Source: a virus
Strand: one strand, 5' to 3'
DNA: 64,000 bases
IMG/VR virus record: IMGVR_UViG_3300044956_001213
Coordinates: 1 to 64,000 of that record
The notes under the pieces: model-generated
What the model was told of the DNA's origin: nothing
What the model saw: the letters and a program-made list of their open reading frames with translations, nothing else
Database searches by the model: none
Part shown: one piece after another, positions 1 through 64,000 of the stretch
Layout: every line of letters starts with the position of its first letter
Position numbering within the stretch: the stretch's first letter is position 1
Made by a program: the position numbers and the translations under genes

Positions 1-120
1 TGTTGGTGTATTTGAAGGTGTAATAGAAGGTGTTGGTGTATTTGAAGGTGTAATAGAAGGTGTTGGTGTATTTGAAGGTGTAATAGAAGGTGTTGGTGTA
101 TTTGAAGGTGTAATAGAAGG
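1..120 (-). repeat. Four exact 30-bp tandem repeats
   Basis: Four identical 30-base units fill positions 1-120 and may continue beyond the left edge. On the minus strand each encodes ten residues of the Pro/Ser/Thr linker. Identity at every base, including third codon positions, points to recent slippage or unequal recombination. Confidence 0.95.
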
Positions 121-924
121 GGTTAGTTCAGGGGTTAGTGTAGGTGTAGATGTTGGGGTAAGAGTTGTTATTACAGTTGGCGTGATAGACGGTGTAGGTG
201 TAACGGTTGGCGTGGGAAATGCGCTAGTAAGTAAAAAATTAGCTACAAAATTATTTACTTCACTGCCTTTTTTAGAATTAATTTCAAAAACTTCTAGACT
301 TTTTAAGTTATTGCTGTCTTGAAATGAAAGTTGAGAACTGTTAATCAAATGAAAATCATCAAAACTAAAAACAGTTTCAGGTAAAAGTGTTATTTTAAAT
401 GAAAAAATATTAAGAGCAAGATTACCATTAACAACAGTAACAGAAGGGTAATAAGTAGTGGTTTTATTGGATTTTGATTTGTATAGGTGGGAAACTATTT
501 TTTCAGTAGGTGCTCCGTTATCAAGAACTGAAACATTATTTGGTAATATATTAGAAACCAGTCCTTTTTCGATATTAAAAATATCATTGTCATCAAAATC
601 ATAAACAATTTTTAATGGAGCATAATACGTTGTGTCTATACTAGATGGGTTTATTATAAAAGTAACTTCGCCTTTAAATAATCCAAAATCAACGTATTTA
701 AAAGAATTTTCGATAGGGTAGCCCCATGGAAAAAAGAGACCGCCGTAAGCAGTAACTGGGTATTGCCACGTTATTTCACCAGCTGAAAGAAATCCTATAC
801 CTGTTGCTGTCTTAGGGTATATAAATGTAGTACCATATACAGGGTCTTCAAAAATATAGCTGTATAATACGGAAGGCTGTCCAGCTTTTTGCGTACTAGA
901 TAACTCATAATAGACCGAGTTCAC
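1..924 (-). CDS. Putative tail adhesin with TPT-repeat linker (3' end outside window)
   Basis: The reading frame is open from a GTG at 924 to the left edge (308 codons), so the C-terminus is missing. Residues 1 to about 225 form a domain I do not recognise. From about residue 230 the protein becomes a Pro/Thr/Ser linker, ending in four exact 10-residue repeats of the type [10 protein letters not shown]. The GTG is chosen because a late box (GTAAATA) lies 5 bases upstream, the same arrangement as at other late genes here. An ATG overlapping it at 924-926 is followed at once by a stop. The linker resembles that of the protein at 9483-11786, so this is probably a receptor-binding or decorating protein of the tail. 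That role is inferred from context. Confidence 0.7.
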
Positions 925-929
925 ATTAT

Positions 930-936
930 TATTTAC
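930..936 (-). promoter_or_regulatory. Late promoter box GTAAATA
   Basis: The box ends 5 bases before the GTG at 924. It is a variant of the T4 late element TATAAATA. Confidence 0.6.
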
Positions 937-960
937 TAAAAAATAGTGAATTTATACTTG

Positions 961-2619
961 TTAGTTTTCTCTTCTTTGATCAGCTTTATAATGTTCAAAT
1001 CTATTGTGTTCAATGGGAGACAATAATAATACAGCACTACAGAGCTCACCTTCTTTAAGCAATTGATACATATATGACATCCATGTCTGTTCGAACGGTG
1101 CAGCCCATTTAGTTGTTAGAAACATTTTTGTATTGCCTGATCTTGATATAATTTGAGGCCAGTTACAGTAATATATTTCACCGTCAATATAACTTAAGCC
1201 CTCTAAGGCTTTAATATTATTAAATTTTGTTAGCGGTGCATTAGGGTCTAACCCTATTTTAGGAAGTTTAACATTTTTTGGCCAAAACTTTTCTCTTACT
1301 GCTTGCGGCACATTGTACCAAGACCATTGAGTTGAATTATCGCCAAAAAATTCAGAATAAGAAAATTTTAAAAAGTCAAACTTTTCTTTATCCATTATTT
1401 TTATTAATTTATAAAATAAATTATCTGTATATCTAGCAAATCCATTCTTACATGGTAATAAATTTTTTTCACATAGATTCATATCATCTTCTAAGAAAAT
1501 ATAGTATTTACTATTAGTTTCTTCAAAATGTTCTGCTATAAATTGCCTACCGCCACAAATACCTATATTATTTTTCTTTATTCTTTCAAAATTATATTTT
1601 TCACATAGTCTAATGTATTCTGGTTCAGTGTCGGAATTGGTACTATTATCCAAAAGATAGTTTTTAGTTTCTTTTAAAAAGCCTGGTTGTTTTAAGTATG
1701 ATTCACAAAGAGCTTCAAATTGCTTAGGTGAATTAAACGTAATAACATATAAGCTAACGCCGGAAGCCTCGCTTTTAACTTTAATATAGTCTAAGGGATT
1801 TAAATTTTTTAAATCTTCAAAAAACTTACTTAATAAACCATTACCATCAATAGTAAACCTTGTAAAAAGGTGTGGATGAAGATATGTCATTAGTGTAAAG
1901 ATGCTCTCCTCTGTACCCATATAGCCTTCTTCTAAAGTGCTGTTTAATAACGAATAGTAAATTTGATTAATATGAGAAATTATTTTCTTAGGGCCGCCAA
2001 AAAAACCAGCTCTACATACATATTCAACATTATCAGTCTTAGCAATTTCATTCATCTTTGTACGGGTAAAACCATGAATTTCACCACCGTCGGGATACGG
2101 AAAGCTTACAAACAAAAATTTATCTAAAAATTTGGGAAGCTTATCTAATACTTTATCATGTGTAAAATACCCGTAATGAACAGTGTTAGTAATACCAGCG
2201 TCAAGCCAAAACAAATAATTAGAATTAAACTTATCTAAAATCTTTGCATCGTGTAATAAAAAAACTTTAGACATTACCAATGGGTTGTACATTTCAAGTC
2301 TTGCTTGAGTCGAGTCTTTTAACCACCCAGCTTGACGGTACCATTTAGGATTATTTCTAATTTCTTGAATTTTATCAAAAAAAGGCATCTTACGAACCCA
2401 GTCTAAATCTCTTTTTATAAATTGTGTATTTTCATCTTTTCTTCTTTCCTTGACAAATTGCTCGAGATTATCGTCACCAAAAATTATCAAATTAAAATCA
2501 GCTTTCAATAGCTGATCCAGCTTATCTAGATAATGATTATAATTACGGGACCAGCCTTCAGTAAGGTTCTCTCTACCTATATCCCATAGCCCAGTGACAA
2601 TCGTATATTTCTCGCTCAT
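961..2619 (-). CDS. Two-domain glycosyltransferase (HtrL/YibB-like plus GT2-like)
   Basis: This 552-residue protein appears to fuse two glycosyltransferase modules. Residues 1 to about 260 resemble the HtrL/YibB (WlaTC) family, with WLDAG at 138-142 and GTEES at 235-239. Residues 287 to about 500 look like a GT-A (GT2-type) domain, starting SLYVITFNSP and carrying LEDDM at 376-380 as the likely metal/nucleotide-sugar site. The ATG overlaps the stop of the upstream carbamoyltransferase by four bases, so the two are probably co-translated. Neither sugar donor nor acceptor can be read from the sequence. Its place between TPT-repeat adhesins suggests it glycosylates virion proteins or alters the host surface. 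Confidence 0.8.
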   Translation of the reverse strand: MSEKYTIVTGLWDIGRENLTEGWSRNYNHYLDKLDQLLKADFNLIIFGDDNLEQFVKERRKDENTQFIKRDLDWVRKMPFFDKIQEIRNNPKWYRQAGWLKDSTQARLEMYNPLVMSKVFLLHDAKILDKFNSNYLFWLDAGITNTVHYGYFTHDKVLDKLPKFLDKFLFVSFPYPDGGEIHGFTRTKMNEIAKTDNVEYVCRAGFFGGPKKIISHINQIYYSLLNSTLEEGYMGTEESIFTLMTYLHPHLFTRFTIDGNGLLSKFFEDLKNLNPLDYIKVKSEASGVSLYVITFNSPKQFEALCESYLKQPGFLKETKNYLLDNSTNSDTEPEYIRLCEKYNFERIKKNNIGICGGRQFIAEHFEETNSKYYIFLEDDMNLCEKNLLPCKNGFARYTDNLFYKLIKIMDKEKFDFLKFSYSEFFGDNSTQWSWYNVPQAVREKFWPKNVKLPKIGLDPNAPLTKFNNIKALEGLSYIDGEIYYCNWPQIISRSGNTKMFLTTKWAAPFEQTWMSYMYQLLKEGELCSAVLLLSPIEHNRFEHYKADQRREN

Positions 2620-4193
2620 GGGTTGTTACCGCTGTAAACTATATAATTTTCAGTAAAAACATAATCTACACCACAATCAAGCATTTTTAATGCATCTTTA
2701 TATGAATTAATAAGCGGCTTTCCGTTTACATTAAAAGAGGTATTGAGAAGGACGCCAAGACCCGCTTGCTTTTCAAATGCAGTTAAAAGATCGTAAATTA
2801 ATTCGTTTTGCTCTTTAGTGACTGTTTGAAGTCTTGCAGTACCATCAATGTGCGTTACTGCAGCTAATGCATCTCTGTATTCCGGCTTTACAAAGGCATA
2901 ATAACTCATAAAGCGACTTTCATCATTAAATTCAAAATATTTGTTAACATCTTCTAATCTCACCACTGGTGCAAAAGGTCTAAACCATTCTCTTTTCTTT
3001 ATCTTTTCATTAAGCTTATCCTTCATACCTGGTGCAGAAGGATTAACCAAAATGCTTCGATTACCTAGCGCTCTCGGCCCATGCTCACTATTACCCCATA
3101 TAGTTCCAACTATATAATTATCTCTTAAAAGACTAGCAGCTCGTGCATGTGAATATCGTTCTGTCCATTTGTTTTCTATAAGTTCGTAAAAAGCGTATTG
3201 ATCTAGTGGTGGTAAGCCAGCATATGCTACATCTACTTGCTCTAGAGGTTTCTCGAAGTCTAAAAGCATTCCTAAAGCTAATCCACAATCATTAGAATTC
3301 GGTGCAACAAAAACACCGTTTTTTATTCTCTCTTTAAGCTTTGTATTTAAAATTACGTTAAGAGCGCATCCTCCGGTAACACACACTGGGAGATGATTGT
3401 ATTTTTCTAGATAAGGAGTAACTGTTTCAAAAAACACTTCCTCAAAAACATGCTGTGAGGTTGCTGCAAGATCTAATGATACTTCGTCTTCAAAGCGATT
3501 TTTCGTGTCAAACACAAGACCTAATTTAGGACCTAAATCAGCTAGATATTGTACTATGTTATTACCATCAGGTTTTTTATAGTAAAACTCTTTAATGTAC
3601 GGCACCCATTCGCTTCTCACCTTACCATAGCCACAAAGACCCATTAATTTACCCGAGTATACAAGATTACCAATATTAATATCGCTTTCAAAATTTATAT
3701 GACTACAATAATGACCAAATATCATATATGCGTAGCCGCAATCAATATTATGCCTTGCAATCTCTGTAACGCTGTTTTCACGTGTTGCAGTGTAGATGTT
3801 AAAGAAGCCGTCGCTTCCTCCGCCGTCAAAACTAATAATTAATGCCTCTTGAAAAGGTGACTGGTAAAAAGTACCTGCAGCGTGCGCGCGGTGGTGTAAG
3901 CAATGTAAATGATTCTTTGCATTTATAAAATTTTCAAAAAAAACTTTTTCTGTATATATTACATCGGTATTAGAATAGATACAGTTTTCAAATTCTAGCG
4001 TTTCATTAAAATTTGTTTTTATATAACCCATAACGCCATTAAGCACATCTAAAGCGTTTCGACACAGCCTGTATTGTACTAGGCCGACATTTTTTTTATT
4101 TACAAAACGCTCAAACTCTATTACTTTATATTTACCGTTGTAGTTTAAAGCAATACCACCATTATGAGACCCGTAAAAAGCAATGTTTTTCAT
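2616..4193 (-). CDS. Carbamoyltransferase (NodU/CmcH family)
   Basis: A 525-residue member of the family that transfers a carbamoyl group from carbamoyl phosphate, through an adenylate, to hydroxyls of sugars or antibiotics. The N-terminal YrdC/Kae1-like half has HHRAHAAG at 100-107 and SFDGGGSDG at 121-129. The C-terminal half has GPRALGNRS near 371 and LLNTSFN near 482, both typical. The length fits the family. The base composition is less AT-rich than that of its neighbours. It lies in a run of glycosyltransferase and methyltransferase genes, so its substrate is probably a sugar made or attached by them. No Shine-Dalgarno site precedes the ATG. Confidence 0.93.
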   Translation of the reverse strand: MKNIAFYGSHNGGIALNYNGKYKVIEFERFVNKKNVGLVQYRLCRNALDVLNGVMGYIKTNFNETLEFENCIYSNTDVIYTEKVFFENFINAKNHLHCLHHRAHAAGTFYQSPFQEALIISFDGGGSDGFFNIYTATRENSVTEIARHNIDCGYAYMIFGHYCSHINFESDINIGNLVYSGKLMGLCGYGKVRSEWVPYIKEFYYKKPDGNNIVQYLADLGPKLGLVFDTKNRFEDEVSLDLAATSQHVFEEVFFETVTPYLEKYNHLPVCVTGGCALNVILNTKLKERIKNGVFVAPNSNDCGLALGMLLDFEKPLEQVDVAYAGLPPLDQYAFYELIENKWTERYSHARAASLLRDNYIVGTIWGNSEHGPRALGNRSILVNPSAPGMKDKLNEKIKKREWFRPFAPVVRLEDVNKYFEFNDESRFMSYYAFVKPEYRDALAAVTHIDGTARLQTVTKEQNELIYDLLTAFEKQAGLGVLLNTSFNVNGKPLINSYKDALKMLDCGVDYVFTENYIVYSGNNP

Positions 4194-4247
4194 TTTTTAA
4201 CTATATAATTTACATATAGTAAAATATCTTTTTTTCAATAGTTAAAG

Positions 4248-4949
4248 TTAAATTAAACTTGAAGGAACTAAAAGTCCATCGCCATGACAATTAGAAATTT
4301 TTAAATGATGATAGCCATTCGAATGATAATTATCTAAAATAAGTTGTGCGGTATTATCGGTCATATTGCAATTAGAATAATTTACTTCAAATTCTATGAC
4401 AGGCTTATTTATAAATTTACTAATTACATTTAAAATATCCTCAAGTATAAGAAAATCAACAGATTCTGTATCTATTTTTATAAAAGAAAGCTTATCAAAT
4501 AAATTATTTTCTATTAAAAAATTAGATAAAGATATTGCTTGTACTGGTACTGAATTTTCAGAATAATTTATTCTTGATAGACCGAGATTTAAATTTTCCT
4601 TTAAATTATGTTGAAATTGATACAACATAGACGTCTGATCAAAATGTATTGTATCGTTTTTATTAAATGCAGCGTTATTAAACAAAAACAAATTTTTATT
4701 TTCACTGTATTTTTGTTTTAAATAATTAAAAAGTATAGGGCTAGCTTCAATAAAATAAGCTTCATTAATTTTTATTTTTTTTGACAAAAGGTCATAAACT
4801 TTACCCACATTTGCACCAATATCTAAATATGAAATTTCGTTTATTTTATTTCTTAAAAACAGACTGGTGATGTTATTTACTAAATTGTACACATGTTGTG
4901 CGCAATACACATCATCCCATTTTTTTATAAAGTCATTTAAATCATTCAT
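4248..4949 (-). CDS. FkbM-family methyltransferase
   Basis: A 233-residue SAM-dependent methyltransferase of the FkbM family. The SAM-binding motif is DIGANVG at 43-49, with an acidic residue at 68 for the ribose. A conserved IKIDTESVD lies near 155-163, and an EFEV segment follows close to the C-terminus. Family members O-methylate sugars or polyketides. Being in the glycosyltransferase island, it probably methylates a sugar. The flanking gaps are short (54 and 33 bases), consistent with one transcription unit. No clear promoter box is seen at its own start. Confidence 0.85.
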   Translation of the reverse strand: MNDLNDFIKKWDDVYCAQHVYNLVNNITSLFLRNKINEISYLDIGANVGKVYDLLSKKIKINEAYFIEASPILFNYLKQKYSENKNLFLFNNAAFNKNDTIHFDQTSMLYQFQHNLKENLNLGLSRINYSENSVPVQAISLSNFLIENNLFDKLSFIKIDTESVDFLILEDILNVISKFINKPVIEFEVNYSNCNMTDNTAQLILDNYHSNGYHHLKISNCHGDGLLVPSSLI

Positions 4950-4982
4950 TATTAATAACTACTTAGTAAAATTTTTTTTAAT

Positions 4983-5909
4983 TCAAATTAAAATTTCTAA
5001 ATTTTTAGTAAGCTTGTTTACAATTTCAAACTGCTTATCGGGTAAGCAATTGTTTAAAAACCATTTATGGCTTTCATTTAACATATCATTCGTTTTTACT
5101 TTGTCGGATACAAAGCTGTTAATTCTATCTAAAATAATTTCTTTAAAATTAAAAATATTACCACCTTTTTCTTCTTTTGTCAATATTTCAATATAATGAA
5201 CATTCGGAATAAGCGGTTCAAACATTTTTATATCTATATTTTCCCTTACTAGTATGTTACCTACCCCTATCGACTCAATATCTCTATGACAGATTATAGC
5301 TGCACCATCCATGCTAAATGACATTTTATAATTGGTCAATTCTTCAAAATAATCATCCCTGTCTTTCCAGTACAAAGATTTATCAAAAATCTTTATTAAT
5401 TCACAATCTTTAAAAGCCTGCACATAAAAAGAACGCTTGCTATGTATTAATCCAAGAAAATATGCACTATTATAAATTCTTGGTTTATTCTTAAATCTTT
5501 CAATTCTTTGAATGTCAGATGTCTTTTCTAAAATATAAAAAGATGGTAATAAATTATATTTTGCAAAATGTATTGCATTGTGTTCTGTGTGATTTGATAC
5601 ACACCCAAACCCTACAATATTAAATTTATCTACCCCTGTGCCGGGTAGCAAACAGCAAGGAGCATAATCGTTAAGACTATTAATAAACATTTTATTGTTG
5701 CTAGGGTTGTGTATAATTAAATTATACATATTTGCAATTGAGTTTTTCTCTACACTTGGTAGGTCATATTTTTTTGCAAAATTATTATTATTAAATATAT
5801 TAAACTTTATATTAGGATATTTTTCTACAAATTTCATTAAGATATAATGATGAATTTCACCTGCACACCAATCATGTATACCGTTAAATGATGAGATTTC
5901 TATTTCCAT
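4983..5909 (-). CDS. Putative glycosyltransferase, GT90/CAP10-like C-terminus
   Basis: This 308-residue protein is not confidently assigned. Its C-terminal half contains KMSFSMDGAA, then a HRDIESIGVG stretch, then PNVHYIEI. This order resembles GT90 (CAP10-like) enzymes, in which a Gly/Ser-Arg region and a final HYxxI/V strand form the nucleotide-sugar site. The N-terminal half has no motif I know. A TTAAATA box occurs 10 bases upstream of the ATG, further than at other late genes. It lies between other glycan-modifying genes, which supports a glycosyltransferase role. A pyruvyltransferase-like or unknown fold remains possible. Confidence 0.5.
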   Translation of the reverse strand: MEIEISSFNGIHDWCAGEIHHYILMKFVEKYPNIKFNIFNNNNFAKKYDLPSVEKNSIANMYNLIIHNPSNNKMFINSLNDYAPCCLLPGTGVDKFNIVGFGCVSNHTEHNAIHFAKYNLLPSFYILEKTSDIQRIERFKNKPRIYNSAYFLGLIHSKRSFYVQAFKDCELIKIFDKSLYWKDRDDYFEELTNYKMSFSMDGAAIICHRDIESIGVGNILVRENIDIKMFEPLIPNVHYIEILTKEEKGGNIFNFKEIILDRINSFVSDKVKTNDMLNESHKWFLNNCLPDKQFEIVNKLTKNLEILI

Positions 5910-5999
5910 GGAATAAAAATATTTAATGTTTTAATAACTCATAAAATTTTACGTAAAATCCATCAAAATATTAATTCCAGCTTAGATGATTGTATTATA

Positions 6000-6926
6000 T
6001 TAAATATTCCATAATTTTAATTCGTCTAAATTGCTTCCAATGTTTATAAAATCAATATCTTTATCACTATTAATAAAAGAATAGTAAAGAAAATTTGATA
6101 CCCAATTTAGTACGGAAAAATGAGTTATTGTTTGCGAGTCTTTAAAGGATATCATTTCTGCCAAATTGTCATATATTCGATCTAAAAGCAATTCTTTTTT
6201 GATGCCTTTATTGTAGTAAAAATATGAATGATCGTTTGTAAACACGTCTAGGTTTTTAAATTTATATGTAAAAACATTATCTAATTTAGATAGAGTATTT
6301 AGAAAATATTGATTATTAGATCCTAAATGATAAGAATTTTTTGAATTAGATATTTTATCTTGAAAAATATTTAAAGAAGATATTAGAGGTTCATTTAACA
6401 GATTACAAAAATCATAATATCGAAACTGAACGCTATGATGATTGGTAGGAATAGAGTTCTTAAAGATGTTGTATCTTTTATAAACTTCGCTATTAAAAAT
6501 TGGTCTTATTTCAGGCTTAAATTTATCTTTTAAAAAAGATGTTGGGCAATAGTTGGGATACTTTATTACGTTAGGCGGTATAGTGATTTCATCACCATCT
6601 AAAAAAATGTCCCAAAAGTGAACACCGGGCGTTTTTGGACCGTACTGGGTATGAATATATTTAGCACCGTTTAATATTAAATCGCAAGTTGAATACCGTT
6701 TAGTAGTAATTTTATCAAATATATAAAAGCTGCTTATATCAAAAAGCTCTTCAAAATCACAATAACCGATATACTTATTACTAAAACTACTACTATTAAA
6801 GCAGAATTGCAACTCAGTTTCATATCCTGCTTCCTTATATTTTTTTATAAAATTTAAATACTCAGTACAAGCACAATATAGATCGCCTAGACCGGTACTA
6901 AAATTATGCTGGATTACTATTTTCAT
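6000..6926 (-). CDS. Unknown protein of the glycan island
   Basis: A 308-residue protein with no recognised domain. It opens with KIVIQHNFSTGLGDLYCACTE, whose early GLGD loop resembles the first turn of GT-B type enzymes such as GT9 or fucosyltransferase-like proteins. That resemblance is weak. It is rich in Tyr, Phe and Asn and has no signal peptide or membrane segment. Its ATG overlaps the stop of the upstream gene (6923-7780) by four bases, so the two are translationally coupled. Context suggests glycan synthesis or transfer. Confidence 0.6.
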   Translation of the reverse strand: MKIVIQHNFSTGLGDLYCACTEYLNFIKKYKEAGYETELQFCFNSSSFSNKYIGYCDFEELFDISSFYIFDKITTKRYSTCDLILNGAKYIHTQYGPKTPGVHFWDIFLDGDEITIPPNVIKYPNYCPTSFLKDKFKPEIRPIFNSEVYKRYNIFKNSIPTNHHSVQFRYYDFCNLLNEPLISSLNIFQDKISNSKNSYHLGSNNQYFLNTLSKLDNVFTYKFKNLDVFTNDHSYFYYNKGIKKELLLDRIYDNLAEMISFKDSQTITHFSVLNWVSNFLYYSFINSDKDIDFINIGSNLDELKLWNI

Positions 6927-7780
6927 GGGAAAAACTTACCGTATATATTATGATCTTTGGTAATTTGTTTTTCGAGTAAAAATTTTTCTAAAAAATGTTT
7001 GTTGTTATTATGTGTATTAAAGTTAAATTTACCTCTTCTTATACATTCGGAGTATAAAAATAAAAGATAATCATCTTCTATGTTTCTTTCATCAAAAGAA
7101 TAATTTTTAGTCAACTCAGTTTTTTTAAAAGCATACATATTAAAATCATAGTCCCAAAATCTCTCTGGCGTTTCCCAGAATTCGGTATTACTGCGGTGTC
7201 TTATTTCACCTCTAGTGTTTCTAACAAAAGTAATATCCATTTGATGGACTTCTAAGTTAGGGTTATGATAAAATAACTTAAGTAATGAACTCTTCTTCCA
7301 GATGCTCGGTTGTACAGAAAATAAGTGAAAGTAACTTGAATCAAATTTAATCAAAATATCATTAGGTAAATTATATTTTTGATAATTAGTTTTTAATGTA
7401 TTCCAATCGTAATCATATGCAAGAAATGAAAGATAATCAATATTGTTTTCAAGTACACAATTAAAAACATTTTTAAAATTTTCTATTTTAATATCTCTTA
7501 TAAGTAGGTAATCCTCTAAAAAAAATAAAATATATTCAGTATCTATTTTATTAAGCGCATAAGTCATTACTTTTGCAAAATGAGATCCGTACTTATCTAG
7601 CGCAATATTACAGTCTATTAAATTAAATCCTTCTATACTTTTGTATTCATCGTTTAATTTATTACATGCTATATATTTTTTAATATCTAATCCTTTTGAA
7701 TGTAAATTAAATTGATCAGCAGCTAATTTTGCTATAGGTAAATACGTCTCATTAGTATACATCAAAAAAGATATACTCAT
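6923..7780 (-). CDS. Putative GT-A type glycosyltransferase
   Basis: A 285-residue protein starting SISFLMYTNETYLPIAKLAA, as in GT-A transferases, with FFLEDYLL near residue 90 at the place where these enzymes hold their metal-binding acidic pair. An aromatic-rich WETPERFWDYDFN segment follows in the second half. No specific family is certain. It overlaps the next gene by four bases and follows the small gene 7790-7978 by nine bases, so all three probably share the late promoter at 7984-7991. Confidence 0.55.
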   Translation of the reverse strand: MSISFLMYTNETYLPIAKLAADQFNLHSKGLDIKKYIACNKLNDEYKSIEGFNLIDCNIALDKYGSHFAKVMTYALNKIDTEYILFFLEDYLLIRDIKIENFKNVFNCVLENNIDYLSFLAYDYDWNTLKTNYQKYNLPNDILIKFDSSYFHLFSVQPSIWKKSSLLKLFYHNPNLEVHQMDITFVRNTRGEIRHRSNTEFWETPERFWDYDFNMYAFKKTELTKNYSFDERNIEDDYLLFLYSECIRRGKFNFNTHNNNKHFLEKFLLEKQITKDHNIYGKFFP

Positions 7781-7789
7781 AAGCGTATT

Positions 7790-7978
7790 TTAAAAAAAAA
7801 TAAAATTTCTAGGCTTACCAATATTATATCTATCAAATACTTCGCCTATAAAATGTTTAACACTGGGGTTAAAAGAATTAACGCTTTTATATGGAATTTC
7901 TACATTACATACAGCTTCAGCACCGTATTTACCAGTATAGTCATTACCAAAAAGACAAAACCCTATAACTTTTCTCAC
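7790..7978 (-). CDS. Small protein, first gene behind a perfect late promoter
   Basis: A 62-residue protein starting at GTG 7978. The start is supported by a perfect TATAAATA box ending 5 bases upstream. Its opening (KVIGFCLFGND, then YGAE and CNVEIPY) resembles the first residues of some phage and bacterial glycosyltransferases. It then ends abruptly at YNIGKPRNFIFF. It may be the stump of a former glycosyltransferase or a short leader gene that couples expression of the island. I cannot tell which. Confidence 0.55.
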   Translation of the reverse strand: MRKVIGFCLFGNDYTGKYGAEAVCNVEIPYKSVNSFNPSVKHFIGEVFDRYNIGKPRNFIFF

Positions 7979-7983
7979 TAATA

Positions 7984-7991
7984 TATTTATA
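7984..7991 (-). promoter_or_regulatory. Late promoter TATAAATA
   Basis: A perfect match to the T4 late consensus, ending 5 bases before the GTG at 7978. It could drive the run of closely spaced minus-strand genes from 7978 down to 961. Confidence 0.75.
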
Positions 7992-8075
7992 ATCTATATT
8001 CCTGAATTTTTTTATATACCAATTATAGAGATTTTTATAATCTTTAATAATCATAGTGTTTAATTTTTTTTAAAA

Positions 8076-8108
8076 TAAAGAAAAACACGTTTAACGTTCA
8101 GGTTAAAC
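8076..8108 (-). terminator. Possible weak terminator after the gene 8137-9426
   Basis: On the minus strand an inverted repeat GTTTAAC/GTTAAAC (7 bp, 6-base loop, 8089-8108) is followed by a T-rich tract. It lies 28 bases beyond the stop at 8137. The stem is AT-rich and weak. The rest of the gap 7979-8136 holds only the late promoter of 7978. Confidence 0.4.
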
Positions 8109-8136
8109 TTTATAGTATATAGCTACTTTCGTATAG

Positions 8137-9426
8137 TCAACTAGGCCTGTCACCGATTTGTCCGGTGATCGGATCAGCCCAGCCTTTAGATACGCTATGT
8201 GGCCAGACAATCCAGCTGCGAGGCATTTCTTCTGCATTAAACTCACGCCAAACTTTACAATATTTGTCGGGGTCGTTAAACATTCTATCTATCTCAGCTC
8301 TATCTGCGTCTCTCCTGTATACATCCTTACCTTCATTATCCTTAAAAGCCACGCACCAAAAATCATAATCTTTCTCAGGTACTTGTTCATATCTTATATC
8401 AATACAGTGCTTAAAAATTTTGAGAAACGATTTTTCATATTCTTCTAAAGATAATTTATCATTAGGATTAGGTGCAAGATTATTATCTAAAGTCCATCGT
8501 TGTACTGCGCGTTTCTTAAAGCATAAGCCAGAATACTTTTCATAATCTGCAACAGAACGAATCAAACCAAAGTCATATTTACCAAAATCTATATCTTTTT
8601 TTTCACCATCCATCTCAAACAACTTTCTATTTCTTAAATGGGATGCTTTGTTGAGATCGCCCCATTTATGCACATCATCCCAGTGTTTAGATCGGCCTTT
8701 TCTCGTATACTCATGCCAAGCTACGACAATATGGGGATGAAATAAATCATATCCCCACGTAAAAGAGCGCACAGCTAAATTAATTTCTTCGCCATGAAAA
8801 TAATAAAAGGGGTCATAAGGCACTTCTTTGACCCATTTACCAAGAGTAAAGATGAAATGAGCTGAAACAAAGCGCGCAGGTAACGGTTCTGCTCTAGACT
8901 TATAATCATCAATAGATGCAGGTAAGAAAAAAACTGCACCTTCAGGTATAAATCTATCAAAATTCATCTTCCACGGTGTTTGAATTCTCTCTGAAGGGTC
9001 GTTATCCGGATTAAAACTAGAAATATAGCCGGTAAGAAGAGGTTTTTTATGACCCTTATTTTGTAACTGCTTAATCATTTCAATACACTTTTCATCCCAA
9101 TTTTGTACAAATCTATGATGACTATCTAATTGAAAATAATATTTTTCATTCTTAAACAATCTCTCTTGAATCATCGCTCTTGCCCAGCACGTGCCCTTAC
9201 TCTCCGTATAATTAATATTAATATATTTAACGCGTGGGTCATTTTGAAATTCTTCTAAAGATTCTTTTTCGTCGCGCTGCCAACAAATACCAAAAACTAA
9301 ATTTTCTGGATTTTTGGCATTTTTCACACAATCTCTAAGCGTGGGAACTAGTTGAGGATCGCGATATGAGGCAATTGAAATAAAAATTTTATCTTTCGAA
9401 GCTTTTACAGAACCCTTCTTTTTCAC
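8137..9426 (-). CDS. Glycosyltransferase of the polypeptide GlcNAc-transferase type (PF11397-like)
   Basis: A 429-residue enzyme resembling the family typified by Skp1 GlcNAc-transferase, which attaches GlcNAc to hydroxylated proline of a protein. Visible features are KIFISIASYRDP at 13-24, GTCWARAMIQ near 70, the DSH motif in QLDSHHRF near 102, and HGEE near 207. The GTG start at 9426 is supported by a TTGATT-N16-TAAAAT promoter ending 6 bases upstream, the type seen at replication genes here. It may therefore be made earlier than the rest of the island. It sits directly downstream of the TPT-repeat adhesin 9483-11786, a plausible protein acceptor. Confidence 0.8.
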   Translation of the reverse strand: MKKKGSVKASKDKIFISIASYRDPQLVPTLRDCVKNAKNPENLVFGICWQRDEKESLEEFQNDPRVKYININYTESKGTCWARAMIQERLFKNEKYYFQLDSHHRFVQNWDEKCIEMIKQLQNKGHKKPLLTGYISSFNPDNDPSERIQTPWKMNFDRFIPEGAVFFLPASIDDYKSRAEPLPARFVSAHFIFTLGKWVKEVPYDPFYYFHGEEINLAVRSFTWGYDLFHPHIVVAWHEYTRKGRSKHWDDVHKWGDLNKASHLRNRKLFEMDGEKKDIDFGKYDFGLIRSVADYEKYSGLCFKKRAVQRWTLDNNLAPNPNDKLSLEEYEKSFLKIFKHCIDIRYEQVPEKDYDFWCVAFKDNEGKDVYRRDADRAEIDRMFNDPDKYCKVWREFNAEEMPRSWIVWPHSVSKGWADPITGQIGDRPS

Positions 9427-9432
9427 TAATTT

Positions 9433-9460
9433 ATTTTAATATAGTATAAGTAAAAATCAA
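9433..9460 (-). promoter_or_regulatory. Sigma70-like promoter TTGATT-N16-TAAAAT
   Basis: The -35 box lies at 9455-9460 and the -10 box at 9433-9438, 6 bases before the GTG at 9426. The predicted transcript starts on the start codon. Confidence 0.65.
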
Positions 9461-9482
9461 AGATTTTTTTTAAAAAAATAAA

Positions 9483-11786
9483 TTAGTAATGAAATCTTAA
9501 AGTTATATTTGAAAGATCACCTGTGTCGATTAATTCAAAATCTTGTATATACACCTGCCAAGTACCGTTCGCATTTAATGATGAAATATTATTGTAAACA
9601 TCTAGAGTGGTGTTATATGGTCCAACGGGACAAGGCGCATCCATAGTAAATGTGTTGCCTATAGAATTTGGTCTATATGTTCCGCTGGAGAAACCATCCC
9701 AAAGCTGAGTAGCAGTTTGGTCAAGAACAACAGTAGTATTTTCTGCAGCGGTATTACCTATTCTACCGTTCAGTATGCTAGTTATACCTGTAGGTGATAC
9801 TAGTATTATAACAACATCTCCCATGAAAGTATGAGAGAGGTTGTTGAGTTGTACTGATACTCTCGAACTACTACTTACTAACCCGGAAACATTTATAGTA
9901 ACAGGGTATGTATCAGCTGTCTGACCATCTCTTAATATAATGTTGGAAGCATTATTGGACACAAAAGAATAATAATTAGGTATAGTGGGTGTGGGTGTCG
10001 CCGTAGAAGTCTCTGAAGGTGTGAAAGGTATAGTAGGCGTGTTTGTAGGTGTTTCCGTGGGGGTAGGTGTATTTGTCTTGGTTGAGGTCGGGGTAAGGAG
10101 AGGTGAAACCTCAAATATTCTAAGTTCTGCTGATTGTAAGGTACCAAAGTCACCACCAACTAGATCTTGAATAAACAACTTCCAAGTACCGTTTACTTCT
10201 GCAGGTGATATATATCCAAATGCATCATAAAGTGTAGTGCTGTGCGGACCTGAAGGGCATGGTGCGTCTAATATAAACTCATCAGAAATAGTATTTGGTT
10301 TAAATCTGCCAGAAGAATAACCATTCCATAGAGTCGGGGAATCGTCATCCAATAAAACATAAACATCTACTGCATTGAATGCACCTATTCTTCCAGATAT
10401 AACGCATGTTTTGCCTGTTGGTGAGACTAGTATCATAGCCACATCTGAAGGTGCAGTATGGTTATAACCGTTAAGCTTTATAGCTACTTTACTAATTGTA
10501 TTGGTAATACCAGATACATTAAATTCAACAGGATATGGTATAGATGCAGTACTATCGGGAATATCTATATTTGTAGCTGTAGATAAGAAGTTAATCCAAT
10601 CTGGTATAGTTGGTGTAACCGTATGTGTAGGGGTTTGTGTTCTCGTTGGTGTTTGTGTTCTTGTAGGTGTATTGGTAGATGTTTGTGTTCTGGTAACAGA
10701 AGGTGTAATAGAAATAGTAGGTGTCATAGTAGGTGTTTGTGTCATTGTGGGTGTTAAAGTTGGTGTTAAAGTTGGTGTTCTTGTATTTGTAGGTGTCTTT
10801 GTTGGCGTTTTTGTTGGTGTCGCTGTTTTTGTAGGTGTAATTGTCGGTGTTTTAGTAAGTGTCGTTGTTGGAGTAATGGTTAATGTAGCTGTTTTTGTTG
10901 GTGTAATTGAAATAGTGGGTGTGCGTGTTGGTGTAATTGAAATAGTGGGTGTGCGTGTCGGTGTAATTGAAATAGTAGGTGTGCGTGTTGGTGTAATTGA
11001 AATAGTAGGTGTAACAGTCGGCGTTACTGTTCTAGTTGGTGTAACAGTCGGTGTAACTGTAGGTGTTAAGAATATTCCATTTTCCTGAATATTCTTAACA
11101 GCAAAATTTGTTAATAATGCGCCGTTACTAAAAGATAATATAGGAGCAACACTAGCAGGTAAGCTTATAGGTAATTTTATATTTTTTAGTAATACAAACT
11201 TTTCATTAGGTTTTTTATGTTCAATAATCACATTATTACCTAAATTTGTTATTCTTATTCTAAATCTGCTAAATGGCTTGGCGCTTGGTGATTGAGTGTA
11301 TAGAGTAATATCTTCAAAGTCAGGATTGCCGCTAAGAGCGAACCTACCTATAGTATTAAAACCATTACTAGGACCCGATCTTAAAGTAATACTATTGGGC
11401 AACGCATCAGGATATCCATCAGTCAATATTAAATCGTCGCTACCGAAATTACCTGTAATATCAAAACCTATTATTAACGCGGTGTTAGCAATTCCAGGAT
11501 AATTTAGTCCTACTAAAATAATAAACGGTGGATACGGAATGTAAACTGCTGACTGTGCAAAAAGTGTACAGACACCTAGACCCGGTCCGGGGCCGCCATA
11601 TTTAAAACCATCTGTACCCCCATTGCTATCTATAAAAGTTAGCGCAAAACCTTCAGTCCCTGAAGAATAAGGACCGTAGCACGAATAATCAAAAGAAATT
11701 AAAACATCTTTAGTGGTATCAATAAACTTTAATGTTTTGTCGTAAATTAACCCTGTCTTATTGCTATCCGTAAGAGTAAATGGCAT
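9483..11786 (-). CDS. Multidomain adhesin: lectin-like domain, TPT linkers, two P-domains
   Basis: A 767-residue modular protein. Residues 1 to about 230 resemble a bacterial (legume-type) lectin sandwich, with [17 protein letters not shown] and a GFDITGNFG strand. Residues 240-395 are a TPT-rich linker with several near-identical 10-residue repeats. Residues 400-560 and 609-767 are two copies of a proprotein-convertase P/Homo-B domain ([30 protein letters not shown] and the matching second set). A second, short TPT linker joins them. No protease domain is present. It follows the gene 11790-14942 by three bases and is probably expressed late. The likely role is surface binding at the tail tip. 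The TPT linkers are good candidates for O-glycosylation by the adjacent enzymes. Confidence 0.8.
10901..11010 (-). repeat. 30-bp tandem repeats in the TPT linker
   Basis: Three full copies and a partial fourth of a 30-base unit with a few third-position differences. They encode [10 protein letters not shown]-type decapeptides. The whole Thr/Pro linker spans about 10600-11070, and a shorter one lies at 9970-10100. Confidence 0.9.
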
Positions 11787-11789
11787 ATA

Positions 11790-14700
11790 TTAGCTTCCTA
11801 AAATAAATGCTCCGTTTAAAATATTACCTGCACTGCTATTAAGTTGAAAAAACGTGCTGTAGTTGCTTAGCTGAGAAGAGGTTGTCAATAAGTTTAAAGT
11901 TTCTGTATTTGTCTGCATTTTAAACATTGTGTTAAATATATTAGTTATTATACCGTTTACGTATTTAAAGAAGATTTTAAATATATAAAATATATTTGAC
12001 AGGTCTTTACCGAGATATGTAATACAGTATAATTGTGTCTCATCATCGTAGCTAAATAATGGCTTATCGATTTCTACAATATTAAAATCAAGCCCTGTTC
12101 CAGAAAGAGAAAACATTTTTACATCATTAAAAGTTAAATTTTTAGATTTTATTGTTGGAAATAATTTTAATAATTCTACTGTACCCACATTAAATGAATA
12201 TATTTCGGGATAAATAGCTTTAAAATTAGTGCTACTTAAAGTGGGGTAAAGAACTGTTTTACAAAAAAATACAACATTATCTATTTCGCTATACCAAGCA
12301 GTTGAAATTTTTTCTAATTCTTTATTTTCACCTCTCTTTACAAAAGTATCATTTTTTGTTGTGTTATTAATAATGTTTGTTTTATAGTCAAACTTTATCT
12401 TGTCAAACAAAATATAATTTTCAGTTTCAAACTGAATAGTATCATAATAAACATCAAAGTTTATAAGGTTGTTATAAATTTCATTTACTATTTTATTATC
12501 ATACTTTACAAACATGCCGCTAAGAGCAGCTGAAACCGGTAGTATGATGGAGGAGTTGGAATTTCTGTAGTATAAATCACCGTAGTCAACATACTTTGTT
12601 TCGTACAAGCTTTTCTTTGTTGATAACCCCGTCACGCCATTAATAACAGTAGTTTTTCTTAATGGTATTCTGTAATCCAGATAGTTACTCTCTTCCACGT
12701 ACCTAACTACAAATTCTAAATCTGTACCGCATGGTTGTGCGCTGTTAGCTAAGAACACACTACCATCAATATCTACTAATGCAGAGACAGGCGGTTCAAA
12801 AGTAAATATACCAGGATTTATTATGTTAGGTACATAGTCTTCTTCTAAAGGTGTAGCACCTCCATCAAGTAACTCAGCATAATAAACATTAGAAAACTCA
12901 CTAAAGCCGGGTAAATCAGAAGGAAAATCTGGTAAAAGCCTAGGTCCTGCAGATCCTGGAGACGTAAATGTAACTCCGTCTCTAGAGCCACAAACAAATT
13001 TTATTTCAACCCTATCTGGACAATAAGTTTCAGGTTGAAACCTGTAAGATTGTAAAGGCACTTCTGCACCAGTAATTGCAAAATAGGGTATACCTTCTGT
13101 GTATTGAGATGCAGAAAGAGGAGAGGGGGTTAAATAATCTGGGCCTTGCGTGTAAAAACCTGTACCAGGCGGTATATTATCTACAGTTTTTAAAATTATA
13201 CCTGAAAATCCTTTCTCGGCATTTTCTTCACTGTAATCAAAATTAAACCCCGATACAGGGTCTTTAAATAAATGCCCATCTATTGATTTACAATAAATAA
13301 AAATAACATTTTCTTGTTTTGGCCTTTCATTTACAGGTATTTTTTCTGGGTGTACATCTTTGTATAGGCTAAATTCGTTACCATATATATCATTTTTATA
13401 TTGTACAACTGTTTTATTAATTGATAACAATTTATCAATTCTGTTATCTATAGGAAAAATATTTGACTCGTAAGAAAAAACATCTCGGTTAGCCCAAAAA
13501 GATTTAAACTCTCCGTTAAAAAAATCCTGAGGGTCTGTATATCTAGTAACACCTTGTACGCTTGTATTAAGTGATTGGTCTCTACTTTGATATCCTCTAA
13601 AAATTTGATAATAAGAGCTAGTATCGGGGTCACCGAATCTATATTGGTTAGAAAAATCAATTTTATTTAGATAGTTATATTCAAAAAAATCTAACGGTGT
13701 ATGGAAGGTTTCTTTAGTAAACCCTGTAATGTTTCCAAATTTGTAGGGATTTGGAAATATATAAATATTATTCGCACTTAATTTATTTAAATTGGTTTTA
13801 AATGTTTGTCCAAAATTATTAAAATTACAAAACCCAATTTTATCTGGCTTAAAAAATAAACCTATTTGTTTAGATGTTTTTGTAAAATCTACACTTGGTA
13901 TTGATGCAATAGAAGGGTATCGCTTATTAAGATAATTGGCGAATTCGTTTTCTGCAGTGAATAATACGCCAGAAACGTAATTTGTTTTAGTACTACCAGT
14001 TGAAAGAAAATAAAAATCAGTACCAATAAATTTTTGAATTTGACTCTTTAAAACATTTAAATTTAAATTGCTTTCTGCTCCAGTATTAACTGTATTTATA
14101 AAGTCAGAATCTTTGAGAAAGTTTAATTGGGTAGCGTCTACCTGGGGTGTTATAGTAAAATTATTAGTACCAAGTTCTATTAAAAAAAACGGATAAGATG
14201 TGATTGCATCAACTATAGTGCTATTAAAATTTAAAAATACGTCTTTATCTATTTCAAAGACATTTAATGAAAAATATTTTTCTCTATCTCCTGAAACGTT
14301 GTAAGCGGAAACAGGTACATTTGGACTTATATCTAAATAACCTGCATAGGTATCGTAAAGATCTTCAACATCAATTGTTGTATTATCTCTTACTTTAGCT
14401 AAATCTAAATTTAATGTTTTTATGAGGTCTGTTAAATCTCCTGTTTCTAATGACTTTGAAATTTCATTGTAAATAAGCTTCTCAATACCAAGATTTGATC
14501 CTTTTAAATTGTATCTTAAATTTGCTGTTGCTACATCATCGCGTAATGTACTATAGTAAAGACATATTTCTTTAATTTTTTGTGAAAAAAACGGAACAGC
14601 TACTGCAAGGTCTCTGTTATTATTTATATCTATATTTTTAAGAAATCGTCTTTCATCAGTTGAAGTAAAATTTAAAACTATTTCATTAATAAGATTGGTG

Positions 14701-14942
14701 TAAAGCTCTTTTATTTTATCTTTCTTATTAATTTTTGTATTGTTTTTAATTTCATACCAGTTATTAATGTAGGATTGATATCTTACAAGAAAATCATTAG
14801 CGTTTGTATATAGGGTATTATTATATTTTAACCATTCCTGAAAAGTCAAAGGCTCAGCAGCGTCAATAGGTGAGTCTGGTGGATTTAATGAGGTGATAGA
14901 CAGTTCTAAGCGTTCATCTATATATCTGTTGGTGCCTAACAT
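11790..14942 (-). CDS. Large tail/baseplate protein of unknown fold
   Basis: A 1050-residue protein with no domain I recognise. It is rich in Asn, Tyr, Phe and Thr, has no transmembrane segment, and has no repeats apart from loosely similar beta-rich stretches. It lies between a PKD/propeller protein and the TPT adhesin, in the stretch that follows gp25 and gp6. In T4, large wedge and fibre-attachment proteins such as gp7 and gp10 follow gp6. A connector between baseplate and adhesin is therefore plausible, on position and size only. The ATG at 14942 follows a CTAAATA late box by 5 bases. Confidence 0.65.
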   Translation of the reverse strand: MLGTNRYIDERLELSITSLNPPDSPIDAAEPLTFQEWLKYNNTLYTNANDFLVRYQSYINNWYEIKNNTKINKKDKIKELYTNLINEIVLNFTSTDERRFLKNIDINNNRDLAVAVPFFSQKIKEICLYYSTLRDDVATANLRYNLKGSNLGIEKLIYNEISKSLETGDLTDLIKTLNLDLAKVRDNTTIDVEDLYDTYAGYLDISPNVPVSAYNVSGDREKYFSLNVFEIDKDVFLNFNSTIVDAITSYPFFLIELGTNNFTITPQVDATQLNFLKDSDFINTVNTGAESNLNLNVLKSQIQKFIGTDFYFLSTGSTKTNYVSGVLFTAENEFANYLNKRYPSIASIPSVDFTKTSKQIGLFFKPDKIGFCNFNNFGQTFKTNLNKLSANNIYIFPNPYKFGNITGFTKETFHTPLDFFEYNYLNKIDFSNQYRFGDPDTSSYYQIFRGYQSRDQSLNTSVQGVTRYTDPQDFFNGEFKSFWANRDVFSYESNIFPIDNRIDKLLSINKTVVQYKNDIYGNEFSLYKDVHPEKIPVNERPKQENVIFIYCKSIDGHLFKDPVSGFNFDYSEENAEKGFSGIILKTVDNIPPGTGFYTQGPDYLTPSPLSASQYTEGIPYFAITGAEVPLQSYRFQPETYCPDRVEIKFVCGSRDGVTFTSPGSAGPRLLPDFPSDLPGFSEFSNVYYAELLDGGATPLEEDYVPNIINPGIFTFEPPVSALVDIDGSVFLANSAQPCGTDLEFVVRYVEESNYLDYRIPLRKTTVINGVTGLSTKKSLYETKYVDYGDLYYRNSNSSIILPVSAALSGMFVKYDNKIVNEIYNNLINFDVYYDTIQFETENYILFDKIKFDYKTNIINNTTKNDTFVKRGENKELEKISTAWYSEIDNVVFFCKTVLYPTLSSTNFKAIYPEIYSFNVGTVELLKLFPTIKSKNLTFNDVKMFSLSGTGLDFNIVEIDKPLFSYDDETQLYCITYLGKDLSNIFYIFKIFFKYVNGIITNIFNTMFKMQTNTETLNLLTTSSQLSNYSTFFQLNSSAGNILNGAFILGS

Positions 14943-14947
14943 TTAAT

Positions 14948-14954
14948 TATTTAG
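14948..14954 (-). promoter_or_regulatory. Late promoter box CTAAATA
   Basis: Ends 5 bases before the ATG at 14942. It overlaps the 3' end of the upstream gene. Confidence 0.55.
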
Positions 14955-17900
14955 TTGTTATATATTATGTTACTGCCGCTCAAAAACAGTCTTAATCCTT
15001 TAGTAAGCTCATAACTTAATATAGTTTGCATTATACCGCTATCTCTTCTCCATTCATCAAAAGAGCTGTTTTTAAATGATAGAGTAGTTAATATGTTGTC
15101 CCAATCTATTATATTGTTATAATAAGAACCCTCATACTCTAAATTAAAGCTAAAAAAATTATAGTAGTTTGATATTTTTATACCTGAAAGAGATCTGGGT
15201 GCAATTAACCCCCATCCCCAATCATAATTATATCCTGATAGTTTTATCTCTTGACCTAAAGTATAGCCTACTATATTATTTTGATTAACAAGAGTATAAA
15301 TATCAGAAAATATTTCTTGTGCAACTATAGGTACTCCTGATGAAATAACACTAGTTAAGGTTGAAAGTTGTGTTCCTAAATTACTAGGGACTTCAGAGTA
15401 TATACCAGTACCGGGTTTATAAAAATTATTAGAATATTGATTAATTTCGCCCCATAAATTTTTATGCTTTATTGAAAGAATATTTACTAACCTCTTAAGC
15501 TGCGGTGGGTAAGGGTAATTATATTGTTCAAATTGTATGGTTAACTCATCACAAAAAGAAATTAATTGATCTATATTAGTTTTATCGATATCAGAAACAT
15601 TCTCTACAAAATTTGCAATTTTTTCATAAACAGTCTTTCCTAATTCGTATGGCATTGCAGAAGCGCCACCTACTATAGTTCCAATAAAGTCGTTAAATAA
15701 TATAAGCTTATCTTCTAAATTTTCTGTAAAAATTAAAGAATTATAAAATTCATTTGCATTAAAATTTTCATTTACTTTATTAATGTTATATTTTCCTTTA
15801 TCGCTAAAAATATTAAACAAATTTGATTCACCTGTAATGGTTCTTACTTTTGTAGAGCTTCCCATATATTTATTAATCCATCTTGTACCTAACCAATCTC
15901 CGTAAGCTTGAAATTGTTTATCTTCAAAAGTTAGAGATGGGTTTTCAATACTATCTTCAGGAAAATAAAGAGGCTCATATTTAACTAAATTTTCACTAGT
16001 TGGAGGTGGTGTTAGCGTATCAATCATATAAAGTTTGTTAGTAAAATTGTTTATTATCCAGATATAATCAGAAGTGTCTATAGCTATGCCCCCTATACTA
16101 CCTATATAGTTTGTGTAATTACCTGTACCTGCAATATAGTTATCCACCTTCACACCATCAGCTCCTATAAGGGTAACGGTTTCCCTATCTTGAATTATCC
16201 AAGCATTTTGCTTGCTATCAAAAGTTAAATTACCTATGAAATTAAACCCACCTATAGGAAAGTTAGGATGTAAAATACCATTTGAATCAAACTTATATAA
16301 AAAGTCTTCTCTACCAGTAAGGCTTGTGACCGGGCCGCTTAAGTTAACATCATAATTATAAGCAGTAACCCAAACATTTTTATCTCTATCGACAACAGCC
16401 TCTACAGGGGTTATTAAAGCCGGAAAATTAATCACTTTTAATACACTGCCGTTTGTATCGTATTTTACTAAAAAGTTTGAAACAGGGTGTGTATATGTTA
16501 CCCATATGTTATTATCAAAATCTGTGTCTATACTTGAAGGTAGTAGTAAATTTTCTCCAGCGTATCCTTTTAAAGCGTTAATATTGTAATCGGAGCTTAA
16601 ATAATAAACAAAATTGCTTGTATTAGGATACGCTACTGCTTTTACACCGCCTGTGTTTCTATCAATTTTTATACAAGAAACTGAATCAAATAAAGCGACC
16701 CATAAATCGCTATTTCCATCTAAAGCTATGCTACCAGGAGCAGCACTAGACAGCACCGGTGAAAGCAGATTTCTGTAAGTTAACTTATTTCCAGATAATA
16801 TTGGGTAATTAGAAAAGCTAAAAGAAGAAAGTATTACACCTCTAGCGTCTAGTTTAAACAGCGTATCTTTTGAACCATCTGCAAACCATGTATGATAGTC
16901 GCCCATAAACCCCCCGCTGCCGGAAGGTGCTACCTGAATGGCGTATACATTTCTATTTTCATAATTATAAATAAAGCTTTGAACTGACGTGAGTGTCATA
17001 GTGAGCACACCTGGACAATTTGTATAAATTTGACGATTAAAAAATCTTACTAACTGATTGTATTGAGGTGCAGCAATCCAACCCAAAATAGAGTCTTTTG
17101 TATAATTAGGGGGATCAACGATAGTTACGGACGCTGTGAGCTTTGCATTTACTGTACTACTATTTGGTATAAAATATCCTTTATAAAAAGCGCCTATAGA
17201 TTGTGGGGTGTCTGTAGAAAAATCTTGATAGAAATTTACAGTACTAAGTCTCTTAAATGTAGTACCGTTTTGAGTAACTAAATCAAATTTAACATCAAAT
17301 GAAGTAAGGTAAGATATATTTGTATCAATTGTGCTGGAAGAAAGTGGTGGATAGGATTTTGTGGTAAAATTATTAACATCCTTTAATCTTATTACAAACG
17401 GAATTTCAGTATTTTGCCAGCTTATTTCAGGTATGTTAAATTTAGTAGTTGAAAGTGTGCCCTCACCAATAATACCAGTGGTAGAAATACTAAGATATTC
17501 CGCAGGGTTATGTCTAATTTTAACTATGGGATAAACTGAAGGTCTTAAATTATTGTACCCGTATGGCGGGTATTGTACGTATTCATAGGAATTATTGTAA
17601 GTTGTATATTTATCGTTTAATTTTGAATTGTCTAAAATACCGTACAAAAATATAGGTTGATCTCTACCACTATAATTTTTTACTCTATCATCTGCATAAT
17701 AAAATTCGCAAGACCCTGAAGTACCAGCAAAAACACTACCCTCATCTTCTTTTTTACAAATTTGTAATTTATTATTAAAAATTCTTGTATAAATTTCTGT
17801 ATTAGAGGTTTTTATTTTATCTATTAAAATATATTCTTCATTTCCTTGAATACTATTGATCCTATAAAATCGACTTAGTGATCTTAAATGTGACCATTTG

Positions 17901-18418
17901 TCTTTATAAAAATTTTCTTCGTTTTGAAAATCTCCTAATGCACCGGACGCATAGAGAAGTATAGTATATTCTGAAGCGCTTAATGAGCTATACGATTGCC
18001 AACTGTTTAGTCTATCAATATAAATAGGATCTCCTAATTTACCTGCTGGTAAATCGTAAATAAATTTGTCAAAATCTCTAAATTGATATTGATCGTGAAT
18101 AAAGTTTAAAATTGTTATTCTAGGTCTATAAGTACTATCATAACTCATTCCATTTTTATCGTAAACTGTAAGCCTTACATCATATTCCCCGGGCCATTTG
18201 TATTGATGCTTTGCTGTTAATCCGTTAGCATAAGTACCATCGCCAAAATCCCATCTTACAATTTTATTGCTTATAGCATTTTGCGAAGTTAAAATAGGGG
18301 TAGAAGTAAAATCAGGAATAAACTCTAGAGGTGTATTAGGCAGAGTGTAGGAAGATAGAGTAAAGTTCCCCGAATAATCTTTTACGTAAAAAAAGACGTA
18401 TGTATAGAGAACTGACAT
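14951..18418 (-). CDS. Tail protein with PKD domain and beta-propeller-like repeats
   Basis: A 1155-residue protein. Residues about 45-105 form a PKD domain (VRWDFGDGTYANG, then HQYKWPGEYDVRLTVYD). The middle section, about residues 540-800, contains repeated blades of the type GSIALDGNSDLWVALFD, DTDFDNNIWVTY, VDRDKNVWVTAYN and IAIDTSDYIWII. These resemble NHL or Vgb-lyase-like beta-propellers. The C-terminal 350 residues are unassigned. The ATG at 18418 overlaps the last base of the gp6 gene's stop, so it is coupled to gp6. The probable site is the baseplate periphery or a fibre base. PKD and propeller modules often mediate carbohydrate or protein contacts. Confidence 0.75.
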   Translation of the reverse strand: MSVLYTYVFFYVKDYSGNFTLSSYTLPNTPLEFIPDFTSTPILTSQNAISNKIVRWDFGDGTYANGLTAKHQYKWPGEYDVRLTVYDKNGMSYDSTYRPRITILNFIHDQYQFRDFDKFIYDLPAGKLGDPIYIDRLNSWQSYSSLSASEYTILLYASGALGDFQNEENFYKDKWSHLRSLSRFYRINSIQGNEEYILIDKIKTSNTEIYTRIFNNKLQICKKEDEGSVFAGTSGSCEFYYADDRVKNYSGRDQPIFLYGILDNSKLNDKYTTYNNSYEYVQYPPYGYNNLRPSVYPIVKIRHNPAEYLSISTTGIIGEGTLSTTKFNIPEISWQNTEIPFVIRLKDVNNFTTKSYPPLSSSTIDTNISYLTSFDVKFDLVTQNGTTFKRLSTVNFYQDFSTDTPQSIGAFYKGYFIPNSSTVNAKLTASVTIVDPPNYTKDSILGWIAAPQYNQLVRFFNRQIYTNCPGVLTMTLTSVQSFIYNYENRNVYAIQVAPSGSGGFMGDYHTWFADGSKDTLFKLDARGVILSSFSFSNYPILSGNKLTYRNLLSPVLSSAAPGSIALDGNSDLWVALFDSVSCIKIDRNTGGVKAVAYPNTSNFVYYLSSDYNINALKGYAGENLLLPSSIDTDFDNNIWVTYTHPVSNFLVKYDTNGSVLKVINFPALITPVEAVVDRDKNVWVTAYNYDVNLSGPVTSLTGREDFLYKFDSNGILHPNFPIGGFNFIGNLTFDSKQNAWIIQDRETVTLIGADGVKVDNYIAGTGNYTNYIGSIGGIAIDTSDYIWIINNFTNKLYMIDTLTPPPTSENLVKYEPLYFPEDSIENPSLTFEDKQFQAYGDWLGTRWINKYMGSSTKVRTITGESNLFNIFSDKGKYNINKVNENFNANEFYNSLIFTENLEDKLILFNDFIGTIVGGASAMPYELGKTVYEKIANFVENVSDIDKTNIDQLISFCDELTIQFEQYNYPYPPQLKRLVNILSIKHKNLWGEINQYSNNFYKPGTGIYSEVPSNLGTQLSTLTSVISSGVPIVAQEIFSDIYTLVNQNNIVGYTLGQEIKLSGYNYDWGWGLIAPRSLSGIKISNYYNFFSFNLEYEGSYYNNIIDWDNILTTLSFKNSSFDEWRRDSGIMQTILSYELTKGLRLFLSGSNIIYNN

Positions 18419-20271
18419 TAGAACTCTTTCTCAAGCGTCTGTATAGATGGTGTAACAACCTGTATTTTTTTAGTAAACTCAAGGGAATTATTTAAAAACG
18501 GAAACTTAAAGTAGGGGAGCTTTATATCTTGCGTAGTTATTATTGCGTCTTCTTCGGGATATACAGGGTTATATATCAAGAGACTAATACCGGGTATTGT
18601 TATTGTTTCATCACCTTCTGTTCTAATGGTTTTTATATCTTTGACGCCTTCTAAAGATAAAATGTCATTAGTAATTTCAGTAATGTTAAGAGTCAAGCCT
18701 AAATTATCTTTTAAATTAGAAAAATAATTTGAAAATATTTCGGAAATTTGCTGCTTTAAAGTTTCAGAATTTCTTTTAGCTGTAATGTCTCTTGTAATTT
18801 CTAAAAATGTATTTTCTGAAATGCTAGGTCCAATTATTTCACCTGGAAACTTTACTCCTACATCTATTGCAACGTAAACAGGGTCATTAATTATAATTTC
18901 TGCTGTAGTTAATTTTACGCTTTGTAAATCATTTAATAAAAGCTGTTTTTGTGCAGAATTTAAATAATTAGCTCTAGTTGTTAGTGAAGTTAATTTCTCA
19001 AGCTTAGGTATTGCATAAATGTATACGTTATTAAAATTGCATGAATCTGAAAATTTGACTTGATTGAAGAGTACTCTACTTTCTTTACTTGGTTTAGATA
19101 CACCCATATCAAAGAAATATTTTAGATGACCAGAGATATAATCCCAATTGTTTACTGTGGCTACAGAGGAGATAATATTACTATAGTTTTTGGTAACATA
19201 GTTTGTAAAATCGTTAGCTGTAATTAACCTATATTGACTTCTAAATGTATTAACGGCGTTATTTTTTATAGATGAAACATCTTCGCGAGTTACAAAAGAA
19301 GTGGAAGAATCAATATTAGTAAATTCAATTAAATTGGATTGGCTTGGTGTAATTAATGTTAGGTTTTCCGGTGTGGTGTCTGTCTGAATCTGTAGAGATC
19401 TGTTTGTTTTAAAATAAAACATTTTATTATTATTAAGCAACCCTGGTCCGATTTCACCTCTTATGCCGTCTGACTTAATATAGTAGATTGCGATTTCATC
19501 TCCTTGTTTTAGTTGTTTACCAGTGACATTATTACCAAATTTAAACTCATACCTTTCATTTTCATTGAGTCTTACTTCATAAACTTTTGAATTAGATCTC
19601 TCTAGAAATAATGATTGTGTTGATGACCATTTTTCCCATCTAGGTGTTTCTACTGAATTCTCCTTAACGTAAATATCTATATTAAAATGGTCTATAGTTA
19701 AATTAGTACCGTTATTATCAACTAAAGTCATTGTAATTATCTCAAAAGGTTCGCCTGTTGCTTGATATGTGGGGTATTCTTGGTATGTACCTTGATATAA
19801 TAAATTATTTTCTTGAAGATTTACTAATGCTTCTCTTGCATTAGAATTTTTAGAAAATGTTACATCTTGATTAAACGAATAGTTAACTCCATTAATAGTA
19901 AAAAAAGAATATCTAGGAATTGTATAAGTTCCTTGCGCTAATGTATCTTTTGAAGTAGCTAAAAATGAAAGAATAGCTGTCTGGTTGCCAATAGGATTAT
20001 AACTTATAAGTTTTACTATTTTATTTACATTTTCATATAGCTCAGCTGTACTAAAAGTGCTTTCAGAACCTGTTCTGTTGAGATAGAAAATTAAAACATG
20101 ATATGCATAGGCTATAATATCTATAAGAGAAGATAAATTGCTGCCTTCAAAATTTTGATCAGTAAAAATGTTATTAGTATTAAGCCTGGTAGTTATTAAA
20201 CTTTTGAGGCTTAATGCATCAAAAGCTACATACCCATCTTCAGGTAGATTGTAATTATTAAATTCAGCCAT
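18418..20271 (-). CDS. 6: Baseplate wedge protein gp6-like
   Basis: A 617-residue homologue of T4 gp6, which forms the inner ring of the baseplate wedges. The family signature is clear near the N-terminus: a Phe-x-Gly-Ser-Asn-Leu segment, LIDIIAYAYHVLIFYLNRTG at about 50-70, and ISYNPIGNQTA near 93-103. The C-terminal part carries a gp6/gpJ-type domain. The gene follows gp25 by one base, the order expected for a wedge operon. A GTAAATA late box lies 6 bases upstream of the ATG. Confidence 0.9.
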   Translation of the reverse strand: MAEFNNYNLPEDGYVAFDALSLKSLITTRLNTNNIFTDQNFEGSNLSSLIDIIAYAYHVLIFYLNRTGSESTFSTAELYENVNKIVKLISYNPIGNQTAILSFLATSKDTLAQGTYTIPRYSFFTINGVNYSFNQDVTFSKNSNAREALVNLQENNLLYQGTYQEYPTYQATGEPFEIITMTLVDNNGTNLTIDHFNIDIYVKENSVETPRWEKWSSTQSLFLERSNSKVYEVRLNENERYEFKFGNNVTGKQLKQGDEIAIYYIKSDGIRGEIGPGLLNNNKMFYFKTNRSLQIQTDTTPENLTLITPSQSNLIEFTNIDSSTSFVTREDVSSIKNNAVNTFRSQYRLITANDFTNYVTKNYSNIISSVATVNNWDYISGHLKYFFDMGVSKPSKESRVLFNQVKFSDSCNFNNVYIYAIPKLEKLTSLTTRANYLNSAQKQLLLNDLQSVKLTTAEIIINDPVYVAIDVGVKFPGEIIGPSISENTFLEITRDITAKRNSETLKQQISEIFSNYFSNLKDNLGLTLNITEITNDILSLEGVKDIKTIRTEGDETITIPGISLLIYNPVYPEEDAIITTQDIKLPYFKFPFLNNSLEFTKKIQVVTPSIQTLEKEF

Positions 20272-20272
20272 A

Positions 20273-20755
20273 TTAATTATTTACAAAGTTGAACCCAGTA
20301 TTACTTAATACCCCTACTAATTTAAAGCTAATAGGATCTATTGCTAGCATTGTTAATATAAGGGTAATTACATACTGTTGATTTACTTCATCAGTAGCTA
20401 CATTTATATTTTCAATCTTTACTCTTGGTTCAAATGTGTTTATTCCTCTTAAAATTTCGTTACCTATGGCTAATCCTGTATCTTCATTTACAGGTAAAAA
20501 TAAATATTTTTGCACTCCTAATCCAAAATTTGGGTTTAAAATACGCTGACCTGGTATAGTTGTAAGGATATTGTAGATAGAGTTGCGTATAGCAGCGTAG
20601 TCATAATCAATTTTAAGGTCTTTTATTTCTTTTTTCTTTAAAAACTCATTACTTTTAGTAAAATCGAGTTTAATATCAAGAAGTAAATCAGTATATGTAA
20701 AGTTGCTTTTAGCTCTTGCAGGCTGTTGAATAGACTGTACCTTTATTGTTGCCAC
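20273..20755 (-). CDS. 25: Baseplate wedge protein gp25-like
   Basis: A 160-residue gp25/lysozyme-like wedge protein that links the sheath-initiating ring to gp6. Diagnostic residues are IPGQRILNPNFGLGVQKYLF at about 88-107, which contains the conserved R-x-(L/M)-x-P-x-(F/Y)-G core, and the later FEPRVKI strand. The start is GTG at 20755, chosen because an ATAAATA box ends 5 bases upstream. An overlapping ATG at 20757 would be out of frame. It is the first gene of the wedge operon that continues into gp6. Confidence 0.88.
   Translation of the reverse strand: MATIKVQSIQQPARAKSNFTYTDLLLDIKLDFTKSNEFLKKKEIKDLKIDYDYAAIRNSIYNILTTIPGQRILNPNFGLGVQKYLFLPVNEDTGLAIGNEILRGINTFEPRVKIENINVATDEVNQQYVITLILTMLAIDPISFKLVGVLSNTGFNFVNN
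20278..20284 (-). promoter_or_regulatory. Late promoter box GTAAATA
   Basis: Ends 6 bases before the ATG of gp6 at 20271. It lies within the end of the gp25 gene. Confidence 0.55.
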
Positions 20756-20760
20756 ATAGT

Positions 20761-20767
20761 TATTTAT
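20761..20767 (-). promoter_or_regulatory. Late promoter box ATAAATA
   Basis: Ends 5 bases before the GTG of the gp25 gene at 20755. The predicted first transcribed base is the start codon. Confidence 0.7.
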
Positions 20768-20812
20768 GTCATTTTTATTTTTTTAAAAATAGTTTTATTT
20801 GCATAAAAAGTA

Positions 20813-20819
20813 ATAAATA
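20813..20819 (+). promoter_or_regulatory. Late promoter box ATAAATA
   Basis: Ends 6 bases before the ATG at 20826. It is back-to-back with the gp25 late promoter, 46 bases away on the other strand. Confidence 0.7.
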
Positions 20820-20825
20820 ATTAAA

Positions 20826-21434
20826 ATGAAGCGAAATTTTGTCAAATTATTCGAATCTGCTATGCAACGTTATACTTTAGGTGGGCTATTAGTAGGTGAT
20901 GTAGTGGTTTTTAAAAAAGGTGCTTTTAATGATAGTTGGTTTAAGAGTCTAGGCACTAATACACAAGAAAAATTAAAGAATATGGCAAATAGTGGATTAA
21001 ATTTACGTATTTCTGCTATTAAAAACGTTTTACCTAATGTTATGGGTGCTAATAACACAGATTACACTGGAACTGATTTTAATGTTGATATAACATCAGA
21101 AATCGCACCGGGTCGTTACATGGATTTTGCTACAATTCCTGGTAGATTATTGGAACCAAAAAGCTCTGTTCCTAATTTACCTGGAGTTCCAGAGGTTTTA
21201 AAGAAAGATGACCCAGGTAAAAGAGCTCACATTAAAGCAAAGAAAGTTTCAAATGAACAAGAAGAAGTTCCTTTTTATTCACCTGTACAAACCAGGCTTT
21301 CTGATATTGGAAAGAATAAATTGAACACTGGTGACAGAGAGCTAAATAACAAAAACGTTAAAATACCTTCATCTCCCGCCTCAGGAGCAACAGACCCTGC
21401 AAGCTATACTGCTAAATATCTGCCAAAGCAATAA
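20826..21434 (+). CDS. Unknown virion-type late protein with capsid-targeting-like N-terminus
   Basis: A 202-residue protein of unknown function. It begins MKRNFVKLFESAMQRY, similar in form to the short N-terminal targeting peptides of T4 internal head proteins, with LFE|S at 8-11 matching the T4 prohead protease rule (Leu/Ile-x-Glu). The rest is polar, with a Pro-rich C-terminal third and no membrane segment. It is a lone plus-strand gene inside a minus-strand region, with its own late promoter. Its last 23 bases overlap the 3' end of the clamp-loader gene. A packaged or structural protein is the best guess. Confidence 0.7.
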   Translation: MKRNFVKLFESAMQRYTLGGLLVGDVVVFKKGAFNDSWFKSLGTNTQEKLKNMANSGLNLRISAIKNVLPNVMGANNTDYTGTDFNVDITSEIAPGRYMDFATIPGRLLEPKSSVPNLPGVPEVLKKDDPGKRAHIKAKKVSNEQEEVPFYSPVQTRLSDIGKNKLNTGDRELNNKNVKIPSSPASGATDPASYTAKYLPKQ

Positions 21435-22338
21435 AACAAGAATAGCAATTAATTTCTTGATCTATAACAAAACTGCTTCTGTATATATATTCGGAAAGTG
21501 TTAGCAAATACTTCTTTTTCTTACTATTATCTAAATCTAAACCATCAATATAGTTAAAAAGATTTCTCATAAGCATAACGTAATCATTATTAAATTGATG
21601 CCCGTTCTCAATTAGTGCCTTTCTCAAAGCTACAGCGCTATTTTTACTTATTTCACTGAAAATTAATGCATTGACATTATTATTATCATTTTCAATAAGC
21701 TTTAAAGTACCATTAGATGAATATTTCTGTAGCTCGTTAATGCATTTACGCAGATCAGGGTAGTTTGTTTTAATAAAATCGAGTAATTTTTGCTTTTCGG
21801 AAGCAGGTATTTCTATTTTTTCTGCTTTTAATATGTGTGCGCACCTCTTAACAATACCCTCCAAAGGTGGAGTAAGGTCAATTGATTGACATCTGCTTTG
21901 TAAAGCGGTTATAACTCTATATTTAAAATTAGCAGTTAAAATAAATCTTGTAATTTTTGCAAATTCTTCCATTGTATTGCGAAGAGCGCGTTGTGCATCA
22001 AGAGAAAGGCCGTCAGTTTCATCAAGAATAATAACTTTTATCTTTCCGTCTATGCTTTTTGTTTGTGCAAAGCTTGTAACTTTGTTTCTTATAGTATCAA
22101 TTCCGTTTTCATCACTAGCATTAATATAAAGATACTGACATTCCAGTATATCATTAACAAGAATTTTAGCTAAAGTCGTTTTACCGAGCCCCGGGGTACC
22201 CAAGAACAAGAGATTAGGTATTTCTTTTTTAGTTTTAAACGATTCAATTACAGGTCTGTTTTTTTCAGCAATAATAAAATCGTCAAGCTTCAAAGGTCGG
22301 TATTTTTCAACCCATAAACTATCAAAATTAAGGTTCAT
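21412..22338 (-). CDS. 44: Clamp loader AAA+ subunit gp44-like
   Basis: A 308-residue AAA+ ATPase that, with a small partner (gp62 in T4), loads the gp45 clamp on DNA. Walker A is GTPGLGKT at 47-54, Walker B is LDETD at 105-109, and the Arg-finger SRC motif is at 148-150, all typical of RFC small subunits and T4 gp44. The start (ATG at 22338) overlaps the last base of the dUTPase stop, so the pair is co-translated. The partner gp62 was not identified in this window. Confidence 0.93.
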   Translation of the reverse strand: MNLNFDSLWVEKYRPLKLDDFIIAEKNRPVIESFKTKKEIPNLLFLGTPGLGKTTLAKILVNDILECQYLYINASDENGIDTIRNKVTSFAQTKSIDGKIKVIILDETDGLSLDAQRALRNTMEEFAKITRFILTANFKYRVITALQSRCQSIDLTPPLEGIVKRCAHILKAEKIEIPASEKQKLLDFIKTNYPDLRKCINELQKYSSNGTLKLIENDNNNVNALIFSEISKNSAVALRKALIENGHQFNNDYVMLMRNLFNYIDGLDLDNSKKKKYLLTLSEYIYRSSFVIDQEINCYSCFIALADI

Positions 22339-22799
22339 TATCTTCCAGAAGAACCAAACCCCTTTTCATTTCTATTTGTTTCTTCAACTTTACCCCACTC
22401 TACATTCATTGAAATATTAAAGTATATAACCAGCTGTGCAACCCTATCTCCTATTTTAATTTGATAATCTGTATCTGTTAAATTATATAGTTTTACGCCT
22501 GCGGATCCTCTGTATCCATTGTCGATAATACCTGGATGTGCACTTATTCCGTATTTAAAGCCTAATCCGCTACGAGACTCAACTTTTAACCAATAGCCTT
22601 CCGGTATAAAAGCGAATTTTAAACCTACATCGATTACAGCGCTTTGTCTCGCTGTAATAATCTTATCTTCTATACTATATAAATCGTAACCAGTGTCGTC
22701 TTCATGGTTTTTTGTAGGTAATTTAGCTAAGTCATGTACTTTTTCAAACTTTAGTACAGGTATATAAGCGGTTTCCGTTAAAGTATCTTTACTAAACAT
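22338..22799 (-). CDS. dut: dUTP pyrophosphatase
   Basis: A 153-residue trimeric-type dUTPase that hydrolyses dUTP to dUMP, keeping uracil out of phage DNA and feeding dTTP synthesis. All five motifs are present: DTGYDL (35-40), ESRSG (74-78), PGIIDNGYRG (89-98), GDRVAQLV (117-124) and a C-terminal GFGSSG. The start at 22799 is chosen because TATAAT lies exactly 6 bases upstream with a TTGATT -35 box. A second ATG two codons earlier (22805) directly abuts the -10 box. The gene heads an operon with gp44. Confidence 0.93.
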   Translation of the reverse strand: MFSKDTLTETAYIPVLKFEKVHDLAKLPTKNHEDDTGYDLYSIEDKIITARQSAVIDVGLKFAFIPEGYWLKVESRSGLGFKYGISAHPGIIDNGYRGSAGVKLYNLTDTDYQIKIGDRVAQLVIYFNISMNVEWGKVEETNRNEKGFGSSGR

Positions 22800-22805
22800 A
22801 CTCAT

Positions 22806-22832
22806 ATTATAGCATATATTTGTATAAATCAA
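22806..22832 (-). promoter_or_regulatory. Sigma70-like promoter TTGATT-N15-TATAAT
   Basis: The -10 box at 22806-22811 ends 6 bases before the ATG at 22799. The -35 box is at 22827-22832. It is divergent from the late promoter of 22853. Confidence 0.6.
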
Positions 22833-22840
22833 TACTATTA

Positions 22841-22847
22841 TTAAATA
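22841..22847 (+). promoter_or_regulatory. Late promoter box TTAAATA
   Basis: Ends 5 bases before the ATG at 22853. Confidence 0.55.
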
Positions 22848-22852
22848 TTGTT

Positions 22853-23329
22853 ATGAGTGAAGAGCTAAACGAGATGGTAGGTGATTTGCTAGAACAACTA
22901 CAAGATGCTAACAAAAAAGCGGAAGAAATAAAAAAAGAAACTAACCCATTAACTAAAGAAAATATGGAAAAGTTTGTAGTTGAAAAAGCTGGAAGATTGG
23001 TAGAGGAAAGTTTAGACGTAGTTTCTAACGTAAAAGAATATATTTCTAGTGCTCCTGAAAGTAAGGATGTAGGATCTTTAGCTGAATTAATTGCAGCTAC
23101 ATCTACGGCAATAGAGACTTTAAATAAAATTATAGTTACTGATAAGAAAAATGAAACTATTATTAAAGCTAAGGAGATGGATATAGCCTCTAGAAAAGAG
23201 TTAAAAAAAGCTGATAATACTACTAAACTTTTAACCACACGAGAACAAATTTTCAAGATGTTAATAGATAGTGCAAATCAGAGTGCAAAGATAATTGACG
23301 CAGAAATAATCGAAGATAAGAATAATTAA
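22853..23329 (+). CDS. Helical protein, possible small terminase subunit (gp16-like)
   Basis: A 158-residue, highly charged, mostly helical protein. The start at 22853 is fixed by a late box 5 bases upstream. The middle (SLAELIAATSTAIETLNKI, then EMDIASRKELK) has the two-helix pattern seen in small terminase subunits of T4-like phages, which form rings that help gp17 package DNA. The size is also right (T4 gp16 is 164 residues). The resemblance is in pattern rather than in a diagnostic motif, and the gene is far from gp17, so another coiled-coil virion protein is possible. Its stop overlaps the convergent hub gene by four bases. Confidence 0.5.
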   Translation: MSEELNEMVGDLLEQLQDANKKAEEIKKETNPLTKENMEKFVVEKAGRLVEESLDVVSNVKEYISSAPESKDVGSLAELIAATSTAIETLNKIIVTDKKNETIIKAKEMDIASRKELKKADNTTKLLTTREQIFKMLIDSANQSAKIIDAEIIEDKNN

Positions 23330-25473
23330 TCCTTCTTATTATTACATTCAAACCAAGTTTTGTAAAAGTCTTTCCATATTTCCTTAAAGTCAGGTACCAA
23401 GTCTTCAAGAAACTTCTTAAACCCATCTTTTCTAAATATCTTAGGAATTAAGCTTTCAAGTTTATCTCCTATTTTATCTAAATCAAAATCATCTATATCA
23501 AAAATTTCATCAAATTTAAACTCTCCTATAACAGGAAGCTTGAAATCACAAATTATGTTTTTTAATTCTTGTGCAGACTGTACTACAGATCCAATACTAG
23601 GGTTTTTATAATCTAACCCTGAAATAAGAGAATATATTTGAGGAAAAGAACCTGGGTCAACAGATGGTAGAACTGATGGAAGGTTGTTAATAGGTGATGT
23701 AACTAATGATGGTAAACTATTTATAGACTGAGAAAGCTCTAATAATGGTGCTGCAGCTCCTTGTAGTGGCGAAGAGAGTCTTTCTAAACCAGGTATAGCT
23801 GTAATACCGGTATTTTGAATTAAAGCGTCGAGTTTTGATAGCTCTTGAACTGGCGCCTGTAAAGCAGCTACAGCAGTTTCTATTTTAGATGTTGCTGCTT
23901 CGGTGTAAGAGATTGGTGTTTTTATCTTAAATTCTCTCACCTGATATAAAAATCGTTCATTAATGTAATTGCTATCTAAATTTTCTTTATTATCGCTACA
24001 CGCATCAACACATAAAAATCTATCTATTGTTAATGTACTCATAGAATGTCTATATTTTTTCTGTAAAATATCTACTAGCTGCACTGTACCCTCTACATTA
24101 ATACTATAGTAAATATCATCCATTTTTTGTAGATTAGCTTTTTTAAGATCTCTTGGATTATAAGCAGGCTTATTATTCATAGTGCTATAAAAATTAGTAG
24201 AAACTCCTGTATTAGGAAACTGCTCTAAAGCAGATTTAACAACTTCAGATTGATTAGATACCTGAGTATTGTATGTTTTAATATCGGAAACTAAATTCAA
24301 GCCGTGAGGTGTTGTTGGATCAGCTGATGCATCAGTATCTTCATTATTGTAAAAAATTTTATGAATATTTTCTTTTAATTTTTGAAGTGATTTGTTATTA
24401 AATTCTTGAGCTGATTTATGCAAATCTGGAGGCATTTTGCTCTCTAATTGTGGAGGCACTAATTGAGTAGGACCATATTGCCCAGCTAAATCAAATATAG
24501 GCATTACTGATTCATTGTAATTTCTATTAGATAGTGTAGCAAAAGAATCAGAAGGAGGAAACAAAAACGAATCTAAGCTCATCCAGTTTGTATCTAAACC
24601 GCCGTCATTGACGAGCCCTACATTTGATTTTACATCCCCTACTACTTGACCATTGAAAGATTTAAACCATCCATAGGTGTAATAGTTATCATACTCACTC
24701 CCTTTAAGTTCTGTATCTAGATTATTAAAAAAGTCTGTTTGTTCTTTTACTACATCTGGCGAAGTTTTTGTTTTATTGTACTCAATACCCTTTTCAATCA
24801 TTTTGTCTAAATTACCAGATGAATTAGTAGTTTTAGGGGTAAATTTATTATTAGGCAGGTAGTTGTTTGCAGTGGGAACAAATGAATGAGGTATCTCGCT
24901 TGATCTTATTTCCCAATGAATCTTATCATTAGGTTTTCCGTTTTTATCATATAATGTTTTAAACCCGTATTTACCACCATTTAAAAATAACCAGTTTAAA
25001 GTTTTAGGATCGCTTCTAATATCTATGTCTACTGCTAGTCCTAGACCGTGATTACTCTTGCCTGGCTCTGCAACCGGGTATCTATTTGCAGCTCTATTAG
25101 CGTATAAACTTGCTTGCTTACTGTAATCCCTGTAAGACGAAACTACTCTTAAATTTATTCCTTGAGCTGCAGCTGCAGCTTTCATTTTAGATAACTGCTC
25201 TGCAACATATGGATTTAAATAATGACCTTCACCTATACTAGTAAGCTGATTTGGATTGTTGATATTCAATCTGCCATTTAAATTTTTAGAAAGACTTTCA
25301 CGCGTATTTAAACTACCAGAAGTACCGCTTTTAGGGGCTCCTAAATCACCTGGTGATAAAGAATTGCTGCCTATAGATTGAGGAAATGTAGTGTTTTTAA
25401 AGACTGTATCTTTATTTTTAGTAGGAGCAAGCCTAGTTAAATCCATTGGTGTCGTTCTTACATTATGCTTCAT
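23326..25473 (-). CDS. Baseplate hub protein with VanY-type D-Ala-D-Ala peptidase domain
   Basis: A 715-residue protein. Residues about 82-190 are a VanY/peptidase M15 domain: SSYRDYSKQASLY at 112-124, SNHGLGLAVD at 140-149 with the first zinc ligands, and HWE at 186-188 with the last His. Such zinc peptidases cut peptidoglycan cross-bridge peptides. The remaining 500 residues, with a helical C-terminus, are unassigned. It begins the hub gene group with 25475-27064 one base upstream, the position where T4 carries the lysozyme-bearing hub protein gp5. This suggests that the tail spike of this phage uses a peptidase instead of a lysozyme. Confidence 0.8.
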   Translation of the reverse strand: MKHNVRTTPMDLTRLAPTKNKDTVFKNTTFPQSIGSNSLSPGDLGAPKSGTSGSLNTRESLSKNLNGRLNINNPNQLTSIGEGHYLNPYVAEQLSKMKAAAAAQGINLRVVSSYRDYSKQASLYANRAANRYPVAEPGKSNHGLGLAVDIDIRSDPKTLNWLFLNGGKYGFKTLYDKNGKPNDKIHWEIRSSEIPHSFVPTANNYLPNNKFTPKTTNSSGNLDKMIEKGIEYNKTKTSPDVVKEQTDFFNNLDTELKGSEYDNYYTYGWFKSFNGQVVGDVKSNVGLVNDGGLDTNWMSLDSFLFPPSDSFATLSNRNYNESVMPIFDLAGQYGPTQLVPPQLESKMPPDLHKSAQEFNNKSLQKLKENIHKIFYNNEDTDASADPTTPHGLNLVSDIKTYNTQVSNQSEVVKSALEQFPNTGVSTNFYSTMNNKPAYNPRDLKKANLQKMDDIYYSINVEGTVQLVDILQKKYRHSMSTLTIDRFLCVDACSDNKENLDSNYINERFLYQVREFKIKTPISYTEAATSKIETAVAALQAPVQELSKLDALIQNTGITAIPGLERLSSPLQGAAAPLLELSQSINSLPSLVTSPINNLPSVLPSVDPGSFPQIYSLISGLDYKNPSIGSVVQSAQELKNIICDFKLPVIGEFKFDEIFDIDDFDLDKIGDKLESLIPKIFRKDGFKKFLEDLVPDFKEIWKDFYKTWFECNNKKD

Positions 25474-25474
25474 A

Positions 25475-27064
25475 TTATCTTGAGTCAGTTGTTAGTTGTA
25501 AATTATCATAACTATAGGTTTTTACACACCTTATTTCATTAAAGTATTCATTACCCTCAAATATATGTCTAACCTCTAAGATTAAGTATACTCCAAGTAA
25601 TTTACTGTCAAAATCACTAAATGCATATGCCCCCTCCCTGTTTACACCAACAAAAGACCCTGCTTGGCGATGAGATGAACCGGGTACTCTAAAAACTATA
25701 GTATTATTTAAAAATATACTGTTAAATAAAACTCTGTTTCTACCTGCAGAAAACCTTGCATTTTCATCTGGTATTATAGTAAAAACGTTTTTGATATTTT
25801 TTTGTGTTGTTCTGTATTCACCTGGAAAAAAGTTTGGATATGCGACCAAATAACTTACAGGGTTAAATGGCTTAACATAGTTTAAATCGTAAACGCTTAA
25901 AGTACTTTGAATAGTATGTCTTACCATGTCTATATTAAATTGTTTTTCATAAAATTCATAATTATGAACTAAAACAGATACAATATTTTGTTGAGAATAC
26001 AATCCCGGGATAGGATCATAAGAAAAATTATTTATAGTGCCATATTTGTCTAAAAATAAAGCGTTTGCAGGGGTAAATTCTACTGATTCAATTTGAAATT
26101 CCTGATTAGTATCAGAATACATCCCTAGTTTAAACGTCTCAAGATAATTATCTCCTATGCCCGATGAGTTGATACCATCTTTACTATCTAAAGCTTTTAA
26201 AAACAAATTTTTTAAGCTTGTAAATTTAAAAACGGATGTATTTCTCTCTATTCTTAAAAAAGACTGATCAAAGTTACTTTCTGGGCTTGAAACATGTCTT
26301 GATAAAAGATATTGCAAGCAATCTATGCCTTTAAATCCTGCGGGTGCAGAAAAAAATATGTCTGCTCCGCCATCATCAAAATCATTTTCATCTACTGTCG
26401 CAGCCCACCCATCATCTTGATTAAAAAATTCTCTTAAAAAGGTCTTAATTGCATAGCCTGTAGGGACACCACGTGCTGTATCAGTACTGTTAATAATATC
26501 ATCATTTAATAAAACATAGTTTGCAGTAGAATAATATGAGTTTTTCTCTCTTAAAAGCTCATAATGAATATCCCAAAAATATAATTTTTTAAATTTTTGC
26601 CCGGGGCTAGTCCCCGGTATTTCTTCCGTATTATATATGGAAAAAATAAATGAAAGCTTAAATGCTTTTTCTGCATCTTTATCGCTTTCAAACATAAATT
26701 TGTTATCATTTTCATCTAAAACAGGCATAATATCAACTATTAGCATATCGCGAGAATCGCCCTTAAATATAAATCCTTTATCGGGGGTAAAAGAATTTGT
26801 GTTTACAGAGGTAGCTTTTTCTTGATTTGAAAAATCGGAAATTCTTTCGACAGCATCAAAAGTATTGTTTATTACTATGTAGCCTTTATGATAAAAATTA
26901 GTAAATGCATCTTCTAGTACCAGCTTATTAATAGCACCAATCTTTAACTCTTGATATCTACCATCAGAAGTGAAAAGACCTATATTATACTTGTAAGGGT
27001 TGTTGTTAATTATGTTTATTGACTGATTGTTAGTCTTCTCAGGTGTTGTAATTAAACTAGCCAT
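25475..27064 (-). CDS. Probable baseplate hub protein (gp27-like position)
   Basis: A 529-residue protein with beta-rich sequence (KYNIGLFTSDGRYQEL, then KLVLEDAFTNFYHKGYIVI) of the kind seen in hub proteins of the gp27/gpD fold. No diagnostic motif confirms it. It lies between gp53 and the peptidase-bearing hub protein, nearly abutting the latter, as expected for a hub pair. A perfect GC-rich inverted repeat lies within the gene at 26601-26617. No late box is found at its start, so it is probably read from the gp53 promoter, 7 bases upstream of which its own gene begins after the gp53 stop. Confidence 0.6.
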   Translation of the reverse strand: MASLITTPEKTNNQSINIINNNPYKYNIGLFTSDGRYQELKIGAINKLVLEDAFTNFYHKGYIVINNTFDAVERISDFSNQEKATSVNTNSFTPDKGFIFKGDSRDMLIVDIMPVLDENDNKFMFESDKDAEKAFKLSFIFSIYNTEEIPGTSPGQKFKKLYFWDIHYELLREKNSYYSTANYVLLNDDIINSTDTARGVPTGYAIKTFLREFFNQDDGWAATVDENDFDDGGADIFFSAPAGFKGIDCLQYLLSRHVSSPESNFDQSFLRIERNTSVFKFTSLKNLFLKALDSKDGINSSGIGDNYLETFKLGMYSDTNQEFQIESVEFTPANALFLDKYGTINNFSYDPIPGLYSQQNIVSVLVHNYEFYEKQFNIDMVRHTIQSTLSVYDLNYVKPFNPVSYLVAYPNFFPGEYRTTQKNIKNVFTIIPDENARFSAGRNRVLFNSIFLNNTIVFRVPGSSHRQAGSFVGVNREGAYAFSDFDSKLLGVYLILEVRHIFEGNEYFNEIRCVKTYSYDNLQLTTDSR

Positions 27065-27070
27065 AAATTA

Positions 27071-27433
27071 TTATTTTAATGCTATTCTTATTTCGTTTAA
27101 AATAGAGCCAACATAATCAGGCTTTATAACTTTTAATAAAATACCCTGTTCGGGAAATTTAAGAGGATTATATATTTTATTAGTAAGACATATTAACCAC
27201 CACAAATCTATAGTTTTATAAGCATTGTAGCTAATAGTTGTCCAAGGCATTTTTTTGTTAATTTGTTGATAGTATAAGTAGTCTTCGTTAATATTTTCCG
27301 GTAAAAAAATAGACTGTATTAAATTATAATAATATTGATTAATATTGGTTTTATATAATTTAAAAATATTTTCATATCTAGTATTCTTTAAACCGGGTAA
27401 TGAAGAAATATTATTTTGAAATTGACCTTTCAT
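27071..27433 (-). CDS. 53: Baseplate wedge protein gp53-like
   Basis: A 120-residue homologue of T4 gp53, the clamp-like protein that joins neighbouring wedges. The hallmark is the segment PWTTISYNAYKTIDLWWLI at about 70-88, followed by an NP motif and a PxxGxxL turn (FPEQGILLKV). This is the LysM-like fold of gp53. The ATG at 27433 has a perfect TATAAATA late promoter 5 bases upstream. It heads a short operon with the hub genes. Confidence 0.8.
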   Translation of the reverse strand: MKGQFQNNISSLPGLKNTRYENIFKLYKTNINQYYYNLIQSIFLPENINEDYLYYQQINKKMPWTTISYNAYKTIDLWWLICLTNKIYNPLKFPEQGILLKVIKPDYVGSILNEIRIALK

Positions 27434-27438
27434 TAAAA

Positions 27439-27446
27439 TATTTATA
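27439..27446 (-). promoter_or_regulatory. Late promoter TATAAATA
   Basis: Perfect T4 late consensus, ending 5 bases before the ATG of the gp53-like gene at 27433. Confidence 0.75.
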
Positions 27447-27477
27447 AAGAAAAACTTGAATTACCTTTAAGTGTATA

Positions 27478-28818
27478 TTAATTATTTGGAAGACCGGGTA
27501 CTGGAATATTTGTGTCTATAGGGTTACTAGCAGGTGCACTACTATTTTGTCTTGAAGTATTTACATAAGGATTTAAAATTGAATTTATACCCACTCCCAG
27601 GGTATTAGTAGTGACTAAGCTCTTTTTATTTAAAACCGAATACATAAAATTTTTAGATTCAGGTAGTAGGCTCTTTATATTAATTTTTACCATGTAAGCA
27701 TCGGGAATAATAGTGGTTATATTTCTAAAAACATTATTATTATTAAAACCTCTTACTATAAAATCCCGGGGCATACCTGGTTGTGTAGGTCCAGTTAGAG
27801 GTACAGAAACATCTACATTTAATTGATCTGCTACATTCAAATCAAATGAAAGTTCTCTTCTTGAACCTTGAAATTCTACTGTTATGCTGTTAATGTAAGC
27901 GAAAGGTAAAAACTTTACTCCAGGTATTTCAACCTGATAAATTACAGGTGGATCAATTACTGATACATTTTTTCTGGCTGGCTTGTTATTGTAAAGTAGT
28001 AAGAAAAGTAATTCCCAGTTTCTGATTACATCCTCATAAGTTGCAGAGCCAGTGTTAATAAGAGGGAAGCTAAAACTAAATTCTTCTCCTTCAGTAGGAT
28101 AATTATAAAATTTAGCTCTCTCTACAAATGTTATTTGGGTGGGGTTGTTTAGTGCGCTAAATGTATCTGCGATATCGGTGACTAAATCAACACCTTGTTT
28201 TAAGAAGCTTAAAGCAGCGCTGCCTCCTATATCATTAGAAAATGCATTAGCTGCTGCGTTGTTGTAGTTATCAAAATATGGCATTATAAACGTCCACCCT
28301 GTGGGTTCAGTAATGTAAAGGTTTTGATAAGGTAGTAGATATGGATTTGATGTGTATACATCATTATTATCTTGTAAGAATGGTAAATTGTTTACATAGT
28401 TTGTTACTGCTTGACCTGCATCAGATTCGCGAACAGAAGTTATTTGTTTCTTTAAAAATGAATTAATTGGGTTAGACATATTTGTGGGTAAATTATTAAT
28501 AAACTGCTTTACTCCTGCTTTTGAAACACCGAAAGAATATTTTAATTGAGAGATAAGAGCGTTAGCTTTTAGTCTCTTCTCAATTAAAATAATTCTAGGT
28601 ACTTCCTGTCTTCCTTCGTTAAGCTTAGAATAAGTCCAATAGAAGTCTCTAACTACATTAACAAGGCTTCCTTGCGAATTTGACGTAGTGGCTGCTATAC
28701 CTGATCCTAAAGGTGTATTGTTAGGGCTTATTAAAATAGGTGGTTCAACATCTATAGTATTATCCTTTTTAAAATCTGAATAATTTTTAGTTCTTGACAC
28801 CGAGAATATGTGATTCAT
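27478..28818 (-). CDS. Baseplate/tail-tube associated protein (gp48-like candidate)
   Basis: A 446-residue structural protein. Its last third contains ITVEFQGSRRELSFDLNVAD and then IPDAYMVKINIKSLLPES, a pattern like the tube-fold strands near the C-terminus of T4-type tube cap and initiator proteins (gp48, gp54). The N-terminal part has two helical stretches. It lies immediately after the tape-measure gene (one base between them), the usual neighbourhood for tube-initiation proteins. The specific equivalence to gp48 is an inference. Confidence 0.5.
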   Translation of the reverse strand: MNHIFSVSRTKNYSDFKKDNTIDVEPPILISPNNTPLGSGIAATTSNSQGSLVNVVRDFYWTYSKLNEGRQEVPRIILIEKRLKANALISQLKYSFGVSKAGVKQFINNLPTNMSNPINSFLKKQITSVRESDAGQAVTNYVNNLPFLQDNNDVYTSNPYLLPYQNLYITEPTGWTFIMPYFDNYNNAAANAFSNDIGGSAALSFLKQGVDLVTDIADTFSALNNPTQITFVERAKFYNYPTEGEEFSFSFPLINTGSATYEDVIRNWELLFLLLYNNKPARKNVSVIDPPVIYQVEIPGVKFLPFAYINSITVEFQGSRRELSFDLNVADQLNVDVSVPLTGPTQPGMPRDFIVRGFNNNNVFRNITTIIPDAYMVKINIKSLLPESKNFMYSVLNKKSLVTTNTLGVGINSILNPYVNTSRQNSSAPASNPIDTNIPVPGLPNN

Positions 28819-28819
28819 A

Positions 28820-30649
28820 TTAGAAATTGGCTAAAAACGATAGCTCCTTTCTGTAATCTAAATTAGTAGAACCCTTTTCATTAAACACAGTGTTGCTATT
28901 TGAATTTTGAACTATAACATTGTTACCTGCATCTTTATCTCTTATAGATTTTAATAGATTAACGTTTTCTATCATTATTTTTTGTTCTGCTTGTTGCAAA
29001 GTTGTTGATGTCTTAATATAACTGGTTAAACTTTTGCTTAAATCTGAGACAACACGAGTAAGATTATCCACAGATTTATTAGTTTCTTCGGTATTTGCTC
29101 TTATAATATTATCTATAGGACCTCCATTTTTAATAGCTAATATTTCATCATTTTTATCAAATGAATAAGATTGCCCTTGTGAATACATAGTTCTATCTCC
29201 TGTGTCTAGAAAATCGCTTACTTTTTTAGGCTCTTTAGTTTCTGTTTCCTTAGACCTCAAGCTATTCAAGTCAAGAGTAATAAGTTTCTTGAGATTATCC
29301 CAAGTAATGTTATCCGCAACCCATCCTAAAAGCCCTTTTAAAAATCCTGTAATTTTATCCCAAAGCCCTACGACCCAATTCTTTACTGCAGAAAACGCTT
29401 TACCAGTTAATTCAACTAAATCAAAATCCTTAAAGAATTTTTGAGTTTTTTCTCCTAAATCTTTATTAAAAAATCCTATTAACCAACCTACTACTTTTCC
29501 TCCTAAGCCAACTATAAACGAAACTACTTGATTTAATATTTGATTGAGTCCTTCTAACCACTTTCCCTCTCTAAACGGTTTAAATATTTTTTCTATTCTA
29601 TCTCTTATTTCATCAAAAGAAATTAGATTTAGCCCAAAAATCTCAAAAATATCAAAAAATTCTAATATACCTGAGATAAATCCTGTTAAAAGTTTTTGAA
29701 AAAATGATTTATCTTTTAATTTATCGTCATTAAAGGCTTTAAAAAGACCTGTAACTATTTCTATTACTAAAAACAAAGGTGCTAAAAGTTTACCAAAAAT
29801 TTTACCAGCCTTAAGTCCTAAATTAAAAAAGCCTCCTAGCTTAGATAAAAACCCTAAAAATCCTTTAAAAGCTATGCCAGGTAATTTAAGTTTTCCAAAC
29901 AGGCTAGTAATTGGTTTAAAGAAATTTTTTACTTTAAAAAGTAAGCTTTTTACTGCGTTAAAAATTGAAATTACTCTAGTGCTTAAAATATTAAAAAACC
30001 CCTTTACTGATTTTACAATTTTAGAGTCTGAAATTGCAGCTCTCCAGCTCAATACAGTTTGTTTTATAGAGTTAAAAAAGCCCTTTACAATCTTACCAAT
30101 TTTTGAATCTTTTATTAAAGTAATACCTTGAATTATTTTAGACTTAATAGCTTTAAACAAGCCTGTAATAAATTTTCCTATATTTGTTTCTTTAAAAATA
30201 CCATATAATCCTTGAATAGATGTTTTTAAAAATTTAAAAAACTTTCTAATTTGATCTAGAAAACCTAACACCGCTCCAATAATAAATCCTATTACAAAAG
30301 CTAAAATAAAGAATAATTTAGCCCATGGGCCGCTTTTTACATCAGGTTTTTTACTGTCCATATCAAAAGAAAACAATCCCTTAAGCGTTTTTTGTATTTC
30401 TCTTTTACCGTCGGGTGTTATAGAATCTATTGAAATAGGAACTGCCTGATATGATTTTTGCTTTTGTTTTAATCTTCTAAATCTACCTCTATTTTCTTTT
30501 TCTTCTGGAAATAGTTGATCTTGTAACGATTTCAAAAACTCTGGATTATTGTTTTTATCATTAGATTTTAATTTTTGCATTAATGCAAAGACGCCTGCAT
30601 TAGAATTACTTGTGTCTCCCCCAATACCTGAGGTACCATCGTTGTTCAT
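28820..30649 (-). CDS. Tape measure protein (gp29-like) with 27-residue repeats
   Basis: A 609-residue, Lys/Phe-rich helical protein. A hydrophobic segment lies at 112-130. Three 27-residue repeats occupy 153-233 (KETNIGKFITGLFK, KDSKIGKIVKGFF, SDSKIVKSVKGFF), followed by further hydrophobic helices to about residue 450. The C-terminal part has NDEILAIKNGGP and a coiled coil, similar to the ends of T4-type tape measures. This protein would set tail length and be ejected to form a channel. It is short for the role, so the tail may be short or the protein may be unusually folded. A TTAAATA late box precedes the ATG. Confidence 0.75.
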   Translation of the reverse strand: MNNDGTSGIGGDTSNSNAGVFALMQKLKSNDKNNNPEFLKSLQDQLFPEEKENRGRFRRLKQKQKSYQAVPISIDSITPDGKREIQKTLKGLFSFDMDSKKPDVKSGPWAKLFFILAFVIGFIIGAVLGFLDQIRKFFKFLKTSIQGLYGIFKETNIGKFITGLFKAIKSKIIQGITLIKDSKIGKIVKGFFNSIKQTVLSWRAAISDSKIVKSVKGFFNILSTRVISIFNAVKSLLFKVKNFFKPITSLFGKLKLPGIAFKGFLGFLSKLGGFFNLGLKAGKIFGKLLAPLFLVIEIVTGLFKAFNDDKLKDKSFFQKLLTGFISGILEFFDIFEIFGLNLISFDEIRDRIEKIFKPFREGKWLEGLNQILNQVVSFIVGLGGKVVGWLIGFFNKDLGEKTQKFFKDFDLVELTGKAFSAVKNWVVGLWDKITGFLKGLLGWVADNITWDNLKKLITLDLNSLRSKETETKEPKKVSDFLDTGDRTMYSQGQSYSFDKNDEILAIKNGGPIDNIIRANTEETNKSVDNLTRVVSDLSKSLTSYIKTSTTLQQAEQKIMIENVNLLKSIRDKDAGNNVIVQNSNSNTVFNEKGSTNLDYRKELSFLANF

Positions 30650-30655
30650 TTATAA

Positions 30656-30662
30656 TATTTAA
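30656..30662 (-). promoter_or_regulatory. Late promoter box TTAAATA
   Basis: Ends 6 bases before the ATG of the tape-measure gene at 30649. Confidence 0.5.
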
Positions 30663-30676
30663 AGAAAAACGTGGGT

Positions 30677-31426
30677 TTAAACTGTAAAAAGAGTAGGGTC
30701 AATATCAATATCTATATCTTTACCACCGCTAACGAAATACTTCTTTTCAAACAGTTTAACCTCATTAATATAATTAACAATTTTAGAATTTAAAGTAAGA
30801 GGAAGTTTTTCCGCAATTTGCACTCTTTGAGAAAAGGGAATATCATTAAAAATAACGTCTATAGGTTGATTACCATCGTTAATAGTAATTTTATCTATAT
30901 ATTTTAAGAGCTCATTTATAAACATTTCACCAACTGCTTCCTTGGGTAAGTCGTCATTTTCTGGTAGAGGTTGTATCTTCTTTTTTGTCTCGTTATTAAT
31001 AAAAGTATCTTTTATTAACTGAGGTATAGAGCATGAAACTTTCAACCCGCTATCAGCTAATTCAATTGCTTTTATGTCTTCAGGTACTTGAATGTTATTA
31101 TTTACGATAAAAGAAATATCTAGATTACCTTCTTCAGAAGTAATTGTTGAAGAAAGCGACAAAGCTCTTAAAGTAACTAAGATATAACTTCTATCAATTA
31201 ATAAAAAATTAATTTTTTCTAAGCAATTTTCAATTATAATTGAATTAGCTAAATTTGAAAAAGTTAACCCTGCTAGACTTTTATCAAGCGCAGCTTTAAC
31301 TGCTTCCTTTTGCTGCTTAGTTGTTAGTCCTTTGAATTTTATTTTTTTATTAATTGAAGGTACATAAACATCGAAAACTTTATTTAAATTGTCAAGTGAT
31401 GAAAGTACATTAGAAATGTTTTCCAT
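30677..31426 (-). CDS. Tail assembly/hub protein, gp26-like candidate
   Basis: A 249-residue protein. The N-terminal segment IKFKGLTTKQQKEAVKAAL at about 29-47 resembles the start of the T4 gp26/gp51-type baseplate hub assembly family (a basic, Gln-rich helix after a short beta region). The remainder is alpha-helical. It lies between a second, similarly sized protein and the tape-measure gene, where tail assembly chaperones usually are. The ATG at 31426 follows a CTAAATA late box by 6 bases. Confidence 0.45.
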   Translation of the reverse strand: MENISNVLSSLDNLNKVFDVYVPSINKKIKFKGLTTKQQKEAVKAALDKSLAGLTFSNLANSIIIENCLEKINFLLIDRSYILVTLRALSLSSTITSEEGNLDISFIVNNNIQVPEDIKAIELADSGLKVSCSIPQLIKDTFINNETKKKIQPLPENDDLPKEAVGEMFINELLKYIDKITINDGNQPIDVIFNDIPFSQRVQIAEKLPLTLNSKIVNYINEVKLFEKKYFVSGGKDIDIDIDPTLFTV

Positions 31427-31431
31427 AAAAA

Positions 31432-32280
31432 CTATTTAGTTGGCGGTCCCTGTTTTTCAATTGGAAATGATTTAGCCTGCTCTTCATTTAATTTCTTTAC
31501 TTCAGCTTCATAAATATTGGCTAATACTAAGTTTTCTGCTAATGTGTTCTTATCTACATATTCTGGTGAATAAAACATTTTACTTACAAGTAAGTATTGA
31601 AGTTCCATTATGCTTTTTAAATTAGCAGAATACAGAGCTTTTAAAATTTCAATGAAAGACAGATTAAAGGGTGTGATTGTTATCTTTTCTTCTTTAGATA
31701 AGCCTATATTAAGTACTATTTTTTTAAACATCTCTGTAGTTTCATCGGCAAATTTTTTTAAATGATTAGTAATTTCCGCGGGAAGCATTTCAATTAGCTT
31801 AGATCGATCGTGTGGATATACTATCTCTTTTTCATTATAAAATACCTTATTAATACTATCATAATAAATGTCAAACATATTTTCAAAGGCTAATTGCTTA
31901 GGTAGTGATAATGTAATTTTTATATTCTCATCCAATTTAATAGTTTTTAAAAAATCAATTTTAAAATCTAAACAAGTTTTAAGAAAAGGCATTAAAGAAG
32001 CTTTAGAGTTAATTTTATCTTTTTTAAATTCAACTTCTGGTGAAACACTTATACATCTTAATAAAAACAAAGCACAAAATTTATCAAAATTTGTTAATTG
32101 AGTAAAAAATTCTTTTTCTATTAAACAATCATTTAAAATAACATCAAAATATTCTGAAATATGAAAATTATTATTGTTAATTAAAAATTTGTTTAAAATT
32201 CTATATTTTTCAAAACTAACTTCTTTTAGTTTTAAGCTTTTGTTTAATGTAGGTGAGTCAAAATTTAAGTAAAATTCCAT
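31432..32280 (-). CDS. Probable tail assembly protein
   Basis: A 282-residue, mostly helical protein without a diagnostic motif. The layout is similar to that of the next gene: a short beta N-terminus (FDSPTLNKSLKLKEVSFEKY), then helices, then a C-terminal FNLSFIEILKALYSANLKSI helix. It may be a distant partner or paralogue of 30677-31426 in hub or tail assembly. It is read in tandem with the tube-fold gene 32282-33190, with one base between them. Confidence 0.5.
   Translation of the reverse strand: MEFYLNFDSPTLNKSLKLKEVSFEKYRILNKFLINNNNFHISEYFDVILNDCLIEKEFFTQLTNFDKFCALFLLRCISVSPEVEFKKDKINSKASLMPFLKTCLDFKIDFLKTIKLDENIKITLSLPKQLAFENMFDIYYDSINKVFYNEKEIVYPHDRSKLIEMLPAEITNHLKKFADETTEMFKKIVLNIGLSKEEKITITPFNLSFIEILKALYSANLKSIMELQYLLVSKMFYSPEYVDKNTLAENLVLANIYEAEVKKLNEEQAKSFPIEKQGPPTK
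31433..31439 (-). promoter_or_regulatory. Late promoter box CTAAATA
   Basis: Ends 6 bases before the ATG at 31426 and overlaps the stop codon of the upstream gene. Confidence 0.5.
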
Positions 32281-32281
32281 G

Positions 32282-33190
32282 TTAGATAAACCCTAAAGGA
32301 TTTATACTACCAATTCCATTTTGAAAGGTGGTAACTCTTGGAATAGCTCCGTTTGATATTCTGTTTACTATATCCACCACTGGTAAGTATAGGCTAGTTT
32401 CTACTGTATAATTACTGTAAGTCCAGCGAGTACTGTATGTAGTGAGTTTTTCATCAACATAGTCTAGTGATTCCTCGCTGACTTGATACGGTATGCAATT
32501 ATAGAATGTAAATACCTTTCTAGGTATCATAGAGATACTATTAATTGTTCTTGAATATTGTAATAAGGTCATATTACATTTCATATTACGTAAATCTTTT
32601 TTACCTTTTATATCACCAGGTCTAGCTGTCATACCGTAATGAGATCCTAAGATTACCCACGGTCTTATAACAAAATCTATAAACGATGTGTTTGTTTCTT
32701 TAAAATCTATTATTAACTCTGAAGGATCAGTTCTTCTATTTTTAGCAATAATACCTGGCAAAAAGCCCCTATTATTTGAAACAGAAATACCATCTACATT
32801 ATAGTATTCAGCAGGAATAGTAACTTCATGAGCAAACAGACATCCAATTATTTTTTGAAGAGGAAAGCTTTTTAAAATGTTTACTGCTGTATCTATGTTA
32901 AATCCTTTTTTACTACCATCTATTCTTTCCAAGCCTTGAATTAAGCTTGTTCTTATAGCGGGTGGATAGCGATCTATAACAACAATCCATTGAGTTGAAG
33001 TGGGTATGGAAGTAAACCACGATTCCATTTGTACAAGAAAATAATCACGAACGCTAATTAACGGTACTCCAGGTATATTAAACCCAAATAGCTCAGTAAT
33101 TTGAGGCGAGAAGGCTGGGTTTGTTCCGTCTAAAAGGCCGTTAAAATTTCGACCTATTCCGTTAAGCGCATCCGTAATCGGATTATTCAC
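32282..33190 (-). CDS. Tube-fold tail protein (gp54-like candidate)
   Basis: A 302-residue protein. Its second half carries the hallmarks of tail-tube folds: VFTFYNCIPYQVSEESLDYV followed by a strand rich in Thr and Tyr (TTYSTRWTYSNYTVE). The N-terminal half is an added domain, as in T4 gp54, the tube initiator. It lies next to the tube gene 33199-33747. The GTG at 33190 is supported by an ATAAATA late box 5 bases upstream. Confidence 0.55.
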   Translation of the reverse strand: MNNPITDALNGIGRNFNGLLDGTNPAFSPQITELFGFNIPGVPLISVRDYFLVQMESWFTSIPTSTQWIVVIDRYPPAIRTSLIQGLERIDGSKKGFNIDTAVNILKSFPLQKIIGCLFAHEVTIPAEYYNVDGISVSNNRGFLPGIIAKNRRTDPSELIIDFKETNTSFIDFVIRPWVILGSHYGMTARPGDIKGKKDLRNMKCNMTLLQYSRTINSISMIPRKVFTFYNCIPYQVSEESLDYVDEKLTTYSTRWTYSNYTVETSLYLPVVDIVNRISNGAIPRVTTFQNGIGSINPLGFI

Positions 33191-33195
33191 TTAAT

Positions 33196-33202
33196 TATTT
33201 AT
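33196..33202 (-). promoter_or_regulatory. Late promoter box ATAAATA
   Basis: Ends 5 bases before the GTG at 33190. It overlaps the end of the tail-tube gene. Confidence 0.7.
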
Positions 33203-33747
33203 CCAATATTACGCCAGTAGTGATAAGAAACGGTAGCAGTGAATTCAATTGTTTCACCAGTACCAGAAGCTATATTATAGGTAATAGGACCTACATTGCG
33301 TACTGATACACCAACTAATTGATATTGAGCTACTTTATTAAGCTGATTATCTAGCTGTACTAAATCCATAATAGCTGTCTGCTTAGGTGCAAAGTAATTA
33401 CCGGTTGAATTAGCATCATTAAAAATGTCAAACGACCATTGTTCAAATTTTTGACGGATTTGTGAATTAGCATCAGCATAAAATGTAAGGTCATACGCAT
33501 CACTACCCGGGTATTGAGAGACACCAGGAATATTAAAGTTTAACCCCATATAAGGTACTTCTACATTCTTAATTGAACGTGCGGGTAAGGTAGCAGTTTT
33601 TACAAAAACTAAATCATCTTGATCAAACGTCACATTACTTGCGCCACCAGTATTAATTGATAATACTCTAAAATTAAAATCGCGTGCGAATTCACGAGTA
33701 GCTGCTACTCTGTAAAAATCTGTAATAAGTTGATTTACGTCTGCCAT
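33199..33747 (-). CDS. 19: Tail tube protein gp19-like
   Basis: A 182-residue tube monomer. Features of the gp19/Hcp-type fold are FVKTATLPARSIKNVEVPYMG at about 48-68 (the conserved Leu-Pro loop), then DLTFYADANSQIRQKFEQW, and a terminal strand EFTATVSYHYWRN. It directly follows the sheath gene, as in T4, where the order is gp18 then gp19. The late box ATAAATA lies 5 bases before the ATG and a second overlapping copy just upstream. Confidence 0.85.
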   Translation of the reverse strand: MADVNQLITDFYRVAATREFARDFNFRVLSINTGGASNVTFDQDDLVFVKTATLPARSIKNVEVPYMGLNFNIPGVSQYPGSDAYDLTFYADANSQIRQKFEQWSFDIFNDANSTGNYFAPKQTAIMDLVQLDNQLNKVAQYQLVGVSVRNVGPITYNIASGTGETIEFTATVSYHYWRNIG

Positions 33748-33752
33748 AAAAT

Positions 33753-33759
33753 TATTTAT
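33753..33759 (-). promoter_or_regulatory. Late promoter box ATAAATA (doubled)
   Basis: Ends 5 bases before the ATG of the tube gene at 33747. A second overlapping copy is at 33757-33763. Confidence 0.7.
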
Positions 33760-33772
33760 TTATCTATTATGA

Positions 33773-36079
33773 TTACGTTACAATCTCCTGGAAGTTTGTA
33801 CCGGTTCTTGTAGCGTAGAAATTAACTAAAATATATTCTGCAGCTCTTACCGGTTTAATGTATATATCTATTACTACTGTATTGTCATCAATAATAGCAG
33901 GTGTATTGTTGCGCTCATCACAAATTAATAGATAATCGTATATACCTTGAGTATTTTTAGCATTATCAAATATTGGTGATAGGCTATTTAAAATTTGTGT
34001 GCGTGTGAATAACGTGTTGGGCTCGAATAAGAAATACTTAACTGTATCTCTTGTTGCGACTTCTAGATTTAAAAATAATCTACGTACGTTAATTCGATCA
34101 AAAGCGCCGGGCTTTTTCTGTAATGTCTTTTGTCCAAAAATTACAAAGCCTTCGGCTGGAAAAAACGCAACAGGGTTGATATTAATCCTATAGAGTTGAT
34201 CACGCTGCTTTTGCTTGGGATATATCCCTAGATCAGCAACACCTGCTAGCGTACCGCGTGTGAACCCGGCTGGCGCATACCACGGTTGATATGTATTATC
34301 AGTATTTGCCATAGCTGCAGCTGCAAAACCAGAAAAAGGTACCCATACTTGTTGATTTGTTGCAATATCGGCAACTTTTGCAATATTACCAAATACACAA
34401 GCATAGCTCGTATCAATTCCAGAGAACTGATTTTTTAGTGGCCAAAAAATATCGGATGAAAATGAAGTTCCTGGATTATCTAACGTCCTTACGTTAGCCC
34501 CTTGTATAAAAATATTAGATATAGCATCAGCTATAAATAAGTGATCTTTGCGGCTATTAGCAAGATTAAGAAACACACCAGCAACAGAATTATATAAATC
34601 CACAGTTGTTGAAGGTGTTAAAGGGTTTTGACTCTTAAGTTCTGTTGCAACAGTATCATAAAAAACTGTATCATCAAAATAACCGAACGTTGAGGGATTG
34701 AATGAATTTATATAAATTGTTCCTAAACCAGCTTCGAGAACGAGATTAATAGGAAATAAATCAACATTGCTAATTTTCTCACTGGCAGCTGTAAGCTTTG
34801 CAGGTATATTACCAATAACTTTTGTTGCTAAATTTGTATCTGAATAATCTCCTAGTGCGTAAAGTGAAGACGTTGTACCGTAATCTACAACTAGCTGTTC
34901 AACAACATTGTTAGGTGCACCGACACGCAATAGGTACTCAGATAAATCTTCGCCTTCTAGTAGATTAGATAATGCTTGTGTCAAAAAGCGAGTTTTTTTC
35001 GTTGGTGTTCCGTTAAGATTAAGCCATGTTGTACCATTCTTGTTCGAAATAAATGGATTAATAATTGTTGTTACGTTTAAAGAGTTTTGATCAACATTCT
35101 CCATAAAATAACTAACTGCAGGTCCACCGTTAATGCTATTAATTTCTCTATTAGCATCGAAAGAAGCTGTATAACCTTCCTGAAGCACAAAATCGAGTGC
35201 AATTGTGTCGGGTGAAAAGACAGATTGTCTTAACTTAAATACACCTAACGTTACAGTATCGTCAAACTGTCTCGATGAAATATCAAAGGAAGGTATATTT
35301 TCTAAAACTTCAGATACACTGCCCTGTAGACCTGTTGAATCAGCTGAAAGTGTAAAGTTAAGCCTTACTTGAGGTATTTCAACAAAATTATTTAATGAAA
35401 ACTGCGAAATAGCTGTAGCAGCGCTATTAATAGTTAATACACTGTTAACATCATTAAACGGCGTAGCAGGATTTAAGTTTGTATTGTCTATAAAGCTAAT
35501 GTATGTTCCTTCAAATTTTGTATTAATTGTAGATTGTGCCTTGTTTAATACTATAACGCCTGCACCGGAAAGCGAAGCAATAGAGTCAAATAGCTTTGCC
35601 CCACCAGTGTCAGAGCTCCATTCAAAACCATCACCCTTAAGAATAGAAAGATATTCAGACTGAGTTAATTTCAAGTGCGTTGGCGCACCAAAGAAATATG
35701 TACTATCAGTGTTAGTAAGGTTAGTTGTTGTAGAGCCAAGAAAAGACGAATAAGCAACTACTGGAAACACCAGTGCACTATATTCTTCGCTCGTATCTAC
35801 CCCAGCATTTTCACCGTACGGTAAACGATATACTATAACGTTAGCAGGTGATTGTAAGGTAGCTTTGACTGTGTGATAAAAATATCTTTCTGCAGAATTT
35901 GTTGATGCACCGAATATCTGTTCAAACTCTGATAATGATGAAATGCTAATCGGTTCAGATATAGGGCCTTTTGCGGCAAAACCGGGGATAAATACGGTTG
36001 TTGCTGGGGTTCCAACACCTCTTAATGATAAATCTATTTCTTGAATCTGTACCCCAGGGCTTTGAATTGTGCGTGCCAT
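33773..36079 (-). CDS. 18: Tail sheath protein gp18-like
   Basis: A 768-residue contractile sheath protein. The N-terminus (RTIQSPGVQIQEIDLSLRGV, then TTVFIPGFAAKGP) is typical, as is the C-terminal INVRRLFLNLEVATRDTVKY followed by an RTQ segment and a final beta hairpin that interlocks subunits. The size is close to T4 gp18 (659) with a larger surface domain in the middle. The base composition is less AT-rich than average, as expected of a very abundant protein. It has its own late box 6 bases upstream of the ATG. Confidence 0.92.
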   Translation of the reverse strand: MARTIQSPGVQIQEIDLSLRGVGTPATTVFIPGFAAKGPISEPISISSLSEFEQIFGASTNSAERYFYHTVKATLQSPANVIVYRLPYGENAGVDTSEEYSALVFPVVAYSSFLGSTTTNLTNTDSTYFFGAPTHLKLTQSEYLSILKGDGFEWSSDTGGAKLFDSIASLSGAGVIVLNKAQSTINTKFEGTYISFIDNTNLNPATPFNDVNSVLTINSAATAISQFSLNNFVEIPQVRLNFTLSADSTGLQGSVSEVLENIPSFDISSRQFDDTVTLGVFKLRQSVFSPDTIALDFVLQEGYTASFDANREINSINGGPAVSYFMENVDQNSLNVTTIINPFISNKNGTTWLNLNGTPTKKTRFLTQALSNLLEGEDLSEYLLRVGAPNNVVEQLVVDYGTTSSLYALGDYSDTNLATKVIGNIPAKLTAASEKISNVDLFPINLVLEAGLGTIYINSFNPSTFGYFDDTVFYDTVATELKSQNPLTPSTTVDLYNSVAGVFLNLANSRKDHLFIADAISNIFIQGANVRTLDNPGTSFSSDIFWPLKNQFSGIDTSYACVFGNIAKVADIATNQQVWVPFSGFAAAAMANTDNTYQPWYAPAGFTRGTLAGVADLGIYPKQKQRDQLYRININPVAFFPAEGFVIFGQKTLQKKPGAFDRINVRRLFLNLEVATRDTVKYFLFEPNTLFTRTQILNSLSPIFDNAKNTQGIYDYLLICDERNNTPAIIDDNTVVIDIYIKPVRAAEYILVNFYATRTGTNFQEIVT

Positions 36080-36085
36080 ATAAAG

Positions 36086-36092
36086 TATTTAT
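36086..36092 (-). promoter_or_regulatory. Late promoter box ATAAATA
   Basis: Ends 6 bases before the ATG of the sheath gene at 36079. Confidence 0.7.
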
Positions 36093-36121
36093 GTTTTTTC
36101 AGATAAAACTTTTAATTTTTT

Positions 36122-36736
36122 TTACAAAGTATCTATTTGTTCTACTAAAGAAATAGATAGTTGAGAATAACTAAAAGAAAAAGATGTCTCTACTTCGCCG
36201 TTATCTCTATTATTAAAAATAATACCACCTAAAGATATAGGAAACGCGTCGGTATATAAAAATTCTACAACTCTTTTGTCATATTCGTCTAATGCAAATA
36301 TAGAAAGGTTGGCCCTATATAATAAATTGTCTCTGTTTGCAGATTGTGTTTTAACAGGATCAGTTAAATTGTCTTTGTCAAATATACTTCTTTTAGAGTC
36401 GTTTAATAAATCTAACCATTTATAAATGGTCCAATAATTATTAAATCTATTATCAACAGTAAAGTTAACAGTGACCGGGGGGTATGGCTCTCGCGAGTGG
36501 CTAGAGGCTGCAAGTGTTTGACCTGCGTAACGTATGTTAACAACAGGAACTTCTATATCAGGTACTACAGCTCCGTAAACTGAAAACTGCAATGCATCGG
36601 GTAATATAGTTGAATTATCTCTAGAAGTTTTTTTAGAAATTTTTTTAAGCCCTTCTGGAAAATTTAAAACAAGTAAAAATTTATCTTTACGAGATTTATT
36701 AAACGGACTTTGAACATAGGGTTCTAGATTTGCCAT
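36122..36736 (-). CDS. Second tail tube-like protein
   Basis: A 204-residue protein with the tube-fold layout: an early FLLVLNFPEGL strand, then FSVYGAVVPDIEVPVVNIRYAG at about 65-86 (compare the loop in gp19), then VTVNFTVDNRFNNYWTIYKW, and a C-terminal FSYSQLSISLV strand. It lies on the other side of the sheath gene from the gp19-like protein. It may be a second tube subunit, a tail terminator (gp3/gp15-like) or a tube-end protein. It has its own ATAAATA late box 5 bases before the ATG. Confidence 0.65.
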   Translation of the reverse strand: MANLEPYVQSPFNKSRKDKFLLVLNFPEGLKKISKKTSRDNSTILPDALQFSVYGAVVPDIEVPVVNIRYAGQTLAASSHSREPYPPVTVNFTVDNRFNNYWTIYKWLDLLNDSKRSIFDKDNLTDPVKTQSANRDNLLYRANLSIFALDEYDKRVVEFLYTDAFPISLGGIIFNNRDNGEVETSFSFSYSQLSISLVEQIDTL

Positions 36737-36741
36737 AAAAT

Positions 36742-36748
36742 TATTTAT
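36742..36748 (-). promoter_or_regulatory. Late promoter box ATAAATA
   Basis: Ends 5 bases before the ATG at 36736. It lies over the end of the terminase gene. Confidence 0.7.
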
Positions 36749-38463
36749 CTTAATTGACGCCAGCCCTGAGCTTCTAAATCATTTATTTCATTATAATTGT
36801 TAGAATTATCACCTTCAATAACTATAGGAAGCGGTGGAATACCATCATGATAATTTTTTTCGTTACTATAAATTGAAGCAGGATTAATAAAATATTTTAT
36901 ACCATAATCTAACGATTTAAGTTTTAATGGTTTTTGATTGTTGTCGTATTGAGCTATTTCAAAATATTTTTCAACTAGACCGTTTTCTAGTATTATTAAT
37001 GCCCATAATAAACTCATCACTCTATCGTCCCAACTGTCTACACCTTGCTTTGCAGCCCACGTACCGTTTGGATATCTTACAAATCCTTTTAATTCGTTTA
37101 AAGTTTTCATATCTCTAATTTTTAAAACTTTTAACTCTGATAACCAATATCTCATATTTATAACACCCTTGTATTTTGTGTTAGTATGAGCTTGTACACC
37201 AATTTTATTAAAACTTACAGGACCTGCCTTTATACCATATGAAACTATATTTTCATACCCTAATGTATTTTTAAGTTGATCTACCACTTGAGCGCCGCAA
37301 TTGTTTCTTTCTATTAAAGCAAAAGGTGATCCCCAATGTTTTAAGATTTCGTGCAACTTAGTTGTAAAATTGTAGGGGCTAATTGTACGGTCATGATAAA
37401 TGGCTACTTGTTTAATTTCTCTAAGATCGGTAATATCTAAAATCTGTATTACGCTTGCTGCTTCGCCGACACCCTCACTTATATCAACACCCGCTACATA
37501 TATGTGATCTTTATCAGGTTCATCCCACATTAAATATTTTCCTTCTTCAAAAATAAAATTAGGTTCAATACATTCTAATCTCATTTCTTCGAAAAGCTTT
37601 TCATCTAATGCGCTCTCCCCAGCTTGTAAGAAAACATTTCCAAATTCCTGATCGAAAACTTCTCTACTACCTAGAGTACGAATAGTTTTTTCTTTCCACG
37701 CATTATCTCGCCCAGGAAACTCCCACCAATCAACCTTTTCGGCATGCCAATCGTTTTTACCTTCTATAGCGCCTGAATAAAGTTCATGAAAAAGATTATC
37801 TGTTCCGTTTGGTGTTGAAGCAACAAATATCTTAGACTTTTTAGAAGATGAAATAATAGGATATACAGAGCTCCAGAATTGCTCAACAAGATGATTGTCA
37901 ATAAATGCCAACTCGTCCAAAATAAGAACATTACAGCTATCACCTCGCCCAGCATCGCTACTAGTCGTTGAAATACCGATACTAGATCCATTTCCTAGCG
38001 ACATTGACGTTTTTCCGTATTCTACTGTTCCAGGTTTTAAGTAGTTAGGTAGTTTCTCATAAGCTAAACGAACTCTCTTAAAAATATTAATAGCAGTTTG
38101 TTCTTTGTTAGCTACAATAAGAATACGCTGATCTTCAAAAAAGCTAGCAATCCATAGAGCATATATTGTCATAAGAGTGGTTTTTCCAATTTGGCGACTT
38201 GCTAATAAACAAACAAACCTATTATCTCTTAAACTCCTTAAAATGCGTTTTTGATACGAATGTAACTTAATTTTTATTTTACCTTCATCTAGATTTGTTA
38301 TAAAAAAGAAGTTTTCTGCAAAATAAAGAATATTTTTTCTACACTTAGCTATATCTTCAATCCATTCCGGATGTGCTTCATAATCAAATACCGCATCTGT
38401 ATTGGGTAAATTTTGATTACCTAAATAAAATTGACTTTCTTGTTTTTTAAGCATATATAACAT
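36745..38463 (-). CDS. 17: Terminase large subunit gp17-like
   Basis: A 572-residue packaging motor. The ATPase domain has Walker A SRQIGKT at 89-95 and Walker B LILDELAF at 180-187, followed by the coupling motif ASTPNG. The nuclease domain begins near 324 with VAGVDISEG, whose Asp is the first metal ligand, and further acidic residues follow (SWDDRVMSL near the end). Two start codons are possible (38463 or 38454). The first is used here. The start region overlaps the late promoter of the divergent gene 38475-39392. Confidence 0.93.
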   Translation of the reverse strand: MLYMLKKQESQFYLGNQNLPNTDAVFDYEAHPEWIEDIAKCRKNILYFAENFFFITNLDEGKIKIKLHSYQKRILRSLRDNRFVCLLASRQIGKTTLMTIYALWIASFFEDQRILIVANKEQTAINIFKRVRLAYEKLPNYLKPGTVEYGKTSMSLGNGSSIGISTTSSDAGRGDSCNVLILDELAFIDNHLVEQFWSSVYPIISSSKKSKIFVASTPNGTDNLFHELYSGAIEGKNDWHAEKVDWWEFPGRDNAWKEKTIRTLGSREVFDQEFGNVFLQAGESALDEKLFEEMRLECIEPNFIFEEGKYLMWDEPDKDHIYVAGVDISEGVGEAASVIQILDITDLREIKQVAIYHDRTISPYNFTTKLHEILKHWGSPFALIERNNCGAQVVDQLKNTLGYENIVSYGIKAGPVSFNKIGVQAHTNTKYKGVINMRYWLSELKVLKIRDMKTLNELKGFVRYPNGTWAAKQGVDSWDDRVMSLLWALIILENGLVEKYFEIAQYDNNQKPLKLKSLDYGIKYFINPASIYSNEKNYHDGIPPLPIVIEGDNSNNYNEINDLEAQGWRQLR

Positions 38464-38468
38464 AAATA
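38462..38468 (+). promoter_or_regulatory. Late promoter box ATAAATA
   Basis: Ends 6 bases before the ATG at 38475. It lies on top of the start codon of the divergent terminase gene. Confidence 0.7.
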
Positions 38469-38474
38469 CTTAAT

Positions 38475-39392
38475 ATGAACGGCACCAGAACGCTAGTCGA
38501 AATGGGAGAACATTATGAGAAAACAGTTATTGAAGAAAAGAAGTCTGCTTTTCCTAATAAAGATACGTTTAAAGCTGTTACGGATAAAGTGCCTGTGGAA
38601 GCTAAGGCAGATAAAAATGCATTTGTTCCTAAAAATTCTGGCCCTGAAAATGCTGATGGTTTTAAGAAGAATATTATAGATCCTAAGACATCTACTAATA
38701 AAAAAAACTTCTATGAGCCTAAAAAATACTCGCAAAACTATGAAAAAACAGAAGCAGAAACAATAAATAATTTTATGAATAAATCTATTTTTGACAAACT
38801 GTATGAGGATGTAATGTCCGATCAGTTGGAAGGCGATACCCAAGACGCAGAGGCTCTTGGTCTTCCTTCTGATGATACCGGTTCTGAAGATACCGGTGAA
38901 GAAGTAAGCTTTACGCTACCTCGTGAAGCTGCTCAAAAGCTTCATGATGCTCTAGCTGCTGCTCTCGGTGGTGAAGAAGAGAAAGCAGATGAAGAGAGTG
39001 ATCTAGATGTTGGTGATGATGAAGCTAACGAAGAAAAAGACAAGAACGAGAAGGAAAAAGCTTCTGATGAAGACGCGGAAGAGAACGCTGAAGACGAAGA
39101 AAGCGAAGGTGTTGCTAAAGAAGCTACAGAGCTTAAGGAACTTCCCGATTCAGCCGGTCAATCTCTACAAAAGAAAGACAATAAAGTTGGCGACGTTACA
39201 AAGAGTTTGGTAGCCCATGGTGCTGGTGATGGCAAAGTCACTGACAAAGTTGGTAACGATGGTGAAAAAGGTCATGCTCTAGTAGGTGCAGGTGTTAAAG
39301 GTGGCGCTCCTACATCTCCCAAGGGTAAGGCAAATGTAGTTGTTAATGCAAAGACCTCTAAGGTAGGTGCTTACCTAGCTGGATTAAAATAA
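38475..39392 (+). CDS. Acidic late protein, probable head or scaffold-type protein
   Basis: A 305-residue protein of unknown function, with three parts: a Lys/Asn-rich N-terminal 100 residues, a helix SIFDKLYEDVM near 104-114, and a strongly acidic stretch from about 115 to 215 made mainly of Glu and Asp. A Gly/Lys-rich tail follows. Short L-x-E sites of the prohead protease type occur near 7-9 and 109-111. The codons are less AT-rich than those of most neighbours, suggesting high expression. It has its own late promoter and the strongest terminator in the window, so it is probably a single-gene transcript. A scaffold or internal head protein would fit. Confidence 0.7.
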   Translation: MNGTRTLVEMGEHYEKTVIEEKKSAFPNKDTFKAVTDKVPVEAKADKNAFVPKNSGPENADGFKKNIIDPKTSTNKKNFYEPKKYSQNYEKTEAETINNFMNKSIFDKLYEDVMSDQLEGDTQDAEALGLPSDDTGSEDTGEEVSFTLPREAAQKLHDALAAALGGEEEKADEESDLDVGDDEANEEKDKNEKEKASDEDAEENAEDEESEGVAKEATELKELPDSAGQSLQKKDNKVGDVTKSLVAHGAGDGKVTDKVGNDGEKGHALVGAGVKGGAPTSPKGKANVVVNAKTSKVGAYLAGLK

Positions 39393-39422
39393 ATTAGCGC
39401 TAGTCAAAAATAGTAAAAATTA

Positions 39423-39445
39423 GGGCCTAATAGGCCCTTTTTTTT
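39423..39445 (+). terminator. Rho-independent terminator
   Basis: A perfect GGGCC/GGCCC hairpin (extendable by TA pairs) is followed by eight T. It lies 30 bases after the stop at 39392 and just before the late box of 39460. Confidence 0.92.
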
Positions 39446-39447
39446 GC

Positions 39448-39454
39448 TTAAATA
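39448..39454 (+). promoter_or_regulatory. Late promoter box TTAAATA
   Basis: Ends 5 bases before the GTG at 39460, directly behind the terminator. Confidence 0.6.
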
Positions 39455-39459
39455 CTATT

Positions 39460-39780
39460 GTGAACACTTTTAAAGACCATTGGAGAAAATTCAATAAAAA
39501 AGGCGATTTTGTTAGTAAACGCCATGAAGGTCTAGGTACAACAATCGCCTCACAAAGTAGATTTGTACCAAAGTCACATAGATCAATACATAAAAATCAA
39601 AAGGTAGTTGGCTTGTTAAGAAAAACCAGTGGTAAAACAATTCTTAACAGCGCTGAAATAAAGCAAATAGAAGATGAGTTTAACATTAAGTATACTAGTA
39701 CCACGCCTAAGAAACTTGGAAATACAGGTATATCGCTAAGGTTTGATCCAGTAATACAAAAGCCTGTATTGGAGAAATAA
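39460..39780 (+). CDS. Small basic late protein
   Basis: A 106-residue, strongly basic protein starting at GTG 39460. The start is supported by a late box 5 bases upstream. No domain is recognised. It is rich in Lys, Arg, Ser and Gly, with no membrane segment. It is joined to the neck-type gene (the next ATG follows its stop directly), so it is probably a head or neck component made with it. Confidence 0.65.
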   Translation: MNTFKDHWRKFNKKGDFVSKRHEGLGTTIASQSRFVPKSHRSIHKNQKVVGLLRKTSGKTILNSAEIKQIEDEFNIKYTSTTPKKLGNTGISLRFDPVIQKPVLEK

Positions 39781-40506
39781 ATGTATACATCCTACTACAC
39801 CGGCAATAAAGATCCAAAAGTGTATCCGTTTTTATTTGAAAATAACGTCTGCTTTAGGTATACAAATAAAGAAAATAATCAATGTGAGCGAAATATGGTA
39901 TCAAATTGGTGGAGAGAGCAAATTAACCTTTATGGTCAGAAAGTAGGTTATATAGTTAATAGCACATCTACTTTAAGCGCAGATATGCTTTATGGAGAGC
40001 AACCAACTCAAAAGTATGAAGAGCCGCAAAATATAATAATAGCTATTAATTTAAATGAAAACGCTTTAATGCTTAGTAAATTTGGAATGGTTTCTGATGA
40101 TGAGGTAACTGCTTTTATTCATATAAGTTCATTTTATGCAACGTTTGGTCGAGATACGGAGCCTAAATCAGGCGATTTATTTCAGCTAATAGAATATGGA
40201 AGTGACCGACCTGGTAGTAGAAATGGTAACATTTATGAAATTACACAGAGATTAGATCAAGATATAGCTCAAATAAATCCGCTAGCAGGCCATTACGTTT
40301 GGTTAATAAAAGCTAAGAGATTTGAATATTCGTTCGAACCGGGGGTAAATCAAGAAGCTCAGAATAATCAAATTTTTGAAGATACAAAATACGCATTTGC
40401 ATCTGGTGCAAATAAGCCTTACGACTATAATGTAAGTGAGGCCAGTAAAAAAGTTTTTGATTATACTAAAACCGATTATAGTGATGTGTATGGTGGGTAT
40501 AATTAA
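39781..40506 (+). CDS. Neck protein, gp14-like
   Basis: A 241-residue protein with the pattern of T4-type neck protein gp14: an early aromatic-rich block, an acidic DMLYGEQPTQKYEEP segment, MLSKFGMVSDDEVTAFI near 98-114, PKSGDLFQL near 128-136, and HYVWLIKAKRFEYSFE near 168-183. The order GDL, then YEI, then a final E-Y strand is that of gp14 homologues, which sit between the head and tail. Its ATG follows the previous stop directly. A GGAG lies 6 bases before it and may be a weak ribosome binding site. The stop overlaps the convergent gene 40503-40775 by four bases. Confidence 0.6.
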   Translation: MYTSYYTGNKDPKVYPFLFENNVCFRYTNKENNQCERNMVSNWWREQINLYGQKVGYIVNSTSTLSADMLYGEQPTQKYEEPQNIIIAINLNENALMLSKFGMVSDDEVTAFIHISSFYATFGRDTEPKSGDLFQLIEYGSDRPGSRNGNIYEITQRLDQDIAQINPLAGHYVWLIKAKRFEYSFEPGVNQEAQNNQIFEDTKYAFASGANKPYDYNVSEASKKVFDYTKTDYSDVYGGYN

Positions 40507-40775
40507 TCACTTATTGTATCAATAATATTGTCCTCTACTTTTTCGTAATTTGGAAGCTTTTCATTTTTAAATTTGGAGATAAACAAATCTGCTTCTCTAC
40601 ACGATTTAAATTCTACTTGAATTTTTTCTTTTAAAGAATTTAAAAAAGTATATAGAACTTTATTATCTTTTTTAGAAATAGATATAAGTGAAAACGTTAA
40701 CCCGGGTCTAAATCGCTTATCACCAGTTAAAATTTTTTGAGCTACTGTAAAGCTGGTTCCGGCGATGTAATGCAT
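40503..40775 (-). CDS. Small unknown protein
   Basis: A 90-residue protein with no recognised domain. It is soluble and Lys/Phe-rich, starting MHYIAGTSFTVAQKIL. It is the last gene of a run of overlapping minus-strand genes from 41886. Its start overlaps the preceding gene's end by 34 bases. Its 3' end overlaps the neck gene on the other strand. Confidence 0.6.
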   Translation of the reverse strand: MHYIAGTSFTVAQKILTGDKRFRPGLTFSLISISKKDNKVLYTFLNSLKEKIQVEFKSCREADLFISKFKNEKLPNYEKVEDNIIDTISD

Positions 40776-41056
40776 TTTGTTTTCTTAATTTTAAAATTAA
40801 CACCTTCGTTAGATACTACTTCATTTATCATTGAATCAAATCTTTCTACAATATATTTTTGAAAAGCTAGCGGCTTAACCCAATCTATGTCTTTATTACG
40901 TAAGTCTACTTTAAACAGTATTGCCTTGCGAGAAATAATGTCTAAAGCTTCAATAAGACAGAGCCATCTTGTATATTCTTCAGGCTTTAATTTTATTTTA
41001 CCTTTAGAAGTTTCAATTACTATATTCTTTCTTAAGGAGTCCGATTGCATATCCAA
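40742..41056 (-). CDS. Small unknown protein
   Basis: A 104-residue, mostly helical protein with no known motif, including KLKPEEYTRWLCLIEALDII near 22-41. It overlaps the upstream gene by 44 bases and the downstream one by 34, so all three are probably translated from one transcript. An in-frame ATG two codons on is an alternative start. Confidence 0.6.
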   Translation of the reverse strand: MDMQSDSLRKNIVIETSKGKIKLKPEEYTRWLCLIEALDIISRKAILFKVDLRNKDIDWVKPLAFQKYIVERFDSMINEVVSNEGVNFKIKKTKCITSPEPALQ

Positions 41057-41465
41057 GAATTATTAAGGTAATATTATTAGCGTCAAGCAAATTTTTATTA
41101 ATATTTAAATTTGTTAAAATATTATAATGAGATTCAAAATTTTGTCTTAAAGTATTAATAATATTTTTTATCTCAAAGGAGATAGTGTCTTTATAATTAG
41201 AATTAATATCGCTATCAGCTATAGCCTTGCAAACCGCTTCAGAAAGTAAACTTATAAGATTTTTAATAATATTTTTTGACGACGTAATATCATGCTTAGA
41301 AAACATAACACCTAAGTCAAATGAAGCTAGCTCCTTTGAGTTACAAGCTCTACGAATTACAGTAATAATGTCTTCTAAGGGGATGGGTGAAGATGTAGCT
41401 ATTGACATTAACGGGTCAGGTGGTACCGTTGTAATTAGCTTTTCTATGCTTTCAGATATTTGCAT
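41013..41465 (-). CDS. Helical unknown protein
   Basis: A 150-residue helical protein with a C-terminal hydrophobic stretch (ITLIILGYAIGLL) that could be a membrane or packing helix. No domain is recognised. It overlaps the zinc-ribbon membrane gene 41452-41886 by 14 bases. It is part of the early-type operon whose promoter is at 41893-41920. Confidence 0.6.
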   Translation of the reverse strand: MQISESIEKLITTVPPDPLMSIATSSPIPLEDIITVIRRACNSKELASFDLGVMFSKHDITSSKNIIKNLISLLSEAVCKAIADSDINSNYKDTISFEIKNIINTLRQNFESHYNILTNLNINKNLLDANNITLIILGYAIGLLKKEYSN

Positions 41466-41886
41466 TGATTAAGCCTTTTGCAAGTACAGTTTCAATATGC
41501 TGTAAGCTAGAATCTGCGGGTTCTGTTACTATCGCGGTTTCAGAACTAATATACACACCTATATTTTTCTTACACTCTGTACATTTATAATAGTTAGATG
41601 TATTTAATTTAATGGGAACAAACTCTTTAATTTGCTTGTGACAAGGGCATATGACTTCCAAGCCTTGAAAAGAGAGTTGTCTTAGTTTTTCTATTTCTAG
41701 TTTTTTATTTTTAAAAGAAGCAACTATATCTAGGATAGATGAGAATCCATAAAAAACAGCATATTGAAAAATAGTTCCTACTAAAAACCCAACTACTAAA
41801 TTAATAGAAAAATAATTTAAAAATATTGCAATAATAGTGGAAACAGTAAATAAAAATAAAAGCTGTAATGCTAACTTTTTAAACAT
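41452..41886 (-). CDS. Membrane protein with a cytoplasmic zinc ribbon
   Basis: A 144-residue protein with two membrane segments (about 5-23 and 28-50), then a charged helix, then a CPC...CTEC set of cysteines at 80, 82, 102 and 105 that probably binds zinc. The tail is acidic. I do not know the family. The start at 41886 is supported by TATAAT exactly 6 bases upstream with a TTGATA -35 box. It heads a four-gene operon of overlapping small genes. Early expression and membrane location would suit a host-modifying or replication-anchoring protein. Confidence 0.65.
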   Translation of the reverse strand: MFKKLALQLLFLFTVSTIIAIFLNYFSINLVVGFLVGTIFQYAVFYGFSSILDIVASFKNKKLEIEKLRQLSFQGLEVICPCHKQIKEFVPIKLNTSNYYKCTECKKNIGVYISSETAIVTEPADSSLQHIETVLAKGLINANI

Positions 41887-41892
41887 TTAATT

Positions 41893-41920
41893 ATTATATA
41901 ATATTATTACTTTTTATCAA
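41893..41920 (-). promoter_or_regulatory. Sigma70-like promoter TTGATA-N16-TATAAT
   Basis: The -10 box is 41893-41898, 6 bases before the ATG at 41886. The -35 box is 41915-41920, inside the end of the upstream late gene. Confidence 0.7.
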
Positions 41921-42296
41921 CTTTTTTGTCAACAGGCACTCTGGTGTCAGCAAATATAGATTTTAATTCATTAATAATTTTAGTTAACTTTTCAATTATA
42001 TTTAGTACTTGAAGTTTTGCGGCTTTATTTTCTTGCACTACTGGATTCTTCAATGCCTGCATAAATAGCATTTTTGAATTGCATGCATTAATGTATAGAT
42101 CACCAAGCTGCTGTATTACTCCATTGATAGGGTAGGGTAATACTTTGTCCGCTTGTGCATTATTAGGAAATTGATCTACAGTTTTATCAAATAAATCTTT
42201 TAATGTAACTTGTTGTGTTGCAAGCTCTCTAGAGGCTATACCTGAAACCCATTTATTATAATTCATAATCTCTTCAAATAAAAGCTTTGATTTCAC
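41907..42296 (-). CDS. Unknown late protein with targeting-like N-terminus
   Basis: A 129-residue protein starting at GTG 42296, with a late box 5 bases upstream. It opens MKSKLLFEEIMNY, similar to the capsid-targeting peptides of T4 internal proteins, and is otherwise helical with a Lys-rich tail. No family is recognised. It is divergent from the late gene 42330-42731, and the two late boxes lie back to back within 33 bases. Confidence 0.65.
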   Translation of the reverse strand: MKSKLLFEEIMNYNKWVSGIASRELATQQVTLKDLFDKTVDQFPNNAQADKVLPYPINGVIQQLGDLYINACNSKMLFMQALKNPVVQENKAAKLQVLNIIEKLTKIINELKSIFADTRVPVDKKVDKK

Positions 42297-42301
42297 AAGA
42301 T

Positions 42302-42308
42302 TATTTAT
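42302..42308 (-). promoter_or_regulatory. Late promoter box ATAAATA
   Basis: Ends 5 bases before the GTG at 42296. Confidence 0.7.
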
Positions 42309-42317
42309 TCAAATAAA

Positions 42318-42324
42318 ATAAATA
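42318..42324 (+). promoter_or_regulatory. Late promoter box ATAAATA
   Basis: Ends 5 bases before the ATG at 42330. It is back to back with the minus-strand late box at 42302-42308. Confidence 0.7.
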
Positions 42325-42329
42325 TTTTT

Positions 42330-42731
42330 ATGAAGTTTTTCGAACATAAGTTTAATACGTTGTTGGAAGCAGATTTAGAATCGCCAGATCAAAAACCAGC
42401 TACAGATAAAGAAGCTATGGCACAGGCTCTTGATACGGCTAAGCCAGAGGATTTTAACGTTAGGGGTGGTAGAGAGCAAGTACAGGATCACAAAAAAAAT
42501 GAACAAATTCAAAAATTAAATGTTTGGATAAGTCGTATAGATGAATTTATAAATTTTTTGAATAGCACAGATGCTAGTAGTATGCAAGTTCAATTACACA
42601 CTGCAGCATGCGATTCGATTTTTGAAGACATAGCAAGAAGTGAAAAAAAGAAGATAGCAAGGTTAGCCGCAGAACTTAGCTCATTAAGCGAATCATTAAA
42701 AGGCTATTTAATTTCAGCTAACGACAGATAA
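42330..42731 (+). CDS. Unknown late protein with capsid-targeting-like N-terminus
   Basis: A 133-residue, charged, helical protein starting MKFFEHKFNTLLEADLE. This fits the form of T4 capsid-targeting peptides, with LLE|A at 11-14 as a possible prohead protease site. The C-terminal half is a coiled-coil-like pair of helices (FEDIARSEKKKIARLAAEL). It is a lone plus-strand gene with its own late promoter. Its stop overlaps the convergent primase gene by 14 bases. An internal head protein is likely on these grounds. Confidence 0.7.
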   Translation: MKFFEHKFNTLLEADLESPDQKPATDKEAMAQALDTAKPEDFNVRGGREQVQDHKKNEQIQKLNVWISRIDEFINFLNSTDASSMQVQLHTAACDSIFEDIARSEKKKIARLAAELSSLSESLKGYLISANDR

Positions 42732-43752
42732 CAGAAGACAATAAATTAGCTTTTAAACCTTGATGAGAATTTTCTATAAAAAATCCCGGATCAATATTGT
42801 CGAAATTTTTATCTATACAATATTCATTAACATCTTTATAAGATTTTCCTAAGTCTTCGGGCCATATAAAAACCCTTTCACCACTATCAATTAATTTTTT
42901 TGTTTTAGTTTTACTAGCTTTATCTTGCCATTGACTATCTAGTACCCATATTTTTTTATAAAAAGGAAATAAAGATAATTGTTTTTGCTGGAGTGCCGAA
43001 AACGTGTTATGGCTATTTTCTTGAATTCCTGCGACGGCTATGCCGTTTTTAACAAAAAATGCATCAATAGGTCCTTCAAAAATAAATATGTAATCGAGTT
43101 CTTCGGATATTTTATTTATATTATACAAAGACTTTTCACCGTTTATCTTGCTTAGATATTTGGGATAAAGTTTTGCATCTTTATCATAAATTAACCTGGT
43201 TTGATAAAAAATAACTTCATTATTTTCATTATAAAATGGTATTATTATTCTGTTTTTATGAACTTTATCATTTAGAGATACAAATAACGCATCAGGTCTA
43301 TTAATGGCAGTATCAAGTCTACGCTTTTTAACTAGCGATACTGCATCCCTAATCACTGTATTGTTGTTAAAATATTTTATTTGATTGCTATCAAATATGT
43401 TAATGCAGTCAGCGGGGAGCCGATGAGGTGTTTTCGGAATAAAAATATCGCTATCAGAAATAAGACTGTTGAGCGGTAATATATCAAATTCTTTAGATTC
43501 ATTTAATATTTCATTAAATCTAAGACCAGTTACTTCCGTTATCCATTTAATGGGATCACTATACCATCCGCAATTATGACAACATATAGCATTGTCATCT
43601 ACTATATAAACGCATCTTCTTTTCTTACCCCAAGATTTGCCCTCGCGACATATTGGGCAGCCAGCAATATACGTATTACTATTTTTTTTAAATTGAGGAT
43701 ATCCCGCGTGTTGATAGAATTTTTGTAAAAAATATTCAAACGGTATTAGCAC
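42718..43752 (-). CDS. 61: DNA primase gp61-like
   Basis: A 344-residue DnaG-type primase that makes RNA primers at the fork together with helicase gp41. The N-terminal zinc finger has CPIC at 32-35 and CHNC at 58-61. The Toprim core has FEGPIDAF near 226 and LDSQW near 270. The GTG start at 43752 is supported by TATAAT exactly 6 bases upstream. The partner helicase lies at 49033-50361. Confidence 0.9.
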   Translation of the reverse strand: MLIPFEYFLQKFYQHAGYPQFKKNSNTYIAGCPICREGKSWGKKRRCVYIVDDNAICCHNCGWYSDPIKWITEVTGLRFNEILNESKEFDILPLNSLISDSDIFIPKTPHRLPADCINIFDSNQIKYFNNNTVIRDAVSLVKKRRLDTAINRPDALFVSLNDKVHKNRIIIPFYNENNEVIFYQTRLIYDKDAKLYPKYLSKINGEKSLYNINKISEELDYIFIFEGPIDAFFVKNGIAVAGIQENSHNTFSALQQKQLSLFPFYKKIWVLDSQWQDKASKTKTKKLIDSGERVFIWPEDLGKSYKDVNEYCIDKNFDNIDPGFFIENSHQGLKANLLSSVICR

Positions 43753-43758
43753 ATTACA

Positions 43759-43786
43759 ATTATAGTCAAAAATCTATAAAAAACAA
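43759..43786 (-). promoter_or_regulatory. Sigma70-like promoter TTGTTT-N16-TATAAT
   Basis: The -10 box is 43759-43764, 6 bases before the GTG of the primase gene at 43752. The -35 box is 43781-43786. Confidence 0.7.
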
Positions 43787-43789
43787 GGA

Positions 43790-43981
43790 TTATTTATTCT
43801 CTTTGTCTTTTACGATGTCTTTTACTGATACTGTTCCTTTTCTAATAAAAGTACCGCTAGCTGGATCAATATATTCTGCTTCTACAATCTCTTTACCTTC
43901 GCGTATTTGCGTGCGAAGTCTCGGTTTAACTAGCTGCCCGCTAATAGGTGAAACAATAGGCTTAGGGGTAATAAAGTCCAT
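43790..43981 (-). CDS. Small late protein
   Basis: A 63-residue soluble protein with no recognised domain. It begins MDFITPKPIVSPISGQLVKP and ends with a Lys-rich tail, with a middle AEYIDPASGTFIRKG that looks like a beta hairpin. It has a late promoter 5 bases before its ATG, unlike the early genes on both sides. A small virion component is likely. Confidence 0.65.
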   Translation of the reverse strand: MDFITPKPIVSPISGQLVKPRLRTQIREGKEIVEAEYIDPASGTFIRKGTVSVKDIVKDKENK

Positions 43982-43986
43982 AAAGC

Positions 43987-43993
43987 TATTTAT
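43987..43993 (-). promoter_or_regulatory. Late promoter box ATAAATA
   Basis: Ends 5 bases before the ATG at 43981. Confidence 0.7.
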
Positions 43994-44004
43994 GCTAATG
44001 ATAT

Positions 44005-44274
44005 CTAATTTAAAGATGTGTTTTTATTGTATTGCGCTCTACACACATCGTATACATTTAAAGGCATTTTATCTGCAATATCAATAATTCTTTCGGTTAA
44101 CCCAAACTCAAATTTCTTTATAGGTACTTCCCTTATTTTCATTTCAGGTAAAGATAGAAAGTAATACGTTTTTTCCTTAGTTTCCATATAAACGAACAGT
44201 TCTCCTAAATAAACACCCCTAGTAATCGCATAAACATACTTTTTCTTTGGGTGTTTTATAAAATTAAAAATCAT
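44005..44274 (-). CDS. Small unknown protein coupled to the reductase gene
   Basis: An 89-residue protein. The ATG at 44274 is chosen because it overlaps the upstream stop as ATGA. An in-frame TTG five codons earlier would also work but lies deeper in the neighbour. The sequence (KYVYAITRGVYLGELFVYM, then KTYYFLSLPEMKIREVP) suggests a small beta barrel. I do not know its function. Translational coupling ties it to the reductase 44271-45110. Confidence 0.65.
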   Translation of the reverse strand: MIFNFIKHPKKKYVYAITRGVYLGELFVYMETKEKTYYFLSLPEMKIREVPIKKFEFGLTERIIDIADKMPLNVYDVCRAQYNKNTSLN

Positions 44275-45110
44275 AATACTTTTATACAATCTTCTACAGA
44301 TTTAAAAGATCCTGGTAATTCTAGGCCCATAGTTTTAATTTTATTGGTAGATAAAACACAATTAGATCTACCTGCAATAATATTTAAATCTGAAATATCT
44401 ACAAAATTCCAATTAGGATTGACTTTGTTGTGTTTCTTGAAAATATCAACAACCTCTTTTGCATCCATAGGCCCGGGGTTGACAACATTAAAAATACCTG
44501 GTGAATAAAATTCTGTAATAAATTTTTCTGTAAAAAGACAGAGATCATATACATTAGTAAAGCTGTTTTTAAAACTAATTAGATTGTCATATTTTAAAAT
44601 TTTATAAAGATAATTTTTATTTTCTTTAGTATTAGTAAAAGGCATTCTTATTCTAAAAATAGCAGAATGGTTTTTATTAAAAATAGTTTCAAACGCATGT
44701 TTACATTTAGAATAAAAACTTGACACGTTGCTGTAAAGTCCAAAATTGGGAATATCGATTTCTGAATATTCTGTATCATAACCTGAGTAAATACACCCGC
44801 TGGAAATATGAACACATTTAATATTGTAGTCGCTACATACTTTATCAATAGTATTAGGAGCCACAACATTATAAAGCCAGCACAAGTCTTTGTTAAGCTC
44901 GCAAGCATCAACGTTTGGTACCCCGGTATAGCCTGAGCAATTTATAACAACATAAAAGTTATTATCTCTAATAAATTTTGCGAGTTTATAGTCACTTTTA
45001 TAATCAATTATATCTTGACTGGCAAAAAATACATTGTGATTTTTGTCGTTTAAAAAATTGTTTAGGTGGGTTCCAATAAAGCCGCGACCTAGTATTAAAA
45101 TTTTATTCAC
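44271..45110 (-). CDS. NAD(P)-dependent sugar-nucleotide reductase/epimerase (RmlD-like)
   Basis: A 279-residue extended short-chain dehydrogenase. The nucleotide-binding motif is GRGFIG at 8-13, a catalytic Ser pair is in VHISSGCIYSG, and YSKCK near 133 gives the catalytic Tyr and Lys. The overall size and the RmlD-type layout fit dTDP-4-dehydrorhamnose reductases and relatives acting on nucleotide sugars. The start is GTG at 45110. It lies among replication genes, not in the tail-side glycan island, so its product may supply a sugar for a different use, such as DNA or early surface modification. Confidence 0.8.
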   Translation of the reverse strand: MNKILILGRGFIGTHLNNFLNDKNHNVFFASQDIIDYKSDYKLAKFIRDNNFYVVINCSGYTGVPNVDACELNKDLCWLYNVVAPNTIDKVCSDYNIKCVHISSGCIYSGYDTEYSEIDIPNFGLYSNVSSFYSKCKHAFETIFNKNHSAIFRIRMPFTNTKENKNYLYKILKYDNLISFKNSFTNVYDLCLFTEKFITEFYSPGIFNVVNPGPMDAKEVVDIFKKHNKVNPNWNFVDISDLNIIAGRSNCVLSTNKIKTMGLELPGSFKSVEDCIKVL

Positions 45111-45133
45111 TAATTATTTTAAGATAAAAAAAA

Positions 45134-45460
45134 TCAGTCTCCAGGCAAATCTTTTTCCCTGTTGTTATACATAAACTTATTAAGTAAAGCCCCCAATGAA
45201 TCAGCTTCTTGTTGATTATGAGCGGAAATCACAGTTACCGGTTCGCCGCTAAAATTGTAACCTATCAAAATAAAACAGCTTAAAAATTCTAAAATCTCAC
45301 TACTAAGAGCATCTAGATCAATTTTATTTGACGCTCTTTCGTTTATCTTGTCATTAATATAAGACTTTAAAGCTTTATGAGTAAGCTCTTTGATATCCTT
45401 ATTTGCATTAGGATCAAATTTTTGCTTTTTGCTATCATCAGATGACTTGTTTTTCATCAT
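45134..45460 (-). CDS. Unknown small protein
   Basis: A 108-residue protein with a Lys/Asp-rich disordered N-terminus, a helical middle (DLDALSSEILEFLSCFILIGY) and an acidic tail. No domain is recognised. Two adjacent ATG codons (45460, 45457) could start it. It overlaps the preceding gene by 23 bases and is probably read with the gp45 operon. Confidence 0.6.
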   Translation of the reverse strand: MMKNKSSDDSKKQKFDPNANKDIKELTHKALKSYINDKINERASNKIDLDALSSEILEFLSCFILIGYNFSGEPVTVISAHNQQEADSLGALLNKFMYNNREKDLPGD

Positions 45461-45812
45461 AGTTATTTAATCCTTTTGACAAGTATCTATTGCGGCCATG
45501 GTAATCTATATTATTTGAAACACCATGTCTAATCAAATAATCAATAATGACTTCTATACTGTCTGTTTTAATATAGAAATTTTTAGGTATTCTTCTGCCA
45601 CCATCATTAAATTCAAACAAAACTTCGTTTATATTTTCTTTATTTAAATAACAAGTAATTAAAACAGAAGATTCGCTAGGATTGACCATTACAGTCCACT
45701 GTCTGGGATCTTGCTTAGAATATACATTAAAAATTTTAATTACAATAAACCCATTATCGCGTAGCCTCTTTATAAAATAACTAGGTGTGCGTACTTTATT
45801 TTTGCTGCTCAT
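45438..45812 (-). CDS. Conserved-looking unknown protein downstream of the clamp gene
   Basis: A 124-residue protein beginning RTPSYFIKRLRDNGFIVIKIFN, followed by DPRQWTVMVNPSESSVLITCY and FEFNDGGRRIPKNFYIKT. The compact alternating pattern suggests a small alpha/beta domain. Its length equals T4 RegA and its position near gp45 is similar, but I see no sequence match to RegA. Its ATG overlaps the stop of the gp45 gene by one base, so the two are translated together. Confidence 0.6.
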   Translation of the reverse strand: MSSKNKVRTPSYFIKRLRDNGFIVIKIFNVYSKQDPRQWTVMVNPSESSVLITCYLNKENINEVLFEFNDGGRRIPKNFYIKTDSIEVIIDYLIRHGVSNNIDYHGRNRYLSKGLNNYDEKQVI

Positions 45813-46543
45813 TAATTTGCTAAAGCAGATATAATAAATTTAAACTTTGCAATATCAAAGGTTAAATCAAATGTAACTACTCCTAATTTTGTTATTATTT
45901 GAGAATTTATTTCATTAAATCTCATAGAAGAAATTATTCTAAATACTTCAAAATTCAAGGGTACCGGGACAGCAAACTGTGTTCCTTCATAGCTTGAAGA
46001 TATATTAATACCATAAGAATCAACATTAGGGCGCATTTTATCAGTAAGTTCACCATATACAATATTGTCCTTTACCGAAAGATAAACTTTGTTCGTCTCA
46101 GTAGTAATAGAACTCCCTTTAATTAATCCTAATAATGAGTTATATGTGAATGAAAATTTACCGTCAAATTCAAAAGCTTTTAGCTTATCGATATTAAGCT
46201 TTGGCGATGAAATAATATTATCATCGAACAAATAATATTTAAATCTTACGTTAGATGATTTATAGCCTATAAAATTCGAAGATATGTCGAGCTCTATAGA
46301 TTTTTCCTCTATGCAAGAAATGACTCTACAAAGCTTTTTTAAGTCAGGAATATTAAGTGTTTTAAAAGATATATTTTCCGACTCTATATATTCTGAAAAA
46401 ACAATAACTGTATTATCAGAAGTTGATACTAAAGAAGTAATTTTTTCTTTATCGATTTTTACTACTGCGCTATCTGAAATTTTGCTTAATGGTATTAAAA
46501 AATTATTTAAAAATTTCTCTCTGTCAGCTATCTTGAGCATCAT
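45812..46543 (-). CDS. 45: Sliding clamp gp45-like
   Basis: A 243-residue trimeric clamp subunit, close to T4 gp45 (228). It has the doubled PCNA-type layout, with KIADREKFLNNFLIPLSKISDSAV at the N-terminus and VTFDLTFDIAKFKFIISALAN at the end. It tethers DNA polymerase, and in T4 it also activates late promoters bound by gp55 with gp33. The ATG at 46543 is supported by a TTGAAA-N16-TATTAT promoter with 6 bases between the -10 box and the start. A second ATG follows at once (46540). Confidence 0.88.
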   Translation of the reverse strand: MMLKIADREKFLNNFLIPLSKISDSAVVKIDKEKITSLVSTSDNTVIVFSEYIESENISFKTLNIPDLKKLCRVISCIEEKSIELDISSNFIGYKSSNVRFKYYLFDDNIISSPKLNIDKLKAFEFDGKFSFTYNSLLGLIKGSSITTETNKVYLSVKDNIVYGELTDKMRPNVDSYGINISSSYEGTQFAVPVPLNFEVFRIISSMRFNEINSQIITKLGVVTFDLTFDIAKFKFIISALAN

Positions 46544-46549
46544 TTAATA

Positions 46550-46577
46550 ATAATAACATACATATATACTATTTCAA
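46550..46577 (-). promoter_or_regulatory. Sigma70-like promoter TTGAAA-N16-TATTAT
   Basis: The -10 box 46550-46555 ends 6 bases before the ATG of the gp45 gene at 46543. The -35 box 46572-46577 overlaps the end of the upstream gene. Confidence 0.6.
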
Positions 46578-46982
46578 GGTGTTAAGTAAATTTTCTATTC
46601 TAATTAATTTATTGTTTATGGCGTCTAAATGATCAAAAATAGACTTTGCGTAAGATGATTTTTCAAAATCAAACGTTAATTGATTGGGATCTTCTACCTG
46701 CTGTAAAGGCTGAAAAGGAATTGATACTTGACGCGTTTGAATACCGTTTTGAATAGATATATCTTTATTAATATTTATCCCTGCATTAACAATATTAGCG
46801 TTAGGAGGGCCTGCAATAGAATTAATAACTTTTACTGGGTCAATTGTCATGCCCCTTAATGTAGAGCTTTCACCAATAATATTTTTGTTAAGCTCCTTCA
46901 TTTCCCCAGTAAGATGCTGACCCATAAACTGAAGGGTAGCAATCTTTATTTCTTCTGGAGTAAGAGCTTTAAAAGTTTCCAT
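46569..46982 (-). CDS. Unknown protein with a possible clamp-binding motif
   Basis: A 137-residue protein with no recognised domain. The N-terminal 35 residues are helical (LTPEEIKIATLQFMGQHL). The middle is low in charge, and the end is a coiled-coil-like helix (SIFDHLDAINNKLIRIENLL). At 101-106 it carries QLTFDF, which resembles the short clamp-binding peptides of bacterial and T4 systems. It lies directly between gp32 and gp45. A clamp- or replisome-associated role, or a late coactivator, is possible but unproven. Confidence 0.6.
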   Translation of the reverse strand: METFKALTPEEIKIATLQFMGQHLTGEMKELNKNIIGESSTLRGMTIDPVKVINSIAGPPNANIVNAGININKDISIQNGIQTRQVSIPFQPLQQVEDPNQLTFDFEKSSYAKSIFDHLDAINNKLIRIENLLNTLK

Positions 46983-47833
46983 TATAGATCTTTAAGAAGC
47001 TCATTAATAGAAGCATCATCTTCTTCACTAGCCTTTAAAGGCGCTGACTTGACTACTGGCTTTACAGCTGGTGTAGGTGATGAAACAATTACTGAAGCGC
47101 TTTGCAAATCTTCATCAATATCCTCAGTACTATGGTAATGAGTGTCTAAAATCTCTTTAAGCTCGTCGTAGCTTTTTACAGATACATACGACTCTAGATC
47201 AAATGCGCTACTGTAAATCTTTTTAAACGAATCTTCATCTAAGCCCTCAATTTCTTTAGATGTAGAAAACTTCGAAGAGACGTAAGTGGGATATTCCCCT
47301 TGCTTTTCAACCTTAATTCTCAAATTACACCCCTTAGAGGAAAGGTCAAAAATACGAGGACCGAGCTCTGTAGCTTCTTCTCCTTCAATAGCGTTCATAA
47401 TAATTTTGTGAAGCTGTCTACCAAAGCGAAGCAGCTTTACTTTACCGTTATTGTCTGAATTAACAGGGTCATAAACGACATACACATTTACAAGCCAATT
47501 TTCACGGCGCCTTATAGCAAGTGCCTTTTCTTTTTCCTTTTCAGAACCTGTGCGTAAAATACGGTAACGTTCTTCAGCAATCGGGTCGCGTTGATTCCAT
47601 GTAGTAGGGCTTACAACAGTTACAAGTTGACCTGTAGAAAAGCTATTCCACCCATATGAATAATAGTGAAAAAATGTCTTAGCAGGGTCTTTTACATTAG
47701 GAAGCAATCTCACTATGTAAGTATTGCCTACCTCGCATCGCAAATAATCTTTAACCTTAGAGCTAATGTTCTCGTTGTTTTTTGTAAGCGCGCCCTTAAT
47801 ACTCTCAAACATGGAATTGGTAAATGTATTCAT
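46982..47833 (-). CDS. 32: Single-stranded DNA-binding protein gp32-like
   Basis: A 283-residue gp32 homologue (T4: 301). The N-terminal basic region is followed by the OB-fold core with YIVRLLPNVKDPAKTFFHYY near 39-58, WNQRDPIAEERY near 79-90, and VKLLRFGRQLHKII near 132-145. The C-terminus is acidic (ASEEDDASINELLKDL), the part that binds other replication proteins in T4. The zinc-binding cysteines of T4 gp32 are absent; only one His remains in that place. The ATG at 47833 has a TTGATT-N16-TATTAT promoter ending 7 bases upstream. Confidence 0.9.
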   Translation of the reverse strand: MNTFTNSMFESIKGALTKNNENISSKVKDYLRCEVGNTYIVRLLPNVKDPAKTFFHYYSYGWNSFSTGQLVTVVSPTTWNQRDPIAEERYRILRTGSEKEKEKALAIRRRENWLVNVYVVYDPVNSDNNGKVKLLRFGRQLHKIIMNAIEGEEATELGPRIFDLSSKGCNLRIKVEKQGEYPTYVSSKFSTSKEIEGLDEDSFKKIYSSAFDLESYVSVKSYDELKEILDTHYHSTEDIDEDLQSASVIVSSPTPAVKPVVKSAPLKASEEDDASINELLKDL

Positions 47834-47840
47834 AAAAAAG

Positions 47841-47868
47841 ATAATAGCATAAACTATTTTTAAATCAA
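47841..47868 (-). promoter_or_regulatory. Sigma70-like promoter TTGATT-N16-TATTAT
   Basis: The -10 box 47841-47846 ends 7 bases before the ATG of the gp32 gene at 47833. The -35 box 47863-47868 overlaps the stop of the upstream gene. Confidence 0.65.
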
Positions 47869-48521
47869 GTATTATTTGTAATTTTTTTTAAGCCTAAATC
47901 TACAAGCTTAATTGCTTTCTTTGAATTATAAAGCCTAGTTCTAAATAGTTGAATATTATTATAAAGATCTTCGCCAATAATATATTTTACTACTTCTGTG
48001 TCTCTTGAGCGTAGGTTCCTTTCAAAATTTTTATAATTTAATAGAGGATATACACACACATTGTGTTCTCTTAAGTGTAAGATAAAGGAAAATTCATTAT
48101 TAGTTTTATGATCTATATAAAACAACGGATTAATACCTTGCTTCCTGCAAAACTGGTTAATAAAAACAATAGACTTCTTAATATTGTTTAATTGTTCGTC
48201 ACTGTCGGGATCTAAATTTTCCTGTCTTTTATTAAACAATGTATAGGCTTTGGTAGCTTTTAATGAAAGGAAAAATTCTAACGGAAAGTATTTTTCGTCT
48301 GTATAAAGTGCGAAAGGAGCGCGAAAGAAATCTTCAACTTTAATATGAGGAAATCTTTTTAAAAAAGAAGATATCTTCTTAATAGATACAAAGCTCTTAT
48401 CATCAAGTTTTTCGAAATCTTTTCTTATTTTAAAGGGTAACTTATTATTGCTTCGTGAAACTCTTAAATAAGTATTGTAAATAAATTTATCAAATTCGGT
48501 AATCAATTGTAATATTTCCAT
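47865..48521 (-). CDS. Helicase-loader candidate (gp59-like)
   Basis: A 218-residue, basic, helical protein. Its length equals T4 gp59 (217), and it lies immediately upstream of gp32 as in T4, where the order is 33-59-32. It contains FRAPFALYTDEKYFPLEFFL near 65-84 and LDPDSDEQLNNIKKSIVFI. T4 gp59 loads the gp41 helicase on gp32-coated forks. Assignment rests on size, basic character and gene order, not on a decisive motif. It overlaps the bS21 gene by 19 bases. Confidence 0.6.
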   Translation of the reverse strand: MEILQLITEFDKFIYNTYLRVSRSNNKLPFKIRKDFEKLDDKSFVSIKKISSFLKRFPHIKVEDFFRAPFALYTDEKYFPLEFFLSLKATKAYTLFNKRQENLDPDSDEQLNNIKKSIVFINQFCRKQGINPLFYIDHKTNNEFSFILHLREHNVCVYPLLNYKNFERNLRSRDTEVVKYIIGEDLYNNIQLFRTRLYNSKKAIKLVDLGLKKITNNT

Positions 48522-48715
48522 TTATTTCTAAATAATTGTTTTTTAATTTTTTTTAAAGCGCTAGGCTTATAGTAACGTTTTTTTAGTCTAAGTTCATCCA
48601 AAACCCCTGACTTTAAAAATTCTCTGCTAAATTTAATATACATTTTATCAAAATATGCTTTATCAGTACATTTTTGTTTATTTAGCGTTACCGACGCGTT
48701 AATTATCTTGCCCAT
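48503..48715 (-). CDS. rpsU: Ribosomal protein bS21
   Basis: A 70-residue, very basic protein recognisable as bS21, the small-subunit protein next to the anti-Shine-Dalgarno end of 16S rRNA. The core is at 29-43, with KSGVLDELR at 35-43 followed by YYKPS at 48-52 and a basic helical tail. This matches the bS21 pattern (F-x-R-x-x-x-K-x-G-x-L/I-x-E-x-R, then Y-x-K-P-S). bS21 is the ribosomal protein most often carried by phages. The start at 48715 overlaps the end of the upstream gene by 17 bases. It would replace or compete with host bS21 and so bias translation initiation. Confidence 0.85.
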   Translation of the reverse strand: MGKIINASVTLNKQKCTDKAYFDKMYIKFSREFLKSGVLDELRLKKRYYKPSALKKIKKQLFRNKWKYYN

Positions 48716-48998
48716 TAAGCACTTTTCTTTTGTTATTGTTTAAGAATTTCATTATATATTTACTTTTATACAAACTTGATTCAAATTGCAAGAAAAATTT
48801 AATAGCAGCAAAATCGCTCTTTAAATCAATATATTCTTTAAATAATTCTCTATGAACACTGCTTTTAAGTAATTGTATTAACACGTTAGCTAAATTTAAT
48901 TTTTTAGTATTTAAAAGAGTTACTAGTGTACAATAAGATAAGAATAAATGATTTTGTTCGTATTCAGTAATTTGCTCTGAAGGGTCGTAACCTTTCAT
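48699..48998 (-). CDS. Unknown helical protein at the gp33 position
   Basis: A 99-residue helical protein. The ATG at 48998 is preferred over an in-frame TTG two codons upstream. No domain is recognised. It includes NHLFLSYCTLVTLLNTKKL and a second helix pair rich in Phe and Lys. In T4 the gene before 59 and 32 is 33, the late transcription coactivator of 112 residues, so size and order would allow that role. A TTGATT at 49031-49036 may be its -35 box, but no good -10 box follows. Confidence 0.5.
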   Translation of the reverse strand: MKGYDPSEQITEYEQNHLFLSYCTLVTLLNTKKLNLANVLIQLLKSSVHRELFKEYIDLKSDFAAIKFFLQFESSLYKSKYIMKFLNNNKRKVLNGQDN

Positions 48999-49032
48999 TG
49001 TCAAAATTTAATTATTGAATATGAACAAGAAA

Positions 49033-50361
49033 TCAATTATCTAAAGATAATTTGGTCAAAGTATTAATAGTAGATGCGCTTGCTTCTGTGTCGTTAATAT
49101 GCTCATCTTCAGTAATTGTAAGTGTCGAATAGTCAATTCGCATTGTACAATGACCGTAATTTGGCCCAAATCTATTTTTCATTAGACCCATTTTTACAAT
49201 ACCGAGTTCTTTATCTGTGTCCTCTTGCCAAATGCTCATAATTACATCGCCAGTCATAGCAAGACCCATACTTTCAGAAATGGTTTTTAATCCAGGGTCA
49301 GTAATCTGATACCCTTCACGATTTAATTGTGTAGCAGAAATAATAGGGCAATTAAACACATAAGACAAAGCTCTAAGCTGCTCTGTACAAACTTTAATCC
49401 GCTCGTAACTAGAATCACCTAATGTAGAGTGAAGAAGATTAACATAATCTAAAACTATTACATCTATCTTGATACCTTTTTGAACAATTTTCTTTATAAA
49501 AGCTTTAAGATGATTGGATGTAATAGTCGCTGGTGGAAATTCTTTTATAATTACCTTAGACTCGGGCTTTTCAACGCAATATTCATTAATTTGATTCTTA
49601 AGAGTATCACATTCTATTTTAAGTTGACCGAGAGGAATCTTTGTAACGTTGGAGTAAAGTCTCTTTGCATAAATTAGTTCTGGCATTTCAAGAGAAACGA
49701 GTAAAACTGTCTTACCCTGTGCAGCGATATTAAGAGTAATATTGCCTAGAAATATACTCTTTCCGATATTTGTTTCCCCAGCGAACAAATACAATGCTCT
49801 GCCGTCTTCTAAAAATCCCCCACCAATCTTATCATCAAGCCACTTCCATCCGGATGAAATGTATTTCTCATTTGAATTTAAATTAGCAACAACTTTATCA
49901 ATATCACTAAATAAATCTAAACCGATCTCAGTAGCGAGTGTAATAGAACAAGCTTTTTCAAATTTAGATAAAATCTTGGATGTGTCAACTTCGCTTTTAT
50001 TAATATCATCAACCACATCCATCATTGTAAAATAAACTGATTTTTCTTTAAGAAATGTTTCAGTATTAGCAGCTAATTCATCACTATTAAGATTTTTATC
50101 TACATTACTAAACAGAGAAACAACATTTTTTAAAGAGGTTTTAAGCTCTTCTGTAATTAAATAAGATTTAATCTCGGTAATAGTTGGCTTTGTATTACGC
50201 TTTTCATAAAAATCTCGAATTATCGTAAAAACAGATTTAATATCTTTATTTTTAAAAAAACTAGGTTTCACATAGTCGATAATCGAAGCTAAATATATTT
50301 CATCCGTAAGAGATTTATACGCTATAACAACTTCAAAAAAATCTAAGTCTAGTTTAGACAT
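49033..50361 (-). CDS. 41: Replicative DNA helicase gp41-like (DnaB family)
   Basis: A 442-residue hexameric helicase. The N-terminal helical domain (1-150) is followed by the RecA-like motor with Walker A GETNIGKS at 195-202, SLEMPELIYAKRL near 224 and Walker B-type VIVLDYVNLL near 301-310. The C-terminal half includes SESMGLAMTGDVIMSIWQ, typical of T4 gp41. It unwinds the fork and activates the primase. The ATG has a TTGATT-N16-TATTAT promoter ending 7 bases upstream, the same layout as at gp32. Confidence 0.92.
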   Translation of the reverse strand: MSKLDLDFFEVVIAYKSLTDEIYLASIIDYVKPSFFKNKDIKSVFTIIRDFYEKRNTKPTITEIKSYLITEELKTSLKNVVSLFSNVDKNLNSDELAANTETFLKEKSVYFTMMDVVDDINKSEVDTSKILSKFEKACSITLATEIGLDLFSDIDKVVANLNSNEKYISSGWKWLDDKIGGGFLEDGRALYLFAGETNIGKSIFLGNITLNIAAQGKTVLLVSLEMPELIYAKRLYSNVTKIPLGQLKIECDTLKNQINEYCVEKPESKVIIKEFPPATITSNHLKAFIKKIVQKGIKIDVIVLDYVNLLHSTLGDSSYERIKVCTEQLRALSYVFNCPIISATQLNREGYQITDPGLKTISESMGLAMTGDVIMSIWQEDTDKELGIVKMGLMKNRFGPNYGHCTMRIDYSTLTITEDEHINDTEASASTINTLTKLSLDN

Positions 50362-50368
50362 CTATATA

Positions 50369-50396
50369 ATAATATATTAAACTTTAAATTAATCAA
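50369..50396 (-). promoter_or_regulatory. Sigma70-like promoter TTGATT-N16-TATTAT
   Basis: The -10 box 50369-50374 ends 7 bases before the ATG of the helicase gene at 50361. The -35 box 50391-50396 overlaps the upstream stop codon. Confidence 0.65.
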
Positions 50397-51076
50397 TGAG
50401 ACGAATATTCATTTAAAAATTTTTCTTGACTACTTACAAATTTTTCATCATTTATATTTAAAAGACCGGGTGAGTTGTGTGCAACCCATATAGGAACTAC
50501 ACCTAATTTAAGCATCTTGCTATTGGCATCTATACTGCTTGCAATATCATAGTGATGAAATTCATAATTTTCATTAAATTGCCATCCTGCATTTAGGATA
50601 GATTTTGTTTTTACACTAATAAAAAGACCATCAAGAATAGCCACCCTCGAGGGTGTTGGGCCAAAGCTTGTCATAGTTATTTGTCCTTTTGAATAAGGAT
50701 GTGCAACAGCTCCTCTTAGATTACCGCTACCGAAACCACCGCACATTATATGCCATAAAGCAGGCTCTTTTATAGCAGGGTTAATTCCCCCAGCGAGACC
50801 AACTAAATCAAACCTCAAATGCCCGTCATGTAATTTGTCAACAACATTAAAGTCGTCTACATGTACATCATCATGAAGAAATACTATGTTATCATAATCA
50901 GTACCATATTCATTTAAAATTTTATTATAGTTATAGCTAAGTCCCTTGGTGTTATTACTGTTGTAATAAAGAGAGAAGTTTTTAGGAAATTTATTTAAAA
51001 TCTTTTCTAAAGATTGATGCGCTAAGGTATCCTTAGGGTTGTCTTTACGTGTGCAAAAATAAAATGCTGTTTTCAA
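50393..51076 (-). CDS. Glycosyltransferase, GT2-like
   Basis: A 227-residue GT-A type transferase. It starts KTAFYFCTRKDNPKDT, has NIVFLHDDVHVDDF near 63-76 with the metal-binding acidic residues, a conserved Gly-rich CGGFGSGNLRG loop near 111-121, and HHYDIASSIDA near 179, the pattern of the Glyco_tranf_2_5 group. The start is TTG at 51076, overlapping the stop of the glutaminase gene as TTGA, so the two are translationally coupled. It lies within the replication genes and may be made early. The acceptor could be DNA, protein or a surface glycan. Confidence 0.75.
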   Translation of the reverse strand: MKTAFYFCTRKDNPKDTLAHQSLEKILNKFPKNFSLYYNSNNTKGLSYNYNKILNEYGTDYDNIVFLHDDVHVDDFNVVDKLHDGHLRFDLVGLAGGINPAIKEPALWHIMCGGFGSGNLRGAVAHPYSKGQITMTSFGPTPSRVAILDGLFISVKTKSILNAGWQFNENYEFHHYDIASSIDANSKMLKLGVVPIWVAHNSPGLLNINDEKFVSSQEKFLNEYSSH

Positions 51077-51753
51077 AGCGTAAAAAACGGTGAGTTGGGT
51101 TTAAATTGACCTACAGAAGTAAGTCCTTCTTTAGTTATTAAAAAAAGAACACCTTCCTCTAATGAAATGTACTCCTTCTCTTTAATAGATGAAAAATCAT
51201 TTGTAATAAAATCTGCATATAGCGTACTACCGGATCTCGCTAGATAGATATTAGTTGACTCCTGATTATATATCCAAAGCCCAAAAGTACCTTGCAGTTG
51301 TGAGAGAGCTTCACATATAGCTTTTACTTCATCAGTTGTTTTCTTAAAACATTTATTTATTAATGGGGCAATAACTGATGAATCAACAACATTATACGAT
51401 CTTTTATCTAATCTTTTCTTAAGCTCTTTATCGTTTGTAAGGACCCCATTATGCGCAACAATCCAGTTTTTGTATTGAAAGGGATGGCTTGTAGATGGAG
51501 AAAATTTTCTTTGTAAAGATGTAGGTGCTTGTGTATGTCCTAAAAAAATATTAAAATCGGTTATACTCTTTTTCTTTTTATCATATTCTATAACTAATTT
51601 ATTAGTAAGAGTTACAACACCGGGGCTCTTCAAGACCGCATGTACATGTGAGCCGACCAGCAACCCACCATAAGAGAAAGTACCCCTTTCCTTATTGCCT
51701 TTATAAAGCTTTACATATGTTGTAAAATCTTTAGATCCAAATATACCGCAAAT
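51073..51753 (-). CDS. Class II glutamine amidotransferase (glutaminase) domain protein, AUU start
   Basis: A single glutaminase domain of the class II (Ntn) type, which releases ammonia from glutamine. Seen motifs are CGIFGSKDF at the N-terminus, GHTQAPTS near 72, SHPF and VAHNGVLTN near 91-102. Class II enzymes need the Cys directly after the initiator Met. The codon before this Cys (51748-51750) is ATT, and a perfect AGGAGGT (51761-51767) lies 8 bases before it, so initiation at AUU 51753 is proposed. The upstream ATG at 51819 would add 23 residues and run into the divergent gene. No synthase domain is fused, so a partner is needed. The coupled glycosyltransferase and the nearby QueC are candidates. 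Confidence 0.85.
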   Translation of the reverse strand: MCGIFGSKDFTTYVKLYKGNKERGTFSYGGLLVGSHVHAVLKSPGVVTLTNKLVIEYDKKKKSITDFNIFLGHTQAPTSLQRKFSPSTSHPFQYKNWIVAHNGVLTNDKELKKRLDKRSYNVVDSSVIAPLINKCFKKTTDEVKAICEALSQLQGTFGLWIYNQESTNIYLARSGSTLYADFITNDFSSIKEKEYISLEEGVLFLITKEGLTSVGQFKPNSPFFTL

Positions 51754-51760
51754 AGTAATA

Positions 51761-51767
51761 ACCTCCT
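51761..51767 (-). promoter_or_regulatory. Shine-Dalgarno AGGAGGT before an AUU start
   Basis: The only perfect ribosome binding site noticed at a gene start in the window. AGGAGG is separated by 8 bases from the ATT at 51753. Confidence 0.85.
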
Positions 51768-51772
51768 GATTT

Positions 51773-51800
51773 ATTATATTTAAAAGAATAAATAATTCAA
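51773..51800 (-). promoter_or_regulatory. Sigma70-like promoter TTGAAT-N16-TATAAT
   Basis: The -35 box is 51795-51800 and the -10 box 51773-51778. Start of transcription is predicted at about 51766, giving a 13-14 base leader that is just the Shine-Dalgarno site and its spacer. It overlaps the late box of the divergent gene 51802. Confidence 0.65.
51788..51794 (+). promoter_or_regulatory. Late promoter box ATAAATA
   Basis: Ends 7 bases before the ATG at 51802. It lies inside the spacer of the divergent sigma70-like promoter. Confidence 0.65.
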
Positions 51801-51801
51801 G

Positions 51802-52698
51802 ATGAATAAGGACTCGCAATTAATTTTCGAAGCATATCTAGAAAAAAAAGCTGCAATTTTAAAAGAAGCTCCTATTTATGGCGATTTAGACACTGGCTAT
51901 ACAGGTGATATAGAAAAAGCACCGGGCGATGGTTATGGTGTAGGTGCAGCTGCAAAAAGAGAAGGTAAGTCTAAGAAAGAAATAGCTGATAAACTTTTAA
52001 ATGTTATTAAAACAAAATTATTTAAACAAGTCAAAAATGTTGTAAACGGAAAAGAATATCAGTTATTTTACCCTGGCAGTAAAATGAAATTCAGATCAGA
52101 TCTAGAGAAACTTATTAAAAATGAATTAAAAATAGGTGGTACACAGGCAAGATATACTGCTAGAATTGTAGATAATCTTTTAAATGTTCTAAGAGTCGAT
52201 CCTGAAGGCGGAGTTGTTACTGAGCCTAGGCAGGTTGAAAAAGCTTTAGACGCCGGTGTTGAAGGTAAATCTACCGCAATAGAAGTACAGCCTTCAGCAC
52301 CCGTCTCTACTGCAAATAAATTTGTAAAAAATGAAAATGTTAGATTCATAAAAGAATGGCAGCCAATATTTATAGAGCTACCTGAAGAGATAGAAGTACA
52401 GAAAGGCGATTTGTATGATTCACCTGAACTAAAAAATGAAGTTATAGAAGCAATAACGCGTGCTTATGACAAGAAGATGGCTTCAGATAACGAAGTTGTT
52501 CAAGACTTTATCGATTCGTTAAAATATAAAAACAGTTATGTTCCTTATACAGAGAAACCTGAAGGTGAGGGCTCAGGCGAGGTTGAAACAGTAGAAGAGT
52601 ATCCTGAGGATGATGATGCAACTGCAGAGCTACGAAATATGGGAGCTATTCCTGGCCGCCGGGGATATGATCCAGGTGGGTTTAGTTATAGTGACTAA
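51802..52698 (+). CDS. Unknown late virion-type protein with targeting-like N-terminus
   Basis: A 298-residue protein opening MNKDSQLIFEAYLEKKAAIL, with IFE|A at 8-11 and LKE|A at 20-23 as possible prohead protease sites. The rest is polar, with an acidic segment near 255-280 and a Gly-rich end. No family is recognised. It is the first of three plus-strand genes (two bases before the next), all probably late, the last of which encodes a Gly-rich fibre protein. A structural or packaged head protein is likely. Confidence 0.65.
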   Translation: MNKDSQLIFEAYLEKKAAILKEAPIYGDLDTGYTGDIEKAPGDGYGVGAAAKREGKSKKEIADKLLNVIKTKLFKQVKNVVNGKEYQLFYPGSKMKFRSDLEKLIKNELKIGGTQARYTARIVDNLLNVLRVDPEGGVVTEPRQVEKALDAGVEGKSTAIEVQPSAPVSTANKFVKNENVRFIKEWQPIFIELPEEIEVQKGDLYDSPELKNEVIEAITRAYDKKMASDNEVVQDFIDSLKYKNSYVPYTEKPEGEGSGEVETVEEYPEDDDATAELRNMGAIPGRRGYDPGGFSYSD

Positions 52699-52700
52699 TT

Positions 52701-52922
52701 ATGGCTGATGTAACAATTTCAGATTTAGGTACCGGTACCCCTGTAGGGGGTGATGTAGTTCCATATTCAACTGGCACAAGAACAAATAAAGTTACAATTT
52801 CTAGTTTACCTGTTGCATGGAGTTCAATCACAGGTAAACCTGCGGTAACTGTTAGCACACAAGCTGGTCCGCCTTCTAATACTGTCGGGAATAATGGCGA
52901 TATTTACTATCAAGTTAGCTGA
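52701..52922 (+). CDS. Small fibre-like protein
   Basis: A 73-residue protein, MADVTISDLGTGTPVGGDVV onward, Gly/Thr/Ser/Val-rich, which resembles the N-terminal, baseplate-side segment of phage tail fibres (the ISDL...VPYS...ITGKP layout). It lacks the rest of a fibre and may be a fibre accessory or the remnant of one. It lies two bases after 51802-52698 and 22 bases before the Gly-rich fibre gene. Confidence 0.6.
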   Translation: MADVTISDLGTGTPVGGDVVPYSTGTRTNKVTISSLPVAWSSITGKPAVTVSTQAGPPSNTVGNNGDIYYQVS

Positions 52923-52928
52923 TAATAA

Positions 52929-52935
52929 TTAAATA
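52929..52935 (+). promoter_or_regulatory. Possible late promoter box TTAAATA
   Basis: Ends 9 bases before the ATG at 52945, further than at the other late genes. Confidence 0.4.
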
Positions 52936-52944
52936 ATTTAGTAT

Positions 52945-53862
52945 ATGTCTTTATATATTAAAAACGCTGGATCGTGGAAAAATATTAACAAGATATTTGT
53001 TAAAGATGCAAATTTATGGAAGACTGTTAGTAAGGGGTGGATAAAGGATGGCGGAGTTTGGAAGCAATTTTTTAGTTCAGCTATTACAATCACAGGTACA
53101 AGATATAATATTAATTTAAGAAATGAATTTAATCAAGTTTATCCAGGTCAAACACCTACGGGTACTGTACAATTTATAGTAGATAATGCATTAATAGGAA
53201 GCTCGAGTACATCAAATTACGCGTTGGTTACAGGTAATTGGCCAGGTGACGTAACATTAATTTTAACTATAAATTCTAATTCTATAATAGCTGGAGCGGG
53301 GGGTGCAGGTGGAATAGCTCAAGTCAGCAGCACAACGTGGAACGGCTATGCTGGACCCGGGAGATCAGGTGGGGCGGCAATTAATTTAAATTATAATTTA
53401 ACTTTAAATAATTCTGGAATTGTAGGAGGAGGAGGCGGGGGGGGAGGAGGTGCTATGTTTACATTTACATATAACGGTGGATTTGCCATGTTTGCACTTG
53501 GCGGTGGAGGAGGGGGTGCAGGTATAAACGGTGGTGTAGGTACTACTACTAACTGTACAACTAATTGTAATGCTGGTGTCACAGGTAGTACACAAATTGG
53601 TGGAACGGGTGGAAGTTTTGCTTGGACTACTGGAGGTCTTTTTAGAGCTATTGGTGGTACTGGTGGTAATTTAGGTCAAGGTGGAACTGCAGGCACCCCT
53701 GCAAACGGATATGTGTATCGAGGATCAAACTATTCAGGTAATATTGAACGAGTATATAATGTGGGGGCATCCGCATCAGGTGGTAGTGCGGGAGCAGCAA
53801 TAGTAAGAGGGGGATTTACATTAACAGGCACTACAGGTGATATAAGAGGTGCAATTACCTAA
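52945..53862 (+). CDS. Glycine-rich tail fibre/adhesin protein
   Basis: A 305-residue protein. The first 45 residues contain three W-K repeats (AGSWKNINKIFVKDANLWK, then GGVWKQFF), a module common at the start of aquatic phage fibre proteins. From about 110 on it is a Gly-rich array, including a run of nine Gly near 165, Gly-Thr-Gly-Gly units and several aromatic loops. This resembles the polyglycine-helix receptor-binding proteins (gp38-type adhesins) of T4 relatives, so this is a candidate receptor-binding tip. Its 3' end overlaps the convergent QueC gene by 8 bases. Confidence 0.75.
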   Translation: MSLYIKNAGSWKNINKIFVKDANLWKTVSKGWIKDGGVWKQFFSSAITITGTRYNINLRNEFNQVYPGQTPTGTVQFIVDNALIGSSSTSNYALVTGNWPGDVTLILTINSNSIIAGAGGAGGIAQVSSTTWNGYAGPGRSGGAAINLNYNLTLNNSGIVGGGGGGGGGAMFTFTYNGGFAMFALGGGGGGAGINGGVGTTTNCTTNCNAGVTGSTQIGGTGGSFAWTTGGLFRAIGGTGGNLGQGGTAGTPANGYVYRGSNYSGNIERVYNVGASASGGSAGAAIVRGGFTLTGTTGDIRGAIT

Positions 53863-54595
53863 TTACTTCACACTTATATTTTTCCCAAGGTATTGAGATT
53901 TTATAAGGTAATGGGTCTATATATCCTGCATCCAAAAAGCCTTTTATTCTCAAAGAACATGCAGTGCATTCACCGCATGCTTGTTCTTGACCTTCATAGC
54001 AAGTCCAAGTGTTACTAAAATTTACACCAAGCTTTATACCGATTTTTATAATTTCTTCTTTAGATTTGTCAATTAAAGGTGCCTGTACTGTAATTCTGTT
54101 TCTCCGGTTGAGAGCTGAAACTTTATTAATTTGCTCGAGAAATTCTTCACTACCATCCCAAAACCCTGCAACGCTATCAGCTTGTGCAGCTCCATGAAAA
54201 ACAGTGCTAGCTCCTGCATTCTCCGCTATTGCCAGGGATATACTAAGAAGCATTAAGTTTCTATAAGGAACATAGTTTACCGTCTGAGGATCACCCATTA
54301 CATCCTTGGCCTTAGCTATGGCAATCTTGTTATTGAGAAGTGAAGATATTTGACAGACATCCTTAAAAAACGGTAAATCTATACGCCGATATTCAACAGG
54401 CATATCAAGCGATTCAATCTGGAGAGCAGCACAGTTTAGTTCCTTGTCCTTATGCTTTTGTCCATAATTATAGCTAATAGCTACTATTTCATCATAACGA
54501 CTAGCCGCTAAATGTAGCAGCACAGTACTGTCCATTCCCCCGGAAACGGGGACTACAGCTTTACTCGACGGGTTCTTCTTCGCCTTGCGCTTCAT
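53855..54595 (-). CDS. queC: 7-cyano-7-deazaguanine synthase QueC
   Basis: A 246-residue QueC, which converts 7-carboxy-7-deazaguanine and ammonia to preQ0 using ATP. The PP-loop SGGMDS is at 18-23, followed by SYNYGQKH near 38-45. The zinc site is TWTC near 199 with CGECTAC near 207-213, then LRIKGFLDAGYIDPLPY, the QueC signature. preQ0 feeds tRNA queuosine, or 7-deazaguanine bases in DNA in several phages. QueD, QueE, FolE and the DNA transglycosylase DpdA are not in the window. The gene overlaps the end of uvsX by 35 bases. Confidence 0.93.
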   Translation of the reverse strand: MKRKAKKNPSSKAVVPVSGGMDSTVLLHLAASRYDEIVAISYNYGQKHKDKELNCAALQIESLDMPVEYRRIDLPFFKDVCQISSLLNNKIAIAKAKDVMGDPQTVNYVPYRNLMLLSISLAIAENAGASTVFHGAAQADSVAGFWDGSEEFLEQINKVSALNRRNRITVQAPLIDKSKEEIIKIGIKLGVNFSNTWTCYEGQEQACGECTACSLRIKGFLDAGYIDPLPYKISIPWEKYKCEVIR

Positions 54596-55679
54596 TTACG
54601 TTATATTTGTATTCTTCAGCCAAGCGCTTGTCGAGTTCAGGAATAATGAATTCCTCGTAAAAAGCGGGGTCTTTTGCAAAAGTCTTTGCATAACCGAGTT
54701 TATCTCCCTTTTTATACTTACCACTTGTTACACCAACAGTATACGTTGCGCCGTTTTGTTCAACGATGCCTCTTACTGCTGCCATACCGAGCAAACCGCT
54801 ATACTTGTTGAGACCAGTCTTAAAAGAAAGATACATTTCTGTCTCTAAAAACGGAGGAAGAAAGCGATTCTTTACAGTTAATGCTCGAAGGGTTGTACCA
54901 CTATATTTGTTTGCTTCAGCGAGTTTTTTGTCATCAGTATCCATTGAATCACCTTCGCCTTCCTTCTCATGGCGCTTGGCAAGCTGTACAAGAATACTAG
55001 CCATATACACCGGACCTGAGCCACCAGCCTGATTCTTTACAAGACTAGGAAACATTGCAGACGGATCATCGTATGTGTGGTTTGTAAACAGAATCGTCAC
55101 ACCGGCCTTAGCTGCCTTAAAAGTTAAAGTACGAAACATACTCTTTAAAGACTTTGCACGGAGTCCCATATCTGAGGCGGATTTATCTTTAGCAACATCA
55201 TCTAACTCTTTTTGCGAAGCTAGATTACCAAGACTATCAATACTAATAATAAACCTACCTTTTGCATCATTCTCTATAATACTATCAAGTAAAGCGCTAA
55301 CTTGATTTCGACACTGATCAATAGTATCTACTGGTACATATTTAGTATTTTTTGAATCTAACCCAACACCTTTAGTACTATTTTCATCAATAGCAATTTC
55401 TGTATCAAATATGACCGGAGTAAGGCCTTTCTTTTGAGCAGTGGCAAGAATTTTATTAACAATAAATGTTTTGCCAGTCTGGCTAGGCCCAGAAAACCCA
55501 ATTATTCTTCCTTTAGGAACGCCACCAGCCCTACAACTACCGCCAAGTATAGCGTTAAGAGCGTAACATCCAGTATCAAACCACTCATCAACTTTACTAA
55601 GTGCATTTTCGTTTAAAAAAGAAGCTTCAGAATTTAGTTTATCTAGTGATGCAAATATCTTATTAAGATCTTTACTCAT
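54561..55679 (-). CDS. uvsX: Recombinase UvsX-like (RecA family)
   Basis: A 372-residue RecA-type recombinase (T4 UvsX: 391) that forms filaments on ssDNA and drives strand exchange and recombination-dependent replication. Walker A is GPSQTGKT at 64-71, the Walker B-type strand FIISIDSLGNLAS is near 144-156, and the L2-like region includes SLVKNQAGGSGPVYMAS. The codon use is less AT-rich than average, as for an abundant protein. The ATG at 55679 has TATAAT exactly 6 bases upstream and TTGTTT at -35. Confidence 0.93.
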   Translation of the reverse strand: MSKDLNKIFASLDKLNSEASFLNENALSKVDEWFDTGCYALNAILGGSCRAGGVPKGRIIGFSGPSQTGKTFIVNKILATAQKKGLTPVIFDTEIAIDENSTKGVGLDSKNTKYVPVDTIDQCRNQVSALLDSIIENDAKGRFIISIDSLGNLASQKELDDVAKDKSASDMGLRAKSLKSMFRTLTFKAAKAGVTILFTNHTYDDPSAMFPSLVKNQAGGSGPVYMASILVQLAKRHEKEGEGDSMDTDDKKLAEANKYSGTTLRALTVKNRFLPPFLETEMYLSFKTGLNKYSGLLGMAAVRGIVEQNGATYTVGVTSGKYKKGDKLGYAKTFAKDPAFYEEFIIPELDKRLAEEYKYNVNEAQGEEEPVE

Positions 55680-55685
55680 ACTCTT

Positions 55686-55713
55686 ATTATAAAGAAAGTA
55701 GAATTAAAAACAA
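55686..55713 (-). promoter_or_regulatory. Sigma70-like promoter TTGTTT-N16-TATAAT
   Basis: The -10 box 55686-55691 ends 6 bases before the ATG of uvsX at 55679. The -35 box is 55708-55713. Confidence 0.7.
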
Positions 55714-55721
55714 GTAATAAA

Positions 55722-56072
55722 TTATTCGTCAAATAACTTAATAACAGGCTCATGAGAAGTGACAGCAGGAGCCTTACCAAAAAGTTTATTATACTGATCT
55801 AAGAGCCTAGTATCGTTATCAATATCTACACCTAAAACAATACTAGCAAGATTGAACTTCCAGACTGTACCTTCGTTGCGGGCCTTTTCACCGACAAACT
55901 CTCTAAAAAAGACAGGAATTGTCTGAACGTTAAGCTGTCCGTTCTGTGTGGGTTGCACGTGAATAATGGCGGGATTCTTAACAGTTAATGTAGTTTTGTC
56001 TACAGAAACTTGCTCCGCTAAAATTGTTCTTCCAATATGGTCAATAAATGTTACAATAGTTGTATCGTTCAT
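55722..56072 (-). CDS. Unknown small beta-rich protein
   Basis: A 116-residue protein with IVTFIDHIGRTILAEQVSV, then KNPAIIHVQP and VQTIPVFFREFV, an order of strands like that of a small Sm-like barrel. The end is acidic and mixed. Its function is unknown. The composition is relatively GC-rich and the promoter TTGATT-N16-TAAAAT sits 6 bases from the ATG, so it is probably an early, well-expressed protein. It lies between DNA polymerase and uvsX. Confidence 0.65.
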   Translation of the reverse strand: MNDTTIVTFIDHIGRTILAEQVSVDKTTLTVKNPAIIHVQPTQNGQLNVQTIPVFFREFVGEKARNEGTVWKFNLASIVLGVDIDNDTRLLDQYNKLFGKAPAVTSHEPVIKLFDE

Positions 56073-56078
56073 GTAGTT

Positions 56079-56106
56079 ATTTTATATTAGTGTAGAGTAA
56101 AATCAA
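56079..56106 (-). promoter_or_regulatory. Sigma70-like promoter TTGATT-N16-TAAAAT
   Basis: The -10 box 56079-56084 ends 6 bases before the ATG at 56072. The -35 box is 56101-56106. Confidence 0.65.
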
Positions 56107-56108
56107 CA

Positions 56109-58694
56109 TTATTCGTGTAATAATGCAAATAAATCGGTTTGAACTTGGCTACCGGGTGACTGAAGCTTCCAGCCTACCGCCTCATAAAACCTTTCAATAG
56201 AAGAAAAAATAATTTTTTTAAACATTAGCTCGTGATCAATTTCAAATATCTCTGCAAACTCTTTTGGATATGTATATTTGTAACCTATTGTTGATATACC
56301 AAACCGGTTTGGTTGCTTTGCATAAAAAAATCTTACTTTATCACCGGAAGATATCTTTTCATACTTTTTTCCTGTATTAAACCTATCTAAAAGTAAATTG
56401 TAAAAGTAAGCTGCTTTAACGTGAATAGGCATATGCTTAACAGTTTTAAATCCTTCACACTGTGCAGAATACTTTTCATATCCTTTTATACCCATTACAA
56501 AAGCTATATCTTCTGCTAAAAGATTTTTGAAAATGTCATATGTTTCGTTAAATATTTTGTTAGTCTGAGCTAAGTCTTGAGTCATTAGCATTGTTTCAAT
56601 AATCTTCTTCACATACGGTTTGATAGGAGTTGGCATAGTGGTTCTTACAACCTCTACACCAGTATACTTAAACTTATCACAAGGTATGCCTTCTTCATCT
56701 AGCACATGTAAAACATATCTTTTCTTCTGAAGAAAGAGTCCTACATCTGCTATAGTTTCTCTCTTAAAATTTAGCCTGCAATCTTGAGAGCCTAATGCTA
56801 ATTGTCCCCACTTCATAATATTTTCGTTTAAGTGGTCTTCTATATCTCGTACTTGTTTATAGTATTCAGATGTAATTCTTCCTTTACTATCAAACATCTT
56901 TAATCCTGTTTTCCTTACAAGATATTTAATTGAAACATATGAGCTATCAGTATCATTATAGATAATGGGTGTATCGTTCTTTAAATCATCATCAGATAAA
57001 TTTGCTTTGTTTTTAATATACTCTTCAAGTAGTCTATTTGATTCCTTAATAACAGCTTGCCCGGTTAGTGTAATTGATTCTGCTAGTTCGTCGTCACCTA
57101 GAGGGCTATGTTTGTTACCAAAATAGCCGTAGATTGTATTAATTAAAATCTTTATAGTATGTTGAGTAATATTTAAATTTTCTATCTGAAGTTTAAGCTT
57201 TTGATAATCGCTTGTTGTTTTATCTAGTGTAATAAGTTTTCTTTTTGCTACAGCTAGCTGTTTTTTAATGGCAACGCGCTTTTTATAAAAATGATCTACG
57301 GTTTCAGGTATAATACCTTTCTCTTTTTGTGTAAAAAGTACTTTAGCCTTAGAAATGGCTATTTTTTCTTTTTCAATAAAATCTACGAAATGTTTATTAG
57401 AAAGTTTAAACGTTTGACCATTTACGTGTTGTAATGTTATCTCTTTATCTGTCCTATCTACAATTACACCTACTTTTGTTTCGGGAGATAAGTTTAGCGT
57501 TATCATAACGTTAGGATACAGGCTATTAGCATCAAACGATACAACGTTTTCTTGAATCCCTTTCTTAGGATCACTAACATAAGCTCCAGCATTTTGTTCA
57601 TCGCTTGTATGCGTTTTATTAAAGGTAGGTATGCGCTGGTTTCTCATCCTAGCTCTAATTGCGCATAGTCCTGTAATAACAGACAATGATCCTAGCGCGC
57701 CTTCGAAAGTAGTTAACCCCGCGTATGCTATTATTCTTAAAAGCTTCAAATATTGAAGCTTTTCTTCTAGTCTAACAAGAAGATTTACGTCCTGAATGTT
57801 ATATTGTACAAATAATTCCCAGTTTTCATCAGCTAGACTGGTAAGATTTGTATCACCGTAATCAATCTTATTCTCACCTAATTCTGTCTCACCAATTGCA
57901 TCTAGTTTGTATGATTCTCTTAGTGCAGGGCAAAAACGCTTATAAATATCTAGATAGTCAACACACGAAATACCTTCAATATGCCAATGCACTTGCTCTT
58001 TACCGAACTTACCTTTAAATACTATAGGTCTTATATAGCCAACCGGAGAAAGCTTCTTAACCTCATCTTCACCTAAAATTCTTGTTATTCTATTGATAAT
58101 ATAAGGGACATCAAAGAATTCACTGTTCCATCCAGAAAGTATATCTGGGTAATCGGAGATAAAATAACTTATAAATTTTGAAAGTAATTCTTTTTCCGAC
58201 TTACAGTGAATGTATGTTGAATGCTCTCTATTATTATAATATGTCTTCAGCCCCCACGTGATAAAGTGCTTTCTCAAAGTATCATAAACGGTAATAATGT
58301 TTATGGGATGTTGCGGATCGTCAGGCTTAGGAAACTCATCTGGGCTATAAGTTTCAATGTCAATAAACAAAACTCTAATAGGGTGTTTTGAAAATTCTTC
58401 GTTTTCATACTCGTTCCAAAAACTGTCTATCAGAAATTGTTGCTGAATGTTTAAATTTTCAAATATTCTAATAATTTTATTATTTTTCAAATACCTTGAG
58501 CGTTCGGCTTGATTGCGAAACTTTTTCTTTTTGAGTTTTGTATTAAATATACTGGTAGTATCGGGTTTATTATTTGTTTCTAGATAAATGTAAGGCTCGA
58601 AAGTGGTATCTAAAGCAACGCGTTTACCCTCACTATCCCAGGTAAAAAGACGCATAAGCTGGCTTTTTGGTAAATATGCAACATTTCTGTACAC
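56109..58694 (-). CDS. 43: DNA polymerase gp43-like (family B)
   Basis: An 861-residue family B polymerase with proofreading. The exonuclease motif Exo I is IDIET at 111-115, with Exo II in GWNSEFFDVPYI near 191. Polymerase motif A is SFDANSLYPNV near 385, motif B is LINTIYGYFGN near 515, and motif C is YNDTDSSY near 578. The C-terminal peptide QTDLFALLHE resembles the clamp-binding tail of T4 gp43 and fits the bacterial QxxLF rule. The start is GTG at 58694, chosen because TATAAT lies exactly 6 bases upstream. Confidence 0.95.
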   Translation of the reverse strand: MYRNVAYLPKSQLMRLFTWDSEGKRVALDTTFEPYIYLETNNKPDTTSIFNTKLKKKKFRNQAERSRYLKNNKIIRIFENLNIQQQFLIDSFWNEYENEEFSKHPIRVLFIDIETYSPDEFPKPDDPQHPINIITVYDTLRKHFITWGLKTYYNNREHSTYIHCKSEKELLSKFISYFISDYPDILSGWNSEFFDVPYIINRITRILGEDEVKKLSPVGYIRPIVFKGKFGKEQVHWHIEGISCVDYLDIYKRFCPALRESYKLDAIGETELGENKIDYGDTNLTSLADENWELFVQYNIQDVNLLVRLEEKLQYLKLLRIIAYAGLTTFEGALGSLSVITGLCAIRARMRNQRIPTFNKTHTSDEQNAGAYVSDPKKGIQENVVSFDANSLYPNVMITLNLSPETKVGVIVDRTDKEITLQHVNGQTFKLSNKHFVDFIEKEKIAISKAKVLFTQKEKGIIPETVDHFYKKRVAIKKQLAVAKRKLITLDKTTSDYQKLKLQIENLNITQHTIKILINTIYGYFGNKHSPLGDDELAESITLTGQAVIKESNRLLEEYIKNKANLSDDDLKNDTPIIYNDTDSSYVSIKYLVRKTGLKMFDSKGRITSEYYKQVRDIEDHLNENIMKWGQLALGSQDCRLNFKRETIADVGLFLQKKRYVLHVLDEEGIPCDKFKYTGVEVVRTTMPTPIKPYVKKIIETMLMTQDLAQTNKIFNETYDIFKNLLAEDIAFVMGIKGYEKYSAQCEGFKTVKHMPIHVKAAYFYNLLLDRFNTGKKYEKISSGDKVRFFYAKQPNRFGISTIGYKYTYPKEFAEIFEIDHELMFKKIIFSSIERFYEAVGWKLQSPGSQVQTDLFALLHE

Positions 58695-58700
58695 AAAAGT

Positions 58701-58728
58701 ATTATAACAGCTTTATTTCAAAGTACAA
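58701..58728 (-). promoter_or_regulatory. Sigma70-like promoter TTGTAC-N16-TATAAT
   Basis: The -10 box 58701-58706 ends 6 bases before the GTG of the polymerase gene at 58694. The -35 box 58723-58728 follows the stop of the small membrane gene. Confidence 0.7.
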
Positions 58729-58908
58729 TTACAAATGTAAAACTATTTTAAATAGAACAATAGCAGAACAAATTGCTGCGATTAGGCTTGTAAATGTTCT
58801 GAGTAATTCAAGCTTATGATTATGCTTATCGACCCATATTTCAACTAAATCCCTCAAGCATCCCTCCTCTTCAAGTCTTCTGGTTTCCTTCTTAGAAAGC
58901 TTTCTCAT
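58729..58908 (-). CDS. Small single-span membrane protein
   Basis: A 59-residue gene, easily missed because of its length. It has a basic, then acidic N-terminal helix (RKLSKKETRRLEEEG), a middle LVEIWVDKHNHKLELL, and one C-terminal membrane segment (TSLIAAICSAIVLFKIVL, about 40-57). Its ATG overlaps the stop of the upstream glycosyltransferase as ATGA, so it is coupled to it. Its function is unknown. It may be a membrane anchor or a small lysis-type or host-takeover protein. Confidence 0.7.
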   Translation of the reverse strand: MRKLSKKETRRLEEEGCLRDLVEIWVDKHNHKLELLRTFTSLIAAICSAIVLFKIVLHL

Positions 58909-60116
58909 AACCCGTTAGCTTTATTAATTAATTTACGACCTAAATCACCGTACGGTAGTGTATAAAGCTCGGAATACATATTAAGATTACATTCATTCTC
59001 TAACCATCTTGACTCTGCAACCTTACGATATTTTGCACACTGATTCATATATCTACCTTTCTTAGACAGCGTTTCCTCAATACAGCCAATCATTTCATCG
59101 CCTGTATTAAATTTTATAGGAGCATTTTCATATGTTACTAAATCCTGACAGGCAATTGGTAATCCGAAGCTACACGCTTCAATGTATTTTAAATCACTCT
59201 TAGCTTTATTAAATGTGTTGTTCTGAAGAGGCGCAACCATCATATTAACTCTTAGATTATAAATTTTTTCAGGATAGGTATAAAGCTGTTGCCAAGGATG
59301 AAATTCGAGCGTACCATCGCGTATAAATTGCTGCAGAGGTAAAGGAAAAGCACCAAGAAAAACCCACTGGTATTTATCTTTAGTTTTAACTATAGCATCG
59401 AGAACATGATAAAAATCATCCTTTTGATTGACACGATTATCCACGTCAAAATGTGCTCCTGAGCCTGCATATAATATTCTTGGCTTCTTTTGAAAAACAT
59501 CAAAATTTTCTGAAATACGTTTTTCACTATAATAATTACCGAGCCAGAATTTAGGCGGAAAATTTGGAATAACAGTAATATTTTTATTACTTGTTTTACC
59601 CATATAATACTGTTTCATAAAATTACAAGTAACAGTTATCTCGTCACACATTTCCATAATTTGCTGTGACGTCTTACGTATTTCAGAATCTGTAAAGGCA
59701 GGTTTAAACTTATTATACTCAGGAATATCTTCACTAAAAACTAAATCATCAATTTCATAAACTAATCTAAATCCAAGTTGCTTACTAACTTCCTTTAAAA
59801 ATGTTACGAACTTTAATTGGCTGGTTGTAGCTTGACGCTGAATACGTACACATTTTGTAGTTCTATAATAATTAGGATCAAAACACATTACTGTACTGCC
59901 GTGAACTACTAACTTTTGATGGGCGTTAAGAATATGCTCTGGCCATATCATGCGCCAAAATCCGCATCCGCTATAATCTGCATAAAAATTCATAGCTCTA
60001 GATAAATCAAGCTCTGGTGGTCTGGGTAAGTCTGCGAATGTGTTCTTACTGGCTACTAAGGGATTGACAGGTGTAAAAGGTAAAGCAAACGGCTGCGGAA
60101 AAGGTGAAACAAACAT
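58905..60116 (-). CDS. Glycosyltransferase group 1 (GT4-like)
   Basis: A 403-residue GT-B type transferase. The C-terminal half has the nucleotide-sugar site: RILYAGSGAHFD near 219-230, DGTLEFHPWQQLYTYPEKI near 266-284, and KAKSDLKYIEACSFGLPIAC near 311-330, the usual GT4 motif. The ATG at 60116 is preferred over the upstream in-frame ATG at 60149, which would overlap the gp46 gene. It lies within the replication block, between gp46 and DNA polymerase. T4 puts glucose on its DNA with its own GT-B enzymes, so a DNA-modifying role deserves testing. Confidence 0.85.
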   Translation of the reverse strand: MFVSPFPQPFALPFTPVNPLVASKNTFADLPRPPELDLSRAMNFYADYSGCGFWRMIWPEHILNAHQKLVVHGSTVMCFDPNYYRTTKCVRIQRQATTSQLKFVTFLKEVSKQLGFRLVYEIDDLVFSEDIPEYNKFKPAFTDSEIRKTSQQIMEMCDEITVTCNFMKQYYMGKTSNKNITVIPNFPPKFWLGNYYSEKRISENFDVFQKKPRILYAGSGAHFDVDNRVNQKDDFYHVLDAIVKTKDKYQWVFLGAFPLPLQQFIRDGTLEFHPWQQLYTYPEKIYNLRVNMMVAPLQNNTFNKAKSDLKYIEACSFGLPIACQDLVTYENAPIKFNTGDEMIGCIEETLSKKGRYMNQCAKYRKVAESRWLENECNLNMYSELYTLPYGDLGRKLINKANGL

Positions 60117-60123
60117 ATATATA

Positions 60124-61935
60124 TTAACTATTATATTCCTTGTAATCAACTCTTCTTGTAATTCCGTTAGCTTTTTCTAGAAAAATAATTTCACCTGTTG
60201 CCGCTTTAATACTTTCTTTTCTATGGCTAATTACCATAATAGACTCGTTATATTTGTCTACACGTTCTTTCAATATATTAATTACCAATTCTACACCCCT
60301 TTCATCTAAACTTGAATCAAAAAGCTCATCATATATGCTAAAATTAAAAGATACATCGCCTTGTAACTTTCTAATATCCATAAATGTAAATAAACAAGCA
60401 AAGTCAATATTTTTTCGTTCTGCACCGCTAAAATTAAAATAAGAACAAGACTTACCTTTATTATCAACTATTTCGTCTTCAAAATATTCATTAAATGTGC
60501 ATATACAATTAGCATCCATTTTTTTAAGATAATATGCAAGTTTACTATTAAACAGTTGAAGAATTTTTTTAACAATATAGGATTTTACACCTTCTTCAGA
60601 AACAACAAACTTTACTATGTCTAAAGTATTAATTTTGTCTTTTATTAACTCAAGTTCTTGTTTTGTCTTTTCTAATCTTTCTTTTTGTTCCTTAATAACA
60701 GAATCAAAAGTATTGGAATCGATTTCAATTTCTTTTAAATCTTGCTCAAGCTCTGCTTGCCATTGATTAAGCTGGGCAAGCCTGTCTTCATAATTTTGCT
60801 TTTCTTTAAGTTTTAATTTATATGAATTATGAGAATCGCGAAGCTTTTGTATCTTTAATTCAATTTTATTTAAAAAAGAAATAAATTGCTTTTCCTCTGT
60901 CTTAGAGCTGTTAATATTATCCTCGTGATCAGATATTTCATCATTTATTTTCTTTTTTTCCATTTTAATGTGGTTTCTATCAATATCCTCAATGCTTCTT
61001 AGACATGTGGGGCATATATCCTTATCAGTGCCTACAGATAATATTTTCTTTTGAAGCTGGCTTATTAGAGTACTGTTTTCAGAAATTGAATGTCTTATCT
61101 CTTGTAGCTTTTTATCTACTTTTGTATTGCTTGCTTCGAGTTCTTCAATCTCTGTCTTAATCTTGTCTACATCAGGCAGTTCAAAGGAGTTAAGCTTTTT
61201 ACTAATTTCAAAAATTTCTTTACTATTGTTTTGTTGTCTAATAATATATTTTTCTTTCTTCTTCTGTCTTTCAATAGAAAAATTTTCCTTTTGTTTTTCT
61301 AGAGAAATAATACCTTTGTATATTTCATCGTGCTTAGTGGTTTCAGTGTCAAAAGATTTTTTATTATCGTTAGCATCGCTTTTAAGCAAATTAAGCATAT
61401 CACTAAAAACACCTAAATTAAAAATATCTTCAATAAATTTTCTCTTCTCTTGCTTTTTTTTAGCCATAAACGGAATAGTATTGTTTATGGTCATAATAAC
61501 ACAGTTTTGAAATATTTCCGGTGTACAATTAAGCTTAGACATTATAAAAGAATTTGTATTCGAGATACTATCTCTTGTTTTATCTTCACCGTTAACAAAT
61601 ATAAAACATTTTGATGGTTCAAGTGTTCTAATAATTTGTATGTTTTCTTTTAAATCATAACTCTGTATTGTAATATCTATAGTAACTTCACAGCTTTTTC
61701 TGTTAACATTGTTAATAATATTTTCTTTCTTTAAATCTCTTAAAGTTTCACCAAATACTGCAAAGTATACAGCATCAGCGACAGTAGATTTACCCACACC
61801 GTTACGCCTATCCTCTTTGTCTTTGTTAATTCCCGTTATAATGTGAAGGCCTTTCTTAAAATCTACTACAACAGGCTGATTGCCAACAGATAGAAAATTT
61901 TTAATACTAATTCTATTAAACGTAATATTTTTCAT
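60124..61935 (-). CDS. 46: Recombination endonuclease subunit gp46-like (Rad50/SbcC)
   Basis: A 603-residue SMC-type ATPase (T4 gp46: 560). The N-terminus has FLSVGNQPVVVDF and Walker A NGVGKST at 45-51. Two long coiled coils flank the zinc hook CPTC near 307-310. The C-terminal lobe has a YDELFDSSLDERG Walker B/D-loop near 540, followed by a VISHR switch. With gp47 it resects DNA ends for recombination-dependent replication. Its ATG overlaps the stop of gp47 by four bases. Confidence 0.93.
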   Translation of the reverse strand: MKNITFNRISIKNFLSVGNQPVVVDFKKGLHIITGINKDKEDRRNGVGKSTVADAVYFAVFGETLRDLKKENIINNVNRKSCEVTIDITIQSYDLKENIQIIRTLEPSKCFIFVNGEDKTRDSISNTNSFIMSKLNCTPEIFQNCVIMTINNTIPFMAKKKQEKRKFIEDIFNLGVFSDMLNLLKSDANDNKKSFDTETTKHDEIYKGIISLEKQKENFSIERQKKKEKYIIRQQNNSKEIFEISKKLNSFELPDVDKIKTEIEELEASNTKVDKKLQEIRHSISENSTLISQLQKKILSVGTDKDICPTCLRSIEDIDRNHIKMEKKKINDEISDHEDNINSSKTEEKQFISFLNKIELKIQKLRDSHNSYKLKLKEKQNYEDRLAQLNQWQAELEQDLKEIEIDSNTFDSVIKEQKERLEKTKQELELIKDKINTLDIVKFVVSEEGVKSYIVKKILQLFNSKLAYYLKKMDANCICTFNEYFEDEIVDNKGKSCSYFNFSGAERKNIDFACLFTFMDIRKLQGDVSFNFSIYDELFDSSLDERGVELVINILKERVDKYNESIMVISHRKESIKAATGEIIFLEKANGITRRVDYKEYNS

Positions 61936-63005
61936 GTTGTATACGCTCTTTTATACAAATCTAAGCAATACTTGGACACATCGCTTTTTTTATCTATATC
62001 TAAAAGCGAAACAAACTCTTCTATAGCTTTACTCATATCAACACCAGAAAAATCTACAGCCTGATCTTCATTTATAACAATACTGTCATTGTATAGAGAA
62101 TAATCTACTGATAAGTTAAAAGGATTATGAGTGGCCATCTTTTGAATTAACAACTCAATATTGTCTGTTGTTATTTTTTTATCTACTATTAGTTTAACTA
62201 TATTATTATTCACTATCTGTTTTACTTCAGATGCAGTAAGAGTCTTAAAAGTTGTTAAATCAGATAATAATATTTTTTTATGTTTTGGTGAAAACAAATT
62301 TTCATAAAAAATATAAGAAAGATCGTTAAAATCAAGTATATAATAACCTTTAGTTGATCCTGTATCTCCAAAATCCATTTCAAAAGGGTTACCTACATAT
62401 ATAATAGTCTTAGAATCATATCTACGCTCGTCACGGAGATGAAAATGCCCCGTCATGATTAAATCTGCTTTAGAAAGAAGATCTGATGATTTCATACCAT
62501 TATCACAATGCTTATGACTGTTCATCTTAAAGCTTTCTATCTCTAAATGACCAAAGAGTACGTCAGATTTGTTTATTTTTTCAACTGATGAACCCCATGG
62601 AAGGAGTGATACAGTTTTACCTAAAATTGTAAATTCAGAAGGCTCACTAATTACTTGAATGTTTTTCCACCCATCGAGAATAGAAAGTGAATTAATATCT
62701 GACCTATCTTTATAGAAAGCGTCGTGATTACCAACTAGTATAACTAAATTAAAGTTAGACCATAAATTTAAAATTTGATTTACTACATGAATAGTGTTTA
62801 CTGCTATTTCATCTCTGTAATGATACAAATCACCTAGTATAAAGATATCTTTAATACCCTTATGGTTAAGTTCTCCTTTTAGCCATGTAGCCCATTTTAA
62901 TGCAGTTTCATGCCAAAATATGCTATTTTGATGTACACCAATATGAAGATCTGCTATACAGCAAACCTTGTTATTGTTTATATTAAGATCTTTTATTGTT
63001 CTCAC
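61932..63005 (-). CDS. 47: Recombination endonuclease subunit gp47-like (Mre11/SbcD)
   Basis: A 357-residue metallophosphoesterase (T4 gp47: 339). Metal ligands are visible in DLHIG at 19-23, GDLYHYRDE at 58-66, GNHDAF at 92-97, and GHFHLRDERR near 183. It is the nuclease partner of gp46. The start is GTG at 63005, overlapping the stop of gp55 by four bases. gp55, gp47 and gp46 therefore form one overlapping set, a gene grouping also found in T4 (55, 47, 46). Confidence 0.92.
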   Translation of the reverse strand: MRTIKDLNINNNKVCCIADLHIGVHQNSIFWHETALKWATWLKGELNHKGIKDIFILGDLYHYRDEIAVNTIHVVNQILNLWSNFNLVILVGNHDAFYKDRSDINSLSILDGWKNIQVISEPSEFTILGKTVSLLPWGSSVEKINKSDVLFGHLEIESFKMNSHKHCDNGMKSSDLLSKADLIMTGHFHLRDERRYDSKTIIYVGNPFEMDFGDTGSTKGYYILDFNDLSYIFYENLFSPKHKKILLSDLTTFKTLTASEVKQIVNNNIVKLIVDKKITTDNIELLIQKMATHNPFNLSVDYSLYNDSIVINEDQAVDFSGVDMSKAIEEFVSLLDIDKKSDVSKYCLDLYKRAYTT

Positions 63006-63595
63006 TCTATACTATTGTAGTTATCGTCGTTCGGCTCGACGTATATGTGTGCTCCGCTGGAACCGTCAAGATTAAGCATTAAATCTGTATAAACTTTATC
63101 ACGATATTCATTTAATACGGCGTGATGTTTGTTTTCTTTTTTAATTCTATTAATAAAAGCATGAAATGCGATTGTGGTAAAATATGAAAAAGGACTGAAT
63201 CCGGAATCAAGTTTAAACTTCTTGTTGCGTAATGCAGAGAACATTTTTACAACAGCATCACCAATCATGTCGTCTTTATAAGAGTAGTTAATAAAGTTAG
63301 GCGCGTAAGAGAGTCCATGTGCAATTTTAGTTAAGCTTTCGCCTAATTTTTGTGTAACTAAACCAGATTTATAATATGCGCGAATTTCCTCTTCAAATTC
63401 TCTACTATTTACATAATGCACCTTTTCCTTGGGTTTCAGTTTCTTACTAGGTGCGGCTATCTGTTGATCAATAGTGGTTTTAAGTATTTTTTGAAGCTCG
63501 GGATCATTAATAATGTCTTTACCGTCATTAACAGCTGTAGCTGTTTTAAGCTTCTTTAATTTCTTTAATGATGTGCTTGATTTTTTCTTTTTCAT
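63002..63595 (-). CDS. 55: Late sigma factor gp55-like
   Basis: A 197-residue phage sigma factor (T4 gp55: 185) that directs RNA polymerase to TATAAATA late promoters. The conserved region-2 core is at about 106-156: YKDDMIGDAVVKMFSALRNK, DSGFSPFSYFTTIAFHAFIN and RIKKENK. The N-terminal 60 residues are Lys-rich and probably disordered. It overlaps the end of the UvsW gene by 50 bases. Its presence explains the many NTAAATA boxes at late genes in this window. Confidence 0.9.
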   Translation of the reverse strand: MKKKKSSTSLKKLKKLKTATAVNDGKDIINDPELQKILKTTIDQQIAAPSKKLKPKEKVHYVNSREFEEEIRAYYKSGLVTQKLGESLTKIAHGLSYAPNFINYSYKDDMIGDAVVKMFSALRNKKFKLDSGFSPFSYFTTIAFHAFINRIKKENKHHAVLNEYRDKVYTDLMLNLDGSSGAHIYVEPNDDNYNSIE

Positions 63596-64000
63596 AAAGC
63601 ATTATGCGTTTTTCCATATGCGAAGTACTATATTTAAAGTCATCCGCAATGTCGAATATTATAAGCTTATCTTTATCCTTGTGCAAGCGAAGACCTCTGC
63701 CTATAGATTGAACAATTTTTATTTTAGCTTTTCCGCTGCATGCAAAAACAATATAATGAAGATTCTTGATATTAATACCAGTTGAAAATATTTTAGAAAT
63801 TGCAACAACAACAACATCTGTTCTATCTTCCATTAGCTTTCTAATTTTTTCTCTTTCAGATATTTCTACCTCACCTCTAATAAAATATACGTGTTTATCC
63901 GGGCAAGCCGATTTAATTGATGAATATAAAAGCTCACCATGCACAATAAAATCGACAAGAACAAGAGTATTATTTTGTACTTTACACACAAGTTTACTAA
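63546..64000 (-). CDS. uvsW: UvsW-like helicase, C-terminal part (5' end outside window)
   Basis: The reading frame stays open to the right edge. The visible 151 codons cover the second RecA-like domain of a superfamily 2 helicase: NTLVLVDFIVHGELL, then VVAISKIFSTGINIKNLHYIVFA (motif V region) and QSIGRGLRLHKDKDKLIIFDIADD (motif VI with the Arg fingers). In T4, UvsW remodels recombination forks, unwinds R-loops and helps switch replication mode. A GTG at 63989 is not the true start, because the preceding codons also fit the family. It overlaps gp55 by 50 bases. Confidence 0.88.
   Translation of the reverse strand, partial: SKLVCKVQNNTLVLVDFIVHGELLYSSIKSACPDKHVYFIRGEVEISEREKIRKLMEDRTDVVVVAISKIFSTGINIKNLHYIVFACSGKAKIKIVQSIGRGLRLHKDKDKLIIFDIADDFKYSTSHMEKRIMLYEKEKIKHIIKEIKEA

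Follow-up and report, generated by a model that had tools for sequence, protein, structure and literature searches.

T4 serves as the textbook example of how phages express their genes. In promoters of the sigma70 type the -10 box lies at positions -12 to -7, counted from the transcription start. Among phages, mRNAs that start at their initiation codon are known from lambda, where cI is a single leaderless mRNA, and from the Thermus phages phiYS40 and P23-45, which have leaderless middle and late transcripts. The late transcription system of T4 has three parts, gp55, gp33 and gp45 (PMC2988020); its late boxes extend from -13 to -6 of the transcription start (PMC1524935). In cyanophages the late box has the form NATAAATA (PMC2984593). 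For the leaderless genes of Actinobacteria, Deinococcus-Thermus and other groups, the accepted in silico signature is the lack of a Shine-Dalgarno (SD) site together with a -10 box that precedes the start codon by about 10 bp (Zheng et al. 2011, PMC3160421). A report of a leaderless T4-like phage was not found in the open-access papers searched. The sequences analysed here point to a lineage of uncultivated aquatic T4-like phages that very probably (probability about 0.92) expresses its genome from leaderless mRNAs, early and late genes alike.

The window, i.e. the whole stretch of DNA that was analysed, comprises 64,000 of the 70,117 bases of the IMG/VR virus record IMGVR_UViG_3300044956_001213, which derives from a T4-like phage. 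Its GC content is 31-32%, the regions upstream of genes are rich in A+T, and the ORF map shows genes packed in long same-strand runs. The 64 genes of the window were defined by a mechanical rule under which every ORF begins at its first possible start codon (the longest-ORF start). The window phage and nine relatives, each represented by most of its record, form a ten-genome set with a total of 1,410 ORFs; these relatives share ancestry, so that the counts given below are not statistically independent, and noise in ORF calling depresses the reported fractions. One relative of 193 kb (record G008, loci L085-L087) carries 22 tRNA genes, mostly clustered, and the window carries none. Promoters of the sigma70 type were scored at each offset d, defined as the number of nucleotides between the end of the box and the start codon.

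The first-pass annotation had listed ten gene starts in the window with a promoter of the pattern TTGNNN-N15/16-TANNAT, and a direct scan recovered all of them (Table 1). In eight genes the -10 box ends at d = 6 and in two, gp32 and gp41, at d = 7. As had been stated, five have a perfect TATAAT and five a TTGATT as -35 box, and an SD site is visible in none of the ten. The spacer is 16 nucleotides in nine promoters, dut alone having 15. With longest-ORF starts, a setting that misses dut because it starts at an inner codon, nine window genes have an early promoter at d = 6-7; 500 dinucleotide shuffles averaged 0.22 such genes and never gave more than 3. The name gp45 for one of the products agrees with its predicted model (pLDDT 88.7), which matches PCNA-type clamps with E values of about 1e-12. 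The glycosyltransferase gene (8137-9426, minus strand) matches, among phage records, only the jumbo phages XacN1, CM1 and RAS14, with 42-46% identity.

Across the 1,410 ORFs of the ten genomes, the sigma70-type promoters peak sharply at d = 6 (91 genes), with 12 genes at d = 5, 14 at d = 7, a minor peak of 27 at d = 8, and about 0-8 per offset past d = 12. The enrichment at offsets 6-7 that the first-pass annotation had anticipated is thus found genome-wide. Of the 97 -10 boxes at d = 6, 56 have a TTG at spacer 16, whereas among 241 -10-like hexamers at d = 30-45 only 10 do; because TTG favours this spacer, the start-proximal boxes are promoters and not merely AT-rich start contexts. Conversely, if the sequences are aligned on the correctly spaced TTG alone, with the -10 box left unspecified, the columns spell TATAAT. 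The early class therefore has a TTG -35 element at a fixed distance from TATAAT, with spacer 16 dominant, as in sigma70-type promoters. In another relative (L095, about 4000-6700, record G009), a run of short ORFs, each preceded at d = 6 by a similar strong early promoter of the TTGACT-N16-TATAAT type, resembles a region for host takeover.

A second class of boxes, about 20 in the window at offsets 5-7, had been overlooked in the first-pass annotation. An unbiased positional 6-mer scan of the ten genomes returned TAAATA ending 5 nucleotides before the start codon 145 times, with 5.5 expected. Searching the 1,410 ORFs for the box NNTAAATA and its variants gave peaks at d = 5 (164 genes) and d = 6 (84 genes), with 38 genes at d = 7; for both classes the counts at control offsets are close to zero. 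In the ten-genome set this class outnumbers the early one. In the window, 17 genes have the box at d = 5-6, whereas the shuffled sequences (500 shuffles) gave 0.44 on average and never more than 4. The TAAATA-type element is the late box of the T4 family, and boxes of the TATAAATA/NATAAATA type stand upstream of virion genes. Of the three components of T4 late transcription, the window encodes two: a gp55 homologue (PHROG 234; 33-38% identity to three gp55 homologues), which is the predicted reader of the late boxes, and a PCNA-type clamp, presumably the gp45 co-activator. The claim of a leaderless early programme is supported as to leaderless reading and too narrow in scope, the programme being early plus late. 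At 22806-22853 the dut early promoter (minus strand) and the late box of a 169-aa ORF (plus strand) are squeezed into about 45 bp.

Table 1. Coordinates of promoters, late boxes and selected genes in the window; d, nucleotides between box end and start codon.
Feature	Position	Strand	Details
Early promoter, glycosyltransferase (start 9426, GTG)	9433..9460	-	-35 TTGATT 9455-9460, -10 TAAAAT 9433-9438, d = 6
Early promoter, dut (start 22799)	22806..22832	-	TTGATT N15 TATAAT, d = 6
Early promoter, 144-aa ORF (start 41886)	41893..41920	-	TTGATA N16 TATAAT, d = 6
Early promoter, primase (start 43752, GTG; primase by PHROG)	43759..43786	-	TTGTTT N16 TATAAT, d = 6
Early promoter, gp45-type sliding clamp (start 46543)	46550..46577	-	TTGAAA N16 TATTAT, d = 6
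Early promoter, gp32 SSB (start 47833; gp32 by Pfam)	47841..47868	-	TTGATT N16 TATTAT, d = 7
Early promoter, gp41 helicase (start 50361)	50369..50396	-	TTGATT N16 TATTAT, d = 7
Early promoter, uvsX (start 55679)	55686..55713	-	TTGTTT N16 TATAAT, d = 6; kept in relatives
Early promoter, 116-aa ORF (start 56072)	56079..56106	-	TTGATT N16 TAAAAT, d = 6
Early promoter, gp43 DNA polymerase (start 58694, GTG)	58701..58728	-	TTGTAC N16 TATAAT, d = 6
Late box TATAAATA	7984..7991	-	d = 5 to GTG 7978
Late box ACTAAATA	14948..14955	-	d = 5 to ATG 14942
Late box TGTAAATA	20278..20285	-	d = 6 to ATG 20271 (gp6-like)
Late box CATAAATA	20761..20768	-	d = 5 to GTG 20755 (gp25)
Late box AATAAATA	20812..20819	+	d = 6 to ATG 20826
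Late box ATTAAATA	22840..22847	+	d = 5 to ATG 22853; divergent from dut early promoter
Late box TATAAATA	27439..27446	-	d = 5 to ATG 27433
Late box TTTAAATA	30656..30663	-	d = 6 to ATG 30649
Late box ACTAAATA	31433..31440	-	d = 6 to ATG 31426
Late box GATAAATA	33196..33203	-	d = 5 to GTG 33190
Late box AATAAATA	33753..33760	-	d = 5 to ATG 33747
Late box CATAAATA	36086..36093	-	d = 6 to ATG 36079 (gp18 tail sheath)
Late box GATAAATA	36742..36749	-	d = 5 to ATG 36736
Late box CATAAATA	38461..38468	+	d = 6 to ATG 38475
Late box CTTAAATA	39447..39454	+	d = 5 to GTG 39460
Late box AATAAATA	42302..42309	-	d = 5 to GTG 42296
Late box AATAAATA	42317..42324	+	d = 5 to ATG 42330
Late box CATAAATA	43987..43994	-	d = 5 to ATG 43981
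Late box ATTAAATA	45464..45471	-	d = 6 to second ATG 45457 of ATGATG start
Late box AATAAATA	51787..51794	+	d = 7 to ATG 51802
Sliding clamp, PCNA-type fold	45812..46543	-	fold match of predicted model
Ribosomal protein bS21 homologue, 70 aa	48503-48715	-	Pfam E=4.5e-7, below curated cut-off; overlaps upstream gene
gp55-type late sigma factor	63002..63595	-	PHROG 234 E=3e-26

The two classes are divided by gene function, early boxes standing upstream of replication genes and late boxes upstream of virion genes. When 40 gene families of the window were traced across the ten genomes, DNA polymerase, uvsX, gp32, gp41, the clamp, primase and dut were early or unassigned and late in none, and gp18, gp19-like, gp25, gp53-like and other genes of the virion region were late or unassigned and early in none. 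The offsets persist among relatives at 48-60% protein identity. In about 70 uvsX relatives, with identities down to about 48%, the -35 box, the -10 box and the distance to the ATG are kept while the spacer sequence diverges; for gp18, 23 of 25 distinct relatives have the late box at d = 6, and the remaining two have it at d = 7 and d = 9. Directly upstream of the gp18 late box, most relatives have a conserved AAAAGTTTTATC-like stretch (36094-36119 in the window, and L148-L221). In some distant uvsX relatives (at L069, L072 and loci related to them) the offset of the early -10 box is 8-9 instead of 6, possibly reflecting a 2-nucleotide leader or a shifted start.

If the start codon supplies the first transcribed base, the expected offset is 5 for a late box and 6 for a -10 box, and the observed peaks differ by this same one base. 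Since the T4 late box spans -13 to -6 and the sigma70 -10 box -12 to -7, both peaks place +1 on the start codon. RNA polymerase is able to select start sites over a few bases, and real promoters could thus start transcription 1-3 nucleotides up- or downstream of the start codon and yield minimal leaders or mixed ends; the minor peaks at early d = 7-9 and late d = 7 fit this, and the 38 late genes at d = 7 and 27 early genes at d = 8 could mean leaders of 1-2 nucleotides or shifted transcription starts. However, the main early peak is one base wide, each class peaks at its own, separately predicted position, and the bases around the start also speak against leaders, so that we regard this alternative as unlikely. 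GTG starts make up 19% of the early genes (d = 6) and 31% of the late genes (d = 5), as against 6% of the other genes; TTG starts fall to 0-1% in the promoter-bearing classes, the TTG share of the other genes being inflated by ORF calling; and a T precedes the start codon, at -1, in 60-70% of promoter-bearing starts. The rise of GTG, the loss of TTG and the T at -1 fit what is expected if transcription begins on the purine of the start codon.

Both elements of the in silico signature of leaderless genes (PMC3160421) are present: the boxes have a fixed position, with peaks at d = 6 for early and d = 5-6 for late genes, and SD motifs are found in 4-14% of genes in the ten leaderless genomes, which equals the background in control windows. 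Where the gap to the preceding same-strand gene is 4-30 nucleotides, 50-65% of genes carry a start-proximal promoter (0-5% in shifted controls), compared to 8% where genes touch or overlap (gap of at most 3 nucleotides). From this we infer two alternatives for each gene, a leaderless start or coupled translation. Among genes with an upstream gap or a divergent neighbour, about one third to two thirds have no recognised box, some of them being miscalled ORFs. A block of glycosyltransferase-like and hypothetical genes at 4248-7780 (minus strand) has no recognisable early or late boxes and is a real exception, possibly a recent import that uses other signals. The long same-strand gene runs make transcription from upstream likely, and most protein could accordingly come from longer read-through transcripts, with leaderless messages from the start-proximal promoters a minority of expression. 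However, SD sites are missing inside such read-through transcripts too, which would leave internal starts without a standard signal, and the offset is conserved over large divergence; we therefore judge this alternative to be unlikely.

In a TerL tree with named members of Kyanoviridae and Straboviridae, all ten leaderless genomes form one clade of their own (support 100/100), the closest named TerL being that of phiM9 at about 41% identity. Ten T4-like phages, each represented by a single 49-kb stretch, served as comparators: T4, S-PM2, Mosig, B23, phiM9, C48C1, XG4, Mel-JY01, AG-345-L05 and CP21. All members of this set, which includes cyanophages and one pelagiphage, have leaders and SD sites: only 0-3.5% of genes have a box of either class at the leaderless offset, late boxes lie 10-45 nucleotides upstream of the start, and 23-63% of genes have SD motifs. 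Among the phages sampled, the leaderless trait is restricted to one clade, and judged by these ten comparators such a programme is indeed unusual among T4-like phages, as had been stated. A non-promoter origin of the boxes, as context for translation initiation or as a product of AT-rich composition, could appeal to the 31% GC genome and its A+T-rich upstream regions, but the -35 TTG at a fixed spacer, the division of the two classes by gene function, the near-zero dinucleotide-shuffle expectation and equally AT-rich T4-like phages without the pattern make this next to impossible. Hardly any room is left, either, for miscalled start codons with the true starts downstream behind SD sites and ordinary leaders, to which mechanical calling of the first start codon might have led, since the peaks stay in place when the count is restricted to the 395 ORFs that offer just one candidate start within their first 120 nucleotides, and N termini conserved over tens of relatives fix the uvsX and gp18 starts.

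The prediction of leaderless mRNAs is thus supported by the offset geometry of two independent promoter classes, the clade-wide loss of SD sites, conservation, start-codon usage and ten negative comparators. In the proposed mechanism, host RNA polymerase would transcribe the early and replication genes from sigma70 promoters (TTGA-N16-TATAAT) with the -10 box ending 6 nucleotides before the start, and gp55-directed polymerase would transcribe virion and other late genes from NNTAAATA boxes ending 5-6 nucleotides before it. In both classes the transcript would begin with the first base of the ATG or GTG, and ribosomes would start on this 5'-terminal codon, probably by leaderless initiation of the 70S type. 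Genes without a promoter of their own, which mostly touch or overlap the upstream gene, are presumably translated by coupling. With leaderless starts on the one hand and coupling on the other, SD sites would be dispensable and could be lost. A branch of T4 relatives that is present in many metagenomes thus appears to have moved its early as well as its late promoters up to the start codon and to have dropped its ribosome-binding sites, and gp55 late promoters are predicted to be able to drive leaderless genes. The lineage would offer a naturally occurring test case for the regulation of a large genome with almost no 5' UTR, and the boxes abutting the start provide a usable rule for correcting start-codon and promoter calls in these phages.

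Such a programme points to a host with unusual translation initiation, which probably tolerates leaderless mRNA well. Searches of genome contigs for this host with a uvsX profile and DegT aminotransferase gave no match. WhiB is absent and photosystem D1/D2 is absent as well, and there is thus no mark of an actinobacterial or cyanobacterial host. A Bacteroidota host is disfavoured: the sigmaA consensus of this phylum includes a TAnnTTTG -7 box and its leaderless share is low, at 5.5% (PMC9723704), whereas the promoters found here are of the wrong type, the TAnnTTTG box giving 7, as against 246, TTG-N17-20 matches and no positional peak.

A bS21 homologue is encoded in 9 of the 14 clade records, i.e. 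the window and eight other genomes, and the copy in L228 stands behind a late box at d = 6. Control searches in Corynebacterium, Thermus and Deinobacterium gave no match. The phage gene suggests that the host possesses bS21 and argues against hosts without it. bS21 in aquatic phages was already known (PMC6375957; PMC9723584), and as the sole cause of the leaderless trait it was rejected, because Mosig and Mel-JY01 encode bS21 yet keep SD sites. Searches for two possible aids to leaderless translation, a MazF-type nuclease and IF3, gave no match. It is conceivable, though we think it decidedly improbable, that the lineage steers ribosomes to its own leaderless mRNAs and that phage bS21, as a neighbour of the anti-SD site, contributes to this by shutting down SD-led translation of host messages.

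Compared to known systems, the lineage shares with the gp55/gp33/gp45 late transcription of T4 and cyanophages (box TATAAATA or NATAAATA) the late box, a gp55 homologue, a PCNA-type clamp and the placement of boxes upstream of virion genes (PMC2988020; PMC2984593). It differs in that T4, S-PM2, B23, Mosig and the six others have the box 10-45 nucleotides away and a leader, whereas here the box abuts the start codon and SD motifs are at background. With the leaderless genes of Actinobacteria and Deinococcus-Thermus it has the -10 position and the absence of SD sites in common; unlike these, it is a lytic phage genome with two temporal promoter classes, one of them predicted to be read by a phage sigma factor. 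Lambda cI, phiYS40 and P23-45 likewise have phage transcripts that begin at the start codon, but they belong to other phage groups with other RNA polymerase strategies and are not T4-like.
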